54,230 nt of DNA from positions 1 to 54,230 of IMG/VR virus record IMGVR_UViG_3300023179_000138. One strand, given 5' to 3'. Source of the DNA: a virus. The notes under the pieces are model-generated. The model was not told the origin of the DNA, searched no databases, and saw only the letters and a program-made list of their open reading frames with translations. The translations under genes and the position numbers were made by a program. Position 1 is the stretch's first letter, and each line of letters begins with the position of its first letter. Positions 1-54,230 of this stretch are shown in pieces.

Positions 1-368
1 CCAGTATTAGTATTGGTATTAGTGTTGGTACCCGTATTAGGGTCTGTGGTAACAGTCTCGCCGGTATTAGTATTAGTAGTGGTTGTTTGACCTGTATTGG
101 TATTTGTGGTGGTCGTTTCGCCAGTATTGGTATTGGTGTTTGTGCTGTTACCGGTATTTAGATCAGTAGTAACAGTATTACCAGTATTGGCGTCTGTGGT
201 GGTGGTTACGCCAGTATTTGGGTTGGTGGTCGTGCTTGTATCAGTTGTGGTAGTTCCGCCAGTAGTGGTAGTTCCACCAGTGGTTGTGGTGCCCCCAGTT
301 GTGGTTCCACCCGTGGTTGTAGTGGTCCCGCCGGTCGTTGTGGTGCCGCCAGTAGTTGTAGTGGTAAC
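1..368 (-). repeat. Thr/Gly and Asn/Thr low-complexity repeat tract (left part)
   Basis: Positions 238-368 encode about seven tandem TTTTGG-like hexapeptides on the minus strand. Positions 1-237 encode Asn-Thr repeats of the form NTNTNTG(E/Q)TTTT. The tract is in frame with the giant gene and continues the tract at the right end of the window. On the plus strand the same DNA gives a meaningless Val/Pro-rich open frame. Confidence 0.9.
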
Positions 369-3300
369 GGGCACCAGAGTGTTAGACACCCTAGCTGCAT
401 TGGCTTGATCAAATCCAATTCTGCGCAGCTGATCTTGCACCAATCGGTTGGTCGCGCTTGCATCGACGGTTCCAGTCGCGCCCGGAGTCGCGCCCCTGAA
501 AACGGTATCAATTAGATCCGCACGTTGCTGCGGGGTGATATTTGTTGAACCAAGATTGGCATCAACGTCCGCACCAATAGCATTTTTGGCGTACTCGGTT
601 GCAATTGCATCGGCGGTACTCGGGCTGTAGTTATAGGTCTCAACAAGCTGGTTGGCAAATCGCTGCTTTGCTTGGCCAACACCCAACCCGGTCTTAGCCG
701 CATCCCGAACTTGGGCAGCAGCCTGTTCCGTATCTACACTACGCACCCCAGCGTTTTGCAGGATGTCTGTGACATTAGCGCCAAGGCTAATAGATCCGCC
801 AGTGCCACCACCAACGATTGCGCCGTAGGTTGCGTTGGCTGTGATGTCCTTCCAGTTGATCGGCTTGTCAGAGTTAAGGGCCTGCACCAAGAAAGATATG
901 CCGCCTTCTTCAAGGCCCTCGCTGGTAGCCTCCAACGCTCCAACCTTGCCAGTCACCCAGCCACGAGCCAGCAGCTCTTTTGCAAGATTGTCTTTAACTT
1001 GGTTCTGGACTGTTCCCATCTCGGGCGCCAGCACAGACTTGGTCAATGCCTTACCCGCCGGAGTAGTGCTAATAAACCCGGTAACGCCGCCAGCAATCAA
1101 ACCAGACTTGACAGCGGTGTCGCGGGCCATCGCGTCGGCTTGATCTGCCGTTAGCTCACCGCTGTTAACTTTTGCCTGAAGAGCCTGCCGCGCTTGAGTA
1201 AATTCGCTGTTGTACTGCGAGCCCATTGACTCGCCAATCTCCATAACAGCATCAACGGTAATGCCAAGCTTCGAGGCAATCTGCGGCGCAAACTTCAACA
1301 GCTCGGCGCCTTTCATAAATGCACCGCCTACAAAGAGTTGCGGAATCTCTTGAAGGATTTCAGACGCAACATTGAAAGCAGTGAACTTTGGATGGTCAAC
1401 AGCAAACTGACCAATGTAGGCAGCCACATCCGCCGGGGAGCCAGAGTCTTTTATAGCCTTCAAACCTTCGTAAAACTGCTTTGTCTCTGCATCAATTTCC
1501 CACGGCCTTGCATCGGCAGCGGCGGCACTGAGACTGTCAGCTTTCTTTGCCAGCCAACTGTTGTTATCAATGAGGCCAAACATCTTGGCAACACCGCTGG
1601 CATTGCCAACAAAGTTAGACAAGGCGTCCATGCCAACACCAAAAACAGCATCTCCAATAGAGGTTGGCGTGCCATCAGATTTGAACAACAATTTAGGATC
1701 AATGCCTGCCTCACCAGCAATATCAACCGCTAGCCAGCGGGGATCCCAAGCCCTTGTTGCCAAATCACCGGGCACAGCCTCCCCGGCATCTTCATATAAT
1801 TTGCGAGCGCGGTTTAGTGTTGCTACCAAATCTTCTGGACCCAGAGCCGTTCCGCCGCCTAAAAGCTCATTAGCAATAGCAGTTGCATTTGGCTTAACTC
1901 GACTCAACCCGCTATCAAGACGGACAAACTCACCGTTGTCGTAGATGTACTTAACGCCAGTTGAGGAGTCCGTGATGATGTCCGACGGGGCAAAGTAGGT
2001 GGTCTTCCCTCCACCGTAAGAGTCGTCAAACGATGTGGTCTTTCCAATGACGCCACCGACCCCGGTGTCGTAGTAAGTTGTGCCCGGGGTAGCGGTAGAG
2101 GTGCTGGTCTTTGAGGCAAAATCCAGCCCAGTCATCTGCTTGATTTCGCCGCCGACGTACTTGAGACCAGACCTTACAAGAGCGCCGCCGAAGGCAGCTA
2201 TAGGGTCTTGACCATTCCGAATAGCGTCTTGCGCGGCCTTGATTCCATCATCCACAGCAGCCGTTGTCTTGGCGTCCATAGGCGAACCCGGATCAATCCC
2301 AAGTTGCCTCTTCAGGTTGTCTGGCTTGAGCAGGTTTGATTCTTGAATCCTGTCGCCAACAACCTCAAACCCTGCGGCCAACAGGTTATTGACAAACGCT
2401 TGTTTTGGATCTTGGCCGTTAATTGACGCCATCACAGCATCAGTCGCGGCCTTTTCAAAGACCGACTTGGCTGTGTTACTTAAATTTTTAGGAACGCTAA
2501 GTCCATTGAACGATCCTGTATCAAAACCTTCTTTGCGAAGATTTTCTGGGCTCCACTTATCTACAAGGTCAGACTTGCCTCCGAAGATGGAGCTTTTTGC
2601 CGATGAAAGCCAGCGGTTCAGTTGTCCCTGAGCGCCGGCCGATAGGCCCTCAACAAACGACTGGCTCAGATCTCCAGTGCGCACCAAATTAACTGCAAAG
2701 GTACTTGCGCCACGAACTATGTCGCTGCGAAGGGCATCGCTAGGAAGATTCTTAAACCACTCTTGCTTGCTAAGCTCGCCGGCTATGGTATTGCCAAGAT
2801 ACGATGCCGCCCCGGCGGTTAAACCAGAAGTTGCAGCGCCGCTTAGAATTTGGCCAAGGTCAAACTCGCCGCCCATAACAGCGGTCTTGATGGTGTTAGT
2901 CACCACACTACCAACAGCAGCGTTGATTGCTGTGTTGATGGCAATCTGCGTAGCGGTCATGGTTGCACCGCTGGTTGCCAAGCCGGTAATGGCCCCACCA
3001 ATGCCCGGCGCCAAGATGGCAGCGCCGATACCCAGAATGATGCCGCCTAAGCCGCCTAGGAACCCATCATCTTGCGGCGTGTACGACCAATTGGCCCCAG
3101 CAAAAGAATAAGTGCCGTTGTCATTCTTAATGAAGTAAGCGGTGTGCCCACCGGTGTCTTCCGACTTGGTTTTGGCGGAGAACATCTTGTCGCTGCCAAG
3201 CACCGGGGTCAGTTTGAAGCCAATCTCTTCTGGTGTCAGATCTTTGCGATCAAAGAATCCCCCAACCTTGTTGTACATGGTGGAGGCGACCTTGCCGGCC

Positions 3301-4838
3301 ATCTGCCGTTCCCAGCCGGATAGGGTCTTGTCATTGATGGCATCGCTCAGCTTCGACAGAGAGTTCAAGTCAAAGCCAACAGTCGTGTCACCAGATTTGT
3401 ATCGCTGCGTGAGGTTATATTTTTCGGCAAACTTTAACGCCTGCTCTACGTCCGCATTGACCTTCTGACCAGCCTCGTAATACGGGCTGTCCTTTGGGAT
3501 AGATGTGACGTTAGAGTAAATCTGCCCCGACGGAGCCGAAGGTGGGGTATAGCCATCAGCAATCATCGACTGCCAATTTTTGGCAGTGAATCCCATTTCT
3601 TTTGAATAAGGCAGCTGCTCTAGTTCCTCTGGGGTCAAGGGGCGGCTGTTTGAAAGACGAAGATCTTGATAACCCGCGGCGGCCAATCGAGCCTTCTCGG
3701 TGTTGTACTCCGCTGCGTTTGCTTTCTTCTCACCAGTAACCACAAGACTGATGGTCTTGTTTTGATTCTCTAACAAGTCATCTCTTAGGCCAGAGATTGA
3801 CTTTACGAGCTCTTTGCTCTGAGTCTGCAGTGGCTTTAGTTGATTGTTGAGTTCAGTCAGCTTGGCAGCAACCTCGGGCGTGTAACCGGCAGAGCCCTTC
3901 TTGGGCAATGCATTGATTTGCTCAACAATCGGATCAATTTGTTTTTGCAAATCAGTAGATTGTTTTATTTTGCTTTGATAGTCAGTTTGGCCAGTGATAA
4001 ATTCAATCTGAGTGGTCAAATCACCAAGGGTTGTCTGTTTCTTTGTAATTTCCCCGGGCAACGCCGACAAACGATCCTTCTGCGCTTGAGTTCTTTTGCT
4101 CGACGGAATGGCCTTGATTGAGTTTTGTTCGGCAACAAGGGTGTTTAGTTCGTTTTGGGCGGCAGTTCTTGAGGTGTTGAGCGGATTGATGTCCGCCACA
4201 TTGCTCAGGAAGTCTTCTTGCAGTTGAGTTGTGAGCAGCTTTAGCTCAGAAGCTTGAGCTTGGCTAAGCGTTGAAAGGTCAGTTTTTTCAACCTTTGAAA
4301 TGGCACTATTTACGTCAGCTTGCTGTTTGAGCAAGGTTCCAAGGGTGCCGGTGTATGTGGTGCTGGGTCCTATAGACACACCACCAATTGTTTGTGATCC
4401 AGTGGCAGACCCGCCAATTGCGTCAATTTGTTTTTGCAGCGCGGCTTCTTGAGCTATTTGCGCTTTTGTGCCGGTGTAGCCTAAACCACCATAAATACTT
4501 ACAGACTTTTTCATCTGCTTATGAAGCGCAGTAAGTTGGCTTTGCAACGAGGTTTTTTGCGCGTTTTGTGCGTCTATCTGTGACTGCAGATAATCGTTAA
4601 CGGCGCCGTACTGGTTGGCCGAATATCCACTCGGGTAGTAGATTTTTCCATTGTCATTGATTGGCTTCTTAAGCGAATTAGCCAAATCTTGAGCTTTGCC
4701 TTTTGGCGAATTGGCGTCAGTTCGCGCTTGCGTCAAAGTGACAAGGGGCGGAGGAGTGGGCGCGGCAGCTATGCTGGCCGGAGTGGCCGGATTAGCAGTT
4801 AAATCAGGCAATGCAGAAGAGTTGGGGTACGTAGCCAT
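1..4838 (-). CDS. Giant virion/ejection-type protein, N-terminal ~1612 residues (runs off window)
   Basis: An open frame runs leftward from an ATG at 4838, which shares one base with the stop of the upstream gene (TGATG). It has no stop before position 1. The first ~400 residues are rich in K, Q, A and L and look like coiled coil. Glycine/alanine-rich hydrophobic segments lie near residues 590-670 and in the last third (plus positions ~790-1110), as in membrane-active ejected proteins. The chain then enters a TTTTGG-type repeat (238-368) and an Asn/Thr repeat that reaches the window edge. The same repeat, strand and frame resume at 54230, so I infer one gene continuing to 52692, more than 2100 residues in all. 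No catalytic motif or known family was recognised. It lies between the nozzle genes and the ejection-protein genes, which suggests a virion or ejected protein. Confidence 0.85.
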   Translation of the reverse strand, partial: MATYPNSSALPDLTANPATPASIAAAPTPPPLVTLTQARTDANSPKGKAQDLANSLKKPINDNGKIYYPSGYSANQYGAVNDYLQSQIDAQNAQKTSLQSQLTALHKQMKKSVSIYGGLGYTGTKAQIAQEAALQKQIDAIGGSATGSQTIGGVSIGPSTTYTGTLGTLLKQQADVNSAISKVEKTDLSTLSQAQASELKLLTTQLQEDFLSNVADINPLNTSRTAAQNELNTLVAEQNSIKAIPSSKRTQAQKDRLSALPGEITKKQTTLGDLTTQIEFITGQTDYQSKIKQSTDLQKQIDPIVEQINALPKKGSAGYTPEVAAKLTELNNQLKPLQTQSKELVKSISGLRDDLLENQNKTISLVVTGEKKANAAEYNTEKARLAAAGYQDLRLSNSRPLTPEELEQLPYSKEMGFTAKNWQSMIADGYTPPSAPSGQIYSNVTSIPKDSPYYEAGQKVNADVEQALKFAEKYNLTQRYKSGDTTVGFDLNSLSKLSDAINDKTLSGWERQMAGKVASTMYNKVGGFFDRKDLTPEEIGFKLTPVLGSDKMFSAKTKSEDTGGHTAYFIKNDNGTYSFAGANWSYTPQDDGFLGGLGGIILGIGAAILAPGIGGAITGLATSGATMTATQIAINTAINAAVGSVVTNTIKTAVMGGEFDLGQILSGAATSGLTAGAASYLGNTIAGELSKQEWFKNLPSDALRSDIVRGASTFAVNLVRTGDLSQSFVEGLSAGAQGQLNRWLSSAKSSIFGGKSDLVDKWSPENLRKEGFDTGSFNGLSVPKNLSNTAKSVFEKAATDAVMASINGQDPKQAFVNNLLAAGFEVVGDRIQESNLLKPDNLKRQLGIDPGSPMDAKTTAAVDDGIKAAQDAIRNGQDPIAAFGGALVRSGLKYVGGEIKQMTGLDFASKTSTSTATPGTTYYDTGVGGVIGKTTSFDDSYGGGKTTYFAPSDIITDSSTGVKYIYDNGEFVRLDSGLSRVKPNATAIANELLGGGTALGPEDLVATLNRARKLYEDAGEAVPGDLATRAWDPRWLAVDIAGEAGIDPKLLFKSDGTPTSIGDAVFGVGMDALSNFVGNASGVAKMFGLIDNNSWLAKKADSLSAAAADARPWEIDAETKQFYEGLKAIKDSGSPADVAAYIGQFAVDHPKFTAFNVASEILQEIPQLFVGGAFMKGAELLKFAPQIASKLGITVDAVMEIGESMGSQYNSEFTQARQALQAKVNSGELTADQADAMARDTAVKSGLIAGGVTGFISTTPAGKALTKSVLAPEMGTVQNQVKDNLAKELLARGWVTGKVGALEATSEGLEEGGISFLVQALNSDKPINWKDITANATYGAIVGGGTGGSISLGANVTDILQNAGVRSVDTEQAAAQVRDAAKTGLGVGQAKQRFANQLVETYNYSPSTADAIATEYAKNAIGADVDANLGSTNITPQQRADLIDTVFRGATPGATGTVDASATNRLVQDQLRRIGFDQANAARVSNTLVPVTTTTTGGTTTTGGTTTTTGGTTTGGTTTTGGTTTTGGTTTTDTSTTTNPNTGVTTTTDANTGNTVTTDLNTGNSTNTNTNTGETTTTNTNTGQTTTTNTNTGETVTTDPNTGTNTNTNTNT

Positions 4839-5104
4839 CAGTTCACCTGCGGATTCATTGCGCCAAGAAGGGCGGTCGCCCAGTCTTCCCACTTCTCATA
4901 CTGTGCGGGGTTTGGGACAGCTTCATTGGTGAAGATGTCGATAGCCAGAAGGCCCTGCCCCCAGAGCTTCCAATCGGTTTGGTTGTTGGGGATCTCTAGC
5001 TGTTGAGCGGCGTACTGCTCACCCATAAGGCATGCCCACGACTCGAAGGTGTGGTAGCGAGGATCATAGACAAGCTGCTGTACGGTATTAGTAACCACGC
5101 ACAT
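4838..5104 (-). CDS. Conserved-looking small phage protein, 88 aa
   Basis: This ORF overlaps the end of the nozzle gene by 17 bases and its stop shares a base with the start of the giant gene, so it sits in a tightly coupled chain of late genes. The product is soluble-looking, acidic and rich in Trp, Tyr and Gln (for example WKLWGQGLLAID), with no membrane segment. I cannot assign a function. Its place between the nozzle and the giant protein suggests a minor virion component or assembly factor. Confidence 0.75.
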   Translation of the reverse strand: MCVVTNTVQQLVYDPRYHTFESWACLMGEQYAAQQLEIPNNQTDWKLWGQGLLAIDIFTNEAVPNPAQYEKWEDWATALLGAMNPQVN

Positions 5105-8100
5105 CTCCCAAATCTGCGCTGATGATGATGCGGCCTAGCTGGTAGTCGCCACCTTGTGAGTTTGAGATAAATCTCAATCGCAGCTCTCGGCGCTGCTCAC
5201 GCATGTCAATTTTATGCGTGTCCGGCAGGAAGGTATACGGATCCGATTCGTAGTCGTCTGCCTGAGCGTATGGGCGCCCGGTGACAATTAGATCCATCGG
5301 CCCGCTCTGCAAGAAGTCGGGTTCTACACGCTCGACTCGCAACCAGTTATTGTCGGCGACCTGAGAGGGTTGCGCGGGACCGCCAGACACCCAGCCGAGG
5401 TCATTGGTCTCGAAGTAGGACTCAATAGCCAAAGCCTGATTGCCTTTGACGGCATCGGTGCCAATCTCATGTTGATACAAAGACACAAACGTCTTCACCG
5501 AGGTAAGGGTCATAGTGAAGCTGCTGCCGGCGGGCAGGCTGGCAGACAGTACATCTCCAACAACATAGTCAACGCCGTAGCCGGTGATGGTTACTGAAGT
5601 CACGGCTCCACCGCTTACCACAATTGTGGCAGTTGCCCCGGTGCCAGAGCCTCCGGTTAGGGCTTTGTTCAGATAGGTGCCATTGGTGTATCCAGACCCC
5701 GCGGTAAAGGTGAACAGATCCAGCCCACCCGTAGCGTTCGGCGTCCAGTCTGCATTGATTGGGTAGTGGAAGATTTGCGAGAAGTAGCCATCAGATCTGC
5801 GGGCGCCTAAAGCCTGCCCAGCGTCATACCAGCAGTTCTCGCGGATGTTGTAGATGACAGCGTCCGTACACTCGGTGGCGTCGCCTCGAGGGTAGAACCA
5901 CCAAATCTCGCCAAACCGCGGAACCTTGGTTGCCCACACCTTCTGACGCTGGGCGTAGTTCAGGTTGTCAAAGAAGTAGTTCTGGTTAAACGAGTTTGGG
6001 ATTTCTTTGACGGCGCCGTTGTATAGCAAAAATCTATCAACACCGCACCAGTAATAGATTCCGTCATACTCAATCACAGACTGTGAGGACATGATTGAGG
6101 ACTGGCTAGAGATGATGTCATAACGCCAGTACTGGGTTGGGGTTCCTACGCCACCCACATAGCTCACGCGCACAAGACTGTCGAGGCTCCAGAAGAGCCC
6201 AGATGGCGCATTAGAGCCGCCTCTGACGGGTAGACCTTGCACAATTTTGCCGGTGGCCACGTTGACCTCGTTGGCGTCTGCAGACACCCAGTCATTTATG
6301 TTGGCGCCCCCGCAGTTCTTAATCAGGCCGTCGTTACCGTACACAAACACATACGGATGCAGCGACACAACACCACCAGAGACGGAGATGTTGTTGTTGA
6401 AGGTCAGAGTTGAGGCGCCTGTTGTTGTGGCCGCATTTGACAGGACTACCTGCTGGAACACGCCTAATGTAAAGATGAATCCAGTCGTGCTGGTGACTAC
6501 CGTTGTCACCGCAGACCCACCGGCGGTGGCGGATAGCGTGAACGTGTTTAAGTTGTTTGTGGCAATGATGTAGTAGGTTAATCCGGCCGATAGGCCAATG
6601 CTGTTGTTTACCGTAAACACCAGATCATTCAGCCCCGTTACTACCGTTGTGATTGCCGACCCGCCGCTAGTAGCGGATAAGGTGAACGTGGAAGTCCCAT
6701 TGGTCGCGGTGATGTAATAAGTAGTTCCGCTAGTTACCCCGGAGTACTGTTTTGTTTTGAAGGTCAAACCTGTGGTAGCTCCAAACGTATTCGTAATCGC
6801 CGGGCCATTGGGCAAAACAGATAGGGTAAAACTTGACGTTCCGTTGGTCGTAACGATGTAGTACGTCTGCCCCGAAGACACACCGATGCCAACAGGTCCT
6901 TTGAACACCAATCCACTTATTGACACTACGTTTGTGTTGATTGCTTGACCATTGATGGCATCGCTCAACGTAAACGTCGATGTGCCATTAGTGGCAATGA
7001 TGTAGTACAGAGAATTAGACTGAACACCGCTGATTAAAACAGTCTGAAACGTCAAGCCGGTGGTTGTGCCAGCCGTAGTTGTAATAGCTGTGCCATCTTG
7101 TGTTGCCGACAAAGTAAAGGTTGATGTGCCGTTTGTGGCAATGATGTAATACGTCGCGTTGGTGCTGATGCCGGTCGCCGTACCAGTTAGTGTGCCCGTG
7201 ACATTTATGGCTTGGCCTACATACAACCCGGTTGTGGCAGTGCAGGAGCACTGGCCAGCAGTCCCGGTGACCGCCACAGATGCCAATGTAGCAGCAGCTT
7301 GAGTGCCAGTTACATAAATAGGCTGCCCAACATACAAACCGGTTGTAGCAGTGCACGAAAACTCACCGCTTACGCTAGTGATGGCCACGCTTGATAGGGT
7401 GTTCACATTTATCGTGCCAGACACTGTTACCGGCTGGCCAACAGCCAGACCAGTTGTAGATGTGCACGAGAACGTACCGCTCGATCCCGTAATTGCCACG
7501 CTAGCCAAGGTGGTGTCAGCCACAGACCCAGAAACGACAACGGCTTGGCCGACATACAAACCGGTCGTGGATGTGCATGAGAAAGTGCCGCTAGTGCCTG
7601 TGACAGCAACCGAAGCAAGGTTTTTGCTGCCAAGAGATCCAGCAACTGAAACAGTCTGGCCTACATACAACCCGCTAGTGTTAGAACAAGAGAATGTACC
7701 GCTTGTCCCAGTCACAGCAACAGTGCTCAACGTGGGGCTAATCAAGTTAGTGCTCACAACACTTGTTGAGGCCGGAATGCCAGTTCCTGTAACCGTCTGT
7801 CCAGCACCAATCAACGCATCGGTCTCCGATATGGTGACGTTGACGGTTGAGTTTAGGTAGGCGTTTGAATCGGTGAACACGCCAATCTGGCTTAAAGACG
7901 TGCCAGTCAGAGCCCCACCCAGTACTGGGGTATTTGCATCGCTATCAGTCAACGCAAGGTTCTGCCCCGGGTGAGCCAACAACAGGTTGTCCCCAGATCC
8001 ACTGACATCGGTGAAGGTATCAAACTGCCATAGATTGTTATCGTTAGGCGTAAACCCAGACAGGGTGAGGTTTGACACACCAGAGCCAACGCCATTGGCG

Positions 8101-8351
8101 TCGATTGGAAGCCTCTGCAGCCCGTTGTTATACCCGCTGAATACGTTGGTAAAGCCGTTCTGCGGGTTGACGTACAGTCCGCGAGACGGACCGGCGAGGA
8201 TGTTTGTAATCTCTTGGTATCCGCCCACCTTCCGCGGGCGCCCACGCTGAAACCGCACCCAACGACCATTGGTGTAGAAGTTCTTGTCAAAGAACGTACC
8301 GTCTCGTTGAATGCCGGCAACGCTATCGAGGGCAAAGACCTTTTTGGTCAT
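5088..8351 (-). CDS. Tail nozzle / P22 gp10-like protein with inserted repeat arrays, 1087 aa
   Basis: The N-terminal ~200 residues (including a GRWVRFQRGRPRKVGGYQ segment) and the region from about residue 650 onward (EYDGIYYWCGVDRFLLYNG, then IWWFYPRGDATECTDAVIYN) look like the packaged-DNA stabilisation/tail nozzle proteins of short-tailed phages. Between them lie five copies of a ~33-residue repeat built on TSGTFSC..TTGLYVGQ (about residues 205-385). These are followed by five copies of a ~50-residue repeat built on YYIIATNGTSTFTLSATxxG (about 395-630). The ATG overlaps the stop of the upstream fibre-like gene. The protein should form the distal tail tube that closes the channel after packaging. 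Family assignment is from recalled similarity, not a search. Confidence 0.75.
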   Translation of the reverse strand: MTKKVFALDSVAGIQRDGTFFDKNFYTNGRWVRFQRGRPRKVGGYQEITNILAGPSRGLYVNPQNGFTNVFSGYNNGLQRLPIDANGVGSGVSNLTLSGFTPNDNNLWQFDTFTDVSGSGDNLLLAHPGQNLALTDSDANTPVLGGALTGTSLSQIGVFTDSNAYLNSTVNVTISETDALIGAGQTVTGTGIPASTSVVSTNLISPTLSTVAVTGTSGTFSCSNTSGLYVGQTVSVAGSLGSKNLASVAVTGTSGTFSCTSTTGLYVGQAVVVSGSVADTTLASVAITGSSGTFSCTSTTGLAVGQPVTVSGTINVNTLSSVAITSVSGEFSCTATTGLYVGQPIYVTGTQAAATLASVAVTGTAGQCSCTATTGLYVGQAINVTGTLTGTATGISTNATYYIIATNGTSTFTLSATQDGTAITTTAGTTTGLTFQTVLISGVQSNSLYYIIATNGTSTFTLSDAINGQAINTNVVSISGLVFKGPVGIGVSSGQTYYIVTTNGTSSFTLSVLPNGPAITNTFGATTGLTFKTKQYSGVTSGTTYYITATNGTSTFTLSATSGGSAITTVVTGLNDLVFTVNNSIGLSAGLTYYIIATNNLNTFTLSATAGGSAVTTVVTSTTGFIFTLGVFQQVVLSNAATTTGASTLTFNNNISVSGGVVSLHPYVFVYGNDGLIKNCGGANINDWVSADANEVNVATGKIVQGLPVRGGSNAPSGLFWSLDSLVRVSYVGGVGTPTQYWRYDIISSQSSIMSSQSVIEYDGIYYWCGVDRFLLYNGAVKEIPNSFNQNYFFDNLNYAQRQKVWATKVPRFGEIWWFYPRGDATECTDAVIYNIRENCWYDAGQALGARRSDGYFSQIFHYPINADWTPNATGGLDLFTFTAGSGYTNGTYLNKALTGGSGTGATATIVVSGGAVTSVTITGYGVDYVVGDVLSASLPAGSSFTMTLTSVKTFVSLYQHEIGTDAVKGNQALAIESYFETNDLGWVSGGPAQPSQVADNNWLRVERVEPDFLQSGPMDLIVTGRPYAQADDYESDPYTFLPDTHKIDMREQRRELRLRFISNSQGGDYQLGRIIISADLGDVRGY
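6460..7740 (-). repeat. Two arrays of in-frame tandem repeats inside the nozzle gene
   Basis: The 7195-7740 part encodes five ~33-aa repeats with the core GTFSCTSTTGLYVGQ. The 6460-7190 part encodes five ~50-aa repeats with the core YYIIATNGTSTFTLS. The copies are recognisable at DNA level and keep the reading frame. They are probably small beta-rich surface domains inserted in the nozzle. Confidence 0.85.
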
Positions 8352-9589
8352 CAGAAAGCTCCGCCTTGCACCCCGGATGTGAAAGTTCCGGTTCCGGTAA
8401 CAGTCAAACCTGTCGCGCTAAGAATTGCTCTGTTGGTGCCCAAGATGGATATACCAAACTGCCCAGCACCGGGCCTGTAAACGCCAGTGCTTGATTCACT
8501 AGAGAAGTTCAAAGACGGAGCTGCGGCAGATCCATTTACAAGACTTACCGATGTCGCACCGGCCTGAATGGTGTTGGCATTCAAGAAGTTAACGCCGTCG
8601 CAAATCAACGTAACCTGATTGCCAGCGGGGATAACCACAGATGCCCCGCCAACAGCGCCCGTAGTAATTGTGAGCGTGTACCCATTGGGCGTGGTTTGGT
8701 TTGAAATCACATATAGGTTCACAACCTGCGGATACACGGCGGTCACGTTGCCACTCAGAGATCCTGTGTACTCTTGAATGGTGTTTGAAATTTCCTGCGT
8801 GGTCAGGTTGTAGGTGCCCGATGTCACTGGTTTGACCAGAGCCGTAAACCCAAACAGGTTTGACTGGCCGTAGCCCACGGTTACATAGCTGGAACCAGTG
8901 CAAATCAAAAACGCTGACTCGTTCGGCGAGAAGTTCATAGAACTCACGCCATCAATCAAATCCCCACCCGTGGTTCCAACAGTCACTGTGCCTGTACCGT
9001 TGTTCTTGAATAGGGTGAACCAGTTGTTTCCTGCCGTTGCTGAAGACGGCAAGTACACGGTCCCCGATCCGCTTGACCAGATAACGGTCTGGGCGCGTTG
9101 CGATGTTGCAAAGGTTGCGCCCGAGCTGATACCAGATGTTGGGTGGCTTTGATTTAGCGTCGAACCAGAGGCCACCAAACCCAAACCTGCAAGAGCACTA
9201 GCATCTGGGCTCGAGGTTCCAACCCCGTAAGCAATGATGCCCCACACACCAGCCTCGGTGCTGGTGTTGGTCAGGTAAATGTACTTGGCCTGCCCCGGGG
9301 CAATCGAAACAATCGTTCCGGCAAACCCGTACGTCTTCACCGTGAAGGTGTACGCCCCGCTATTAAGAATCAGGGCATCCTGACCAACAGAGACCTGATT
9401 GCCCGGCGGCATGGCCAGAGACAGACTGCCTGCGCTCGGAGTGACCTCCATGATCCGCGCAGCGAAGTTATCTGTGGCGTTGCCGTTGACTGGCCAATCC
9501 AGCTGAGTGTCCGCGGATAGCGCGATAGCGCGATACGAAACATCAACCGGCTGGATGACGTTCCCCGTAAATGGGCTGTTGTAACTCAT
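8351..9589 (-). CDS. Fibre- or appendage-like structural protein, 412 aa
   Basis: This protein is rich in Gly, Ser, Thr and Val and has no cysteine clusters or membrane segments. Its C-terminal region contains a stretch around AAPSLNFSSESSTGVYRPG, a pattern common in phage tail fibres just before a chaperone or tip domain, and it ends in SGVQGGAF. This ending resembles the GGVSGGTF end of the fibre at 14938-17754. The ATG overlaps the stop of the upstream adaptor (ATGA), and its own stop overlaps the nozzle start. It could be a nozzle-attached fibre or tail-tip protein. The fibre call is inferred from composition and motif. Confidence 0.65.
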   Translation of the reverse strand: MSYNSPFTGNVIQPVDVSYRAIALSADTQLDWPVNGNATDNFAARIMEVTPSAGSLSLAMPPGNQVSVGQDALILNSGAYTFTVKTYGFAGTIVSIAPGQAKYIYLTNTSTEAGVWGIIAYGVGTSSPDASALAGLGLVASGSTLNQSHPTSGISSGATFATSQRAQTVIWSSGSGTVYLPSSATAGNNWFTLFKNNGTGTVTVGTTGGDLIDGVSSMNFSPNESAFLICTGSSYVTVGYGQSNLFGFTALVKPVTSGTYNLTTQEISNTIQEYTGSLSGNVTAVYPQVVNLYVISNQTTPNGYTLTITTGAVGGASVVIPAGNQVTLICDGVNFLNANTIQAGATSVSLVNGSAAAPSLNFSSESSTGVYRPGAGQFGISILGTNRAILSATGLTVTGTGTFTSGVQGGAF

Positions 9590-10224
9590 GATGCATCCCT
9601 CACAATGGCTTGACGATCCCCGATACGGGCTACGTTCTCAAGCTTGAGCATTTCAATGGCTTGTTGATACATGGCCTGCCACAACTGCACCCGCTCGTCG
9701 TTCTTCAGGAACGGCATAGCTTGAAGGAGCGATCCGTAGAGCATGGCCTGTGGTGCATACTCGGTGAACCAGTTGGTCTGGTTGGCAGAACTCAACGGCG
9801 GCACTCGCTGGTAGTACAGAACCTCAAAGGTGTAGTTGGTGTCCGGGGTCGGCGCTACCAGCCAGTGGGTGTAGTCGTAGTCGCTGTAGTACAGCGGGGT
9901 ATCAGTCTGCGTAGGATCCGGCCAGTACTCTCGAAGGTACTCGTAGTCACGCAGCAGAACAGGCTGGCGCTTGCCATCCACGGTGATGTTCATAGAGACG
10001 GTCTTGCGCCACCGGGCGGGTTTATCCAGAACATCCTCATTGGCAACCATGTTGCTCTGGACGACATTCAGGTTGCCCAGAAACTTCAGATCCGCGGCGA
10101 TGATCTGTTCCGCCAGCATGATGAATTGCGGAATCTTCTCCAGCGTGGCCGTGTCGGTACGCTCGAGGTAAGTCGAGATGTCATTGACCAGCGAGTCGTA
10201 AGTTTGCACAGCCGCTGCAGTCAT
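9586..10224 (-). CDS. Head-tail adaptor-like protein (SU10-type adaptor), 212 aa
   Basis: The N-terminal half is helical, with the pattern YDSLVNDISTYLERTD..IPQFIMLAEQII seen in phage adaptor proteins that bind beneath the portal. The C-terminal half has a conserved-looking VLYYQRVPPLS segment. I chose the ATG at 10224, with AGGAG six bases upstream. A GTG three bases earlier is also possible. It precedes a fibre-like gene and the nozzle gene, consistent with a role in connecting portal and nozzle. The family is assigned from recalled pattern similarity. Confidence 0.65.
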   Translation of the reverse strand: MTAAAVQTYDSLVNDISTYLERTDTATLEKIPQFIMLAEQIIAADLKFLGNLNVVQSNMVANEDVLDKPARWRKTVSMNITVDGKRQPVLLRDYEYLREYWPDPTQTDTPLYYSDYDYTHWLVAPTPDTNYTFEVLYYQRVPPLSSANQTNWFTEYAPQAMLYGSLLQAMPFLKNDERVQLWQAMYQQAIEMLKLENVARIGDRQAIVRDAS

Positions 10225-10631
10225 CACCAGCTCCTATATTTGGCAGTCTTCTTCGCTATTTTCTCAGGTTGCGATACAAACTGCTTACCCTCAGCCTTGC
10301 CTTCTCGTTTAGCGCGACTGGTCGCCGCATATTCAGCAGACGACAGAGACTGGATTGCTTTCTTTGGCAGATACCGCTCGCCGGTGGCTTCAGAGCCCTG
10401 CGTCGACGGTTTGCCGGACTTGGTGCCCCAATCCTGCTTGGACCATTGAGACAGGCTGTTGTCGGCCTTCTTAGGGCCTTTGTAACCGCCACCAGATGAT
10501 TTGTACTTCTGGGTGGCTAGTTGGGCCTTACGAGCACTCCATTGCCCCGGGGATCCCCCTTTGCCAGAAGCTTTAACGGAAGCAACGATGCGCTTCCATT
10601 TGCCCGGGTTGGTTTTTTCTGCTGTGCTCAT
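10224..10631 (-). CDS. Small basic protein of the DUF5872 type, 135 aa
   Basis: The sequence is strongly basic and contains the segments GKGGSPGQWSARKAQLA, GGGYKGPKKADNSLSQW and AKREGKAEGKQFVSQP. These match a recurrent phage and large-virus family that I recall as DUF5872, whose role is unknown. The length is normal for that family. A GGTGAG ribosome-binding site precedes the ATG. The gene directly follows the endolysin and overlaps the adaptor gene. It could bind nucleic acid or be packaged in the virion. Confidence 0.75.
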   Translation of the reverse strand: MSTAEKTNPGKWKRIVASVKASGKGGSPGQWSARKAQLATQKYKSSGGGYKGPKKADNSLSQWSKQDWGTKSGKPSTQGSEATGERYLPKKAIQSLSSAEYAATSRAKREGKAEGKQFVSQPEKIAKKTAKYRSW

Positions 10632-10634
10632 GGC

Positions 10635-11069
10635 TCACCTATAAGGTCGCGTTCCCGATCGGTCAATAACCAATGCCTGCTTTCTCGGCGCTACTGTCGG
10701 GCTGTTAGGAATGCTGATATGCACCCATGAATCAAACTCTTTGATGAGTTGGTCGTATTTAATGTCGCTGCCAATAATCGACAGCATCAAGTCATCCGGC
10801 GACAATCCAACCGCTCTGATGTCTGCGGCACAACCAAGCATGTGCTGACTGTTCTTTGAACCACCGATTGCCGAATTGATATTCGGAGAGCGGTATCCAG
10901 AGGTCACAACAATCGGCTTGTTAACTTCAGATCTCACCTGCTCTAACAACATTGCCAACCTCTTCAGATTGGCAATTTCCTTCTCTTCTGGATTGTTGGG
11001 CCATCCTCGACGAGCCGCATACTCAGACTGCGTCATCTCTTCCAGAGTGAAGTGCGGAGATAGGTTCAT
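10635..11069 (-). CDS. Endolysin, M15-family peptidase (D-Ala-D-Ala type), 144 aa
   Basis: The M15A signature is visible: GYRSPNINSAIGGSKNSQH with His76, then GCAAD with Asp83 and WVHIS with His117. These form the expected zinc triad. The enzyme should cut peptide cross-links of murein at lysis. It has no signal peptide or membrane anchor, so release through the upstream holin is expected. Its ATG overlaps the holin stop (ATGA). The length is normal for a globular phage M15 lysin without a wall-binding domain. Confidence 0.85.
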   Translation of the reverse strand: MNLSPHFTLEEMTQSEYAARRGWPNNPEEKEIANLKRLAMLLEQVRSEVNKPIVVTSGYRSPNINSAIGGSKNSQHMLGCAADIRAVGLSPDDLMLSIIGSDIKYDQLIKEFDSWVHISIPNSPTVAPRKQALVIDRSGTRPYR

Positions 11070-11431
11070 TTTTTCCTTGAGTAGAACAGTGTGCGATCGC
11101 CAAACAGGTAGAACCCAATTGCAGCAGCAAAGTTGTCAACAGCAGGATTTGAGACATTAGACATGGTCATGTATGCCCAAGTCCCAAGAACAAGAATTGC
11201 TACAGACGGACGCATCAAGCGGACAACTGCCTCAACCCACGGATAGGATGGGTTAGCGCCGCCAGCGTCATTCATTGCCTTGAACATCTCAAGGTCAATT
11301 TCCTTCATCTTGGCATACTGCTCAATGGTTGCAGGTTTGAACTGGTCGGGCGCAACAAAACGGTTAATAAGAGACTTACCCAAATCAACTGCCAAAGGCC
11401 CAAGGGCCGCGAGGATAGTTATTGGATCCAT
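11066..11431 (-). CDS. Holin, GTA-type 3TM family, 121 aa
   Basis: Three hydrophobic segments are visible: ITILAALGPLAVDLG near the N-terminus, MRPSVAILVLGTWAYM around residues 80-95, and FAAAIGFYLFGDR near the C-terminus. They are separated by a polar stretch (EMFKAMNDAGG..SYPWVEAVVRLMRP) typical of the three-transmembrane holins first described in gene transfer agents. It should open the inner membrane for the adjacent M15 endolysin. The start overlaps the upstream stop (TAATG). Confidence 0.8.
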   Translation of the reverse strand: MDPITILAALGPLAVDLGKSLINRFVAPDQFKPATIEQYAKMKEIDLEMFKAMNDAGGANPSYPWVEAVVRLMRPSVAILVLGTWAYMTMSNVSNPAVDNFAAAIGFYLFGDRTLFYSRKK

Positions 11432-11652
11432 TATTTGTCCACCTTCCCATCTAGTCTGTCAAAAATCTTGGCCAGCATTACTTTGATGTCCGCGATGTCG
11501 TCGCGGTAGTCGTCTTTGGTGACGTAAATCAAGGGCAGCTCAGAGAGCTTGTCTTCCACTCTTATGATGGACTTGGAGAGGCTGTTAATCATCCAGCCAC
11601 CAAAGAATCCACAAGCACCCACAAGAATGTTGATCAGGCTCTGAGCATCCAT
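11431..11652 (-). CDS. Small membrane-anchored protein with coiled-coil tail, 73 aa
   Basis: One N-terminal hydrophobic segment (LINILVGACGFFGGWMI) is followed by a charged helix (KDDYRDDIADIKVMLAKIFDRLDGK). It sits directly before the holin and endolysin, so it is probably an accessory lysis protein such as a second holin, an antiholin or an inner-membrane spanin-like protein. I placed the start at the ATG at 11652. A TTG nine bases upstream is an alternative. No cysteine lipobox or nested Rz1-like frame was noticed. Confidence 0.6.
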   Translation of the reverse strand: MDAQSLINILVGACGFFGGWMINSLSKSIIRVEDKLSELPLIYVTKDDYRDDIADIKVMLAKIFDRLDGKVDK

Positions 11653-11653
11653 T

Positions 11654-11827
11654 TCAGTCAAATCCTCGGAGTGTTTTCGCTAGTCTGGCGCGTTGCCCAA
11701 GTTTACCCGGAGCTTTCGCCGCCTTGTTCAGAATCTTCGCGGGAATCTTCTTATCAGTGGCAACACCCAGTTGCTTCTTCAGTGCACCGGGTTTGCTGAT
11801 TGCTTCTTGGATCCATTTCTTGGACAT
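11654..11827 (-). CDS. Small basic conserved-looking protein, 57 aa
   Basis: The ORF is MSKKWIQEAISKPGALKKQL with a basic continuation rich in Lys and Ala, ending at a TGA just before the next gene. Very similar short basic proteins (K/W start, PGALxKxLG, IPAK) recur in many phage genomes as hypothetical proteins. The start follows an AGGGG motif. The product has no membrane segment. Its charge suggests binding to DNA, RNA or the capsid. It opens the lysis cassette. Confidence 0.6.
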   Translation of the reverse strand: MSKKWIQEAISKPGALKKQLGVATDKKIPAKILNKAAKAPGKLGQRARLAKTLRGFD

Positions 11828-11835
11828 GGTTACCC

Positions 11836-13794
11836 CTAGAACATAAAAAAGAAGTTGCCGGTGTTTGCTGCACCCGGCGTGTAGACAATGATGATTGCAC
11901 CTTGCGAGCCACTGCTACCTGCGCGGTTTGTTCCGGCTACGTTTACTCCACCACCGCCGCCACCAGCGCCATAAATACCACCAGTAGAAGTTGCCAACGC
12001 CGGACCGCCACCACCCCCGCCGCCGCCAGAACCAATACCTAAAACATCAATACCATTACCACCCGTAATAGTAATTGTTGTGGCTACACCACCACCACCA
12101 CCACCCCCAACGGCTCCGCTTACTTCACTAATACCGCCGCCCGCGCCAGAAGAGTTGTTGCCACCAGTACCGCCGGTAGCAGAAGACCCATTACCACCAG
12201 CCGTTCCTCCACCATTACCACCACCACCACCGCCAGACGCATTGGCGTTAATTGCGTTTGCAAAACCTATCCCGCCATTAGCCCCAGCGCCATTTGGGCC
12301 CGCTGCACCGCCACCGCCTCCGGCACCAACACCTTGTGTAGTTGTGGTTGTTGAGCCAACGCCACCAGCACCACCGTTAAACGTTGAGCCAGTTCCAGCA
12401 GTGCCGCCGGTAGATGTAGGTGTGGTAGTAGCTTGCCCACCGCCGCCACCACCAGCAGTCGATGCCCCTGAATTCCATGAAGTAGTGCCGCCAGCAGTAC
12501 CATCTGAACCGCCAGAACCACCTCCACCAGCAGTGCCAGCCTGATAAGTGATTGAGCCACTCAGGGTTTGATTGATGAGTTTTGTGTAACCCGCACCGCC
12601 ACCGCCCCCACCGCCAGCACGGTTAACTCCAGAAACACGACCACCGCCACCACCGCCACCACCACCAATTATGTGAATAGTGTTAGAAGAATTGTTCCAA
12701 TCAGTAGGGACAGTCCACGAAGTAGAAGATGTAGAAGTAAGAACCACCACAGCGTTATTTGCACGCTGCGTGGTAAACATTGCATAACCGCTATTTGGCG
12801 CTGTCGTATTGATGACAGAGTTAGCACCGATGTACCAAGTATCTGAAATTGGACTGCCAACAGCATCACGCACGTTTAGGTAATCAATGCCTGTTAGGTA
12901 TCCACCACCAGCTTTAGCCAACGTATATGGAGTTCCTGCAGTATCACTATTAAGCGTTACTACGTTTCCAGAGGTTCCAGTGATAGACCATGTGGTAACT
13001 GTAGTAGTAGTACTAGCAGCAAAAGTAATGGTATGCGCTACGGTTTTGGTGCTTGCTAGTTCGCTAAATGTATTTCCAATACCGGCACCAGTAATTGTTG
13101 TTGTTGAGGTGCTGGTGTTACCACCGATGGTCAGTTTGTTGTAACTAAGACCACCGCCTGTAAAACTTCTGGCGGTTGTTGTGTTGTTACTAAGAACGAT
13201 GTTTGCTGTATCTTTGTTAAACGTTAGATTAGTGGTGGTTGTTAATTGCCATATAACGCCCGTGCCAGTTATAGTCCAAGTACCAGAACCCATAGTGAGA
13301 GTTCTGGTATTACTGTTGCTTGCCGAAAATATCGAGCAAGTAATGTTTTGATTATTTGCAGTTAAAGTGCCTTGTGTAAGCGTTAGGGTTCCACTTGATA
13401 CAAATTCGTCACCAATAGTTACCGTAATGCCAGAACCACTAACAGTTACCGAGCCAAAAGTTTTTCCCGCACTAGTAATTGTTCCTGTAGCGTTAACAGT
13501 TAATGTGCCGCTATAAGTAAAAGTCATACCGGCAACTAATGCCACGCTGCCCGATACAGTAATTGCGGCCGTTCCTGCCAGAGTTCCTGTGAACCCAGTG
13601 CAAGTAATACTCTTGGCGCCGGTATTGCCAGCAGAGATTGTTACGATGTTTGCGCCGGAGTTTGCGTCAAAAAACACATCATCTGCAGACGTTGGAATAG
13701 CCTGACCACCGGTACCGTTAGACGTAAGCGCCCACTTAGTACCGGCAGTACCGTCCCAAGCAGCAGCTCCACCAACCCAATAACGGTTAGCCAT
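11836..13794 (-). CDS. Glycine-rich tail fibre / adhesin, 652 aa
   Basis: The protein opens with ANRYWVGGAAAWDG and a DDVFFDANSGA segment, followed by Thr/Ser-rich repeats suggestive of a beta-helix. From about residue 370 it contains many runs of six to nine glycines separated by short loops, the pattern of the polyglycine glycine-rich domains in T4-group adhesins. It ends in a hydrophobic strand (GAIIIVYTPGA). It should form the receptor-binding tip of a fibre. The ATG overlaps the stop of the upstream 64-aa gene (TAATG). Confidence 0.8.
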   Translation of the reverse strand: MANRYWVGGAAAWDGTAGTKWALTSNGTGGQAIPTSADDVFFDANSGANIVTISAGNTGAKSITCTGFTGTLAGTAAITVSGSVALVAGMTFTYSGTLTVNATGTITSAGKTFGSVTVSGSGITVTIGDEFVSSGTLTLTQGTLTANNQNITCSIFSASNSNTRTLTMGSGTWTITGTGVIWQLTTTTNLTFNKDTANIVLSNNTTTARSFTGGGLSYNKLTIGGNTSTSTTTITGAGIGNTFSELASTKTVAHTITFAASTTTTVTTWSITGTSGNVVTLNSDTAGTPYTLAKAGGGYLTGIDYLNVRDAVGSPISDTWYIGANSVINTTAPNSGYAMFTTQRANNAVVVLTSTSSTSWTVPTDWNNSSNTIHIIGGGGGGGGGRVSGVNRAGGGGGGGAGYTKLINQTLSGSITYQAGTAGGGGSGGSDGTAGGTTSWNSGASTAGGGGGGQATTTPTSTGGTAGTGSTFNGGAGGVGSTTTTTQGVGAGGGGGAAGPNGAGANGGIGFANAINANASGGGGGGNGGGTAGGNGSSATGGTGGNNSSGAGGGISEVSGAVGGGGGGGVATTITITGGNGIDVLGIGSGGGGGGGGPALATSTGGIYGAGGGGGGVNVAGTNRAGSSGSQGAIIIVYTPGAANTGNFFFMF

Positions 13795-13988
13795 TACGCC
13801 CCCGGATTAGCCATGTATTCACGCCACTTGGCGTATTGCTCTTGCTGGCGCTGCTCAATAACTTCAGGCGTGAGTGCGTCCCACTCTTCTTGAGTCATTT
13901 CCCAAGTGTCCATGTAGACGTACTCGTTATCACGCACTGTCCAAGCAAAACGGACAATAGGCTGTGGATTAGAATTAATGAGTTCCAT
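13794..13988 (-). CDS. Small acidic protein between fibre genes, 64 aa
   Basis: I chose the ATG at 13988 because AAGGA lies just upstream. The product is acidic and rich in Trp, Glu and Gln (TQEEWDALTPEVIEQRQQEQ). It overlaps both neighbouring fibre genes at its ends. A fibre-assembly or chaperone role would fit a small non-fibrous protein wedged between two fibre genes, but I do not recognise the family. Confidence 0.65.
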   Translation of the reverse strand: MELINSNPQPIVRFAWTVRDNEYVYMDTWEMTQEEWDALTPEVIEQRQQEQYAKWREYMANPGA

Positions 13989-13996
13989 AGTTATCC

Positions 13997-14938
13997 TTAA
14001 GCAGAGGCAACGCAGCGCCACTTTGATGTAGCCGCGTTCCACACAAAACCAACATCCAAACGGTTTGTGGTAACAGTAGTAGTCGGTAGCGTCACCGTCG
14101 ATGATTCAAACGATGCACCCCATGTTATGAGTCTTGCTGCTGTGCCTACAATGTAAATCCACAGCTTCTGGCCGTTCGTAGGAGTGCCGGAAAGGTTGGT
14201 GCTGAATGACGTAATGTCTACAGCCTGAGCTGTCAAACCATACTGATCCACGTTATCCGTGTTGATGGTCGGCGTGGCGCTCGAGGTTGTCGTTGATACG
14301 CGGGGCGTGATGCGCTTGTTGGTAAGTGTTGCGGTGCCATCAATCGTCGGGAAACCACCGGTTGCGTTTGTGTTGTTGCCCAGAGCAGTTACTACACCCG
14401 CACCAGTGGTTGTAGAGGTGATTGCCGTTGCAGATCCACCACCGAGTAGCAACGCACTTGCTGCCAACACGCCTGATTGAGTCACCAGACCGCCAGAGGT
14501 GTTGACGTTGTTACCAATTGCAGTCACCACGCCAGTACCAGTAGTGGTTGTTGCGGGGGCTGCGCCGGCGCCGCCGCCTAGCACAATGGCGCTTGCGGCA
14601 AGAGCTGCAGAAGATGCCCAAGCTGAAGAGCTAGAGAAGTAGGGGATGCCACCAGAGGTACCGGCAACAGTAAGAGCCAATGTCCCGCTGGTAGTAATGG
14701 GCGACCCAGCAACCGAAATGATGCCGCCGGTGAATGTTTGAGCAACCGACGACACCGTGCCTGTAGCGCCCGCCTTCGTGGCGATTATCTGCACAACGCC
14801 GGCATTGTCCTTATAGAACAGTTTGCCATCAGTGATGTTGATGGCCAGCTCTCCATTAGCCAAATTGGCGGCCAGAGGCACATTGGTCGTTGTTGACGAG
14901 TAATAAAGCTGGATTGGTGTATAGCCATTTTGTGCCAT
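13997..14938 (-). CDS. Tail fibre protein, 313 aa
   Basis: The start is the ATG at 14938, which overlaps the stop of the preceding fibre (TAATG). The N-terminus (TPIQLYYSSTTTNVPLAANL, then ELAINITDGKLFYKD) is a common phage fibre motif. The middle is rich in Gly, Ala, Thr and Ser with a TATLTNKRI element. The C-terminal ~90 residues (QLxAQAVDITSF-like, ending RCVASA) look like a compact beta domain. It probably forms part of the host-recognition apparatus together with the two flanking fibres. Confidence 0.75.
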   Translation of the reverse strand: MAQNGYTPIQLYYSSTTTNVPLAANLANGELAINITDGKLFYKDNAGVVQIIATKAGATGTVSSVAQTFTGGIISVAGSPITTSGTLALTVAGTSGGIPYFSSSSAWASSAALAASAIVLGGGAGAAPATTTTGTGVVTAIGNNVNTSGGLVTQSGVLAASALLLGGGSATAITSTTTGAGVVTALGNNTNATGGFPTIDGTATLTNKRITPRVSTTTSSATPTINTDNVDQYGLTAQAVDITSFSTNLSGTPTNGQKLWIYIVGTAARLITWGASFESSTVTLPTTTVTTNRLDVGFVWNAATSKWRCVASA

Positions 14939-17754
14939 TAGAATGTGCCTCCTGAGACGCCGCCTGTGATGGCCCCAGTTGATGGGTTGCAAGTTATTGA
15001 AGAGTTTACCAACTGCGGAAGGTTTCCAGTAGTGGCGCTAACAAACGTCAGATAATTTGCGGCGTTTGCAGAGTTACTGGTTACAGCAATATTGGTTGCA
15101 TTTGTTGCGCTGGTTGCAGATCCAACACTAAGCGTTGATTGAGCCACATATTGCGGCGCAGAAGCTCCAGCGGTGAGCACATAATTGGTAGTGCCCAAAG
15201 CAAGGCTTGTGGTGGTGCTGGTTGCGCTCTGATATAGAAGTGAGCCCGTGGTACCACCAGAGACGTTTGTGGCCGTTGTGGCGGTTGTAGCGGAGCCGAC
15301 CGAGAGAGACGATTGGTTTGCCCACGTCGGAGAGCCAGTGCCTCCAGACAGAAGCACCTGACTGGACGTTCCGGCAGAAGAAAAGGCAAAAGCGGTACCA
15401 GTACCATATGCCACAGCCCCTGCAGTTGCCGTTGCCGTGCTATTGGTGCCACCGTTAGCAATCGGCAGAGTCCCAGAGACCCCAGCGGTCAAACTAATCT
15501 GACTCCACGCAGCAGTAGTGCCGTTGCTTGTTAGAGCGTAGTTGGCAGCACCAATAGCCAGACGGCTGTTGCTAGATGCGCCACGGACAATCAGGTCACC
15601 TTGAGTCGTCGTCGGGGCCAGCGCATCAAACCCGGCAGATGCACTTGCTTGCCCGGTGCCACCATTGGCAATTGCCACAGCGCCAGACGTAATCTGACTA
15701 CCGGAGATAGCAATCGACGTGTTGGATGCAGAGGTAATCTGTCCCTGCGCATTGACTGCAATGGTGGGCACGCTTGATGCGGTGCCATACGTTGCCGCCG
15801 ATACCCCGGTATTGGCGATGTTGAACGTGTACGCCGGGGACTCACTTAGGCCGGTGCCAGCCGAATACACAATCGGCGCACCAAACTGCTGAAACACGAT
15901 TGCAGTCGTTCCAATTGTGATTGGAAGAGGCGTCTGCTGCACCCACGATGTATTGGCCAGAGTAGCGCCAGCAGTAATCAAGAAGAAGTCACCAGCATCA
16001 ATCTGATTAACACCAGAGCCTGCGGTATTGTAGTCAGTCGCCCGGGTCAAAATGTAAGGCGTGGAAACGCTGCCTACCTGAGTAACGGTATACACACCGT
16101 TGTGGGCTTGGTTGGCCTCATTCTTGACCAAAATACGGTTGGTCAACACCACCAGAGTCCCGTCTACAGACAATGCGCCATTTGCTGTTGCTGTTAGCGT
16201 TGCGCCAACACCCGATGAGCCATTGTTGTAAGTATTTGATGGCAGCGCGGTTGCCGTGGCCAGACGGCATGCTTGGTGAAAGTTGATTCCAGCTGAAATT
16301 GAATCAACATACGTCTTGTTAACAATGTCATTGCCGGTTGACGGTGCAGTTGTGATTGTTCCGGTGGTCATGGCCACCGAAGTGAACGTGCCGGCGGCTG
16401 GAGTAGAGGCACCAATGGTGGTGTTGTTGATAGAACCACCAGACACCGATGGGGTGTTGATGGTTGGGCTAGTCAACGTTTTGTTGGTCAGCGTCTGGCT
16501 GCCTGTCAACGTAGCCACGGTGCTATCAATAGCAATCGTTACCGGGGAAGACCCGTTGTAAGACGTGCCGCTTAACCCAGTCCCAATGGTCAAAGCATTG
16601 GTGGCAGTTGCCGTGACAGTAGTTGAACCCCCAAGACTTACCGATGACCCATTGATGGTCACAGAACTATTAATAAGGGCTGAGTTTGGCAAACCAGTTA
16701 TGGTGTTGTTAGCGCCATTGATGGTCTTGTTAGTCAGCGTCTGAGATCCAGTCAAAGTCACGACGGTGCTATCAATTGCAATAGTGACCGGGGTAGACCC
16801 ATCGTAAGAAGTACCAGACAGACCAGTGCTGATGGTTAACGGGTATGACACACCCGCCGTGATAGTCGTCGATCCACCCAAACTGACCGTTGATCCGTTG
16901 ATGGTCACAGAGCTGTTGACCAACGAGGCGTTGGGAATGTTTGACAGCGAGTTTGTAGAGGCGGATATGGTCTTGTTGGTCAATGTCTGCGTGTCAGACA
17001 GGGTGACCACCACTCCGGTATCAATAGAAATGGTTCCAGAGGTGGTAATAGGTCCGCCAGACAGACCAGTTCCGGTATTTATCTGTGTGACAGTGCCCGC
17101 ACCTGCCACGCCGCTGGATGCAGAAGTAATCCGACCCTGCGCATCCACAGTAATGTTTGCTAGCGTGTAGGCGCCCGGCGTCACAGCGGTATTAGTTAGT
17201 GCAATTTGCGGGCTTCCAAAGATTCCGTCGCCGTTTGTGACCTGAATCTGCCCGCTGGTACCCAAAATTAAACGCGGGGTGAGCACTCCCGGGCCCGTAA
17301 CGGTCAAAAGACCCGTCCCAGATACCCCAGCAAGCGACAAAACGAGGCCATCAAGGGCCAAAGTTGGGTTGCCAGAGACGCCACTACCGTTAGTTACGGT
17401 CAAACCAGCGCCAGACACCGCAATAGAGCGTGAAGTAACGGTGCCAAGGGCGGTTTTGACTATCAAACCATTGCCAGCGCCCTCCAAACTGCCCGATGCG
17501 CCGCTAAGTTGCATCCGCAGATAGGACTGAGAGCCGCCATCGGTAAGGCTTAGACCAGTCCCGGTGGACATGTAACGGCTGTTGTTCAGCGTAGGCTCGT
17601 TGAACACCGTCACAAACGACTGGGTCTGGATTGGAGAGCCAGCCAAAGCCGCGGTCGTCGTCTGAACCGTCTGCCCATTCTGTACAATGGGGACAGATTC
17701 GGTGCCTTGAATCGGACCAGCTTGCGGGAGTTGAGTAATGGTTACGTTTGGCAT
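14938..17754 (-). CDS. Long tail fibre protein, 938 aa
   Basis: I chose the ATG at 17754 (MPNVTITQLPQ), one base after the stop of the upstream gene. An in-frame start further upstream would run through the Zn-motif gene. The protein is almost entirely Gly/Ser/Thr/Ala/Val and contains repeated TLTGSQTLTNKTI and INSSVTINGSxVSLGGSTT modules about 90 residues apart (plus ~16400-17000), typical of beta-rich fibre shafts. Near residue 500 it has GINFHQACRLATATALPS, a motif seen in other phage fibres. It ends in GGVSGGTF. It probably binds the host surface. Confidence 0.8.
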   Translation of the reverse strand: MPNVTITQLPQAGPIQGTESVPIVQNGQTVQTTTAALAGSPIQTQSFVTVFNEPTLNNSRYMSTGTGLSLTDGGSQSYLRMQLSGASGSLEGAGNGLIVKTALGTVTSRSIAVSGAGLTVTNGSGVSGNPTLALDGLVLSLAGVSGTGLLTVTGPGVLTPRLILGTSGQIQVTNGDGIFGSPQIALTNTAVTPGAYTLANITVDAQGRITSASSGVAGAGTVTQINTGTGLSGGPITTSGTISIDTGVVVTLSDTQTLTNKTISASTNSLSNIPNASLVNSSVTINGSTVSLGGSTTITAGVSYPLTISTGLSGTSYDGSTPVTIAIDSTVVTLTGSQTLTNKTINGANNTITGLPNSALINSSVTINGSSVSLGGSTTVTATATNALTIGTGLSGTSYNGSSPVTIAIDSTVATLTGSQTLTNKTLTSPTINTPSVSGGSINNTTIGASTPAAGTFTSVAMTTGTITTAPSTGNDIVNKTYVDSISAGINFHQACRLATATALPSNTYNNGSSGVGATLTATANGALSVDGTLVVLTNRILVKNEANQAHNGVYTVTQVGSVSTPYILTRATDYNTAGSGVNQIDAGDFFLITAGATLANTSWVQQTPLPITIGTTAIVFQQFGAPIVYSAGTGLSESPAYTFNIANTGVSAATYGTASSVPTIAVNAQGQITSASNTSIAISGSQITSGAVAIANGGTGQASASAGFDALAPTTTQGDLIVRGASSNSRLAIGAANYALTSNGTTAAWSQISLTAGVSGTLPIANGGTNSTATATAGAVAYGTGTAFAFSSAGTSSQVLLSGGTGSPTWANQSSLSVGSATTATTATNVSGGTTGSLLYQSATSTTTSLALGTTNYVLTAGASAPQYVAQSTLSVGSATSATNATNIAVTSNSANAANYLTFVSATTGNLPQLVNSSITCNPSTGAITGGVSGGTF

Positions 17755-17755
17755 G

Positions 17756-18106
17756 TCAGGGCTGTGGTTGGATGTTGATGCCGTCGAGGTTGCCGTCGTT
17801 TTCCGGCGTATTCGTGTTCTGTTCAGGCGACAAAACAGCCCCGCCATATGTACCTTGGGCTGCAAGACCGTTCGGATCTACTGCAACACTAAGGTCAGGC
17901 CGCGGGAACCGAATCGTAATCCGTTCAGTTTTTCTTGCCGGAAGCCGATACGGGTCAAACTGGTCGGCACAACCTTGGTTGCAGACCTGCAGGCCGGGGA
18001 AATTTGGATCTGAGCGCATCTCGGCGTGCGGGCGCTTCATCTTGCACCGATCGCATACCGCGATTGCTATGTCTGAGTAACCGCGGGTGTCCAAGAACTT
18101 GGGCAT
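17756..18106 (-). CDS. Zinc-binding-motif phage protein, 116 aa
   Basis: A CDRCKMKRPHAEMR..GLQVCNQGC arrangement near residues 18-47 gives four cysteines in two CxxC/CxxxC knuckles, followed by a basic PARKTERITIRFPRPD segment and a polar tail. Similar proteins occur next to adaptor genes in phages but have no proven role. A GAGGTGATCC ribosome-binding site precedes the ATG. It could be a small virion stabiliser or nucleic-acid-binding protein. Confidence 0.7.
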   Translation of the reverse strand: MPKFLDTRGYSDIAIAVCDRCKMKRPHAEMRSDPNFPGLQVCNQGCADQFDPYRLPARKTERITIRFPRPDLSVAVDPNGLAAQGTYGGAVLSPEQNTNTPENDGNLDGINIQPQP

Positions 18107-18109
18107 GGA

Positions 18110-19180
18110 TCACCTCGAGTAGACGCTGATATTCGGTGCGAAGTAAATAGGCGACTTGTCCCGCTCTTCCTGCTCGGCCATGTTCAGATACTTCTCGGCC
18201 TGAGCTTCAAGATACTGCGTGCGTCCAATATCAACACCCGGCAGCTCTAGGCTCATCTGGTGAGCCAGCATGCTGACCACCGCCAGATACCACCGCTGCG
18301 GGATTTCCAGCTCACCGTACAGGTCGCCCACGTCCATGATTTGGCGCGAGTACCAGATGGTCATCTGGACAAACGGATCCGAAGGCACCGGCCACAGGTA
18401 AATCTTGGGCTGGGGAATCGTGCGGTCAAACCAGAACTGGAACGGCTGGTTGGCCGTGAAGTTCTTGTTGGGCAGGTTGGTGTAGTCATCACGATTCAGG
18501 CGAGCCATCGTGATCTCAGTGCTGTTGTTACCGAAGTACAGCTCGCGGACATTCAGCGTATTACCGCCAGTCTCGCGCATGCGGTAGTACTGGACAGTCT
18601 GGCCGGGCTCAATGTCATACCAGAGCCACTGGTTGTTCACCCATACCGTCTCACCCGGGGCATTCAACGTGCTCCAAGTGACGCCATCGGTGGAGTACTC
18701 AAACACCACATTGAACGTGCCAGAGACGTTAGGCAGGACACCAATCGAGCCAATGTAGACCGCGTTGTTGGTGCCAAAGTCAACACCGATATAGCCATTG
18801 ATGGCGGACTGGGTACAGGCCGTGTTGATGTTGCCATCAAAGGCGTTCTGGGCGATGCCAGACGACGCCAGATAGCCTGCAGAAGTAGGCGGGGTAGGGC
18901 GGTTCATCCGGCGATACAGAGCATTCAGCACGTCTACAGCGCCCAGCGGCAGCTCATAGACATACTGGTCAGCCTTCAGGCCAAAGACCTTCTTGTCGAT
19001 TGCCCAGTACTGGATGCCGATGTTGATGAGGTTGGACATCAAAAAGAACAGCGACTCACGCGAAGCAATGAGTTGTTCCGATGTCAGCTCTTCAGCAAGC
19101 TTCCCGCAACGACGCGCACCATGGTCAATCAATGATTGAACGGTGACAACAGTTGTGCCGACTGTTCCCGAGTAAGCCAT
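18110..19180 (-). CDS. Head-tail adaptor-like protein with inserted discoidin-like domain, 356 aa
   Basis: The N-terminal helical part (LIDHGARRCGKLAEELTSEQ, WAIDKKVFGL near residues 59-68) and the C-terminal part (YLWPVPSDPF, LPGVDIGRTQYLEAQAEKYL) resemble P22 gp4-like adaptors. Residues ~97-219 interrupt this with NAFDGNINTACTQSAINGYI and FNVVFEYSTDGVTWSTLN. That is the pattern of F5/8 type C (discoidin) carbohydrate-binding modules. The adaptor should join portal to nozzle, and the inserted domain would decorate the neck or bind glycans. GAGGTGAGAG precedes the ATG. Both assignments rest on motif reading. Confidence 0.7.
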   Translation of the reverse strand: MAYSGTVGTTVVTVQSLIDHGARRCGKLAEELTSEQLIASRESLFFLMSNLINIGIQYWAIDKKVFGLKADQYVYELPLGAVDVLNALYRRMNRPTPPTSAGYLASSGIAQNAFDGNINTACTQSAINGYIGVDFGTNNAVYIGSIGVLPNVSGTFNVVFEYSTDGVTWSTLNAPGETVWVNNQWLWYDIEPGQTVQYYRMRETGGNTLNVRELYFGNNSTEITMARLNRDDYTNLPNKNFTANQPFQFWFDRTIPQPKIYLWPVPSDPFVQMTIWYSRQIMDVGDLYGELEIPQRWYLAVVSMLAHQMSLELPGVDIGRTQYLEAQAEKYLNMAEQEERDKSPIYFAPNISVYSR

Positions 19181-19188
19181 CTCTCACC

Positions 19189-19563
19189 TCACCAGCCGGG
19201 GCAGTTCCAGCGCCGCATAGACGCTCGAGCACGACTCCCCTTGTCACTCTTCTCTGCGACCGGTCCCATGCGAGCACAGAACGAATCACGCCTCGGGCCA
19301 CCCTGTGGCTGCGGAGCCTTTAGGTTTGATCCCGTCTCACGATTGTACTTTTCCCGGCCCTTTGCCGTAAGACCAGCGCCCTTATCTGCGGGCAGCTTTT
19401 CACCGCGGCCGATAGCCAGACTAGGGCCGCCCTTCTTCATCTTCTTATCTGCAGAGACAAACTCTTTGCCCACCGTCTGCGGAATACCAACCTTCTTCGC
19501 AAACTTAGGGCTGTGAGCCACCGCTTCCATCAGATTGTGCTGGGCTTTGGACTTAGATGGCAT
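19189..19563 (-). CDS. DUF6321-like basic phage protein, 124 aa
   Basis: The protein contains AVAHSPKFAKKVGIPQTVGK, LTAKGREKYNRETGSNLK and PRRDSFCARM, then a C-terminal MRRWNCPGW. This is a pattern I recall from a phage family of unknown function (DUF6321). It is strongly basic and has one KMKKGG motif like those repeated in the 20369-21637 product. It lies between a beta-rich structural gene and the adaptor, so a minor virion role is likely. Confidence 0.7.
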   Translation of the reverse strand: MPSKSKAQHNLMEAVAHSPKFAKKVGIPQTVGKEFVSADKKMKKGGPSLAIGRGEKLPADKGAGLTAKGREKYNRETGSNLKAPQPQGGPRRDSFCARMGPVAEKSDKGSRARASMRRWNCPGW

Positions 19564-19565
19564 GA

Positions 19566-20327
19566 TCAGTCCGGGTTCTTAATGAGAACACCACCGGCGT
19601 ACATGCTGACCGTGAATGGGCTGCCAGTGTTGGCCTTCACACAGAATTGGATGTCAGTCTTCTCAATGTGATCAACCGGCACCGTGAAAGGCACCTCTTG
19701 CTTTTGCACAAAGGTTGACTGATTCAACAGCGTGATACGGCCGCTATTGGTGCCGGTGTTAACTTTGTTGTACTCGGCAGCAATCATGTAGTTGCTCGAA
19801 GTAAAGCCAATGCTTGCGTCGTACTGGACATACGACAGATAGAACGTATAGCCAGCCGGCACGGTGTAAATCGACATCTGAGTCTGACCAACGCCGGCGT
19901 TAATCTTGGCGTACACGGTAGAGCTAATGGATGCCGTGATGTTGCCCGTGTTGGTGCTGTTCAACATGGACATCTGATTAATGCGCAGGAACGAATTAGT
20001 CGTGGTGACATTCGTCGTGCCATTCAATGCGATGGTTTCGGTCAGGGGCGCAAAGCTTGCGTCCAAACCTTGAATCACCACCGAGCGGGTTGTGTTGTCA
20101 GTTGCCGAGTCGCTAACCAGCACCAAAGGCGCGGCAGCCGAAGGCGGCACATACAAACCACCAGAAAGCGTTTGACCTTCCCACATCGGGCCCTGAGCCG
20201 TGCTACCAATAGCCGTGCTGTACCCAAAGATTTCCAAGCCAATGTGGCCGTCAACTTGATTGCGGGCCACTTGCAGATCAAACGGCTCGTAGGCGCCCTG
20301 ACGAGTGGCAGAAGAGTAGGTTCCCAT
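19566..20327 (-). CDS. Beta-rich virion structural protein, 253 aa
   Basis: The sequence alternates hydrophobic and Thr/Asn residues, with segments such as YTVPAGYTFYLSYVQYD and SGRITLLNQSTFVQKQEVPF that recall beta-sandwich decoration or head-fibre proteins. There are no membrane segments or catalytic motifs. It is preceded by a terminator hairpin at 20346-20363, so it may be transcribed by read-through or from a local promoter. A capsid decoration or head-fibre role is inferred from its position after the capsid genes. Confidence 0.6.
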   Translation of the reverse strand: MGTYSSATRQGAYEPFDLQVARNQVDGHIGLEIFGYSTAIGSTAQGPMWEGQTLSGGLYVPPSAAAPLVLVSDSATDNTTRSVVIQGLDASFAPLTETIALNGTTNVTTTNSFLRINQMSMLNSTNTGNITASISSTVYAKINAGVGQTQMSIYTVPAGYTFYLSYVQYDASIGFTSSNYMIAAEYNKVNTGTNSGRITLLNQSTFVQKQEVPFTVPVDHIEKTDIQFCVKANTGSPFTVSMYAGGVLIKNPD

Positions 20328-20345
20328 CTAAATCTCCCAAAGAGG

Positions 20346-20363
20346 GAGGGGCCGAAGCCCCTC
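20346..20363 (-). terminator. Hairpin terminator after the KKGG-repeat gene
   Basis: A perfect 7-bp stem (GAGGGGC/GCCCCTC) with a TTCG tetraloop when read on the minus strand lies just past the stop at 20369. A short T-containing stretch follows (CCCTCTTTGGGAG). It probably gives partial termination, lowering expression of distal late genes. Confidence 0.6.
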
Positions 20364-20368
20364 ACCCA

Positions 20369-21637
20369 TTACTTAACGCGGCCACCTTTTTTGTAGGTGC
20401 CAGACAACTGGTTGATTGACACAGGCGTCGGAACACGCGGCTTGGGCATCTTCACCGCACGGCCATCATCCTGAACAGAACCACCCGTTGCATAACCCAC
20501 AGGCGTCGGCTGACCACCCGGTTGCTGCGCCAGCATCGAATTGTACGGATCATAAATCCGGCCAGATGCTGAAACCGGGGGCAGGCCAACTCGACCCATC
20601 GGCGACACGCTCGGGAGACCCATCGGGGCTCCTTGAACCATGCCACCATCGGCGTACTTGGTCTTACCACCCTTCTTGTAATGCGGGGTCTTCATGTACT
20701 CCTTCAAGAACTCCGGGCTAATCGGAGAATCCATCGGGGTTACATCATTCGACTGAACATTACGGCTGTCATACGGGTTGGGCTTCTTCGGGGTCATCTT
20801 GCGGACAATCTGGCGTTCCACTTCCGTGACGGTACCCATGCCAGACTTGGCACCGTCAACAGCTTTTTTTGAGGAACCGCCTTCGGCCATTTTCTTGGCT
20901 TTGCCACCCTTCTTAAAGCCACCAGCATTGCCAAGCTTCACGCCACCAGTGGTGGTGTTGGTCTTGCCAGCCGGGGTGCCAACCACGTTACCGTCAACGT
21001 AGTTCATCACCTTGCCGCCGTCGGCGTAGCAGCGACCGCCCTTCTTGTAGCCACCGCCGTTACCGTTTTTGACTTCACCGGTCTTGCCGCTGGTCTTGGT
21101 GGTGTACTCGGCGGTGTCCATCTTGGTGGTGCGGTATTCGCCGCCTTGGCCTTCGGTGTTGATGATGCCGCTCTTGGGAACGCCACCTTCAGCCATCTTG
21201 ACCTTGCCGCCCTTCTTGTAGCCGCCTTGGCCCATGGCAACGCCACCAGTAGCGTAGCAATCGCCACCCTTCTTCAGGCCCTTGTGAGCTTTAGAGGCGG
21301 GCTTGTCGGCATGCTCTTGGATCATTTCTTCACAGCTGCCACCCTTCTTCATGATGCGGCCAGCCATGCCCACCGGGCCCGCAGGAGCGGCAGCAGAGGG
21401 CATAGCACGCATGGCCTTACGACGCATAGCCAGCGACGGCTTCATCGGAGCAGCAGCGGTCGGCAGACCACCACGAGCAGGCATGGCCATCGGGGGAACA
21501 CCACCGTCCATCATTTTGTGACCGTCATGCTCTTTGACTTTCATCTTCGAGGTCTTGACGTGGCCACCCTTCTTGAGCTTCAACTCAACAGAGGGCTCAG
21601 TGGTGTACATCTTCACCATCGGTTTGAACTGTCCCAT
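20369..21637 (-). CDS. KKGG-repeat basic virion-type protein, 422 aa
   Basis: This lysine- and glycine-rich protein carries eight KKGG motifs, for example GYKKGGKVKMAEGG, GYKKGGRCYADGGKV and HYKKGGKTKYADGGMV. Many are followed by a second A(E/D)GG element 6-10 residues later, and several carry a cysteine after KKGG. A Pro/Met-rich section lies near the N-terminus. No known enzyme domain is visible. The gene has a strong AGGAGG site and its own downstream terminator, suggesting high expression. Related single KxGG motifs occur in at least four other proteins of this genome. The product may coat DNA or the capsid interior, but this is inference. Confidence 0.75.
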   Translation of the reverse strand: MGQFKPMVKMYTTEPSVELKLKKGGHVKTSKMKVKEHDGHKMMDGGVPPMAMPARGGLPTAAAPMKPSLAMRRKAMRAMPSAAAPAGPVGMAGRIMKKGGSCEEMIQEHADKPASKAHKGLKKGGDCYATGGVAMGQGGYKKGGKVKMAEGGVPKSGIINTEGQGGEYRTTKMDTAEYTTKTSGKTGEVKNGNGGGYKKGGRCYADGGKVMNYVDGNVVGTPAGKTNTTTGGVKLGNAGGFKKGGKAKKMAEGGSSKKAVDGAKSGMGTVTEVERQIVRKMTPKKPNPYDSRNVQSNDVTPMDSPISPEFLKEYMKTPHYKKGGKTKYADGGMVQGAPMGLPSVSPMGRVGLPPVSASGRIYDPYNSMLAQQPGGQPTPVGYATGGSVQDDGRAVKMPKPRVPTPVSINQLSGTYKKGGRVK

Positions 21638-21649
21638 TACTGCCTCCTA

Positions 21650-22624
21650 TTAGGCTTGGGTGACGCCAAGGGCGCCAAGACGGGTGGCATTAGCACCAAC
21701 TGCAATTGCAGGCAGCGCAAGGGTCATCACCAGACGCTTCTGGCCGTCAGCAGCCGTGCTGGGAGCGAACGTGCCGCGCACATCACCAGTAGTAGTGGTA
21801 GCAGTGGCCATGTCAGCAACAGTCAGAACGCCGCTGGTGTCATCGGTCGTGGCATTGTTCCAGCCGTAACGGATCACATACGACTTGTCGTAGAAACGTA
21901 CCGGGCAGCCAAACACGTCAGCAGTACCAACGCTACAGGCGGTAGTGGTGCCACCACCAGCAACAGTCACCGAGGTGATTTGGTAGAACGCCTTCTTGCC
22001 AGCAACAGTCGAGTTAACCGTCGAGGTGATCGCTTCCGACATCAGCTGACCGTAGTAGTCATAACCAGACACGGTGAAGGTGCGTTGCGTACCAGCAGCG
22101 GCTTGGGTGATGCTAACTGCACGCGGGACGTCCAGTTGGATCACGGTGGTGCCGGCGGTGTTAACCACAGACTTGGCCGAGGTGCCGGCGGTCAGGGTCA
22201 GCGAGCCAGCAGCAGCCGGGGTTTGCGATGCGGCAATGTTGGCGGCTTGCAGGGTCTGCGGAACCAAGTCCCACACGAACACGCGGCCGAGCGGGCCAAC
22301 GCCAACATCCATCGGGGCCGGATTCTCAAACGGCACATTGGAGTGAGCGTACATCGTGGTGCTCGAGGCCGACACCGATTGGTTAATGGTGTAGGTGCCA
22401 GTGCCACCGGTTCCGGTCACGAAAGCGGTGATGTAGGTGCCATCGGTAACGCTAGAGCCGTCAACATACGAGCCCACGACCAGCGGCGAGCCGGACAACA
22501 GGGCAGTTACGGTCAACGTCGTGCTCGACATTGAACCAGTGAAAATGGTCGAGTACGGCCGAATGCCAGTACCCATAAAGGTCTGGGCCGAACCCAGAAA
22601 GAGATCATCACCAAAGCTAGGCAT
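21650..22624 (-). CDS. Capsid-associated structural protein, 324 aa
   Basis: This is a Thr/Ala/Gly/Val-rich beta-type protein with a strong ribosome-binding site (AAGGAGAAGACG). It lies directly after the major capsid gene and its terminator hairpin. It contains ASSTTMYAHSNVPFENP and VIQLDVPRAVSITQ segments typical of Ig-like or beta-sandwich decoration proteins. No membrane or catalytic motif is present. Capsid decoration is the most likely role by position and composition. Confidence 0.65.
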   Translation of the reverse strand: MPSFGDDLFLGSAQTFMGTGIRPYSTIFTGSMSSTTLTVTALLSGSPLVVGSYVDGSSVTDGTYITAFVTGTGGTGTYTINQSVSASSTTMYAHSNVPFENPAPMDVGVGPLGRVFVWDLVPQTLQAANIAASQTPAAAGSLTLTAGTSAKSVVNTAGTTVIQLDVPRAVSITQAAAGTQRTFTVSGYDYYGQLMSEAITSTVNSTVAGKKAFYQITSVTVAGGGTTTACSVGTADVFGCPVRFYDKSYVIRYGWNNATTDDTSGVLTVADMATATTTTGDVRGTFAPSTAADGQKRLVMTLALPAIAVGANATRLGALGVTQA

Positions 22625-22664
22625 CGTCTTCTCCTTGAAAAGCTTGACGAATTAAAGGGAAACA

Positions 22665-22680
22665 GGGGGCCGAAGCCCCC
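22665..22680 (-). terminator. Terminator after the major capsid gene
   Basis: On the minus strand a 6-bp GGGGGC/GCCCCC stem with a TTCG loop follows the capsid stop, then TGTTTCCCTTTAATT. The position directly after the most highly expressed gene class supports a partial terminator. Confidence 0.65.
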
Positions 22681-22692
22681 CGTCTTTGCTAC

Positions 22693-23607
22693 TTACACAC
22701 CCGGGGTGCCGTACATGGCACGCGGGTCGGTGAAGCCAACGTCGTAACGCTCGGTTGCCTTGTAGCGCATCGAGTCAGTTTCGAAATCGCCTTCCATCGT
22801 CTTCTCGAGACGACGACGCATCAGAAGCTTCATGCCTTCCGGCGCATCGGTCTGCACCCACCAAGCGGTCGGCGAGGTCAGACGCGAGATAACGGCAGCA
22901 CCTTCATCAAGCAGACCAATCGACTTGATCGGGTTGATGTCGTTGTTGGCGTTACCAGCACGCAGGACGCTCTTCAGCAGAACTTCAGCTTGGAAGATGT
23001 TGCCCGGGGCCACGACCAGTTGGCGCGGAACCAGACGAATCTTCTTGCCGTTGTTGTCCACAGCCTGACGGATCTGGATGAGCATTTGCTCAAGCGAGGT
23101 CTGCGACAGGTTTGCCGAGGTGGTCAGCAGATTGCTGAAGGTACCGTTGACGATCGGGTGCGAAGCCGAGTTCAGAGCCACGCCGTCACCGCCCGGGTAC
23201 GCGCTGTTGAAGGCGCGGTTCAGGACGTTGGCACTCAGAGTTTCCTTGGTTTCGACCAGCGACTGGGCCAAGTGACGGGCATAGACTTGACCGATACGGA
23301 TATGGTCGCCGTCTTCCACCAGCACCTTGGTCAGAGCGAATGCCAGACCGTACACGTTATAGACATAACGCTTCAGGAACAGCACGCCACCCTGTTGGTA
23401 GGTGACCGGGGTGCCGTCCGGCAATTGCGGAGCTGCACCAAAGCCGTAAAGGACCGGCTCTTCGTGATAGTTGCGGGGGATACCTTCTTGTTCGCGGAAA
23501 ACACGCGACCATTCGTCGGTACGCTGATCGTAGACACCGTCGAAGCACTCGTTAAGAATGGGTTCGACAATGCTACGAAAGTCTGTACTGCGCATCGGGG
23601 CTGCCAT
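22693..23607 (-). CDS. Major capsid protein, 304 aa
   Basis: The length and pattern fit an HK97-fold capsid subunit. A short N-terminal arm is followed by a long middle with ETKETLSANVLNRAFNSAY and LRAGNANNDINPI. The C-terminal part (WVQTDAPEGMKLLMRRRLEKT, then RYDVGFTDPRAMYG) resembles capsid proteins of podophages and Mu-like phages. It has a near-consensus AAGGAGG site, lies after the scaffold and a small capsid-associated gene, and is followed by a terminator. These are all usual for the major head protein. I assigned it from pattern and context. Confidence 0.8.
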   Translation of the reverse strand: MAAPMRSTDFRSIVEPILNECFDGVYDQRTDEWSRVFREQEGIPRNYHEEPVLYGFGAAPQLPDGTPVTYQQGGVLFLKRYVYNVYGLAFALTKVLVEDGDHIRIGQVYARHLAQSLVETKETLSANVLNRAFNSAYPGGDGVALNSASHPIVNGTFSNLLTTSANLSQTSLEQMLIQIRQAVDNNGKKIRLVPRQLVVAPGNIFQAEVLLKSVLRAGNANNDINPIKSIGLLDEGAAVISRLTSPTAWWVQTDAPEGMKLLMRRRLEKTMEGDFETDSMRYKATERYDVGFTDPRAMYGTPGV

Positions 23608-23620
23608 TTTTTAGCCCTCC

Positions 23621-24217
23621 TTAGACGGCAACCGGCGTGTAGTTAGCGCCGGAGACGCGAACTTGGCCGAATTGGAATTGAGCAACCGTGGCGCGAACGA
23701 TAACGTAAGCGTCACCCCAAGCATTGTCCGGGTACGGAGCAATATCAACGATGCGCATCGCAGCAACACTGTTGGCACCAGCGAGGCTGGACGACAGGGT
23801 GCATTGCGACAGGCCAGTGGTGGTCGAACCAGCAGTTGAGTTGGTGATGTTTGCTTCGTCACCAATCGACGACTGGGCAACCGAACCATCGGTTTGGATT
23901 TCGTAAACGATGTTGGGATCGTTATAGAAGTAAGCCACGCACGAACCAGCTTGGTAGGCGGTGTTAGCCGGCCAGTAGTTCGACACGCGACGGCGACCCG
24001 TGGTATCGGTCCACTCAACGCCGGCGAATGCGCCAACGAAAGCTTCCGAGCCCGAGGCCACGACGATGGTGCCAGCGGTGTCGTACTTGACCGGTTGGCC
24101 CTTCAGAATATCGGTGTTGTAAGCCGATGCGATACCGCCAGCAAGCGCCTGAGCGCGATCCAAGCCAGAAGGATGGAACGCAGGACGCAGGCCGAACGGA
24201 GCAGATGTTGCAGACAT
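23621..24217 (-). CDS. Capsid-associated protein upstream of the capsid gene, 198 aa
   Basis: The product starts SATSAPFGLRPAFHPSG and has a FAGVEWTDTTGRRRVSNYWP segment. This pattern recurs in phage genomes just before the major capsid gene. It is beta-rich, has no membrane segment, and is preceded by a good AAGGAGAC site. Head decoration or an accessory capsid protein is likely, though no motif proves this. Confidence 0.65.
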   Translation of the reverse strand: MSATSAPFGLRPAFHPSGLDRAQALAGGIASAYNTDILKGQPVKYDTAGTIVVASGSEAFVGAFAGVEWTDTTGRRRVSNYWPANTAYQAGSCVAYFYNDPNIVYEIQTDGSVAQSSIGDEANITNSTAGSTTTGLSQCTLSSSLAGANSVAAMRIVDIAPYPDNAWGDAYVIVRATVAQFQFGQVRVSGANYTPVAV

Positions 24218-24236
24218 GACTGTCTCCTTTGTTTAG

Positions 24237-24779
24237 TTACCCATGAAAGATGGGCGTCTTAACGTCTCGGTCCAAATCGCCAAATCCGTCACCCTCAACC
24301 CGGCCCAGACTCTTACCTGAGCTGTCTCGCGCACCCTGCAGGTTCTCAATTTGAACGCGGATCTTGTCCGCCTCCTCGTTGGGAGCCTCGTGGTGCATCT
24401 GCAACATGAGGTCTTGATACACATCCATAGGGATCTTGTACAAGCGCATCTCGTTGCATGCGACGAAACCTACGTCTTCTCCAGCCTTTACGCGGTAGTT
24501 TTCAAAGTTTGGGAGTTCATCCGCCATTACAGGGACATACCCAAGCCGAATCCGCTTATCAATGCTGTCGTAAGCGTTAGTTGTCGAGAGCCAACAGATG
24601 TGCCAGCCCGGAATCTCCGGCACCTTTGGCAGCGCACTTTGTGTCCACTCATCGCTCCACATCTTTCGACGTTCCTGCGCTGACATGAACTGCTCTTCAG
24701 GAGCCTTGCGGGTAACGTCCTCGCTAGCACGAGTTTCGCGGCCGCCGGCCGTGAGAGTTTTCTTCAAACGAGAATCCAT
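24237..24779 (-). CDS. Conserved-looking head-region protein of unknown function, 180 aa
   Basis: The protein is soluble and mixed-charge. It has a central part around PGWHICWLSTTNAYDSIDKR and a helical Gln/Glu-rich C-terminal half ending in TPIFHG. It lies between scaffold and capsid genes with two-base spacing to the scaffold stop. I do not recognise an enzyme motif. By context it could be a head assembly or maturation factor. Confidence 0.6.
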   Translation of the reverse strand: MDSRLKKTLTAGGRETRASEDVTRKAPEEQFMSAQERRKMWSDEWTQSALPKVPEIPGWHICWLSTTNAYDSIDKRIRLGYVPVMADELPNFENYRVKAGEDVGFVACNEMRLYKIPMDVYQDLMLQMHHEAPNEEADKIRVQIENLQGARDSSGKSLGRVEGDGFGDLDRDVKTPIFHG

Positions 24780-24781
24780 TG

Positions 24782-25699
24782 TTATCCCCTATTAGTTTTG
24801 TCGTACTGGATGAACTGCTTGATCATTCGGTTGCGTTTTTCTACGTCATCCCACATGCCCGCCTCTTTGATAGCTCGAACACGTTCAGGACTCAGTACAT
24901 AACCGTTGCCGGAGCCACGGTTCCCAACCGACTCACGCACAGATCCCGTAACTACACTTCGGGGCCTACTATGACGACGCTCGTCTTGATGGTTATTGTA
25001 ACGATGTGGCAAACGCTTTTGCAAGCGATTGTCAAGTTCTTCCCAATAATCTGCAGATGCAGGGTTCCAACCCTCTTGGGTCAGTTTTGCGTCAATGATT
25101 TTTGCAATTTGAGTGTCTTCGTCGTTTGAATCTGGGTCATACCACGAGTTTGCCTCAAGCCAATCATTTGCAAGGCGTTTTACCGTAGGGCTCACATTTT
25201 TTTCGGCACTTTCAGAGGCGTTAGCCCTAATAACCGATAGCTGTTTCAAACGATCAAGAGCCTCAGCTTCCATCTCTCGAGCGCGAACAAATGTGTTGCC
25301 GTCTGAGTTATCAGTAGCCTCACGCATTTTGGTCATTGCATATTGCAAACGAAGCTTCTCGTCTTCAATAGCTTTATCCAAACTTGCCAAATCAGAATGG
25401 CGAGTACGTTGCTCAATTGCCGATAGGCGTTGCATTAAATCTTGGTTTTGGCGCTGCAAAGACTCAAGACGTGCATCCTTTTCAGCATTGCGCTGACGCA
25501 CATAGTCTTTTTTGGCGCGACGACGAGCCCGTTTTGCCGCACGGACATCCTCATCATCATCAGGGTGATCATCATCGGCAGAGCCGCCATCAGCGGCATT
25601 TTGCTCGGGTATTTCAATGTCCTCCGGCACGTCTACCACGGCTGAACCATCGGCGGCCTCTTCAACCACCTGCATCTCTACTTCTTTGTTCTCGCTCAC
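24782..25699 (-). CDS. Capsid scaffold-like protein, 305 aa
   Basis: It has a very acidic N-terminal 50 residues and a long charged coiled coil (about residues 55-165, including ARRRAKKDYVRQRNAEKDAR). The C-terminus is more basic (LPHRYNNHQDERRHSRPRS, then KRNRMIKQFIQYDK). This layout and its place just upstream of the capsid gene are characteristic of scaffolding proteins. Translation starts at a GTG that overlaps the co-chaperonin stop (GTGA), which suggests coupled expression. Confidence 0.75.
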   Translation of the reverse strand: MSENKEVEMQVVEEAADGSAVVDVPEDIEIPEQNAADGGSADDDHPDDDEDVRAAKRARRRAKKDYVRQRNAEKDARLESLQRQNQDLMQRLSAIEQRTRHSDLASLDKAIEDEKLRLQYAMTKMREATDNSDGNTFVRAREMEAEALDRLKQLSVIRANASESAEKNVSPTVKRLANDWLEANSWYDPDSNDEDTQIAKIIDAKLTQEGWNPASADYWEELDNRLQKRLPHRYNNHQDERRHSRPRSVVTGSVRESVGNRGSGNGYVLSPERVRAIKEAGMWDDVEKRNRMIKQFIQYDKTNRG

Positions 25700-26133
25700 A
25701 AGAAGGCCCTCATAGCTAGCGGATCACCGGTTACCTTTGCGATAACCTCGTGGTCGTTGAGAATCATGAACAACGCCGGCTCTTCCAAGTCGTCGTCTCC
25801 CGGCACCTTGACTTCCCATCTGTCGCCACCCCACTTCGGAACGCGCAGAAAGTCGCCAACCTCGCACCAAGAGCCCTCCGGCCACGATTGCATCGTGTCG
25901 CGGTGCTTGAACGCCAGCGGACCAATGTCAATGACCTTGGCCACCATGTTGTTCCACTTCTCGGTTTCCTTGGTCTCTTCAACCAAGATAATCCCCGCCT
26001 GCCCAACCTTCTTTTTTGCACGACGCAGCTGTACAAGAATGCGTCCGCCGAGAGGTTTAGCACCGGGGTCTACGCTCGGAAAAGCCCAAGCCAACTCAGC
26101 TTCGTTAGAAGCTTCCGGTTTACCTGTCGTCAT
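25696..26133 (-). CDS. GroES-like co-chaperonin, 145 aa
   Basis: Residues ~30-120 follow the GroES order: GRILVQLRRAKKKVGQ, a GIILVEETKETEKWN mobile-loop-like region, VAKVIDIGPLAF, EGSWCEVGDFLRVPKWGG, and ILNDHEVIAKV. It should cap host GroEL to fold phage capsid proteins, as T4 gp31 does. It sits directly upstream of the scaffold gene with a GTGA overlap. I chose the ATG at 26133 with AAGGA upstream, because the longer frame runs through the preceding gene. Confidence 0.75.
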   Translation of the reverse strand: MTTGKPEASNEAELAWAFPSVDPGAKPLGGRILVQLRRAKKKVGQAGIILVEETKETEKWNNMVAKVIDIGPLAFKHRDTMQSWPEGSWCEVGDFLRVPKWGGDRWEVKVPGDDDLEEPALFMILNDHEVIAKVTGDPLAMRAFL

Positions 26134-26305
26134 CGTCTTCCTTAAGTAATGAATCAAGAATCTGCAGAGCCTCCTGTAGGCCTGCATGATGTCCAACCAT
26201 GCGTTGATAGGTTTCCCAGTTCGACGCATTTCCTGCGGCCAAAGACAAGGCAATCTCAGACTGCCGAGTCTTCAACCCTCCAATCAAGTCCGAAAGAAGA
26301 CTCAC
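26120..26305 (-). CDS. Small helical protein, 61 aa
   Basis: The GTG start overlaps the stop of the upstream 46-aa gene (GTGA), and the gene overlaps the co-chaperonin start by 14 bases. The product is mostly helical with an acidic end (KEDDDDR). Its middle segment is GLKTRQSEIALSLAAGNASN. The position between portal and co-chaperonin is typical for small unassigned podophage head proteins. No function is visible. Confidence 0.6.
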   Translation of the reverse strand: MSLLSDLIGGLKTRQSEIALSLAAGNASNWETYQRMVGHHAGLQEALQILDSLLKEDDDDR

Positions 26306-26442
26306 TTCTTCTTGACTTGACTCAGAGCACCTTGCGATTGACCCTTCGGCTGCATGCTGCTGCCGTCAAGCTTCTCGCCTTGAGCAATGCGCTTGTGCTG
26401 CGGCACATTGATGCTCTTCTGTTCCTTGTCACTCGTAGCCAT
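26302..26442 (-). CDS. Short basic protein, 46 aa
   Basis: An ATG at 26442 with an AAGGAGG site opens a 46-codon frame (MATSDKEQKSINVPQHKRIA, then a basic Gln/Ser/Lys tail). The frame overlaps the portal stop by 14 bases and the next gene's GTG by four. The good ribosome-binding site and tight packing support a real gene. The role is unknown. Confidence 0.6.
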   Translation of the reverse strand: MATSDKEQKSINVPQHKRIAQGEKLDGSSMQPKGQSQGALSQVKKK

Positions 26443-28984
26443 ATTGGCCTCCTTGTTTGATGGTTAGATCCAATGCAGCCTTCTCGCCGTCCTGCTTCAA
26501 CTTGGCGGCATCGCGGGTCAACCGGGCTGTCTCGATGCGCTCCTTCAACTCCTGATCGCCTGTAGCAATGGCAAGCTTGAGCTGTAGTTCTTCCATGGCG
26601 TGCTGCTGATCTGCCTGTAGCTTCTGCACGTCCAACTGCAAGCGGGCGGCCAGCTCTTTGTCCTTGAGGCCCATCTCGGCTTGGTCTCGCTGGGTACGAC
26701 GCTGGGTCTCGGCCATGCTGGTCTGCAGCAGGACCTGACCGTCCGGCGTCATCTCGGGCTTCGGCTTGAACTGCTCTATGGTCTGAACCATCTGCTGGAT
26801 GACCGGCATGATGCCCGCAAGGGTTTGTTCGGCATCCATTTCCACATGTTGAGACGCAGCACCAAACAGCTTGTCAATGTCTTTTGGATCTTCCATCTCT
26901 TCGTACTCATCAACCTTGCGGCCCAGAGCCTGCTCAACGTAGCCATTCATGCGGTTCAGGTACCACAGGGTAATGTGCTGCTTGATGTGCTCCATGGCCT
27001 TCGGCAGGAATGACGGCGCCACCATTGGGTTACCACCGAATACGGGGTTCTTGGCGTAGTCCAGATGCACTTGAATGTGCCCAAGATGGTCTTGCTCGGG
27101 GAAGGCATAGGCAGACTGGCCAATAGTCATAGCGACGTTCTCATCGGCCGCATTTATTTTCTCCGGCGCAGGGGTATCGACCATCAATTCATTGACGCTC
27201 GGCACCTTAATCTGCTTCATGAAACGCTCAATCACCGCTTTCTGGTTAAAGAGCTGCGGGTAGTCCTTCATCACGGCCATAACGGCCTGCGTTTGGGCCA
27301 TCCGCTGCGTTTCAGAGAAGATATGCGGGTCAGAGACCGGGATAACGTCCGTCACACGCGCAAAATCCTCGCGCTCAACGTCCAAATCCTCCACAACCTC
27401 GCCGCGGCGCATGTCATCGAGGTACCAACGGTTGATTCGGCTCAAAACCTTGAGCACGCGGCCCTGAGACTCATGCAATCGGGCGTGAATGGCCGAGAAA
27501 ACAGCCGCGCCCTGCTCAATCATCGCCTGAGTGGTGCCTACAGGCGCATTTGAGGTGACATCAGCAATCTTTTCTTCAGCTGTGGTCACCACACCCTTGG
27601 CTGCTTCGGTCAACCAGCCCAAAAGGTCATACAGAACCGGGCTCGGCGGATTGAAAGGCATCGGCATCGCAATCTTGCGCACATCATCGACGCCCGGGGC
27701 ACCTTCAATCTCGGCAACCTGCGTTACTTCAACCTGTTGAGACTGCCCGGAAATCTTTGCGCCCTTGAGCTTGAGCATTGTGGCGGCATTATTGATATGA
27801 GCACTATCAAGCAGAGCCCGCAGAGCGCCAGTAAGGGCAGCACTAAGGCCGCCAATAAGATGCGGAAGACCAACAGCATAGGCACCTCGCCATGGAATGA
27901 ACTTGAACTCAATGATCCAGTCAAGTTTAGTGAAGGTTTCGTCGCCCTCTTCCCAGTTGCGATACAAACCCAGCACCTGAGAGTCCAGCTCGTCAATCAT
28001 CAGGATGTACGGCGCTGATTCGCCTTTGGTGTACGGGTCGTCGTCCAGCTCTAACCATGTATAGACGTGGTACACACGCCGCAGGCCGTCCTCGTTGTCA
28101 TTGGAGTTGCGCCCTTCAATCTTGTCCGTGGCCTTTTGCGGGCCAGTCGGGTCAGGATCCATAGTTGCGCGGATGTAAGACACGTCACGGTAGAGCCCGG
28201 CGTCGATTCGGCGCTTGAACTCGTAGTCGGAGATGTCATCCACCTCGGTAACGCGCTGTGCGGTGTAGAAGTTACCGGCCGAAAACGGCAGCAGGACGTT
28301 ATCAATCGGCAGAAACTGCGCACAGGGACGGCGTTTCTTCTCGTCGTACCAAAGCTTGAGGTACTGAGAGCCACCGAGAGGCAGTTGGGTGAGCATTTGC
28401 TCCTGCTCGTCGCGGAACTCTTCAATTTGTTCCGTCAGCTGCCAGTTCATAAAGTCCGATTTGCGCTCGGCGATCGCCACTTTGTCCTTGTCTACGTCAC
28501 CAAGGATCTTGGTGCGGGTAGGACCATCGGGCGGGAACAGCTCTTTGATGGCTCGAGAGGCAAAATCCACGCAAGCCTCGGCCATAACAGGGTGGACAAC
28601 CTTGCTAGCACCGTTGAAGTTAGCGCCACCGGGGGCGTCATTACCCAAACCAGTGCGTCGGATGCCCTCTTCATACTGCTTGTCGCGCTGTTTGCGGGCC
28701 TCTTTGTCCTTCTCGGCGTACTCGATGTAGCGCAGAGCCAGACTATCGACTGACATGTAGTCCAGACGGTCTGAATCGGCGAGGTTTTCGTAGAAGTCAG
28801 GCTCATCAAGCGGGCCCTTGATGTCCATGTGGACCATTACCGAACCATCAGGCAGCTCTTCAAGCTCCGAATCGTCAATCGGCTCTTCTACTTCCATGCC
28901 TTGTTTGCCCTCGTCTTGGGCGTCAGCAGGCTGGCCACCAATGAATCGGCCGTATTCTTGGTCAATCGGGAACTCTTCAGCCAT
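26429..28984 (-). CDS. Portal protein, 851 aa
   Basis: This large podovirus-type portal has an acidic N-terminus, a VVHPVMAEACVDFASRAIKE segment near residue 130, and a central region FIPWRGAYAVGLPHLIGGLS..LLDSAHINNAATML. The second half is long and helical, ending in a Gln/Lys/Glu-rich barrel-like coiled coil. It forms the dodecameric ring through which DNA enters and leaves the head. An AGAGG site precedes the ATG. It lies downstream of TerL but is separated from it by two large unknown genes. The family is assigned from recalled segments and length. Confidence 0.75.
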   Translation of the reverse strand: MAEEFPIDQEYGRFIGGQPADAQDEGKQGMEVEEPIDDSELEELPDGSVMVHMDIKGPLDEPDFYENLADSDRLDYMSVDSLALRYIEYAEKDKEARKQRDKQYEEGIRRTGLGNDAPGGANFNGASKVVHPVMAEACVDFASRAIKELFPPDGPTRTKILGDVDKDKVAIAERKSDFMNWQLTEQIEEFRDEQEQMLTQLPLGGSQYLKLWYDEKKRRPCAQFLPIDNVLLPFSAGNFYTAQRVTEVDDISDYEFKRRIDAGLYRDVSYIRATMDPDPTGPQKATDKIEGRNSNDNEDGLRRVYHVYTWLELDDDPYTKGESAPYILMIDELDSQVLGLYRNWEEGDETFTKLDWIIEFKFIPWRGAYAVGLPHLIGGLSAALTGALRALLDSAHINNAATMLKLKGAKISGQSQQVEVTQVAEIEGAPGVDDVRKIAMPMPFNPPSPVLYDLLGWLTEAAKGVVTTAEEKIADVTSNAPVGTTQAMIEQGAAVFSAIHARLHESQGRVLKVLSRINRWYLDDMRRGEVVEDLDVEREDFARVTDVIPVSDPHIFSETQRMAQTQAVMAVMKDYPQLFNQKAVIERFMKQIKVPSVNELMVDTPAPEKINAADENVAMTIGQSAYAFPEQDHLGHIQVHLDYAKNPVFGGNPMVAPSFLPKAMEHIKQHITLWYLNRMNGYVEQALGRKVDEYEEMEDPKDIDKLFGAASQHVEMDAEQTLAGIMPVIQQMVQTIEQFKPKPEMTPDGQVLLQTSMAETQRRTQRDQAEMGLKDKELAARLQLDVQKLQADQQHAMEELQLKLAIATGDQELKERIETARLTRDAAKLKQDGEKAALDLTIKQGGQYGYE

Positions 28985-28986
28985 GA

Positions 28987-30147
28987 CTACCTCTTTTTGC
29001 CTTTAGTAGGGCTCTTTGTTATGGCGCCACCGCGTTTCTTACCGAACCGGCCCTCGCCACGGATGATCATTGACAGGGCCTCTTCAGGAGAAACGCCCAT
29101 TCTGTATGCAGCCATTGCGGCTTGATCTGCCAGCAGCTCCAGCTTCGGAGCACCAATTGGGGTTGTTACCCCGGTCTGCGGACTGAACAGGCCCCATGCT
29201 CGAGCCTGAGCGGGCACGGACTCTAGTCCAACTTCAGCAGCGACTTTGTCTCGCCACCACGGAGCCAGCAAAGACATCTCAGCGTTGCTAACGCTAGCGC
29301 CCGGGACAACCTCTTTGCCCTTTATAAACTTTGGATTGCGGGTGTCAGCCAGACCAACGGCTCGGCTCCAGTGCGCATCACCCACCGGGGTTCTGGTTTG
29401 GAAGCCAGTCTCAGGTACGCCAGATGCCTCGATGTACATAGGCACCTTGGGCGACTTCATCTGCATCTCGCCGGTCTCAATAAACTGCTGCATTGGCGTT
29501 GCTTGGGCGGTCTTGTGGTACGCATGCCCCGGCACCGTGAGCAGGTCTTCAGGGAAGTTTGGACCGCGCTTGTGAGCGGGCACACCGGCATACTTAACAA
29601 ACTCTGGGAACCGATCTTGCTTGAGCAAGTAGTACGCGGCGGATCCACGCGGAATCTCGGTCATCACTTCAGAGCCCGGGCTTGCCATACCCATCAGGGT
29701 ATTCATCAGCGGATACTCTTGTTGGGCTCGTTCTGGTCCAAGCTCTGCCACCATCTTTTGGTAGAACGGGTCCATGACGTACCAAGGATCCATGCCTTGC
29801 ACCAAAGCCGGGTAGTTCTCCGCCTCTGACAAGGCATCAATCATTCGCTGGCGGTTGCGCGGGTTCATCACCTTTGCTGCAGAGGCGGCGCCTCTCGGTT
29901 TATTAGCAGCACCCGGCAACGCGCCGGGGAGGTTGCCCTCTCGGTCTTTGGCCATCTCGTACAAGTCTGCACGGGTAACGCCAAACAGGCGCTTGAGCAT
30001 TGGGGACTCGGGGGCCACTTGCGCAGCAGCCTGTGCAGCCAATTCATCAGGGCGCTTGTAAATGCCCGGGAATGCGATGCGCTGCGGCTCTTTAACAGTC
30101 TGCAGGCGTTTGGCCAGCTTGGCCATTTCAGTTAACGGGCTAGCCAT
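28987..30147 (-). CDS. Unknown late protein, 386 aa
   Basis: This soluble protein has segments such as GMDPWYVMDPFYQKMVAELG, RGSAAYYLLKQDRFPEFVKY and AQARAWGLFSPQTGVTTPIG, and a basic end containing GKKRGG, a version of the KKGG motif found elsewhere in this genome. It lies between the 1169-aa polyvalent protein and the portal with a good AGGAG site. No catalytic motif was identified. Because it pairs with a likely ejected protein, it may also enter the host or be carried in the head. Confidence 0.6.
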   Translation of the reverse strand: MASPLTEMAKLAKRLQTVKEPQRIAFPGIYKRPDELAAQAAAQVAPESPMLKRLFGVTRADLYEMAKDREGNLPGALPGAANKPRGAASAAKVMNPRNRQRMIDALSEAENYPALVQGMDPWYVMDPFYQKMVAELGPERAQQEYPLMNTLMGMASPGSEVMTEIPRGSAAYYLLKQDRFPEFVKYAGVPAHKRGPNFPEDLLTVPGHAYHKTAQATPMQQFIETGEMQMKSPKVPMYIEASGVPETGFQTRTPVGDAHWSRAVGLADTRNPKFIKGKEVVPGASVSNAEMSLLAPWWRDKVAAEVGLESVPAQARAWGLFSPQTGVTTPIGAPKLELLADQAAMAAYRMGVSPEEALSMIIRGEGRFGKKRGGAITKSPTKGKKR

Positions 30148-30155
30148 GATGGCTC

Positions 30156-33100
30156 CTAATGTGCGAGAGAGAGTGCGCCAAGTTTAACGCGGCCACCACG
30201 TTTCATGCCGCCCTCACCAAAGTGTTGGTCGGGCTTGAATTCGCCTGTACGTTTAATGCGATCTAATTCGCTTTGAGTGATGTAGCGCGGAGTATTGTCT
30301 GGCACAAATGCTGGCCTTGCGCCATACCCACCCCTTACATCAATCAATCCTGCGTTTGCCAAATCGCCCTCAACTTTATAGTTACCCTCGCGGATGAACC
30401 GCTGGATCATCGGCTGGTAGTCGTCTTTAGGTGCAGCATTCTGTTTGCCCTTGATTTGGGTGATTACTCCTTTTTGTGCTTTACGAGCCTCTTGAAACTC
30501 CGGCAAGTTACGAACAAAATTTGCAATCCTATCAAGACTTGCGCCAGTGGGCATTTGCGCAAGAATGTTTGTTGCTTGCTCTTCTGGCAAATTGAATAGC
30601 CAATCCCTTGGGTTTAAATCCGGCTTGCCTACCTCAATCGTCACATGCGGGTTGTTCTTGGCGTCACGCAACGAAAAGACCTGAGCATCACCGCCCTTAA
30701 TAGCATCCCAGCCACCATGCCCATAGGTGCTGTGCCCAGAGTTACCGGAGACATCAATCCAGTCTTCAGAGCCCTTGCGGGGCTCGTAGCCACGCACCGA
30801 GTGACCCATGCGGTCAGACTCTTTGGCAAACTGACCGGGCTTGTCTAGCTGGACCATCTTGTAGCCGTCTTCAAATTCTTTGGCGATGGTCATGCCCTTC
30901 ATCTCTTCGGCCGATGCCTTGGCCATAGCAGCAGCACGCTCGATGTCGTATTCAGACGTGCGGCGTACAGCCTGCTCCATTGACATCTTGGACAACTGTT
31001 CAGGACGAAGACGACCCGTAACCATGTCCTCTCTCAGCACGTCAATGATGTGATCAACGCCCAGCGTCTCGCCCAAATCTCCGCGGTTGCGCATGCGATA
31101 CACCATCTCATCCGGGTTAAGTTTTTCAAGCCATGGGTTTTTCTCTCGGATAGATTGCACTATCGCAGGCGCCGAGCCCCAGTCCCATGCGCGTGACTTT
31201 TCTTCTAGCGTTTCTGGTTGACCCGGAACGCGGTTGCCACGAATGTTCTGATCCATTGCCATGCGCTGGTCAAAGATCTTTCGCATAGCCTCCGGGTCAC
31301 GTAGCGTGCCGGCATTGATGCTAGCGATCTGCGCGTCAGTCAGATTCTCCCACATGCGCCCAAGGTCAGTGGTCGCAGTGCCAAGCGCCGGGAAGCCAGC
31401 AATTTCTCTGGCTCTAGATACATCACTCATAAGCGGCACATCACGATAAGGCATGTGCAGCACACCCTCTTCCGCCAACTTTAAGACCGGATCATCGGGA
31501 GTGCCCATTTGCTTGCGCAGGTAGTTCTGCAGGTTTGAGTCAATCCAGTTATTGACCGCGGCGTGCCGCTCTGCACCCTCTAACACTGCCCTTGATGTTT
31601 CCATAAGGCGTCGATTAGTCTCTGTCGGCTCCGCTTCATATGCCCGACGATGGGCATCTGTTATGTCACGCTTTCTCTGGATGCTTTCAGGATTCATATT
31701 GATTGCATCATCCCGAGCGCGGAATTCACCAACAGACTTGGGACCACGAGAACCACTTAGCCACTGCCCACCTACAGGCTTGATAGCATATGCAGGTCCT
31801 TGGATAAGGCCAGACTCCATTCCAGACTCCAGAGCCCCGCGCAAAGCCTCTTGTGCAGCCGGAGCCGTATCCTTTGCCAGTTGTCCAACCTTCTTTGCCG
31901 CAGATGGCGCAAAAGGTGACGCCAGAGCCAGACCAGTCTCCAACAGCGGGCGCTCTTGCTTAGTAAAGCCGTAGTCCTTCATCAGCTTCTGGACATGCGC
32001 AGAGCCACCGATGGGCATCTCTGACCCCAGACCGAAAGGCTCCAGCCCCATGTTGACCAGATCAATCGCACCGCTCACCGGGTTGTTGGCAATCAGCCCG
32101 CGGTTAACGAGGTCCGTTACGGCGTTGGGATCACCTAGGGTCTTTACTTCCTTCTTGCCCTGCTTAACGCCCTCCTGCAGCAGAGTGCGGAGCTTGTCTT
32201 TGGCGCTCATCTCGGGGGCAGGCGTTCTCATAGCACGCGCTACAGTCACCTCTTCCGGCGTGACCTTGTACGGTGCGGGAATGTCTACCTTGCCAAACTG
32301 GTTCTCTCGCATCCAGTTCTGCAGGGCGTCAGGATCTTTTTTGTCGTAGGCGAACGTCAGGGGCAGGCCGTTGGCTGCGTGGACTTCACCGCCGCGGGCG
32401 TAGGGCTGGTAATCCCTTTGCATAAGTTGCCGATCATACGGTACGTAGTTGTCGTAGTCCTGATCCTGCGGATGCGTAGCCAGTCTTTCTTCCGGCGTCA
32501 TCTGGCGGCGGGCCTCAACAGCTCGAGCCTCTGCTTCCCCAGCCATGCGGCTATAAAGTTCGCCTGCGCGACCGGAGAATTCTTTGCTGGCTTCTGCTGT
32601 TGCATCTTTTGGCGACATGCCTTGAGCCTGCAATTCTCGGATTCTTGCTCCTACCATCAGATTCAAAGCATCTCGCGGACTGCTGCCGCCCTCAAAACCC
32701 TCAATGTCTTGAATGACGTGCTGCAGTTCATGGACCATCGTGTCTTCAGGCTTAATCTTGGCATTGGGGCTTTCAGACAGTCTGGAAAGGCCGATTGTGC
32801 GACCGCTGGGGCCCATAACCACTTCGCCATACACGCCCTTCCCAAGATCATTGCCACGGCGAACCATTACGTCATCCCCAATGTTTGGGTACGCCTTGTA
32901 CAACTCCGGATGTTCCATAACCAATCGCAACGGATAGCCGGTATACGACGGGTCAGCCCGCAACAAATCAATATCCGTCTCCAATTCCAACCTTCGCGGC
33001 CGCAGTTCAGCCCGAGCTGCGCTCAACTCCCGCGGGAACAGATCGCGCTGGCCGGTTTTATTGAATCTCATCGCCGACTCGAGCGCAGACAATTCAATCC

Positions 33101-33665
33101 GCTTTTGTTGCGCCATCGCATCCAACTCTGCCTGACTACGCAAACGCATGTTTTTGTCGCTGATCTCTTGGCGAAGCGCGCTGTCCGCACCAAAGTGAGT
33201 TCCGGTTTTACCGTGCGCCTTATTCCAGTCCTCGCCCTCGTCAACCAAACGATTGAATTCATCCGCTGCAGCCTTATTCCAAGTCTTTGCCTTGGGGCCA
33301 ATGAAGATGCCAGCCAATGCGGGAATAGCCTTCCCGCCCAGTGCAGCAGCACCCTTTAGTAGTGGGCCGCCGGCGACATCCATGCCTGCTTGCAGAGCAG
33401 CAGAGCCATAGTCGCCCTGCATCGCGGACTTACCGGCGCCGACAAAAGGGATGAAGTCAGCCGCAGTGCTCAGAGCCTCTTCAGCCTTCTTAGCGCCCGG
33501 GGCCTTGCGCATCTCCACCTTGCCGGTGTCAGCGGCAGCAAAGGCATCGCTCTTAGCGCGACCGCCACGTTTCATACGCTCTTCAATTAGCGCACGCAGC
33601 TCTGGGTTCTGAATCGCCGGCGGGCCACCTAGTAATTCATCGAGCTTTTTGCGTTTGTCGTCCAC
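30156..33665 (-). CDS. Polyvalent protein with HELQH zincin-like motif and PcfJ-like region, 1169 aa
   Basis: A MVHELQHVIQDIEGFEGG segment (HELQH at 312-316) is a metalloprotease-like motif seen in large polyvalent proteins. A later region, about residues 950-1010 (MGHSVRGYEPRKG, then SLRDAKNNPHVTIEVG), matches the pattern of PcfJ-like domains. KRGG or ARGG motifs occur near both ends and at about residue 415. The start is a GTG at 33665 with a weak site, 35 bases after TerL. Polyvalent proteins combine domains thought to act in the host after ejection. Its position just before the portal gene fits a packaged protein. Biochemical activity is inferred only. Confidence 0.7.
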   Translation of the reverse strand: MDDKRKKLDELLGGPPAIQNPELRALIEERMKRGGRAKSDAFAAADTGKVEMRKAPGAKKAEEALSTAADFIPFVGAGKSAMQGDYGSAALQAGMDVAGGPLLKGAAALGGKAIPALAGIFIGPKAKTWNKAAADEFNRLVDEGEDWNKAHGKTGTHFGADSALRQEISDKNMRLRSQAELDAMAQQKRIELSALESAMRFNKTGQRDLFPRELSAARAELRPRRLELETDIDLLRADPSYTGYPLRLVMEHPELYKAYPNIGDDVMVRRGNDLGKGVYGEVVMGPSGRTIGLSRLSESPNAKIKPEDTMVHELQHVIQDIEGFEGGSSPRDALNLMVGARIRELQAQGMSPKDATAEASKEFSGRAGELYSRMAGEAEARAVEARRQMTPEERLATHPQDQDYDNYVPYDRQLMQRDYQPYARGGEVHAANGLPLTFAYDKKDPDALQNWMRENQFGKVDIPAPYKVTPEEVTVARAMRTPAPEMSAKDKLRTLLQEGVKQGKKEVKTLGDPNAVTDLVNRGLIANNPVSGAIDLVNMGLEPFGLGSEMPIGGSAHVQKLMKDYGFTKQERPLLETGLALASPFAPSAAKKVGQLAKDTAPAAQEALRGALESGMESGLIQGPAYAIKPVGGQWLSGSRGPKSVGEFRARDDAINMNPESIQRKRDITDAHRRAYEAEPTETNRRLMETSRAVLEGAERHAAVNNWIDSNLQNYLRKQMGTPDDPVLKLAEEGVLHMPYRDVPLMSDVSRAREIAGFPALGTATTDLGRMWENLTDAQIASINAGTLRDPEAMRKIFDQRMAMDQNIRGNRVPGQPETLEEKSRAWDWGSAPAIVQSIREKNPWLEKLNPDEMVYRMRNRGDLGETLGVDHIIDVLREDMVTGRLRPEQLSKMSMEQAVRRTSEYDIERAAAMAKASAEEMKGMTIAKEFEDGYKMVQLDKPGQFAKESDRMGHSVRGYEPRKGSEDWIDVSGNSGHSTYGHGGWDAIKGGDAQVFSLRDAKNNPHVTIEVGKPDLNPRDWLFNLPEEQATNILAQMPTGASLDRIANFVRNLPEFQEARKAQKGVITQIKGKQNAAPKDDYQPMIQRFIREGNYKVEGDLANAGLIDVRGGYGARPAFVPDNTPRYITQSELDRIKRTGEFKPDQHFGEGGMKRGGRVKLGALSLAH

Positions 33666-33700
33666 GTTAATGCCCCAGAGTTTTTCCGAATGATAAGGGA

Positions 33701-35113
33701 TTAGACCGCATAGGGATTCTGCCGCTTGGGCATCCCTGAATCAGCATAATCGTCATCATCCCAATCATCTGCCGGCGGAGGATCTATATCAAGCCATCCT
33801 GCATCTCGTAAGAATCGCAGGGCCTGAGTACAGGCATCGACGTAGTCATCATGCGTGCAGTCAGGGAACGAACAGATCTGGCTGACAAACCCTTCCGCCC
33901 AGTCCCTGACGTAGCCGGGCCTCTGTGAGCTCTCAGGGATCCATACACGCCCTCGAGCGATGATGTTGGACACGATGTTCAGGCGCTGCATCTTGTCGGC
34001 TCTGCCGGGGTTGTAGGCCCTCACAGGCAGGTGCGCACGCTGCAAGTCTTGGATCAGCGAGATGCCAGCAGACTTGTCCTCGACCAGTATCAGGTCTACC
34101 CGCTTGCGCTCTTTGCCTTCACCGAAGACGGTCTCGTACTCGTCAATAACCTTGGGTCGCAGGTCAGGGTATTGCAGGCGGTCTTGCCAGCAGTCGATGA
34201 CCATGGCGGACATTGGACCATCCAGCGGCTTGAACACGCCGAAGGTGATGCAGGCGGTCGGATCGTTCTGTACCTTTTCGCTGGTGGCCACGTCATAGGA
34301 CTGGACGATGTACTCGAACTTGGGAAACTCTTTGCCCGAGGGCCAGAGCTTGAACATGTCACGCTTAACGATGCCCGACTCTTCGGGGTCAAGAATCTCA
34401 GCGTAGATTTCCTGCCGGCCAATCTTGGTGCCCTCATACTGCAGGATCTGCTTTTGAAAGCTAGGCGCTAGGTTGGCGATGTTGTCATAGGTCGATGCGG
34501 TGGTCAGGACTACATCGTCGCCCTCTCGAGACACCAGATCGACAATCAGGTCTTTCGGCCGCGGCGTGGTGGTGGCGACTATCCGCGTCTTGTTACCCAG
34601 ACGCACGCCGAACATGATCTGGTCCCACGCGTCCTGCAGGTAGTCCCATGCGGCCAGCTCGTCTAGCCATGCACCGTGATACTGGCCACCCCGGAAACGC
34701 TCGGGCTCACTGGCGGGGATGCCCTTGATCAGGGATCCATTGGTGAGCTTCAGCTCGTGGTATGCGCGGTTGTAGTCGGCGACCAGCTCTTTGGGTATGA
34801 CGTTGATCAGACCGGAGTCACCCTCATAGCAGGTGGCACGCACGTCAGCAGATGTAGGAGCCGCTACAAGCCAGCGGGTGCCGGGCTCTGTCCATGCCCA
34901 CCAACCAACCTGTTCGGCCGCGGTTCTGGTCTTGCCTGCACCACGTCCAGCAAGCAGCAGCCAGATGGTCCACCAGTCACCGATTGGGACTACTTGGTGC
35001 TTGTGAGCCTTTGAGAGCCACTCAGCACGCCACGCCCATGCGGCCTGCTGCTCTGGTGTCAGAGCCTTGAACTTAGCCCGGACTTCTGGATCTCGAAGAA
35101 GCTCAACGCTCAC
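33701..35113 (-). CDS. terL: Terminase large subunit, 470 aa
   Basis: The ATPase has Walker A AGRGAGKT (55-62) and Walker B AWLDE (148-152). The nuclease part shows QSYDVA (Asp274), LILVEDKSAG (Glu345/Asp346) and THDDYVDA (Asp422/Asp423), the expected acidic cluster of RNase H-fold terminase nucleases. It drives DNA into the prohead through the portal and cuts it. The start is a GTG overlapping the stop of the 56-aa gene (GTGA). The length is normal for the family. Confidence 0.95.
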   Translation of the reverse strand: MSVELLRDPEVRAKFKALTPEQQAAWAWRAEWLSKAHKHQVVPIGDWWTIWLLLAGRGAGKTRTAAEQVGWWAWTEPGTRWLVAAPTSADVRATCYEGDSGLINVIPKELVADYNRAYHELKLTNGSLIKGIPASEPERFRGGQYHGAWLDELAAWDYLQDAWDQIMFGVRLGNKTRIVATTTPRPKDLIVDLVSREGDDVVLTTASTYDNIANLAPSFQKQILQYEGTKIGRQEIYAEILDPEESGIVKRDMFKLWPSGKEFPKFEYIVQSYDVATSEKVQNDPTACITFGVFKPLDGPMSAMVIDCWQDRLQYPDLRPKVIDEYETVFGEGKERKRVDLILVEDKSAGISLIQDLQRAHLPVRAYNPGRADKMQRLNIVSNIIARGRVWIPESSQRPGYVRDWAEGFVSQICSFPDCTHDDYVDACTQALRFLRDAGWLDIDPPPADDWDDDDYADSGMPKRQNPYAV

Positions 35114-35280
35114 TCAGGATCTTCTTCCGGTTCCGGCTTTGCTTGCGGCGGCATCTGGGCTTCAGCCTCCTGCTTGATGCGCATAGCCAGCGGCCAGACG
35201 TTATGCCCGGTGGGCAGAGCACTCAGGCCATTCAGGATTGCGTTAACTTCTTCGACGGTAAAGGTCAGGTTGATGCTCAT
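35110..35280 (-). CDS. Small protein between terminase subunits, 56 aa
   Basis: The ORF MSINLTFTVEEVNAILNGLS continues to LPTGHNVWPLAMRIKQEAE and an acidic-proline tail. GAGGAG precedes the ATG, which overlaps the TerS stop (ATGA). Its own stop overlaps TerL. Short proteins with this EEVNxILxGL...LPTGxNVxPL...I..EA pattern are frequent in podophage packaging modules. A packaging accessory role is possible but unproven. Confidence 0.75.
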   Translation of the reverse strand: MSINLTFTVEEVNAILNGLSALPTGHNVWPLAMRIKQEAEAQMPPQAKPEPEEDPE

Positions 35281-35780
35281 GGGTTCTCCTCATTGGCGTT
35301 AACTTGTTTGGCCAGCTCCATATTTGTCAGGATCCGGTCAAACAGATCTTTGGCGTCTACGTCTACCTTCAGGGGGTTGTCGGCGTCACCAGCAAGAGTT
35401 GTGCGATCGCCGTACTTCTTGGGCTTCAGTTTTGATGCAACCCATTTGCGGGCGTCTACTCGGTTCTTCTGCCAAGTAACCCAGCCAGAATCAACTCGGG
35501 CAATACCCTTATCATCAACGATCTGAATCGGGTCTTGGTCGGCCAGAGCAATAATCTCATCGGCCAGAGTTTCAGCCTGCTCTTCCCTTGCTTTCGCGTA
35601 TTGTTCCGAAAAAGTAGGGTCTTTCATCATCCACACATACACAGTACTGATAACAGGCATGTGGGCGTCTCTGGTGATTTGACGCAATGATTCACCACTA
35701 GAGATTCGCTCGAGGATTTCTGTTGCCAGCTCATTCGTAAACTTGGACGGGCGTCCAGCACGTTTCTTGGTAGGTTCCAT
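35277..35780 (-). CDS. terS: Terminase small subunit, 167 aa
   Basis: The N-terminal part (KRAGRPSKFTNELATEILER, then GESLRQITRDAHMP and TVYVWMMKD) is a helix-turn-helix of the type that binds the packaging site in small terminases. It is followed by a helical oligomerisation region and a C-terminal tail. I chose the ATG at 35780 because GGAGG lies seven bases upstream. A longer frame starts at 35798. It is the first gene of the late operon, followed directly by the 56-aa gene and TerL. Confidence 0.85.
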   Translation of the reverse strand: MEPTKKRAGRPSKFTNELATEILERISSGESLRQITRDAHMPVISTVYVWMMKDPTFSEQYAKAREEQAETLADEIIALADQDPIQIVDDKGIARVDSGWVTWQKNRVDARKWVASKLKPKKYGDRTTLAGDADNPLKVDVDAKDLFDRILTNMELAKQVNANEENP

Positions 35781-35803
35781 TTGGCACCTCCGTGACAAGA
35801 TAG

Positions 35804-35833
35804 CTGATTGTATCAGTTACACATAAACAACAA
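35804..35833 (-). promoter_or_regulatory. Candidate late promoter with palindromic operator
   Basis: On the minus strand a TACAAT -10 element lies inside the palindrome CTGATACAATCAG (35804-35816). A TTGTTG lies 15 bp upstream (35828-35833), overlapping the previous terminator. It sits 24 bp before the TerS start and is the only promoter-like sequence seen at the head of the late operon. The palindrome over the -10 suggests an operator. The spacer is shorter than ideal. Confidence 0.35.
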
Positions 35834-35850
35834 GAGCCCCGAAGGGCTCT
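35833..35850 (-). terminator. Terminator at the end of the leftward early genes
   Basis: On the minus strand AGAGCCC-TTCG-GGGCTCT forms a 7-bp hairpin followed by TGTTGTTTATG, about 20 bp after the stop of the 104-aa gene. It separates early leftward genes from the late operon. Confidence 0.75.
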
Positions 35851-35869
35851 GTCTAGATTGGCTAACTTA

Positions 35870-36184
35870 TCAGACTGGGATCAGGCGGCCGGCATCTGAG
35901 TAGTTGCCGAGGATCTTCACCTCGTACTGCTTGCCATCGACGGTCACGGTATCGCCGCTACGGAGCACTTCTTCGCCGAAGTAAATACGGTTGGTGTAAA
36001 CCCGGTCTTCTTCGGTGTAGTGAGCCTTGAGGCAGCTACCCTTCTGGAGGATGTAGATCACACCCTCTTGGGTGTCATTGAACAGGTAGCCAGCAGCGCG
36101 TTGCGGCTTACCCTTGTAGTCGTACTCGAAAGCGAAGCAGGCGTCGCGGTCGAAGGTGTTTGCGGGGTAGGTCAATGTCGTCAT
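35870..36184 (-). CDS. Unknown small protein, 104 aa
   Basis: The product is beta-rich, with CFAFEYDYKGKPQRAAGYLF and a closing VTVDGKQYEVKILGNYSDAG, suggesting a small barrel fold. Translation starts after GGAGACTGAC, a leader shared by several small early genes here. It is the last gene before the terminator at 35833-35850 and belongs to the unit driven by the promoter module at 36795-36842. Confidence 0.65.
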   Translation of the reverse strand: MTTLTYPANTFDRDACFAFEYDYKGKPQRAAGYLFNDTQEGVIYILQKGSCLKAHYTEEDRVYTNRIYFGEEVLRSGDTVTVDGKQYEVKILGNYSDAGRLIPV

Positions 36185-36209
36185 GTCAGTCTCCTAGGTT
36201 TATGTATTG

Positions 36210-36223
36210 GGGGCCGTAGCCCC
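36210..36223 (-). other. Intergenic GC hairpin (GGGGC-TACG-GCCCC)
   Basis: This is a 5-bp GC stem with a TACG loop between two small genes, with no U-tract after it. The same hairpin recurs at 36518-36533. It may be an mRNA processing or stability element rather than a strong terminator. Confidence 0.45.
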
Positions 36224-36231
36224 TGTTGGGT

Positions 36232-36498
36232 TTATTTGATGAGACCCGCTTCGTACATCTTGCGGAGCATATCGCTGTGGATGATTGAGTAACCAAGCTT
36301 GGCTCCCTCAGTCCGCATCCATTCGGACTCTTGCTCGATGGTGGCCAGTCGATGCGCCCCGGCGTTCATACAGCACCAATGCAATGCAGTGATGTAGTTG
36401 GTGGACGAGTCAAACCAAAACCCGTCTTTGTCCACACAACCGTAGAAGGTGTCGTCGCCGTGCATCCGGTTGAACTTGTCCCACGATTTCTTACTCAT
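36232..36498 (-). CDS. Unknown small protein, 88 aa
   Basis: I chose the ATG at 36498 (MSKKSWDKFNRMHGDD), which follows AAAGGAAATACG. The five upstream codons of the longer frame contain that site. The protein has three cysteines, two in HWCCMN, and a helical middle (GAHRLATIEQESEWMRTEG). It is flanked on both sides by near-identical GC hairpins. No family was recognised. Confidence 0.6.
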   Translation of the reverse strand: MSKKSWDKFNRMHGDDTFYGCVDKDGFWFDSSTNYITALHWCCMNAGAHRLATIEQESEWMRTEGAKLGYSIIHSDMLRKMYEAGLIK

Positions 36499-36517
36499 CG
36501 TATTTCCTTTCAAGTAT

Positions 36518-36533
36518 GGGGGCCGTAGCCCCC
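36518..36533 (-). other. Intergenic GC hairpin (GGGGGC-TACG-GCCCCC)
   Basis: A 6-bp stem with a TACG loop lies between the 71-aa and 88-aa genes. It is the same design as at 36210-36223 and lacks a U-tract. It may trim or stabilise transcripts between small genes. Confidence 0.45.
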
Positions 36534-36540
36534 GGTGTTG

Positions 36541-36756
36541 TTAGCAGTACTTGTTGCGGAGCAGGAAGCTGATCAACTCAGCCTTATCGCCTTCACGGTA
36601 CTTGCCACCAGTCGGCCAGACGTAGAACTTGCCATTGCTCAACTCACCAATCATTTCTTCTGCGGCGGTTTCACGCTTTTCGATGCGGCCCAGATAGCGA
36701 TCTTGGGCGGCCATCCGGCTGTTTTGCTTTGCGTTGAGTTGTTGGTCAATGTTCAT
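36541..36756 (-). CDS. Unknown small protein, 71 aa
   Basis: The start at 36756 (MNIDQQLNAKQNSRMAAQDR) is set by AAGGAGATCGAC directly upstream. A longer frame begins inside the promoter -10 box and cannot be used from that transcript. The protein is helical at its N-terminus and has a C-terminal GKFYVWPTGGKYREGDKAEL segment. It is the first gene after the promoter module at 36795-36842. No function was recognised. Confidence 0.65.
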   Translation of the reverse strand: MNIDQQLNAKQNSRMAAQDRYLGRIEKRETAAEEMIGELSNGKFYVWPTGGKYREGDKAELISFLLRNKYC

Positions 36757-36794
36757 GTCGATCTCCTTAGTCATGTCCGGCTGGATGCCGTGAT

Positions 36795-36842
36795 GTAACT
36801 TTAGGATATACAACCCAGAGCTTCCAGTGAATCTTTTGTTAC
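36795..36842 (-). promoter_or_regulatory. Promoter/operator module, copy C
   Basis: Read on the minus strand, GTAACAAAAGATTCACTG contains a -35 box TTCACT. A 17-bp spacer leads to TATCCT, and GTTAC closes the 48-bp module. The same module occurs at 41719-41766 and 42847-42894 with an identical 18-bp left half and spacing. It lies between the tRNA gene and the 71-aa gene and should drive the last leftward early genes. Confidence 0.75.
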
Positions 36843-36847
36843 AAAAC

Positions 36848-36921
36848 TGGTTGCAGGGCCGGGACTCGAACCCGGGTCTCTAGCGCATGAAGCTAGCGTG
36901 GCACCTCTCCACTACCCTGCT
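36848..36921 (-). tRNA. tRNA with CAU anticodon (Met or Ile2 type), encoded CCA
   Basis: The minus strand folds into a cloverleaf. The acceptor is AGCAGGG/CCCTGCA with an A1-A72 mismatch. The D stem is GTGG/CCAC, the anticodon stem CTAGC/GCTAG with loop TTCATGC, and the T arm CCGGG-TTCGAGT-CCCGG. Discriminator A and an encoded CCA follow. It is 74 nt long. The anticodon stem lacks the three G-C pairs of bacterial initiators, and base 37 is G, unusual next to a CAU anticodon. It begins seven bases after the methyltransferase stop and may be processed from that transcript. Confidence 0.9.
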
Positions 36922-36927
36922 CCTCAA

Positions 36928-38439
36928 TTATATCAAGTTGTTGATTCGTTTACCAATCCAATGCATGACTGGTACGGCCATTGAATTGCCCAAAGCCTTG
37001 TAGCGCGGGCCATCCGGTGCCTCCGGCTTGTTGCGCCACGGGATGTTGGTATAGCCATCAGGGAAACCCTGCAGCCGTTCGCACTCAGTTGGAGTCAGGC
37101 GGCGCACTTGCATGGCGGTCATCACGCCCATGCCCTTGTTGGTTCGCATCTGCGCCCCCGCTAGGATGTTCCCCGTGCAGTCGCCGGTCAGGTTGCAGTT
37201 GTCGATGTCCACGGCCACCGGCTGCGCGACGGCAAGATGGGCTGAGTAGTTGCTCCCGCACCGCATCGTAGGAGTTCCGTCTACAACGGCATCACCGCCA
37301 TAATCACAACGAGTGAACGCCACCGGCTGCGCGACACCCTGCGTGGCGTGCGTGTCCACCGTGTAGGCCGTGCCATCGTCATTCCATCCGCGCCCGTTCT
37401 GGTTCTTCTCAACGTCTCGCACATCCTGCAATGCAATGGGCTGCGCGACGGCCATCGGGTTCTTGGCCTGCAACGTCTGCACCAGATTGACATCGGTCTG
37501 CGGCGTAGACATCTGTGCGCCAAACGTGATGGGCTGCGCGATATGCTGGTCCTGATGTGTTGAGAGGGTAGACGCCAGCTCGTCGCTACCCAGATAACCT
37601 TTGCCGCCACCCTCGCAACCTTGGCGAACCTTGAAGGCGTGTGTGACTAAGTCGGTCGCGTCTTTCCAGTCCAGCGCCTTCATCGCACTCGCCGTGCCGT
37701 CATCGACGTACTCGCCGAACGCGACCATCCGCGCTGCGGTTATGGCTGCGGGTGGTGTTCCTGCTCCGCGACTGCGGCCAAGGCTTGCCTCAATGGTTCC
37801 GGCAACGCTTTGCCTCTTTTCTCGGCGCGGCGCAGAATCCCAGTACACGCTTTCGCCGACAGAAAAAAGCGCTCTGGCAGCGGACCAGTTTCCAGAACCT
37901 CGGACAGCGCACACAAAGACACGTCTGCGTCGTTGGGCCACTCCGAAGAATTGAGCATCGAGAACGCGCCATGCAACCGTGCGTCTCGGGCCAGAGACCA
38001 GACCCGCGTTGTCCCATCGTCCGTCTGGAACGAGGGGCTCACTTGCTCCGACAAGGCCTGCCAGAAAGCATCCAAAGGCGTTGTCTTTTGACGAGAGGAC
38101 GCCCGGCACGTTTTCCCAGACAACCCAGTTGGGGTCAAAGTAGTCTGCCATTTCGACAAAGGTGAGGGTGAGGTTTCCTCTGGAATCTGAAAGTCCTCCC
38201 CGAAGTCCAGCAACAGAGAAGGCTTGGCAGGGCGTTCCGCCGACGAGCAAGTCAACGTCTTCAACATTCCACTCCTTGAATTTGGTCATATCGCCCAAGT
38301 TAGGCACACCGGGGTAGTGGTGAGCCAGAACAGCACTTGGGAATGGCTCTATCTCGGCGAAACCTACTGGCGTCCAGCCCAGCGGGTGCCAAGCCACAGA
38401 GGCGGCTTCAATGCCAGAGCAAATTGATAAATATCGCAT
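36928..38439 (-). CDS. DNA (cytosine-5) methyltransferase, 503 aa
   Basis: Motifs appear in order: LSICSGIEAAS (motif I), GGTPCQAFSVAG with catalytic Cys71 (IV), WENVPG at 108-113 (VI), AQRRRRVF near 168-175 (VIII) and a C-terminal YKALGNSMAV (X). The long variable region between VIII and X carries several AQP(V/I)-type repeats, such as VAQPVAF and IAQPITFG, and probably sets target specificity. The start at 38439 follows GAGGATTT. It should methylate phage DNA against host restriction. A second frame inside it (37740-38267) may also be coding. Confidence 0.9.
   Translation of the reverse strand: MRYLSICSGIEAASVAWHPLGWTPVGFAEIEPFPSAVLAHHYPGVPNLGDMTKFKEWNVEDVDLLVGGTPCQAFSVAGLRGGLSDSRGNLTLTFVEMADYFDPNWVVWENVPGVLSSKDNAFGCFLAGLVGASEPLVPDGRWDNAGLVSGPRRTVAWRVLDAQFFGVAQRRRRVFVCAVRGSGNWSAARALFSVGESVYWDSAPRREKRQSVAGTIEASLGRSRGAGTPPAAITAARMVAFGEYVDDGTASAMKALDWKDATDLVTHAFKVRQGCEGGGKGYLGSDELASTLSTHQDQHIAQPITFGAQMSTPQTDVNLVQTLQAKNPMAVAQPIALQDVRDVEKNQNGRGWNDDGTAYTVDTHATQGVAQPVAFTRCDYGGDAVVDGTPTMRCGSNYSAHLAVAQPVAVDIDNCNLTGDCTGNILAGAQMRTNKGMGVMTAMQVRRLTPTECERLQGFPDGYTNIPWRNKPEAPDGPRYKALGNSMAVPVMHWIGKRINNLI
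37740..38267 (-). CDS. Possible overprinted protein inside the methyltransferase gene, up to 175 aa
   Basis: In a different frame of the same strand, an open frame of 175 codons overlaps the methyltransferase gene. Its C-terminal half (SSEWPNDADVSLCALSEVLE, then RFFLSAKACTGILRRAEKRG) resembles small hypothetical proteins I recall from other phages, where SxxWPxxAxVCSLSDxLE and YFLSxxACxGILRRAxKRGK are constant. No convincing ribosome-binding site was fixed and the true start is uncertain. The alternative is that the similarity only reflects conserved methyltransferase DNA read in the wrong frame. Confidence 0.4.
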   Translation of the reverse strand: MLKTLTCSSAERPAKPSLLLDFGEDFQIPEETSPSPLSKWQTTLTPTGLSGKTCRASSRQKTTPLDAFWQALSEQVSPSFQTDDGTTRVWSLARDARLHGAFSMLNSSEWPNDADVSLCALSEVLETGPLPERFFLSAKACTGILRRAEKRGKALPEPLRQALAAVAEQEHHPQP

Positions 38440-38476
38440 AAATCCTCGCATACGGTTACAAGACCGTACTAAGAAT

Positions 38477-38659
38477 TTAACCCACGGTTACATCGGCGTC
38501 AACGTGTTTAACAATCCAAACGCGGGCCATGCGGCCGTGGTGCAGGGAATCACTGAGCTGCTCGTCTGCCTTCTCAAAGTCACCGCGGTTTAGGCTCTCT
38601 GAGGCGTCACGCAGGTTCTGTTCAGCGCGGATCAGGTGATACGACCAGTCATAGTCCAT
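38477..38659 (-). CDS. Unknown small helical protein, 60 aa
   Basis: The ATG at 38659 follows AAGGATTCCAA. The product is helical and charged (DYDWSYHLIRAEQNLRDASE, then GDFEKADEQLSDSLHHGR). It lies upstream of the methyltransferase on the same strand and is divergent from the metallophosphoesterase with only 29 bases between starts. No function is evident. Confidence 0.6.
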   Translation of the reverse strand: MDYDWSYHLIRAEQNLRDASESLNRGDFEKADEQLSDSLHHGRMARVWIVKHVDADVTVG

Positions 38660-38688
38660 TTGGAATCCTTGTCAAATTAGTAGGAAAA

Positions 38689-39891
38689 ATGCAACATCCG
38701 TCCGCGACTATGTCGAAATCCTTTAAGGGACAGGACGTTATGAAACACTTGAGAGAGTTTGCTACGGTACGAGATCATGAGATCTTAGATACGATTGAAG
38801 AGCACGGCACCCAAGTTTTGGCGGCTAAGGCTCTTGGGATCTCCACACGGTCTGTCGAGCGTTGTATTCAGCGGCTCAAGATTCGTGCGGCCCGCCGGGG
38901 GATGAGCCCAGAGCATGACATGGTGCATATGGTCCCTGATGGCTTCATCGTCAAAGGCGTGAGTACGTATTATAACCGAGACGGTCGCCCGTCCGGTCAG
39001 TGGGTCAAGTCCACACAGGACAAACGCAACGCCCGCGACATTCAAGAAGCTTTCCTCGACGCCTTCAAAGACGACATCGTCCGAGTAGCCCCAACTAACC
39101 CCGGAACGCAAGAACCAGACGAACGCCTACTGAACACTTTTGTGTACGGTGACCCGCACATTGGCCAAAGGTCATGGTGGGAGGAAACGGGGCACGACCA
39201 TGATCTCCATAACGCCGAGCAGCTGTTCACCAAAGCTCACGACGATCTGGTCGAGCGATCGCCGGCCGCGACCACAGCTCTCATCCTAAACCTTGGGGAC
39301 TACTTCCACGCAGACGATGGCCAGAACCGCACCATGCGCAGCGGGCACCATCTAGATGTCGATGGCAGATACCAGAAGGTCCGCCGGGTTGGATTTAGGA
39401 TCCTGCGCTCCATGATCCAGATGTGCCTGCGCCGGCATCACAAGGTTGTCGTCTGGAACATCATTGGGAACCACGACGACTACTCGGCGGTAGATCTGTC
39501 CCTCTGGCTGCAGGTTGCCTATGAGAATGAGCCGAGGGTTCACATTGAGACTTCGGCCAACAAGTTTTACTACCTGCAGTTTGGCAAGGTGATGCTGGCC
39601 GCTACCCATGGCGACACGGTCCGGCAGGAACAGATGCTAGGCATCATGGCGGCCGACCAGCCTGCTATGTGGGGACAGTGCCAGTACAGATACGCCCACA
39701 TGGGCCATGTCCACCACAAGTCGCTTAGGGATCTTCCCGGCGTCTCGGTCGAGACCCACCGGGTTCTGCAGCCCTCGGATCTCTGGGCTCACAATGCCGG
39801 CTATCGCAGCCAGCGTGACGCACAATGCATCACTTACCACTGGGATCACGGCGAGTACGCCCGGACCATCGTCAACCCCAGCATGATATGA
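38689..39891 (+). CDS. Metallophosphoesterase with N-terminal HTH, up to 400 aa
   Basis: The calcineurin-like signature is complete: GDPHIG (154-159), NLGDYFH (201-207), GNHDD (260-264), ATHGD (305-309) and MGHVHH (338-343). An N-terminal helix-turn-helix-like region (TQVLAAKALGISTRSVERCI) suggests DNA binding. SbcD/Mre11-like nuclease activity on DNA is a reasonable guess, but phosphatase activity is equally possible. It is the only plus-strand gene between 35.8 and 45.8 kb. Starts at 38689, 38710 or 38740 are all possible. I list the longest, which has AGGA close upstream. Confidence 0.8.
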   Translation: MQHPSATMSKSFKGQDVMKHLREFATVRDHEILDTIEEHGTQVLAAKALGISTRSVERCIQRLKIRAARRGMSPEHDMVHMVPDGFIVKGVSTYYNRDGRPSGQWVKSTQDKRNARDIQEAFLDAFKDDIVRVAPTNPGTQEPDERLLNTFVYGDPHIGQRSWWEETGHDHDLHNAEQLFTKAHDDLVERSPAATTALILNLGDYFHADDGQNRTMRSGHHLDVDGRYQKVRRVGFRILRSMIQMCLRRHHKVVVWNIIGNHDDYSAVDLSLWLQVAYENEPRVHIETSANKFYYLQFGKVMLAATHGDTVRQEQMLGIMAADQPAMWGQCQYRYAHMGHVHHKSLRDLPGVSVETHRVLQPSDLWAHNAGYRSQRDAQCITYHWDHGEYARTIVNPSMI

Positions 39892-39894
39892 AAC

Positions 39895-39911
39895 GGGCGG
39901 TCTAGCCGCCC
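39895..39911. terminator. Bidirectional hairpin between convergent genes
   Basis: GGGCGG-TCTAG-CCGCCC forms a stem between the stop of the metallophosphoesterase (39891) and the stop of the leftward 57-aa gene (39918). On the minus strand it is followed by GTTTCATAT. The convergent location supports a shared terminator. Confidence 0.6.
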
Positions 39912-39917
39912 GGTCCA

Positions 39918-40091
39918 TCACTCTTCGTCTTCTTCGTCTTCGTCATCAATCTCAACTTCAAGCGACGAGACAACCCAGCTTTCGTCCTTGTCGTCGGCCT
40001 CTTCGGTAGCAGCAGCTTGAAGAGCATCGCCGGCGGTTTCGGCGTCGATGAAGTACTCAAACTTCACCATGTTGACAATGTGGAACAGCAT
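39918..40091 (-). CDS. Small acidic protein, 57 aa
   Basis: The start at 40091 (MLFHIVNMVKFEYFIDAETA) follows a GGGGG stretch. The last 20 residues are almost all Asp and Glu, an acidic tail that could mimic DNA or bind basic proteins. It is the final gene of the leftward unit starting at the promoter module of 41719-41766, and a hairpin follows. Function is unknown. DNA mimicry is a guess from charge only. Confidence 0.55.
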   Translation of the reverse strand: MLFHIVNMVKFEYFIDAETAGDALQAAATEEADDKDESWVVSSLEVEIDDEDEEDEE

Positions 40092-40212
40092 AAGAACCCC
40101 CTGTTGGTTAGCGCGGCTGCGCAATCAAATGGTAACGCCACTGTATGACTGATTGGTTGCACTCAATTGGTTGCATTGGTGTCACCAATTCCAGCAACTT
40201 GGCGGCATTTTG

Positions 40213-40293
40213 TTATATGAACCAGATCATCACCATGATGGCGCAAATGGCGATCGAGCCCAAGATCTTCTCAACCAGCGTCTCCTCATTCAC
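40213..40293 (-). CDS. Possible 26-aa membrane microprotein
   Basis: A GTG at 40293 is preceded by AAGGAG with seven-base spacing and opens a frame of 26 codons. The first ten residues are acidic/polar and the rest form one hydrophobic helix (ILGSIAICAIMVMIWFI). It overlaps the upstream stop. The strong site and clean transmembrane design suggest a real gene. It is too short to be certain. Confidence 0.45.
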   Translation of the reverse strand: MNEETLVEKILGSIAICAIMVMIWFI

Positions 40294-40480
40294 AGTTGAA
40301 CTCCTTCCTGATGTACTCCTCGGTGCCTCCGGTGTAGAAGCTTAGAACTGCAATCAGGTGAGGCAGCAGCTCTTTGTCTTCCGGATCCTCGGAATCTACT
40401 GAGAACCGGATGTCCTGTTCCAACATCTCAACCATCAGCTCTTGGACCGCGTCCCATCCAACCTCAATCGTCAGCTTCAT
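40286..40480 (-). CDS. Unknown acidic small protein, 64 aa
   Basis: I chose the ATG at 40480 (MKLTIEVGWDAVQELMVEML), which has GGAG six bases upstream. It overlaps the end of the 80-aa gene by 17 bases. The product is acidic and helical, with no motif I recognise. It belongs to a run of small early genes. Confidence 0.6.
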   Translation of the reverse strand: MKLTIEVGWDAVQELMVEMLEQDIRFSVDSEDPEDKELLPHLIAVLSFYTGGTEEYIRKEFNCE

Positions 40481-40706
40481 GGACATCTCCGTCTCGGAAC
40501 TCCACCTCGCCCATGTACTTGCAGCAGCGGTGTACGTTTTTGGGTGACATGTACATCGAGCCCTCTTGGCGCTCAAGTTCAGTAGAGCCAAGGTAGGTCA
40601 TAAGCACCTCTTGGTTCTTGTAGCTGCAACGAAGGACATAAGCCTTGCGGCCGCTGGGCATCTCATACAGCTGGCGCTTCGAGATAGTTCTGACGATGTT
40701 TCTCAT
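40464..40706 (-). CDS. Unknown small protein, 80 aa
   Basis: The ATG overlaps the stop of the upstream 113-aa gene (ATGA). The protein is mixed-charge with three cysteines (LRCSYKNQEV, VHRCCKYMGEVEF) and could bind metal, although spacing does not match a known finger. Its role is unknown. Confidence 0.6.
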   Translation of the reverse strand: MRNIVRTISKRQLYEMPSGRKAYVLRCSYKNQEVLMTYLGSTELERQEGSMYMSPKNVHRCCKYMGEVEFRDGDVHEADD

Positions 40707-41044
40707 TTCTCTCCCCTTGCTCTGATTGCTCCGGCAATCTCAAAATTTTCGCCATCCCAAGTGCCGCCTTGAGTCTCAAGTGCTACGGCGCAAGCTTCAC
40801 GCTCCGCAGCAGCGACCAGCTCGGCAAAGCGTTCAAGTGCTTTCATATAAATACCGTCACGGTTTGTTGTAGTTACTAACTGGCACTCAACAGCCATGCG
40901 GATGATGTCATCTCGATTCATTGTTGTTCTCCACGCCTTCGCGCATTCCTCACGCTCCGCTTCCACACAATCCATAACTAACTTCATAACCCACGGCGGT
41001 ACATCTCTGTGCCCCGCCATTCGGATGATGTCCTCTCGAGTCAT
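40703..41044 (-). CDS. Unknown protein with internal duplication, 113 aa
   Basis: Two copies of the same module are fused. MTREDIIRMA...EAEREECAKAW forms residues 1-40, and MNRDDIIRMA...AAEREACAVAL forms residues 42-90. Single-copy versions of this (T/N)R(E/D)DIIRMA...AEREACA pattern are common in phage early regions. The ATG overlaps the upstream stop and the gene's own stop overlaps the next ATG. Function is unknown. Confidence 0.7.
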   Translation of the reverse strand: MTREDIIRMAGHRDVPPWVMKLVMDCVEAEREECAKAWRTTMNRDDIIRMAVECQLVTTTNRDGIYMKALERFAELVAAAEREACAVALETQGGTWDGENFEIAGAIRARGEK

Positions 41045-41238
41045 TGCTCCTCCACGGTAACGGTGTACTTCTTGCCATTGATGTCGGTCACTTCAAACTT
41101 CTTGGCGGTGCTGCGGAAGGCTCCGCTCTCGTCAAGATCCAGCCGCACCGGACCGGCGGCGTAGATGAGGTTCTGGGCGTCGTTGTTCTGCAGCGTGGTG
41201 CGGCAGAGGTGGGCGATGTAGTCACAGTAAGCAAGCAT
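41041..41238 (-). CDS. Unknown small protein, 65 aa
   Basis: A GAGGAGAATGAC leader precedes the ATG. The protein is beta-rich at its end (KKFEVTDINGKKYTVTVEEQ) and has a mixed N-terminus with two cysteines. It lies in a chain of overlapping small genes. No family was recognised. Confidence 0.6.
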   Translation of the reverse strand: MLAYCDYIAHLCRTTLQNNDAQNLIYAAGPVRLDLDESGAFRSTAKKFEVTDINGKKYTVTVEEQ

Positions 41239-41248
41239 GTCATTCTCC

Positions 41249-41458
41249 TCAGAAGGGGCCGTGCAGGCTATCGGGTGCGTTGAGTTCTTCGTTGCGGACT
41301 GCGGCGTAGGCCGCCTGCTTCACTTCTTCGTCGCACTCACCAAAGTCGGGCGCGTCGATGATGGTCTGCAGGGCATGCCAGTACTCCTCGTCCACGCCAA
41401 AACCACGCCAGAGTGTGTCAGTGACGATGTCATGGGCGTGTGCAGTGCGCGGGCTCAT
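41249..41458 (-). CDS. Unknown acidic small protein, 69 aa
   Basis: The ATG overlaps the stop of the preceding 76-aa gene (ATGA). The product is acidic and helical (FGECDEEVKQAAYAAVRNEE) with one aromatic patch (LWRGFGVDEEYWHALQ). It resembles other unassigned early phage proteins. No function is visible. Confidence 0.6.
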   Translation of the reverse strand: MSPRTAHAHDIVTDTLWRGFGVDEEYWHALQTIIDAPDFGECDEEVKQAAYAAVRNEELNAPDSLHGPF

Positions 41459-41685
41459 GCTGACACCTTCAGGGCCTTCTGGGCCTGCTTGTACAGGGCA
41501 CGGTACACCTCGATGCTGATGGCTTGGCTGTAGTAGCCGCCGGTTAGGTGTTCTCGGACAAATTGGGCGCTAGGTCCGCAGATGCTGCGGTCGGCGGACA
41601 GGCTGTCGTACAGCCGCTGTGCGTAATCCGGGTGCATCTGCTTGACGTTGCGGCTAAGGTGGCGCTTCCATGCGGGCGTGGTCAT
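41455..41685 (-). CDS. Unknown small protein, 76 aa
   Basis: I chose the ATG at 41685 (MTTPAWKRHLSRNVKQMHPD) because GGAG lies seven bases upstream. A start 12 bases earlier would include that site in the coding region. The protein is basic at the N-terminus and helical. It is the first gene after the promoter module at 41719-41766. Confidence 0.65.
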   Translation of the reverse strand: MTTPAWKRHLSRNVKQMHPDYAQRLYDSLSADRSICGPSAQFVREHLTGGYYSQAISIEVYRALYKQAQKALKVSA

Positions 41686-41718
41686 GTCGTTCTCCATATC
41701 CGGTTAAGTACCGTAGAT

Positions 41719-41766
41719 GTAACTTTAAGTTAGACAACACAATCAGCACAGTGAATCTTTTGTTAC
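41719..41766 (-). promoter_or_regulatory. Promoter/operator module, copy B
   Basis: On the minus strand it reads GTAACAAAAGATTCACTG with -35 TTCACT, a 17-bp spacer, -10 TAACTT and closing GTTAC, 48 bp in all. The module overlaps the last codons of the 79-aa gene, whose end VTKDSLC is encoded by it. It should drive the unit from 41685 to 39918. Confidence 0.75.
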
Positions 41767-41982
41767 ACGTTCGCCACGGCTTGCAATCGACGGCTCCGCA
41801 TAGGTGTCGTCAGATCGGTAGTAGTTACGCTTCACCGTGCTCCCGGCCGGAACCATCTCCGGGGCGTCGATGCAGTAGGCGTAGGCCATCACAGCTAGGC
41901 ACATTGGATGCCGCATATCGACTTCATCCATGGCGTTAAAGCTGGCGCCGGTGCGGGCATCCTTGTGATCTCGATACTTCAT
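41743..41982 (-). CDS. Unknown small protein, 79 aa
   Basis: The ATG overlaps the stop of the preceding 30-aa frame (ATGA). The protein contains three cysteines and a helix-rich middle (HPMCLAVMAYAYCIDAPEMV). Its C-terminus is encoded by the -35 half of promoter copy B, so the two functions share sequence. No family was recognised. Confidence 0.6.
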   Translation of the reverse strand: MKYRDHKDARTGASFNAMDEVDMRHPMCLAVMAYAYCIDAPEMVPAGSTVKRNYYRSDDTYAEPSIASRGERVTKDSLC

Positions 41983-42071
41983 TTCAAACCCTTCAGGTAG
42001 TCGTCAATCTTTGAGTCGCTCCAGCCAAGCTTCTTGAGAGCCTTGACCAGAGCTTCGTGGAAAGAGGTCAT
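41979..42071 (-). CDS. Possible 30-aa microprotein
   Basis: A short frame, MTSFHEALVKALKKLGWSDS plus ten more residues, ends in a TGA that overlaps the start of the 79-aa gene. A GAGAG-type site lies upstream. The amphipathic helix and overlap with both neighbours suggest a real gene, but length limits certainty. Confidence 0.45.
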   Translation of the reverse strand: MTSFHEALVKALKKLGWSDSKIDDYLKGLK

Positions 42072-42079
42072 GATGTCTC

Positions 42080-42280
42080 TCACCGCTTGTCGAGTTGGAT
42101 TTCATAGACAACATCGTCGTAATCACTGGTGTTAGCCAGCGCCTCGAGGTCATCCTCATTGAGCATCGTTCCGTCTTCAAACTCGGCGTATGAGATGTAC
42201 GCATCTGCAATCCCACGCGGGTGGTAGATGCCAGACAGCTCGATGGTGCTCCACTTAATCTTGCGGCCGTTGAGTTCCAT
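42080..42280 (-). CDS. Unknown acidic small protein, 66 aa
   Basis: The start follows GGAGGCTGAC, the leader type shared by several early genes. The product is acidic with strands and a DDLEALANTSDYDDVVYEIQ helix-to-strand end. It sits one base after the stop of the 65-aa gene. Function is unknown. Confidence 0.65.
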   Translation of the reverse strand: MELNGRKIKWSTIELSGIYHPRGIADAYISYAEFEDGTMLNEDDLEALANTSDYDDVVYEIQLDKR

Positions 42281-42281
42281 G

Positions 42282-42479
42282 TCAGCCTCCCAAAATGGTA
42301 ATCACGAACGGCGATTGATCAAGCTCATGTTGCTGCATCCCGTATATAAAGCCCAGCTCGAACACAGAGATCTCAGGATCGTCCGTCACAACCTCGGGGC
42401 CAATCTGCTCATAGGTCTCGGGATCCCTCATGTGAGCAGCCCACATACCCTCTTCGTTCTTGTAGCAGTGCAATTTCAT
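42282..42479 (-). CDS. Unknown small protein, 65 aa
   Basis: The ATG at 42479 follows GGAGACTGAC and opens MKLHCYKNEEGMWAAHMRDP. The middle is acidic (VVTDDPEISVFELGFIYGMQ). A terminator lies 17 bp upstream, so this gene may be expressed from read-through or an unseen promoter. No family was recognised. Confidence 0.65.
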   Translation of the reverse strand: MKLHCYKNEEGMWAAHMRDPETYEQIGPEVVTDDPEISVFELGFIYGMQQHELDQSPFVITILGG

Positions 42480-42495
42480 GTCAGTCTCCAAATAA

Positions 42496-42513
42496 AACCC
42501 CCGGTAGGGGGTT
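42496..42513 (-). terminator. Rho-independent terminator after the 94-aa gene
   Basis: On the minus strand AACCCCC-TACC-GGGGGTT is followed by TTATTTGG. This perfect 7-bp hairpin with a T-rich tail lies eight bases past the stop at 42521. Confidence 0.8.
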
Positions 42514-42520
42514 CTCCGAT

Positions 42521-42805
42521 TTATTTGCTGGTGGTCTTGATGCTGAACACGGCGGTCGTCTTGGTGTAACGAGCGATCGCATCAGCCGGGATGTTGAACT
42601 CGGAGGCAAGAGCCTTCCAATCAACCGAAGAGCGGTTGGCTTCAACGTAGGTGGACTTGAAGAGGTTGCCCTCGAACACGGTGGGGCCACCGGCGCTAGC
42701 AACATCCTTGAGCTGGTCCTTGATTGCATCTGCCTGAGCGGTCAGGTCAGCAATCTGAGCCAGCAAAACGCCCAGCTCGTCAACTTGGGTGAGGGTACGG
42801 TCCAT
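42521..42805 (-). CDS. Unknown early protein with coiled-coil start, 94 aa
   Basis: The first ~40 residues form a heptad-like helix (VDELGVLLAQIADLTAQADA). They are followed by a beta-rich part with FEGNLFKSTYVEANRSSVDW and a closing TAVFSIKTTSK. This layout, a helical pair plus a 'substrate-like' hairpin, recurs in small phage proteins of unknown function. It is the first gene of promoter copy A and is followed directly by a strong terminator, so it may be highly and separately expressed. Confidence 0.7.
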   Translation of the reverse strand: MDRTLTQVDELGVLLAQIADLTAQADAIKDQLKDVASAGGPTVFEGNLFKSTYVEANRSSVDWKALASEFNIPADAIARYTKTTAVFSIKTTSK

Positions 42806-42846
42806 GTCAGTCTCCTTAAGTTATGTCCGGCGTCGCTGCCGTAGGT

Positions 42847-42894
42847 GTAACTCTAAGTAAGACTGTCCAAAGAATACAGTGAATCTTTTGTTAC
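42847..42894 (-). promoter_or_regulatory. Promoter/operator module, copy A
   Basis: On the minus strand GTAACAAAAGATTCACTG (-35 TTCACT) is followed by a 17-bp spacer, TTACTT and GTTAC. The flank extends the left half to the near-palindrome TCTTTTGTAACAAAAGA. It lies between a terminator (42904-42920) and the 94-aa gene. Confidence 0.75.
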
Positions 42895-42903
42895 AAAAGA
42901 AAA

Positions 42904-42920
42904 CCGCCCAACAAGGGCGG
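42904..42920 (-). terminator. Terminator after the 45-aa gene
   Basis: On the minus strand CCGCCC-TTGTT-GGGCGG is followed by TTTTCTTTTG. This is a 6-bp GC hairpin with a T-rich tail, 19 bases past the stop at 42939 and just upstream of promoter copy A. Confidence 0.8.
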
Positions 42921-42938
42921 CAGGTACTCGAGGAACGG

Positions 42939-43076
42939 TTACGCCATCAACATGAAGCACCAACCACACACGGTCACGGACCACCAACCCACAGTACGCT
43001 CGAAGTTCAACCAGAACTTAGGGTTGCGCATACCGTGCGGTACATCTTCCCAAAGGTTCAGCACAGTCACTTTCAT
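42939..43076 (-). CDS. Small protein with hydrophobic C-terminus, 45 aa
   Basis: The ATG at 43076 overlaps the stop of the preceding 57-aa gene (ATGA). The product begins MKVTVLNLWEDVPHGMRNPK and ends with an aromatic, weakly membrane-like segment (TVGWWSVTVCGWCFMLMA). A terminator follows 19 bases after the stop. It pairs with another membrane-type small protein. A role at the host membrane is possible. Confidence 0.65.
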   Translation of the reverse strand: MKVTVLNLWEDVPHGMRNPKFWLNFERTVGWWSVTVCGWCFMLMA

Positions 43077-43246
43077 TTCATCACCATAAAAAGGATAGGA
43101 ATGGAAACAACAGCAGCCAGACAGATCTTCGACCAGATCGGGTTCTCACTCTCTTCCACATACAGAGGAGCATCCCACCCATAAGCTTCCTTCATCGACC
43201 GGGCAATCCGGTAGTCACTTGCTCTGTACTCAGTAAACTTATTCAT
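43073..43246 (-). CDS. Small tail-anchored membrane protein, 57 aa
   Basis: I chose the second of two adjacent ATGs (43246), five bases after GGGGG. The start at 43249 is too close to that site. A polar N-terminal part (MNKFTEYRASDYRIARSMKE) is followed by a C-terminal hydrophobic helix (ICLAAVVSIPILFMVM), giving a tail-anchored design. It is the first gene downstream of the structured non-coding region. No family was recognised. Confidence 0.65.
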   Translation of the reverse strand: MNKFTEYRASDYRIARSMKEAYGWDAPLYVEESENPIWSKICLAAVVSIPILFMVMK

Positions 43247-43634
43247 CATTACCCCCTTATTAGTTATTAGTAACCTACCCATGCTGGTGGAACGCACCTA
43301 GCCTAATCCCTAAGTGCCTTCAACTGTCTACCCACGCCGGAGCCAACAGCACCCGCCAGACGTTCGATCAGGGGCTCTGGCTTCGCCACCCCCCGCGCAT
43401 CTCAGACCTAACCCCACAGTGCGCGTATCCCTAGACCCCTGCCGTATCTCGCCGACAAGCCTAGCGGTCCTCCAAAAGCAAAACCCCGATACATTGATAG
43501 AGGCTTGGCCCTTGGCTTGGGCAACTCTGGACACGGAATCTCGGTAACGTGTTGCAGAGCCACACAAGCCCCTATCAATACACCGGGGTCTTCCGAGATT
43601 CGGTGTCTAGGTGCCACCCCAGACAGGTCGGACG
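43247..43634 (-). other. 388-bp structured non-coding region (candidate origin or ncRNA)
   Basis: No credible gene is seen here. Two sets of inverted repeats cross each other. The ~24-bp arms at 43484-43507 and 43565-43588 (CCCCGATACATTGATAGAGG and its imperfect partner) interleave with GAATCTCGG at 43536-43544 and CCGAGATTC at 43593-43601. This is pseudoknot topology. A GGCTTCGCC hairpin lies near 43380. It lies between the HNH nuclease gene and a small membrane protein gene. A replication origin, a structured RNA or a recombination site are all possible. Confidence 0.6.
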
Positions 43635-43910
43635 TTATACAACCCGAGAGAGCGTGTCAAGCACCTTGGCAATCGTATCGTTCAGCACAGACATCTCTGT
43701 GGCCTTCATGACCGACCAGATGCGCTTCTGCCCATGGATCCCATTGTGGGACCCCTGATGGCAGTCCTTGCATAGAGGGATGCACAGGTACTGCTTGTGC
43801 TGCTCTATGTGGTGCGCATCGCTAGGACCAGCTGCCCCGCATACTCCGCAGGGCATCTCCTTGATCCGTTGCATGTAACGCCTCTCGGCCGCGTTCAGCT
43901 TGTTGTTCAT
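43635..43910 (-). CDS. HNH-type nuclease, Ref-like, 91 aa
   Basis: CGVCG (Cys21/Cys24), DAHHIEQHKQ (His33/His34), CKDCHQGSHNGIH (Cys47/Cys50 with following histidines) form a compact zinc-bound HNH fold. The pattern resembles recombination-enhancement nuclease Ref and related phage proteins. The start at 43910 overlaps the upstream stop (ATGA), while longer starts run through that gene. It may assist recombination or DNA processing. Target and cofactor cannot be read from the sequence. Confidence 0.75.
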   Translation of the reverse strand: MNNKLNAAERRYMQRIKEMPCGVCGAAGPSDAHHIEQHKQYLCIPLCKDCHQGSHNGIHGQKRIWSVMKATEMSVLNDTIAKVLDTLSRVV

Positions 43911-44248
43911 AGCTTGCTGATGATCTTGCGCCGGGTGGATGAAAAGCAGTGCCCATCTTGTGCGTACAGAGACCCGGTGACGATGTCTGCCCAGACCTTC
44001 TCTACGCGGCCCACCCACGCAATCAGCGGGGCCACCTTGATCTTCGACTCACCACATATACCCTTCACTGTGGCGTTCTTAATCTTCGGCTCAGTCCGCA
44101 AGAACCCCAGCAGGTTCTCATACGTCAGGCACAGACCGTCCTCAGACGTTGGCCAAATCTTTACCCCAGTGCTCGTGCTTCTCGGCGATTGGACGCCTCG
44201 ATACTTCTCCAAACATCTACGCGTGCTTGCGCCGCTACGAGATCCCAT
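43907..44248 (-). CDS. Unknown early protein, up to 113 aa
   Basis: The stop overlaps the HNH start (ATGA), so the frame is genuine. The conserved-looking part begins at about VKIWPTSEDGLCLTYENLLG and ends in GHCFSSTRRKIISKL. The only ATG is at 44248, which would overlap the 109-aa gene by 88 bases. A non-ATG start closer to 44160 is likely but I could not fix it. No domain was recognised. The location suggests DNA metabolism. Confidence 0.6.
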   Translation of the reverse strand: MGSRSGASTRRCLEKYRGVQSPRSTSTGVKIWPTSEDGLCLTYENLLGFLRTEPKIKNATVKGICGESKIKVAPLIAWVGRVEKVWADIVTGSLYAQDGHCFSSTRRKIISKL

Positions 44249-44490
44249 CTCAGCTTCTCCTCGATTTCAATGGCCTCTCTGAGGCCCTTCAACAACTCTC
44301 TGTAATCCGGGTGGGCATAAGCCTCACGCTCTTGGGCTCCGACCGTCTCCTCAAAAGACTCCTTCATCAGGATGGCCTTCTTAGACTTGCGGAACTCCTC
44401 AAGGTAAATGCGCTCGGCCTTAGCCTTAGCGAACATCTCGGCGTGCTTGATGATGTAGTCAATCGCCTGATTCGGATCTATGTCTCTCAT
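44161..44490 (-). CDS. Unknown helical early protein, 109 aa
   Basis: The protein is almost entirely charged helix (AIDYIIKHAEMFAKAKAERI, YLEEFRKSKKAILMKESFEE, LRWDLVAAQARVDVWRSIEA). The pattern DPxxAxDxIIxxAxxFAKAKAERxYLEEFRKSKKAxLM is one I recall from many phage early regions, always unnamed. The ATG overlaps the upstream stop (ATGA). A role with the neighbouring recombination-type nucleases is plausible. Confidence 0.7.
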   Translation of the reverse strand: MRDIDPNQAIDYIIKHAEMFAKAKAERIYLEEFRKSKKAILMKESFEETVGAQEREAYAHPDYRELLKGLREAIEIEEKLRWDLVAAQARVDVWRSIEASNRREARALG

Positions 44491-44645
44491 GTGCTCTCCA
44501 TCTTTACCGGCAGACAGTAGTAGTTGCCGGGGGCAGTCTGCTCATACTCAGCTCGTGCGCTCTGGCACTCTTCTAGCGTGTCCAGCGTTTCAATCAGTGA
44601 CCAGTGACCGCTACTCAACAACAGCAGGTTGAACCAGATGATCAT
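44487..44645 (-). CDS. Small protein with hydrophobic N-terminus, 52 aa
   Basis: I chose the ATG at 44645 after AGAGAGG. The product opens with MIIWFNLLLLSSGHWSLIET and continues as a polar helix with two cysteines (LEECQSARAEYEQTAPGNYY). The start looks like a short signal or membrane anchor. It overlaps the resolvase gene end by 35 bases. Similar 45-60 aa proteins are frequent in phages but not characterised. Confidence 0.6.
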   Translation of the reverse strand: MIIWFNLLLLSSGHWSLIETLDTLEECQSARAEYEQTAPGNYYCLPVKMEST

Positions 44646-45033
44646 CTCGGACCTCTCTTGCGACGGTTGCCCAAGCCTCCAGACTGCATTCGACGGTGTA
44701 GTCAAAGTCAGTCCACCAATCTGCACGCTGAGTGTGTACGTGTACACACAATGGATATACAGCCCTCCACTCACCCCTCTGGCGCTTGTAGATCAGCAGC
44801 GGGATCAGTCCCTTTGATTGGTCGCAGGCTTGTGCCCACCAGCCCTTCAGATCGCCCATAGTCGCTTTGGCGTGGTCCTTGACCTCTACGGCCCAGCCGG
44901 GCACGCCAATCAAGTCCGTGTCGCCGTGGTCGTTCCTAACGCGTCTGTGCGCATCCCAGCCGGTCAGCTCGAAGATTATGTTGGCGACCGCACGCTCACC
45001 GCGCTTGCCTTTGTCTCGAGAGAACTTACTCAT
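44611..45033 (-). CDS. Holliday-junction resolvase-like PD-(D/E)XK nuclease, 140 aa
   Basis: The Hjc-like layout is visible: KGKRGERAVANIIFE with Glu13, then RNDHGDTDLIG (acidic residue near 38), and AVEVKDH with Glu50 and Lys52. It should cut branched DNA during recombination or before packaging. The ATG at 45033 overlaps the end of the Cys-rich gene by eight bases. The longer frame starts inside that gene. Its neighbours (HNH and YdaU-like proteins) fit a DNA-processing module. Confidence 0.75.
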   Translation of the reverse strand: MSKFSRDKGKRGERAVANIIFELTGWDAHRRVRNDHGDTDLIGVPGWAVEVKDHAKATMGDLKGWWAQACDQSKGLIPLLIYKRQRGEWRAVYPLCVHVHTQRADWWTDFDYTVECSLEAWATVAREVRDDHLVQPAVVE

Positions 45034-45301
45034 CGTTCTGTCCGAAAAGCTTCTGAGCCTTCTTGCGGCGATCCTCATGAATGCGAGCCATGAAGTCCTT
45101 CAGCATCTCGCTGGCGGTCTTACCGCGGATCTTCTCGCGCTCTGCCAAACCCTCCCGGCGCTGCGGCATGGGATAGGTCAGCAGGCGTTTAGCTTCGCAC
45201 TCGAGCGCCCATAGGTGGCAGTTACTACAGACCTTGCAGCCGTCCTGCAGCGTGACCATGCTGGGCGCGTACTCGCACTTGTTAGAGCCTAGGCAAGGCA
45301 T
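45026..45301 (-). CDS. Cys-rich, probably zinc-binding protein, 91 aa
   Basis: Cysteines at 3, 9, 22, 25, 28 and 35 (NKCEYAPSMV, GCKVCSNCHLWALECEAKRL) form a compact metal-binding-like cluster, followed by a basic helical tail (EREKIRGKTASEMLKDFMAR). It overlaps the DUF1376 gene by 13 bases and the resolvase by eight, giving a coupled series. It may be a nucleic-acid-binding partner of the adjacent DNA-processing proteins. No named family was recognised. Confidence 0.7.
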   Translation of the reverse strand: MPCLGSNKCEYAPSMVTLQDGCKVCSNCHLWALECEAKRLLTYPMPQRREGLAEREKIRGKTASEMLKDFMARIHEDRRKKAQKLFGQNDE

Positions 45302-45609
45302 CCCCGCCTCCTTGGGTTCTTGGCCGATCGCCGATTCATCTCGGACTGGTGGCGGTGGCGTTTGATTTGAGACTCCGCGACCGCATGCACGTAACCCCCG
45401 GCGGTCAGCTCAAAGAACTCCTCGAGCACCGGCTGCACGCAATCCAGATCCAGCTTGACGTGCCTCGCCAGAGCCTCCGGGTTTGCAATCAGCGGGGCCT
45501 CGCTCAGGTAGTACAGATCTAACAGCCTGCGATACGCGAGATCTTCCGCGTCTGGCAGGTGATGGGTGTCTTGGATGTAGTCAGCGACGTAGAACTTGTA
45601 CCACTTCAT
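45289..45609 (-). CDS. DUF1376 / YdaU-like protein, 106 aa
   Basis: The N-terminus (KWYKFYVADYIQDTHHLPDA, then YRRLLDLYYLSEAPL) is the typical DUF1376 signature found in Rac-prophage YdaU and phage replication regions. YdaU-type proteins are usually much longer. Here only the DUF1376 winged-helix-like part remains, with a short basic tail (NRRSAKNPRRRG). It overlaps the repressor stop (ATGA). It probably acts in replication initiation, but this is by family context only. Confidence 0.75.
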   Translation of the reverse strand: MKWYKFYVADYIQDTHHLPDAEDLAYRRLLDLYYLSEAPLIANPEALARHVKLDLDCVQPVLEEFFELTAGGYVHAVAESQIKRHRHQSEMNRRSAKNPRRRGCLA

Positions 45610-45815
45610 AGATATAAATCCGGTCGCAAGTCTGCACGAGTCACGGCGCTGTTGGTCAGGCGCTCAATGGCCACCGCCATCTCTGCGCTTGGCGTGCCGC
45701 GACCATAGATAACTTGAGACAGCCACGTCCGGGTAATCCCAAGAGCAGTGGCCATGTTTGCCTTGCTGCCGTGTGGCTGTGTGAGGAAGTACTTCGCAAG
45801 CTTCGTTGGTTCCAT
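45606..45815 (-). CDS. YdaS/Cro-like HTH repressor, 69 aa
   Basis: A single helix-turn-helix spans about residues 15-45 (GSKANMATALGITRTWLSQV, then GTPSAEMAVAIERL), the pattern of YdaS/Cro-type regulators. It is the first leftward gene from the divergent control region and is followed by a DUF1376 gene, the YdaS-YdaU order known from the Rac prophage. It probably binds the operator at 45816-45927 and controls the early promoters. AAGGAGG precedes the ATG. Confidence 0.8.
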   Translation of the reverse strand: MEPTKLAKYFLTQPHGSKANMATALGITRTWLSQVIYGRGTPSAEMAVAIERLTNSAVTRADLRPDLYL

Positions 45816-45927
45816 GGTGCCTCCTTGAACTCCATGTTACACCGTATGTCTACTATGGCATAGATGTTGTAAGTGTGAAAATGATGTGTTATGGTGGTGT
45901 TGTCGTACCAAACGACACGGAGAAATT
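45816..45927. promoter_or_regulatory. Divergent early control region with palindromic operator
   Basis: A rightward promoter reads TTGTAA (45867-45872), a 17-bp spacer and TATGGT (45890-45895), before the gene at 45928. An 11-bp palindrome CTATGGCATAG lies at 45853-45863 between the two starts. Further related TTACAC/GTAAGTGTG arms flank it. A leftward promoter for the repressor gene probably overlaps it. It resembles a switch region controlled by the YdaS-like protein. Confidence 0.6.
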
Positions 45928-46083
45928 ATGGACATTGACGACGCATACGAGGCTGCCCATCAGGCAGAGCTTGAGCTGCAACAGATGCTTGAAGAAGCTT
46001 TACAGCGTGTTGAGCGCAAAGAGGCGACTAAAGAAGACATATCTATTTTGAGATACGCGTGTGGACTAGGGAGAAAGACATGA
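45928..46083 (+). CDS. Small acidic helical protein, 51 aa
   Basis: The first rightward early gene opens with ATG at 45928 after CGGAGAAATT. The product is a single charged helix (DIDDAYEAAHQAELELQQML, then EEALQRVERKEATKEDI). Its stop overlaps the start of the SSB-like gene (ATGA). Its position next to the control region hints at a regulatory role. No family was recognised. Confidence 0.7.
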   Translation: MDIDDAYEAAHQAELELQQMLEEALQRVERKEATKEDISILRYACGLGRKT

Positions 46084-46760
46084 TCGTTGCAAAAGGCACA
46101 GATAGCGGCAAAAAATTTAAGTTAGTTCCGGCGGGTTTACATCTTGCGCGGTGCTACAGAGCCATTGATCTTGGAACGCAGATTTTTCTCACAAAAGGCG
46201 AAGAGAAAAAAAATCGCAAGGTGCTCATTCAGTTTGAGGTGCACGGCGAAGACGAGTTTGGCAACCCGATGGTCACCGATAACGGCGACCCCATGATAAT
46301 TGGCAAAAACTACACCCTGAGCCTCGGCGAGATGGCCGCTCTGCGGAAACATCTACAGGTTTGGCGGGGCCGAGAGTTTACGCCAAAAGAGTTGGAAGGT
46401 TTCCAGCTCTCCAACATCCTCGATCAGTGGGCGATGTTGGCCGTCATCCATACCACCGGTAACGATGGCCGCACCTACGCAAACATTGATTCGGTGATGC
46501 CTGTACCGGCAAACATCAAAAAGGCTGGTCTGCCTGTTGGTCACAACAAGCCGGTCATCTTCTCGATTGACAGCCCGGACATGGAGATCTTTGAGAGTTT
46601 TTCGGATGGCCTCAAAGCAAGAATTGAGAAGTCACCGGAGTGGCGGTCGCGTATGTCTTATGCACCAGCCCCTGTTAGGGATTCACGCCCGGTGGCTCAA
46701 CAGCATTCACGACCGGCAGCGCCGGCTGTGGAGTTTGAAGAAGACGACGTACCTTTCTGA
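46080..46760 (+). CDS. Single-stranded DNA-binding-like protein, 226 aa
   Basis: The core (KLVPAGLHLARCYRAIDLGT, then RKVLIQFEVHG and SNILDQWAMLAVIHTTG) matches a phage family found in early recombination operons. The tail is Pro/Ser-rich and ends EFEEDDVPF. That acidic tip mimics the DDDIPF end by which SSB proteins bind partners. I infer ssDNA binding during replication or recombination. It overlaps the preceding gene and starts an operon with an AT-hook protein, MazG-like enzyme and nuclease. Confidence 0.75.
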   Translation: MIVAKGTDSGKKFKLVPAGLHLARCYRAIDLGTQIFLTKGEEKKNRKVLIQFEVHGEDEFGNPMVTDNGDPMIIGKNYTLSLGEMAALRKHLQVWRGREFTPKELEGFQLSNILDQWAMLAVIHTTGNDGRTYANIDSVMPVPANIKKAGLPVGHNKPVIFSIDSPDMEIFESFSDGLKARIEKSPEWRSRMSYAPAPVRDSRPVAQQHSRPAAPAVEFEEDDVPF

Positions 46761-46770
46761 GGAGAAAAGC

Positions 46771-46977
46771 ATGATTTTGAAGATTAAGCACAACGGCGTT
46801 GAGATTGAGTTCAGCGCGAACGATTTGCAACAGGTTGCCCAAAAGGTGTCCGAGGTTGCAAAGCCCGCAGTAGCGAAGTCCGTGGTTACCAAGGTCGTGC
46901 GCGGCCGCGGTCGCCCGAAAGGTAGTAAGAGCAAACCCTCGGTCAAGGTTGTCCCGCCTATTGAATTGGCGGCTTGA
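46771..46977 (+). CDS. AT-hook DNA-binding protein, 68 aa
   Basis: GAGGAG precedes the ATG at 46771. The N-terminal half is a small beta/helical unit (ILKIKHNGVEIEFSANDLQQ). The C-terminal half carries a clear AT-hook (RGRGRPKGSKSK) that binds the minor groove of AT-rich DNA. A longer frame upstream overlaps the SSB-like gene and is rejected. It may assist replication, regulation or DNA compaction. Confidence 0.75.
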   Translation: MILKIKHNGVEIEFSANDLQQVAQKVSEVAKPAVAKSVVTKVVRGRGRPKGSKSKPSVKVVPPIELAA

Positions 46978-47021
46978 TCTAAAGCCGATGGGTTGTCCAC
47001 GAGTTAATTGGGAGAGCAAAA

Positions 47022-47219
47022 ATGCAAAGCGATTTCATGCAACGGCAGTACGAGGTGGCACAGCAACTCATCGGCTGCATGACCACCGACATTGAGTATC
47101 AGCGTCAACTGGCTGACCTGTCTCATCACTATGAGCACAAGCTGGCACAACGCGACCGCAAAATCAGCAAACTTGAATCCACGATTCAGGCGATGCAGGT
47201 TTTGAACGGCGCTCGCTAA
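47022..47219 (+). CDS. Small helical protein, 65 aa
   Basis: The frame starts after TTGGGAGAGCAAAA and overlaps the next start (TAATG). The product is a long coiled coil (QRQYEVAQQLIGCMTTDIEY, then HYEHKLAQRDRKISKLESTI). It sits between DNA-metabolism genes. No function was recognised. Confidence 0.65.
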   Translation: MQSDFMQRQYEVAQQLIGCMTTDIEYQRQLADLSHHYEHKLAQRDRKISKLESTIQAMQVLNGAR

Positions 47220-47530
47220 TGTCCGTCAACTTTGAAATCCTGCAGTCCAATGTCATTCAATGGGCGTTGGACCGCGGGATTGTTCATCACTCAAATCCTC
47301 GGGCTCAACTGCTGAAGATGTTCAGCGAGGCCGGGGAGCTTGCAGACGGCGAAGCAAAAGGAAAGCTTGACGACATCGAAGATGCCGTTGGCGACATCGC
47401 TGTCTGTCTCATCATCTACTGCCACTTCTATGGCCTGACCGTGCCGAAGTGTCTCGAAGCCGCTTGGCATGAGATCAAGGACCGCAAAGGTCGAATGATT
47501 GAAGGTGGCGTCTTCGTGAAGGAGTCTTGA
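47219..47530 (+). CDS. MazG-like nucleotide pyrophosphohydrolase, 103 aa
   Basis: The all-alpha NTPase signature is visible as FSEAGELADG (Glu37, Glu40) followed by DDIEDAVGDIAV (Glu54, Asp59), the metal-binding residues of MazG-like enzymes. The length fits a single-domain form. It probably hydrolyses NTPs or alarmone-like nucleotides to favour phage growth, as proposed for other phage MazG proteins. The start overlaps the preceding stop and the stop overlaps the nuclease start. Confidence 0.8.
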   Translation: MSVNFEILQSNVIQWALDRGIVHHSNPRAQLLKMFSEAGELADGEAKGKLDDIEDAVGDIAVCLIIYCHFYGLTVPKCLEAAWHEIKDRKGRMIEGGVFVKES

Positions 47531-48288
47531 TGTCTATCGTCGTGTCCGAGCCAAAGGTTTCGGAGCATTGGTATTCCCGCGATGGTATGCCGATGTATAC
47601 CGTCGAGTCAGCAAAGGGCACGCAACGCCCTACAACGCTCCGTGACGCACGCAAACTGAATCTTGTACCCTCGGTGACCACCATCATCAATGTGGCCGCC
47701 AAACCCGCTCTTACGCAGTGGCTGCAGAAGCAGGTCTTGATGGCTGCACTGACTCTGCCGAAGGTCAACGATGAGACCGAGGAGCAGTACATCGCTCGCA
47801 TCATTCTTGACGCTAAGGAGCAGGGTAAGGCAGCGGCCGATCGTGGCACTGAGATCCACGAGGCAATCCAGAAGGCTTACGAGGACCAGCACTATCCGTT
47901 CGGCTTCTCGGAGTTTGTCACTGGCTGCCAGAAGACTTTGGAAGACTTCTTTGGTAAGCGTGACTGGATCTGCGAACGATCGTTTGCCCACGACCTAGGA
48001 TACGGCGGGAAGTGTGACCTGCACTGCGATGGTCTGGTGGTGGACATCAAGACCAAAGAGTTTGCAGAGGGCGACGACGTAACTTTGTACGACGACTACA
48101 TGCTGCAGCTGGCTGCCTACCGGGTAGGTCTGGGTATGCCCGAGGCACGCTGCGCTAACGTCTTTGTGTCCCGCAACAACCCCGGGGTGGTGTCCGTCTA
48201 TGAGTGGCCAGAAGAGGACATCAAGCGCGGCTGGGCGATGTTCTGCTGCCTGCTCGAGTACTGGCAGCTCAGAAACAATCACGTGTAA
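47530..48288 (+). CDS. PD-(D/E)XK exonuclease-like protein, 252 aa
   Basis: A RecB/Cas4-like nuclease core is visible: RGTEIHEAIQ (105-114), GGKCDLHCDGLVVDIKTK with Asp163, Asp172 and Lys174, and the QLAAY motif (193-197, QxxxY). I chose the ATG at 47530 with AAGGAG upstream rather than the TTG three bases earlier. Together with the SSB-like protein it could serve phage recombination or degrade DNA ends. No partner annealase was identified. Confidence 0.8.
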   Translation: MSIVVSEPKVSEHWYSRDGMPMYTVESAKGTQRPTTLRDARKLNLVPSVTTIINVAAKPALTQWLQKQVLMAALTLPKVNDETEEQYIARIILDAKEQGKAAADRGTEIHEAIQKAYEDQHYPFGFSEFVTGCQKTLEDFFGKRDWICERSFAHDLGYGGKCDLHCDGLVVDIKTKEFAEGDDVTLYDDYMLQLAAYRVGLGMPEARCANVFVSRNNPGVVSVYEWPEEDIKRGWAMFCCLLEYWQLRNNHV

Positions 48289-48300
48289 AAGGAGAGAACC

Positions 48301-48507
48301 ATGCTAACCAATGAAGACTTCCGCAAGCTTTACCTGCAGTGTGACTGCAAAGACTTTGAGAATGGCGTCTTCGCCGACGAGGTGGACATCCTCGAGTACG
48401 GCCGGGCCGTCGAGGTTGAAGCTGCCAAACGCGAGCGAGAGCGATGCATTGAGTTTGCTGCTACCCTGAACAAGGTTGTGGCGGAGGCGATGCAAGAGCA
48501 GCTGTAA
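48301..48507 (+). CDS. Unknown acidic small protein, 68 aa
   Basis: A strong AAAGGAGAG site precedes the ATG. The product is acidic, has two close cysteines (LQCDCKDFENG) and a helical C-terminal half with VEVEAAKRERERCIEFAATL. This end resembles the AEREACA-type helix of the duplicated protein at 40703-41044. It is the last rightward early gene before the shared terminator. Confidence 0.7.
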   Translation: MLTNEDFRKLYLQCDCKDFENGVFADEVDILEYGRAVEVEAAKRERERCIEFAATLNKVVAEAMQEQL

Positions 48508-48511
48508 AAAA

Positions 48512-48531
48512 AGCCCCTCACACGAGGGGCT
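48512..48531. terminator. Bidirectional terminator between early and late operons
   Basis: AGCCCCTC-ACAC-GAGGGGCT is a perfect 8-bp hairpin. On the minus strand it is followed by seven T residues, making a strong intrinsic terminator for the late operon that ends at 48601. On the plus strand it lies just after the last early gene (48507) without a T-tract. Confidence 0.9.
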
Positions 48532-48600
48532 AATCACTTCTAAGGAGGAAGCTCAGTTAAGAGCACTCCGATGGTGTCAGATGAACATCACAGGCGTATT

Positions 48601-50010
48601 TCAGAACCCAAAGTCGCCCATGGGGTTTGACGGGATTACGTCAGGCTTATAGCCAAGCCGCTCATTCTCTCGAGCGCGATCGCGTGCAAAACGAGCGGCG
48701 GCGGCTGCTGCACTTACTGGGATGCCCACTGCAGCGGTAGCTGGATGTATGGAAGCCAACCCGCCCAGACCTTCAACTGCAGACAAAGCAATCTCGCCAG
48801 CATCAGGGTTGGGCTTGCGAAGCTCTTGAGCCACTCTTGTTACATCACCAGCGGCTAAAGCGCCACCAGCAGCTGGACTTAAGTAACGCATCAACGGCGT
48901 ATTGGCAAACCGACGAAATAGCGAAGTAACCTCTTCAAGCGCACCAGCGGGCTTGGGAGTAACTGGCGATACCGGGGGGGGTTTTGCACCACCAATCTGG
49001 CCTTGAGGGCCTCGGGGGCCAGTGTATGGGGTCTGCTTAGGAACCATCAAACCACCACGAGTCGGGTCTTCAGCCATGCCAGCGGCGGGGGCCATACCTT
49101 GCAGACGCTCAAGTGCGGCAGCACGAGCCTTAATCAGCTCATCAGCACTACCCGGCGCATTGCCCATAGCGGTGGCGCGACCAGCCTCAATGTCACCAAG
49201 ACCAAATTTTTTACCCCAGTTGGCCGTACCAGATCCACCGGCAGGTTGCCCACCACTAATATCTGGGCCAGCGGGGCTTACACCAGCCAAAGGCGTCCCT
49301 GCCGCCGGAGGCATTCCGCCAGTGACGGGAGCAATGTTTCTAGCACTTGCAGCACCCTCTGCCGCTTTGCGTGCTAGGTTTTCAACCACGCTACCACCGA
49401 TGTCTCTGGCGCCTTGAGCAAGACCCAAAGCAGCTCCGGCGCCGCCACCATATATCTGCGCCTGACGAACGTCTTGATCGTCTATGTTCTGTTTCAAGCG
49501 CCGCTCAATCTCTTCTGGGCTTTCTTCTTGACTGGGCTGAACTTGGGGAGCTTGCGGCTCTGTCTGGACCTCAGCTACTTGGGGCTGAGATTCAAATGCA
49601 CCGAACTCTTTTAATGACCGTAAGTAGTTCTCCGTCTCTTTGGGCAGTTCGCCGCCGGCAAAGAACGGGTGCGCAGGGCCCGCGTTGTAAGCAACCACGG
49701 CCAAGCGCGGATCATCTGGGAATTTGTCGAGCATGTCTTTCAAAACTCGAACGCCAACGTCAATGTTGGTGTCCGGGTCAATCAACTCTTTTTTGTCTAC
49801 GCCATACGCTTTGGCGGTGCCCGGCATGACTTGCATAATGCCAAGTGCGCCCTTCGGGCTGCTTCCAACATTTGGGCGAAGTCGGCTCTCTTGATAGGCA
49901 ACAGATACGGCCAGATTTGGGTCAATGCCAAGCTGTTTTGCCTTTTCGGCGACTTTGATGGCAAAGTCTACTTGTTCATCATCTAAGTCTTTTTGGAAAG
50001 ATAGAGGCAT
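48601..50010 (-). CDS. Ejection protein with lytic transglycosylase domain, 469 aa
   Basis: The N-terminal ~115 residues form an SLT domain: YQESRLRP with catalytic Glu41, GALGIMQVMP (55-64) and VAYNAGPAHP (106-115). A Gln/Glu-rich linker and Ala/Gly-rich segments follow, including hydrophobic stretches near 190-200 and 385-445. Such proteins travel in the virion and locally open peptidoglycan during DNA entry, as P22 gp4 or T7 gp16 do. It is the last gene of the late operon, directly before the strong terminator. GenBank-style TAGGGAAATAATA precedes the ATG. Confidence 0.85.
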   Translation of the reverse strand: MPLSFQKDLDDEQVDFAIKVAEKAKQLGIDPNLAVSVAYQESRLRPNVGSSPKGALGIMQVMPGTAKAYGVDKKELIDPDTNIDVGVRVLKDMLDKFPDDPRLAVVAYNAGPAHPFFAGGELPKETENYLRSLKEFGAFESQPQVAEVQTEPQAPQVQPSQEESPEEIERRLKQNIDDQDVRQAQIYGGGAGAALGLAQGARDIGGSVVENLARKAAEGAASARNIAPVTGGMPPAAGTPLAGVSPAGPDISGGQPAGGSGTANWGKKFGLGDIEAGRATAMGNAPGSADELIKARAAALERLQGMAPAAGMAEDPTRGGLMVPKQTPYTGPRGPQGQIGGAKPPPVSPVTPKPAGALEEVTSLFRRFANTPLMRYLSPAAGGALAAGDVTRVAQELRKPNPDAGEIALSAVEGLGGLASIHPATAAVGIPVSAAAAAARFARDRARENERLGYKPDVIPSNPMGDFGF

Positions 50011-50012
50011 TA

Positions 50013-51704
50013 TTATTTCCCTAGCAGTTCATCAAGGCGACGGGACGCACTATCAGACGGTTTGCGCTCACGAGAAGGAACAGCGGGCGCAGTTCCAAAG
50101 ATAGATGCAAGCCGTTTTTCAAACGCTCTTTCAAGATTCTTTGCGCCCGTCGAACGCTCAAACTGATCAATCGTGCCATTGGGGTTTTGATCTTGCCACT
50201 GGTGGAAGGCATCAACACGGTCAATGTCGTACTGGGAACGCTCTTTCAAAAGCTGCATACGAGATTTCAAAACGCTTGGGCTGTTACTAACACCGCCACC
50301 TAATCTGCGGACAATGGCACGTTCACCCTCAGTGATTGCACCCTGTTTTGTTAAATATAGTTGCGTGTAAGCAAGCTCAATTTCGGCAAGATCGGCCGCT
50401 GCGTTAGTGACAGCGTCCAAGTCCTTTTGTTGAACGCCGGGCATAATTTTACGCATGGCGTTTTCAAAAGTGCCCTTTTCAACAGTAGCCTGAGGCGTTC
50501 TTTTAATGTCATCAAGAATGCTGCCAATTGATGCGACAAACCCCGGGCGCTCAAAGAGGCCAAAGTAGTTCCCAGACTTCTTGACAGCGTCTTCAACACG
50601 AGACGCAGAGCTATAAATGCTACGGGCCGATTGTTGAATTTTAGGCAACTCAGCCTCTCGAGCGGCGCTGGTTTCGGAGCGTTTTTGGGCTAACGCTTTT
50701 AACCGCGCTTCTTCAATTGCACGATCAGACTTTTCCTGCTCTTCCATCCTTTTTTGTTCTTCAACAGACAGGAACCTTGGCTGGCCGCCCGTTGGCGCTT
50801 GAGGCGCAGCTCCGGTTGGAGGATTCGCTGGTGTAGTTGTGCCTTGAGTTGGGGCTGCGGGAAGACCCGGGCTTATGTAAGGCTTGGCAAGGCGCATGTA
50901 CGTCGCTATGTCATTCCGAGACAAGGCATCGTCCATTTGCAAAGCAATCCCTTCTGGCACTTCAATTGTTGAAGGCTTGCCATCCCGAGACGGCACCTGA
51001 CGTTTTTCTAGCGTACCGGTCGGGCGGCCGTAGAACTTGCCAGTGCTGGCGTCAAACATTCCAGATTCTTTAATGTCGCGGCGCTTACGAAGAACCTCTT
51101 CCCACTTTAGAACAGCTTCTTCATACGGAACATTTTCCCTTCGCTGCTTGGCAAGGAACTGCTCTCGAGTCAGCAGCCCTTCCATAGGGGGCGCAATTTG
51201 AACACCTTGCGGGACACCTTGAGCGGCCGGGCTGGGCAATGCACCGCCCTCTGGGGCGGCTCCCGAAGGTGCGGAGCCATAGGCAATTAAAGGCCCAGTA
51301 GGACTGCCGCGGTCTGGCGCTTTAAAAAATCCCGCGGAAAGAGCACCCTGCGGAGCCATATCGTTTTGATATGACTTGTCTGCCTCTTTAAGGCGCTGCA
51401 GCGCAAGACCTTGCGTTGCTATATCTAGCTTGCCCTTAGCAATGTTCTGCTCTTCAAGGGCCATGGCCTCGTCGGCTTTGTTGACGTTGCCGACCACATT
51501 GCCAAGCACCTCACCCCAGCCACCAGTCCTAGTAGGCGCAAAGAACCCTTGGGCAGCTGCGGCCCAACGGGGATCCAGAATCCTATTCTTGCGCACATCC
51601 AACGACTGATTAAGCCTTGCCAATGCCTCTTGATATGCGCGATTGGCCTCAATGGCTTCTTGAGAAGTTTCTGGTAGATAGCCTACTGTAGATTTGTCAG
51701 CCAT
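50013..51704 (-). CDS. Internal virion / ejection-type protein, 563 aa
   Basis: This soluble, helix-rich protein has a Pro/Gly/Ala linker region (about residues 120-185 and 285-310), a long charged coiled coil (FLSVEEQKRMEEQEKSDRAI to KALAQKRSETSAAREAELPK), and a helical C-terminal domain (RSIYSSASRVEDAVKKSGNY, then LRRDELLGK-like end). It lies between two likely ejected proteins and the transglycosylase. By analogy with T7/P22 internal proteins it should be injected with the DNA. No specific family was recognised. Confidence 0.65.
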   Translation of the reverse strand: MADKSTVGYLPETSQEAIEANRAYQEALARLNQSLDVRKNRILDPRWAAAAQGFFAPTRTGGWGEVLGNVVGNVNKADEAMALEEQNIAKGKLDIATQGLALQRLKEADKSYQNDMAPQGALSAGFFKAPDRGSPTGPLIAYGSAPSGAAPEGGALPSPAAQGVPQGVQIAPPMEGLLTREQFLAKQRRENVPYEEAVLKWEEVLRKRRDIKESGMFDASTGKFYGRPTGTLEKRQVPSRDGKPSTIEVPEGIALQMDDALSRNDIATYMRLAKPYISPGLPAAPTQGTTTPANPPTGAAPQAPTGGQPRFLSVEEQKRMEEQEKSDRAIEEARLKALAQKRSETSAAREAELPKIQQSARSIYSSASRVEDAVKKSGNYFGLFERPGFVASIGSILDDIKRTPQATVEKGTFENAMRKIMPGVQQKDLDAVTNAAADLAEIELAYTQLYLTKQGAITEGERAIVRRLGGGVSNSPSVLKSRMQLLKERSQYDIDRVDAFHQWQDQNPNGTIDQFERSTGAKNLERAFEKRLASIFGTAPAVPSRERKPSDSASRRLDELLGK

Positions 51705-51711
51705 TATTTAA

Positions 51712-52689
51712 TTACCCCGGCGGTGGAGTTCCATCTGGATTATCCAGATTTGTCCAATCAACTGAATTTGCGAGTGCATCAATTTCTTCAGCTGTCAATG
51801 TGTAATCCCCAAGGCCAAAGGTTTCAAGAATTTTCTGAAGGCCCTTTTTAACGCCTTGTGCGCCTCCAACGCCACCAATGACAGACAAAATCCCACCAAT
51901 GTTTTGAAAAGCTGATTGACCAAATTGGCCTTGCTGGCCCGGGGCAACAGTTTTTTCAGTTGACGAAATGGGAATCTGATAGTTGCGCAATAGTTGAGAT
52001 ACGTTTGTTGCATTGGTCAACGGATAATCCAGAAGGCTCTGCTGGTACTTCTGTCGTTCAGCCCCGGCACCGGTCAAAGCCTTGGCTCCGGCAAGTCCAA
52101 GCGTTTGCTGTTGTTCAGCAATCTTGGCTTGTGTTTGAGCGGCTTGGTTTTGCAGCTGCGCCTCATCAAGCGTTGCCTTGAGGGCATTCTGATAGCCAGA
52201 TGATAAAGCGCCATACTGTTTGCCAGTAAGGTCTGATTGAACATCAGCAAGTGTTTGACCCAAGGCACCAGCGTAGCGTTGGCTGCCTAATGCGCCGGAT
52301 CCAACAAACCCAGCCTTTACGGTTGGCAACAGGTTGCGCTGCAGATTCTGCTGCGACAACCGCGTCATCTCATTGACCACGTTCTGTTGGTACGGGTCCA
52401 TAAATTGAGAAATGCGCGACGTATCAATGCCACCGGCAACCTTTGCTGCGGTCTTCCCGGCGGCATCTAGGCCCGGCTTATAAGCACCAGCGGCAGCTTC
52501 ATACTGACCGTAGCCAGCAGTTTGCAAAGGATCGTACCCAGCAACACCCTCGGCGGCCGTCCTAGTAAGAGCGCCTTGGCCAACATTGGACAAAGCGTTC
52601 AGATAGTCAGTGTAGTAGCCCGGCGCTGACAGATTTTTGTCAACGGTTGTTGTTACGTTAGGTAACGCTTGGCCTTGAAAGAATCCCAT
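51712..52689 (-). CDS. Internal virion-type protein, 325 aa
   Basis: This Ala/Gln-rich helical protein has SRISQFMDPYQQNVVNEMTR and GAGxxGSQRYAGALGQTLAD-type segments and a Gly-rich hydrophobic stretch (FQNIGGILSVIGGVGGAQGV) near residue 275. Similar (D/N)PYQQxVV(D/N)E...GSGALGSQR patterns recur in phage structural proteins of unknown fold. It follows the giant protein and precedes the ejection proteins. Delivery into the cell or a place in the tail interior are both possible. Confidence 0.65.
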   Translation of the reverse strand: MGFFQGQALPNVTTTVDKNLSAPGYYTDYLNALSNVGQGALTRTAAEGVAGYDPLQTAGYGQYEAAAGAYKPGLDAAGKTAAKVAGGIDTSRISQFMDPYQQNVVNEMTRLSQQNLQRNLLPTVKAGFVGSGALGSQRYAGALGQTLADVQSDLTGKQYGALSSGYQNALKATLDEAQLQNQAAQTQAKIAEQQQTLGLAGAKALTGAGAERQKYQQSLLDYPLTNATNVSQLLRNYQIPISSTEKTVAPGQQGQFGQSAFQNIGGILSVIGGVGGAQGVKKGLQKILETFGLGDYTLTAEEIDALANSVDWTNLDNPDGTPPPG

Positions 52690-52691
52690 CT

Positions 52692-54230
52692 TTATCTCCT
52701 GCGCTTATTTGATTTGCCGCTTAGGTAATCAAGCGGTGATTTGGCCGGCGGCGGCAAATCTTTAACATCAGTAGACCTAGCACGCTTTCTGATGTTATGC
52801 ATCATTTCGTACAGTTTATCAGAGCCCGCTTTGGTGGAACCATTGCCGAGAGCGGCAACTACGTCAGCAGGGAACACAAACTCACCGTCTGCCAGCATCG
52901 CCGGGATCTCGTCTGATTGGCCATCACCGATGCCCGTTACGGCATCACCCTTACGGTAGTCCACTCTGTGCTTACCGGCCGCCTCAACGATGTCTAGTGC
53001 CCCATGGGCGTTCTGTCCATAACGCGTGCCGCCTTGGGCCATCAGGGGCGCTGGCATACCGCCACTAGCCATCAAAGGCGTAGCCATGCCCCCACGCTTA
53101 AAGCTGGCAACAGTCCCAAAGTCAAACATAGAGTCGTTGACCGGCTTTGTAAGGCCCAGAACATCTTCAATGCTTTCTGACTGCCCATAGTTGAAGTAAC
53201 TAGAAGGCTTGGGGGCTTGAACTCGAGTTTGCTGCATACCTTGCTGTCCTTGTTGTTGAGCCCCCGGAGCTTGACTGGCGGCAACTTGTTTCAAAAATTG
53301 ATCAAGCGGGCTTGTAAATTTTGCTTCTCCACCAGTAAGTAGCGGGCTCAATGGAGTTGACGCTGGCTGAGCGACTGGGGGCGCATAGGAAGGCCCAGCC
53401 GCAACACTTTGAGCGGCAGATTGAAACTTTTGGTTTGCGGCGTCTTGCGCTGCTTTCTTTGCAGCATCGTCTACGGCTTTTTTCCGCGCCTCTTCGGCAG
53501 CAGAAGAGGCGTCCGCCTGTTCTTTCAAAATTCTGTTTTGCTCGGTAATAGCAGCAATCAACGCTTCATTAGTATTGGTATTAGTATTGGTATTAGTGTT
53601 TGTGTTGGTATTGGTATTGGTACCAGTATTAGTATTGGTGGTGGTAGTATCACCGGTATTAGTATTGGTATTAGTGTTGTTACCAGTATTGGTATTGGTT
53701 GTGGTACTTTCACCAGTATTGGTGTTTGTATTAGTGCTATTACCAGTATTAGTATTGGTGGTGGTAGTATCACCAGTATTAGTATTGGTATTAGTATTGT
53801 TGCCAGTATTAGTATTGGTTGTAGTACTTTCACCAGTATTGGTGTTTGTATTGGTATTGGTACCAGTATTGGTATTGGTGGTAGTGCTTTCACCAGTATT
53901 GGTATTAGTATTGGTGTTAGTGCCGGTATTAGTATTAGTGGTGGCAGTATCACCAGTATTAGTATTGGTATTAGTATTGTTGCCAGTATTAGTATTGGTT
54001 GTAGTACTTTCACCAGTATTGGTGTTTGTATTGGTATTGGTACCAGTATTGGTATTGGTGGTAGTGCTTTCACCAGTATTGGTATTAGTATTGGTGTTAG
54101 TGCCGGTATTAGTATTAGTGGTGGCAGTATCACCAGTATTAGTATTGGTATTAGTATTGTTGCCAGTATTAGTATTGGTTGTAGTACTTTCACCAGTATT
54201 GGTGTTTGTATTGGTATTGGTACCAGTATT
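52692..54230 (-). CDS. Giant virion/ejection-type protein, C-terminal ~512 residues (continues off window)
   Basis: The frame is open from the window edge. About 220 residues of Asn/Thr repeats lead into EALIAAITEQNRILKEQADA and a coiled coil, then Gln/Pro/Ala-rich linkers. A SFKRGG motif follows, and then a C-terminal domain (DEIPAMLADGEFVFPADVVA, LGNGSTKAGSDKLYEMMHNI) ending in basic residues. This C-terminal pattern is recurrent in phage virion proteins. No start codon with a ribosome-binding site exists after the repeats, so I treat it as the end of the gene starting at 4838. Confidence 0.8.
   Translation of the reverse strand, partial: NTGTNTNTNTNTGESTTTNTNTGNNTNTNTNTGDTATTNTNTGTNTNTNTNTGESTTTNTNTGTNTNTNTNTGESTTTNTNTGNNTNTNTNTGDTATTNTNTGTNTNTNTNTGESTTTNTNTGTNTNTNTNTGESTTTNTNTGNNTNTNTNTGDTTTTNTNTGNSTNTNTNTGESTTTNTNTGNNTNTNTNTGDTTTTNTNTGTNTNTNTNTNTNTNTNTNEALIAAITEQNRILKEQADASSAAEEARKKAVDDAAKKAAQDAANQKFQSAAQSVAAGPSYAPPVAQPASTPLSPLLTGGEAKFTSPLDQFLKQVAASQAPGAQQQGQQGMQQTRVQAPKPSSYFNYGQSESIEDVLGLTKPVNDSMFDFGTVASFKRGGMATPLMASGGMPAPLMAQGGTRYGQNAHGALDIVEAAGKHRVDYRKGDAVTGIGDGQSDEIPAMLADGEFVFPADVVAALGNGSTKAGSDKLYEMMHNIRKRARSTDVKDLPPPAKSPLDYLSGKSNKRRR
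53564..54230 (-). repeat. 60-bp/180-bp tandem repeat encoding Asn/Thr repeats (right part)
   Basis: About eleven 60-bp units encode 20-residue blocks such as NTNTNTGESTTTNTNTGTNT. Units group into an exact 180-bp higher-order repeat: 53821-54000 and 54001-54180 are identical, and 54181-54230 continues the third copy. The period is a multiple of three, so all frames stay open. The window ends inside this array. Confidence 0.95.

Follow-up and report, generated by a model that had tools for sequence, protein, structure and literature searches.

A giant repeat-containing late gene at both ends of a 54,230-bp phage record and its putative role in DNA ejection

The two ends of the record

The window analysed here corresponds to the full length of the IMG/VR record IMGVR_UViG_3300023179_000138, i.e., 54,230 bp of phage DNA. 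Both of its ends lie in long open frames of the minus strand. On the left, an ORF starting at ATG 4838, which overlaps the stop codon of the upstream gene (TGATG), exits at base 1; on the right, a frame entering at base 54230 stops at 52692 (513 codons including the stop).

1..4838, minus strand: giant gene, N-terminal part, 1,612 codons, open at the left end of the window (from the ORF and the match to L006/L007)
52692..54230, minus strand: giant gene, C-terminal part, 512 aa plus stop, open at the right end of the window
1..370, minus strand: low-complexity repeat, left part, TTTTGG/TGGTTT units followed by diverged 60-bp NTNTG units
53568..54230, minus strand: low-complexity repeat, right part, 11 units of 20 aa (NTNTNTNTGESTTTNTNTGN) with a 180-bp higher-order period
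53766..54230, unstranded: exact direct repeat of 285 bp (53766-54050 = 53946-54230), reaching the contig end

A previous reading made from the sequence alone had proposed that both ends run into one Asn/Thr repeat in an open frame, forming one gene for a protein of more than 2100 residues in a circular genome broken in the repeat. The repeat is indeed common to both ends and its frame is open; it is composed of Asn, Thr and Gly, with a 60-bp (20-aa) unit. The absence of an internal start, also claimed, holds for ATG within the repeat but not for TTG, which is present at 53561. As predicted, direct joining of the two ends breaks the frame (4838 mod 3 = 2) and repeat sequence is missing: alignment in the 60-bp register gives a missing length of 22 + 60k bases (22 mod 60), which is 1 mod 3, so that the frame is restored across the junction, an agreement between register and frame expected by chance in one case out of three. 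The predicted protein has a minimum size of ~2,132 aa, in line with the earlier estimate, with 20 aa more for each extra repeat unit.

The real evidence for a single gene comes from relatives and from codon-position bias, not from the openness of the frame. Four of the six frames are free of stops in the right repeat, making an open frame there weak evidence; in the left repeat, stops interrupt every one of the six frames but the sense frame. The units of the right repeat show identities of 0.97, 0.91 and 0.54 at codon positions 1, 2 and 3, respectively; third positions vary most, as in a repeat kept at the protein level.

Relatives of the window phage include Caulobacter phage RW and uncultured contigs 52-57 kb long. 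Its closest relatives, the uncultured IMG/VR contigs L006 and L007 (two contigs, identical gene), encode a single ORF of 1,896 codons that spans both window halves, with 65% identity over residues 39-1489 of the left, N-terminal half and 62% over the right half. They share the gene order of the window, with neighbouring genes ~60-70% identical, and carry a Pro-rich PTDITPPPVDVT repeat where the window has the NTNTG repeat. In relatives with a complete gene, the locus is uninterrupted and comprises, in this order, the 88-aa gene, the giant gene, an ejection-like gene, the 563-aa gene and the transglycosylase gene. The C-terminal region lies in a complete ORF at 75 of 80 loci, with the 88-aa homologue upstream and, where the contig reaches, the 325-aa homologue downstream. 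Read on a circle, near-full-length relatives have the same gene order as the window, and the complete circular Manatee Spring phage and Caulobacter phage GB2A share the order of the window locus. Circular closure by exact end overlaps of 123/127 bp was observed in 4 of 11 near-full-length relatives; such overlaps mark a circular assembly, and these four are opened elsewhere. The window itself is not literally closed, since its ends share no exact overlap of at least 10 bp, and exact-pattern scans of viral contigs recovered no near-identical contig across the junction.

Comparison with the intact locus of these relatives thus supports the sequence-only reading and shows that the window ends are two halves of one gene, with only repeat units missing as far as the relatives tell. 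It is extremely improbable that they belong to two separate genes sharing a repeat (paralogues or a misassembly) and joined by coincidence. Openness of the right repeat is cheap, as seen above, and some of the 75 loci (L015, L016, L025, L030, L048 and L068) carry extra coding sequence between the homologue of the 88-aa gene and the C-terminal ORF; however, these split relatives keep the low-complexity zone inside the C-terminal ORF, the closest relatives hold N-half, repeat and C-half in one ORF, and the repeat register predicts the correct frame. More remote still is the reading of the ends as physical termini of a linear virion DNA (a terminal repeat or cos site in the giant gene): the record has no end overlap, but its ends fall mid-gene within a repeat, and relatives have the locus inside the contig, with openings at many different sites.

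In our main reading, to which we assign a probability of about 0.8, the window would hold essentially the whole of a circularly mapping genome, that of a short-tailed phage, opened in the amplified repeat of the giant gene, whose product would belong to an ejection cassette. The record looks like a linear fragment, yet would correspond to an almost complete genome, the largest late gene of which has to be read across its ends.

Origin of the break

The break in the giant gene is an ordinary assembly artefact. The exact 285-bp repeat, with its 180-bp period, is its likely cause, because it reaches base 54230. This repeat is longer than a k of 123-127, a value inferred from the end overlaps of the relatives, from which the window's own k may differ. 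Repeats are known as a rule to fragment short-read viral assemblies (COBRA paper, PMC10914622); as in the breaks described there, a contig from a circular genome stops here in a repeat longer than the k-mer, but the window lacks an exact maxK end overlap. The idea that contig ends are generally enriched in the giant gene was not supported (5 observed vs ~14 expected); the break is particular to the array of the window. Exact repeats within the giant gene of intact relatives do not exceed 53 bp, a biased figure since a contig with long repeats would be interrupted there and escape detection. The assembler would have opened the circle inside the giant gene on account of a 180-bp tandem repeat that was amplified recently and is exact over 285 bp. 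Genes with repeats hide in this way where metagenomic phage contigs end.

Late operon and variability of the giant protein

A continuous late operon, running from 35780 through the break to 48601 and ending at a strong terminator, had also been proposed and was recovered in our analysis: all late genes from ATG 35780 to 48601 lie on the minus strand, no gap between them exceeding 404 nt, and an 8-bp stem with T6 is located just beyond 48601.

33701..35113, minus strand: terminase large subunit, near the start of the late operon
22693..23607, minus strand: major capsid protein, ~87-96% identical among near-full-length relatives
5088..8351, minus strand: tail nozzle homologue, 1,087 aa (profile matches to PDB 8zkm/8zkk, E ~2e-9, and 9nwi, E 1.2e-8; phrog_3287)
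4838..5104, minus strand: 88-aa gene, conserved neighbour directly upstream of the giant gene
3009..3065, minus strand: hydrophobic Gly-zipper segment GFLGGLGGIILGIGAAILA of the giant protein, residues 592-610, a possible membrane segment (Kyte-Doolittle scan)
52722..52976, minus strand: near-invariant C-terminal region of the giant protein (GDGQSDDIPAMLADGEFVFPADVV...GNGSTKAGSDKLYEMMHxIR; 35-sequence alignment), shared with tape-measure PHROGs
51712..52689, minus strand: 325-aa gene, DNA-ejection-protein family phrog_4287 by the matches of its relatives
50013..51704, minus strand: 563-aa gene, third in the cassette, of conserved order and without family match
48601..50010, minus strand: SLT lytic transglycosylase virion protein, last gene of the late operon (Pfam SLT, 2.6e-24; PHROG internal virion/lytic tail proteins)
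48512..48531, minus strand: intrinsic terminator of the late operon, 8-bp stem, T6

The giant would be a large virion protein. Between related phages, its repetitive linker and front half change fast, while its tail end is nearly constant. Protein length lies between 294 and about 3,000 aa and differs by up to hundreds of residues between strains that are 93-98% identical. Only 6% of relative pairs show an alignment of the N-terminal part across half its length, versus 92-98% of pairs for the C-terminus and the neighbouring proteins (pairwise coverage was used for the N-terminal parts, single-linkage clustering having merged 75 of 76 via shared modules). Low-complexity sequence is present in the giant of 77 of 80 relatives, mostly right before the near-invariant C-terminal region; its amino-acid pattern depends on the lineage (NT, TG, GS, PA or PT), with silent positions mostly scrambled. 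Hydrophobic segments above the threshold of the Kyte-Doolittle scan were found in 33 of 75 relatives. The AlphaFold model of the C-terminal region was of low confidence. At this conserved locus, a widespread group of uncultured phages retains a linker of low complexity and exchanges the N-terminal part of the protein, with capsid, nozzle and C-terminus barely changing.

A putative ejection protein

Our best guess is that the giant is a podovirus ejection (pilot) protein, mislabelled as a tape measure in relatives, a role that we infer mainly from its context: the structural cassette holds the nozzle homologue upstream, a phrog_4287 'DNA ejection protein' next and the SLT gene last. The phrog_4287 match was obtained for 24 of 34 relatives of the 325-aa protein (best E 2.6e-12; 0.0057 for the window member). 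A fold search with this protein gave no PDB match below E 0.38 and weak viral matches, several of which carry tail-spike chaperone domains. The same cassette is present in phage DSL-LC04, where it ends in a 'DNA transfer protein', and a Planktothrix phage homologue of only 294 aa still keeps a hydrophobic Gly-zipper segment and the C-motif.

The giant would come first in an ejection cassette of four genes (giant, 325 aa, 563 aa and SLT transglycosylase), be packaged in the head, exit via portal and nozzle and help to form a channel through the cell envelope. In this scheme, the Thr/Asn/Gly-rich repeat would act as a disordered linker between a lineage-specific N-terminal part, carrying the hydrophobic segment, and the conserved C-terminal region, which would dock on a conserved partner or serve as a packaging signal. 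The cassette resembles the podovirus ejection proteins (T7 gp14/gp15/gp16, P22 gp7/gp20/gp16) in its location beside the nozzle gene, its transglycosylase, its phrog_4287 ejection-family member and its mosaic evolution, known for ejection proteins (PMC8954989), and perhaps in its hydrophobic segment, which may span the membrane. It differs in comprising four genes instead of three, and the giant gave no sequence match to known ejection families. Also speaking against the role are the hydrophobic segments, above threshold in only 33 of 75 relatives, the low-confidence model of the C-terminal region and the poor fold matches of the 325-aa protein. We found no description of the giant's long low-complexity linker and conserved C-terminal motif for these proteins, nor, in the literature searched, any paper on linkers of this kind in such proteins.

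A tail-surface fibre or adhesin, with a variable N-terminal part on a collagen-like or disordered stalk and the C-terminus as anchor, is an unlikely alternative to the ejection role. Such a protein could be hypervariable with swapped modules, as the giant is; a few relatives show collagen-like and tail-fibre matches, DUF4214, CBM_14 and GDSL domains occur in one or two each, and S74-chaperone proteins are among the fold matches of the 325-aa neighbour. However, collagen-type matches were obtained in only 2 of 30 and stem from GTT/GxY low complexity, and the Pfam/NCBIfam collagen and adhesin matches of giants were discounted on this ground. Tail-fibre families are matched by other window genes, and the hydrophobic Gly-zipper and the position beside phrog_4287 and SLT suit ejection proteins. 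Known fibres are usually conserved at the N-terminus, whereas the conserved end of the giant is its C-terminus.

That the giant truly serves as a tail tape measure is very improbable. Against the ejection role, its C-terminal motif (GDG-SD-IPAxLADGEFV) matches several tape-measure PHROGs in 35 of 35 members tested and is shared with siphovirus tape measure proteins (phrog_6090, phrog_3547, phrog_17300). Homologues at the same locus with the same motif are annotated as 'tail length tape measure protein' in Caulobacter phages RW/GB2A/RLK/KcrB (580 aa) and 'tail tape measure protein' in DSL-LC04 (759 aa). In these, the motif is preceded by a low-complexity repeat or one of 19 aa in tandem, and a hydrophobic Gly-zipper segment is present, but they are much shorter, with another repeat type and ~44-45% identity over 60-80 C-terminal residues. 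Unlike siphoviruses, the window phage encodes a podovirus nozzle homologue; no major tail or tail-tube match was detected among the window proteins scanned, and the length of the giant varies freely between close strains, whereas a ruler would alter tail length.

The ejection role could be tested in a cultured relative of the same design (Caulobacter phage RW/GB2A). A broader version of it, which we consider rather doubtful, is a modular delivery protein whose near-invariant C-terminal packaging/ejection region and disordered linker would carry exchangeable N-terminal cargo into the host, the cargo slot being swapped wholesale between near-identical phages and the linker type replaced repeatedly with low complexity kept. 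Such cargo might be a membrane-channel piece, an enzyme or an effector.

Both ends of the giant gene

The giant gene lies on the minus strand and is cut by both ends of the window. The elements from which it is reconstructed are the following:

4838 to 1, minus strand: N-terminal ORF of the giant gene, 1,612 codons from the ATG at 4838 to base 1, where it runs off the end
54230 to 52692, minus strand: C-terminal frame of the giant gene (ORF reading), entering at base 54230 and stopping at 52692
53766-54050 and 53946-54230: the two copies of an exact direct repeat of 285 bp, reaching the last base of the window

The ATG overlaps the stop of the 88-aa gene on the same strand. Both ends of this 54,230-base virus record encode an Asn/Thr/Gly repeat whose unit is 60 bp (20 residues) long, and three units build a 180-bp higher-order period at the right end. 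Exact repeats reach at most 22 bp in the rest of the window. The window array also bears a recent 180-bp amplification.

The open frames running off both ends into a shared repeat, as noted in the sequence-only reading, are confirmed. That the two ends form one gene, as that reading proposed, is supported by register, codon bias and relatives (probability about 0.95). The open frame by itself is weak support: four of six frames lack stops in the right repeat, and the sense frame alone does so in the left one. Register, codon bias and relatives are stronger tests and all agree on the join. When left units were fitted to the profile of right units in all phases, the best phase gave a match of 0.74 (runner-up 0.69; mean over all phases 0.30) and a missing piece of 22 bases modulo 60, thus 1 modulo 3, precisely the frame requirement. 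The further proposal that the bare ends do not join in frame and that repeat sequence is missing also stands. The runner-up, half a unit off, yields the same frame. Between array units spaced 20 codons apart, agreement is 97% at first, 91% at second and 54% at third codon positions, which identifies the sense frame as the constrained one.

A search with the C-terminal part of the giant gene gathered 80 relatives' loci. In 75, the C-terminal ORF is complete inside the contig with an 88-aa-gene homologue upstream, directly or, in a few, with extra coding sequence between, and a 325-aa-gene homologue downstream wherever the contig extends that far. A single 1,896-codon ORF in L006 and L007 matches both window halves; being identical over the giant gene, these contigs count as one independent case. 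In L015, L016, L025, L030, L048 and L068, 0.4-2.7 kb of extra coding sequence separates the 88-aa gene from the C-terminal ORF, an arrangement resembling a giant gene split in two.

Circular gene order and the late operon

The 11 near-full-length relatives (52-57 kb) have one gene order in common, which closes into a circle with differing opening points, and in four of them the two ends overlap directly and exactly by 123 or 127 bp, as circular assemblies typically do. No end overlap was found in the window. Two complete phage genomes, the circular one of the Manatee Spring phage (57,457 bp) and that of Caulobacter phage GB2A, show the same order around the giant locus. These gene orders and overlaps support the earlier interpretation of a circular genome broken in a repeat. 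The break is an ordinary artefact; viral genomes are documented to break at repeats in short-read assemblies (PMC10914622). The 52.9-kb contig of Roseobacter phage CRP-901, a more distant relative (capsid protein 42% identical), needed PCR for closure (PMC10149686). Given the circular order and the repeat-induced break, the most likely course of late transcription is from 35780 to 5088, across the giant gene and on to 48601, as first proposed, with its end at this element:

48531-48512: terminator closing the late operon

Three zones of the giant gene

The giant gene is composed of an N-terminal part, a low-complexity zone and a C-terminal region. When 65 relatives were compared in ordered pairs, the alignment extended over half of the N-terminal part in just 6% of the pairs. 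The corresponding figures are 98% (last 150 residues), 97% (325-aa gene), 96% (nozzle) and 92% (412-aa gene). Both flanks are ~98% identical between L025 and L030, whose N-terminal sequences are unrelated, and between L063 and L064, where they are unrelated in part. ORF lengths differ by 36 to 620 residues between strains 93-98% identical in flank. The N-terminal part is a recombination hot spot in L025/L030, L063/L064 and L009/L012, pairs with flanking genes 90-98% identical and unrelated N-terminal stretches.

At least 40 low-complexity residues (median 209 aa) occur in the giant ORF of 77 of 80 relatives. Such sequence is seldom seen in the nozzle (1/74), 88-aa (0/75) and 325-aa (2/77) genes and is frequent in the 563-aa gene (31/40). 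Its composition varies by lineage: (TG)n, (GS)n, TGTTGT, PAPTPSP, PTDITPPPVDV, NTNTG or Ala/Gln-rich. In most arrays, third codon positions agree just 22-41% between units and the amino-acid pattern persists, so that low complexity is maintained in the protein and does not reflect fresh DNA slippage. The Manatee Spring phage homologue (L087, 10282-12201) is Cys-rich, with CxxC clusters in place of the relatives' Thr/Gly/Pro repeat. The C-terminal region carries a near-invariant GDGQSDDIPAMLADGEFVFPADVV...LYEMMHxIR. Within our partial literature coverage, we found no paper on a repeatedly replaced low-complexity linker or swapped N-terminal part.

Role of the giant protein and neighbouring genes

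A short tail is probable for this phage: a profile search matched its 1,087-aa neighbour of the giant to solved podovirus nozzles (E ~2e-9), and no tail-tube gene turned up in the window proteins scanned. In 24 of 34 relatives, the 325-aa gene that follows the giant matches DNA-ejection family phrog_4287; the counterparts in Caulobacter phage GB2A and in phage DSL-LC04 match this family too, and the last gene of the cassette encodes an SLT transglycosylase domain. Podovirus ejection cassettes have the same form and are known as mosaic (PMC8954989). Gene position, a hydrophobic Gly-zipper segment and the short homologue of Planktothrix phage Pag-Yong1, pared down to the hydrophobic segment and C-motif, make an ejection protein our best guess, moderately favoured. 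Its linker would tolerate portal passage and bridge variable and conserved parts. The lack of a direct sequence match to ejection proteins, weak structure predictions and some fibre-like features in relatives' giants count against this role. Taken jointly, the join and a role as virion protein are quite likely.

Annotators labelled family members 'tape measure' from the C-terminal motif, an identity that is unlikely given the nozzle homologue and protein lengths of 294 to ~3,000 aa.

Residues ~200-635 of the nozzle protein (5088-8351) form a ~435-residue insertion of beta-type tandem repeats (ASVAVTGTSGTFSCTSTTGLYVGQ; TYYIIATNGTSTFTLSA), missing from most relatives (nozzle proteins of ~660-760 aa); L048, L054, L062 and L067 also have longer ORFs there. 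Among the near-full-length relatives, identity is 87-96% for the major capsid protein (22693-23607) and mostly 40-80% for the other genes. The authors of Caulobacter phages RW/GB2A report no capsid gene identified (PMC11053796); a 76% identical counterpart is annotated there as 'hypothetical protein'.
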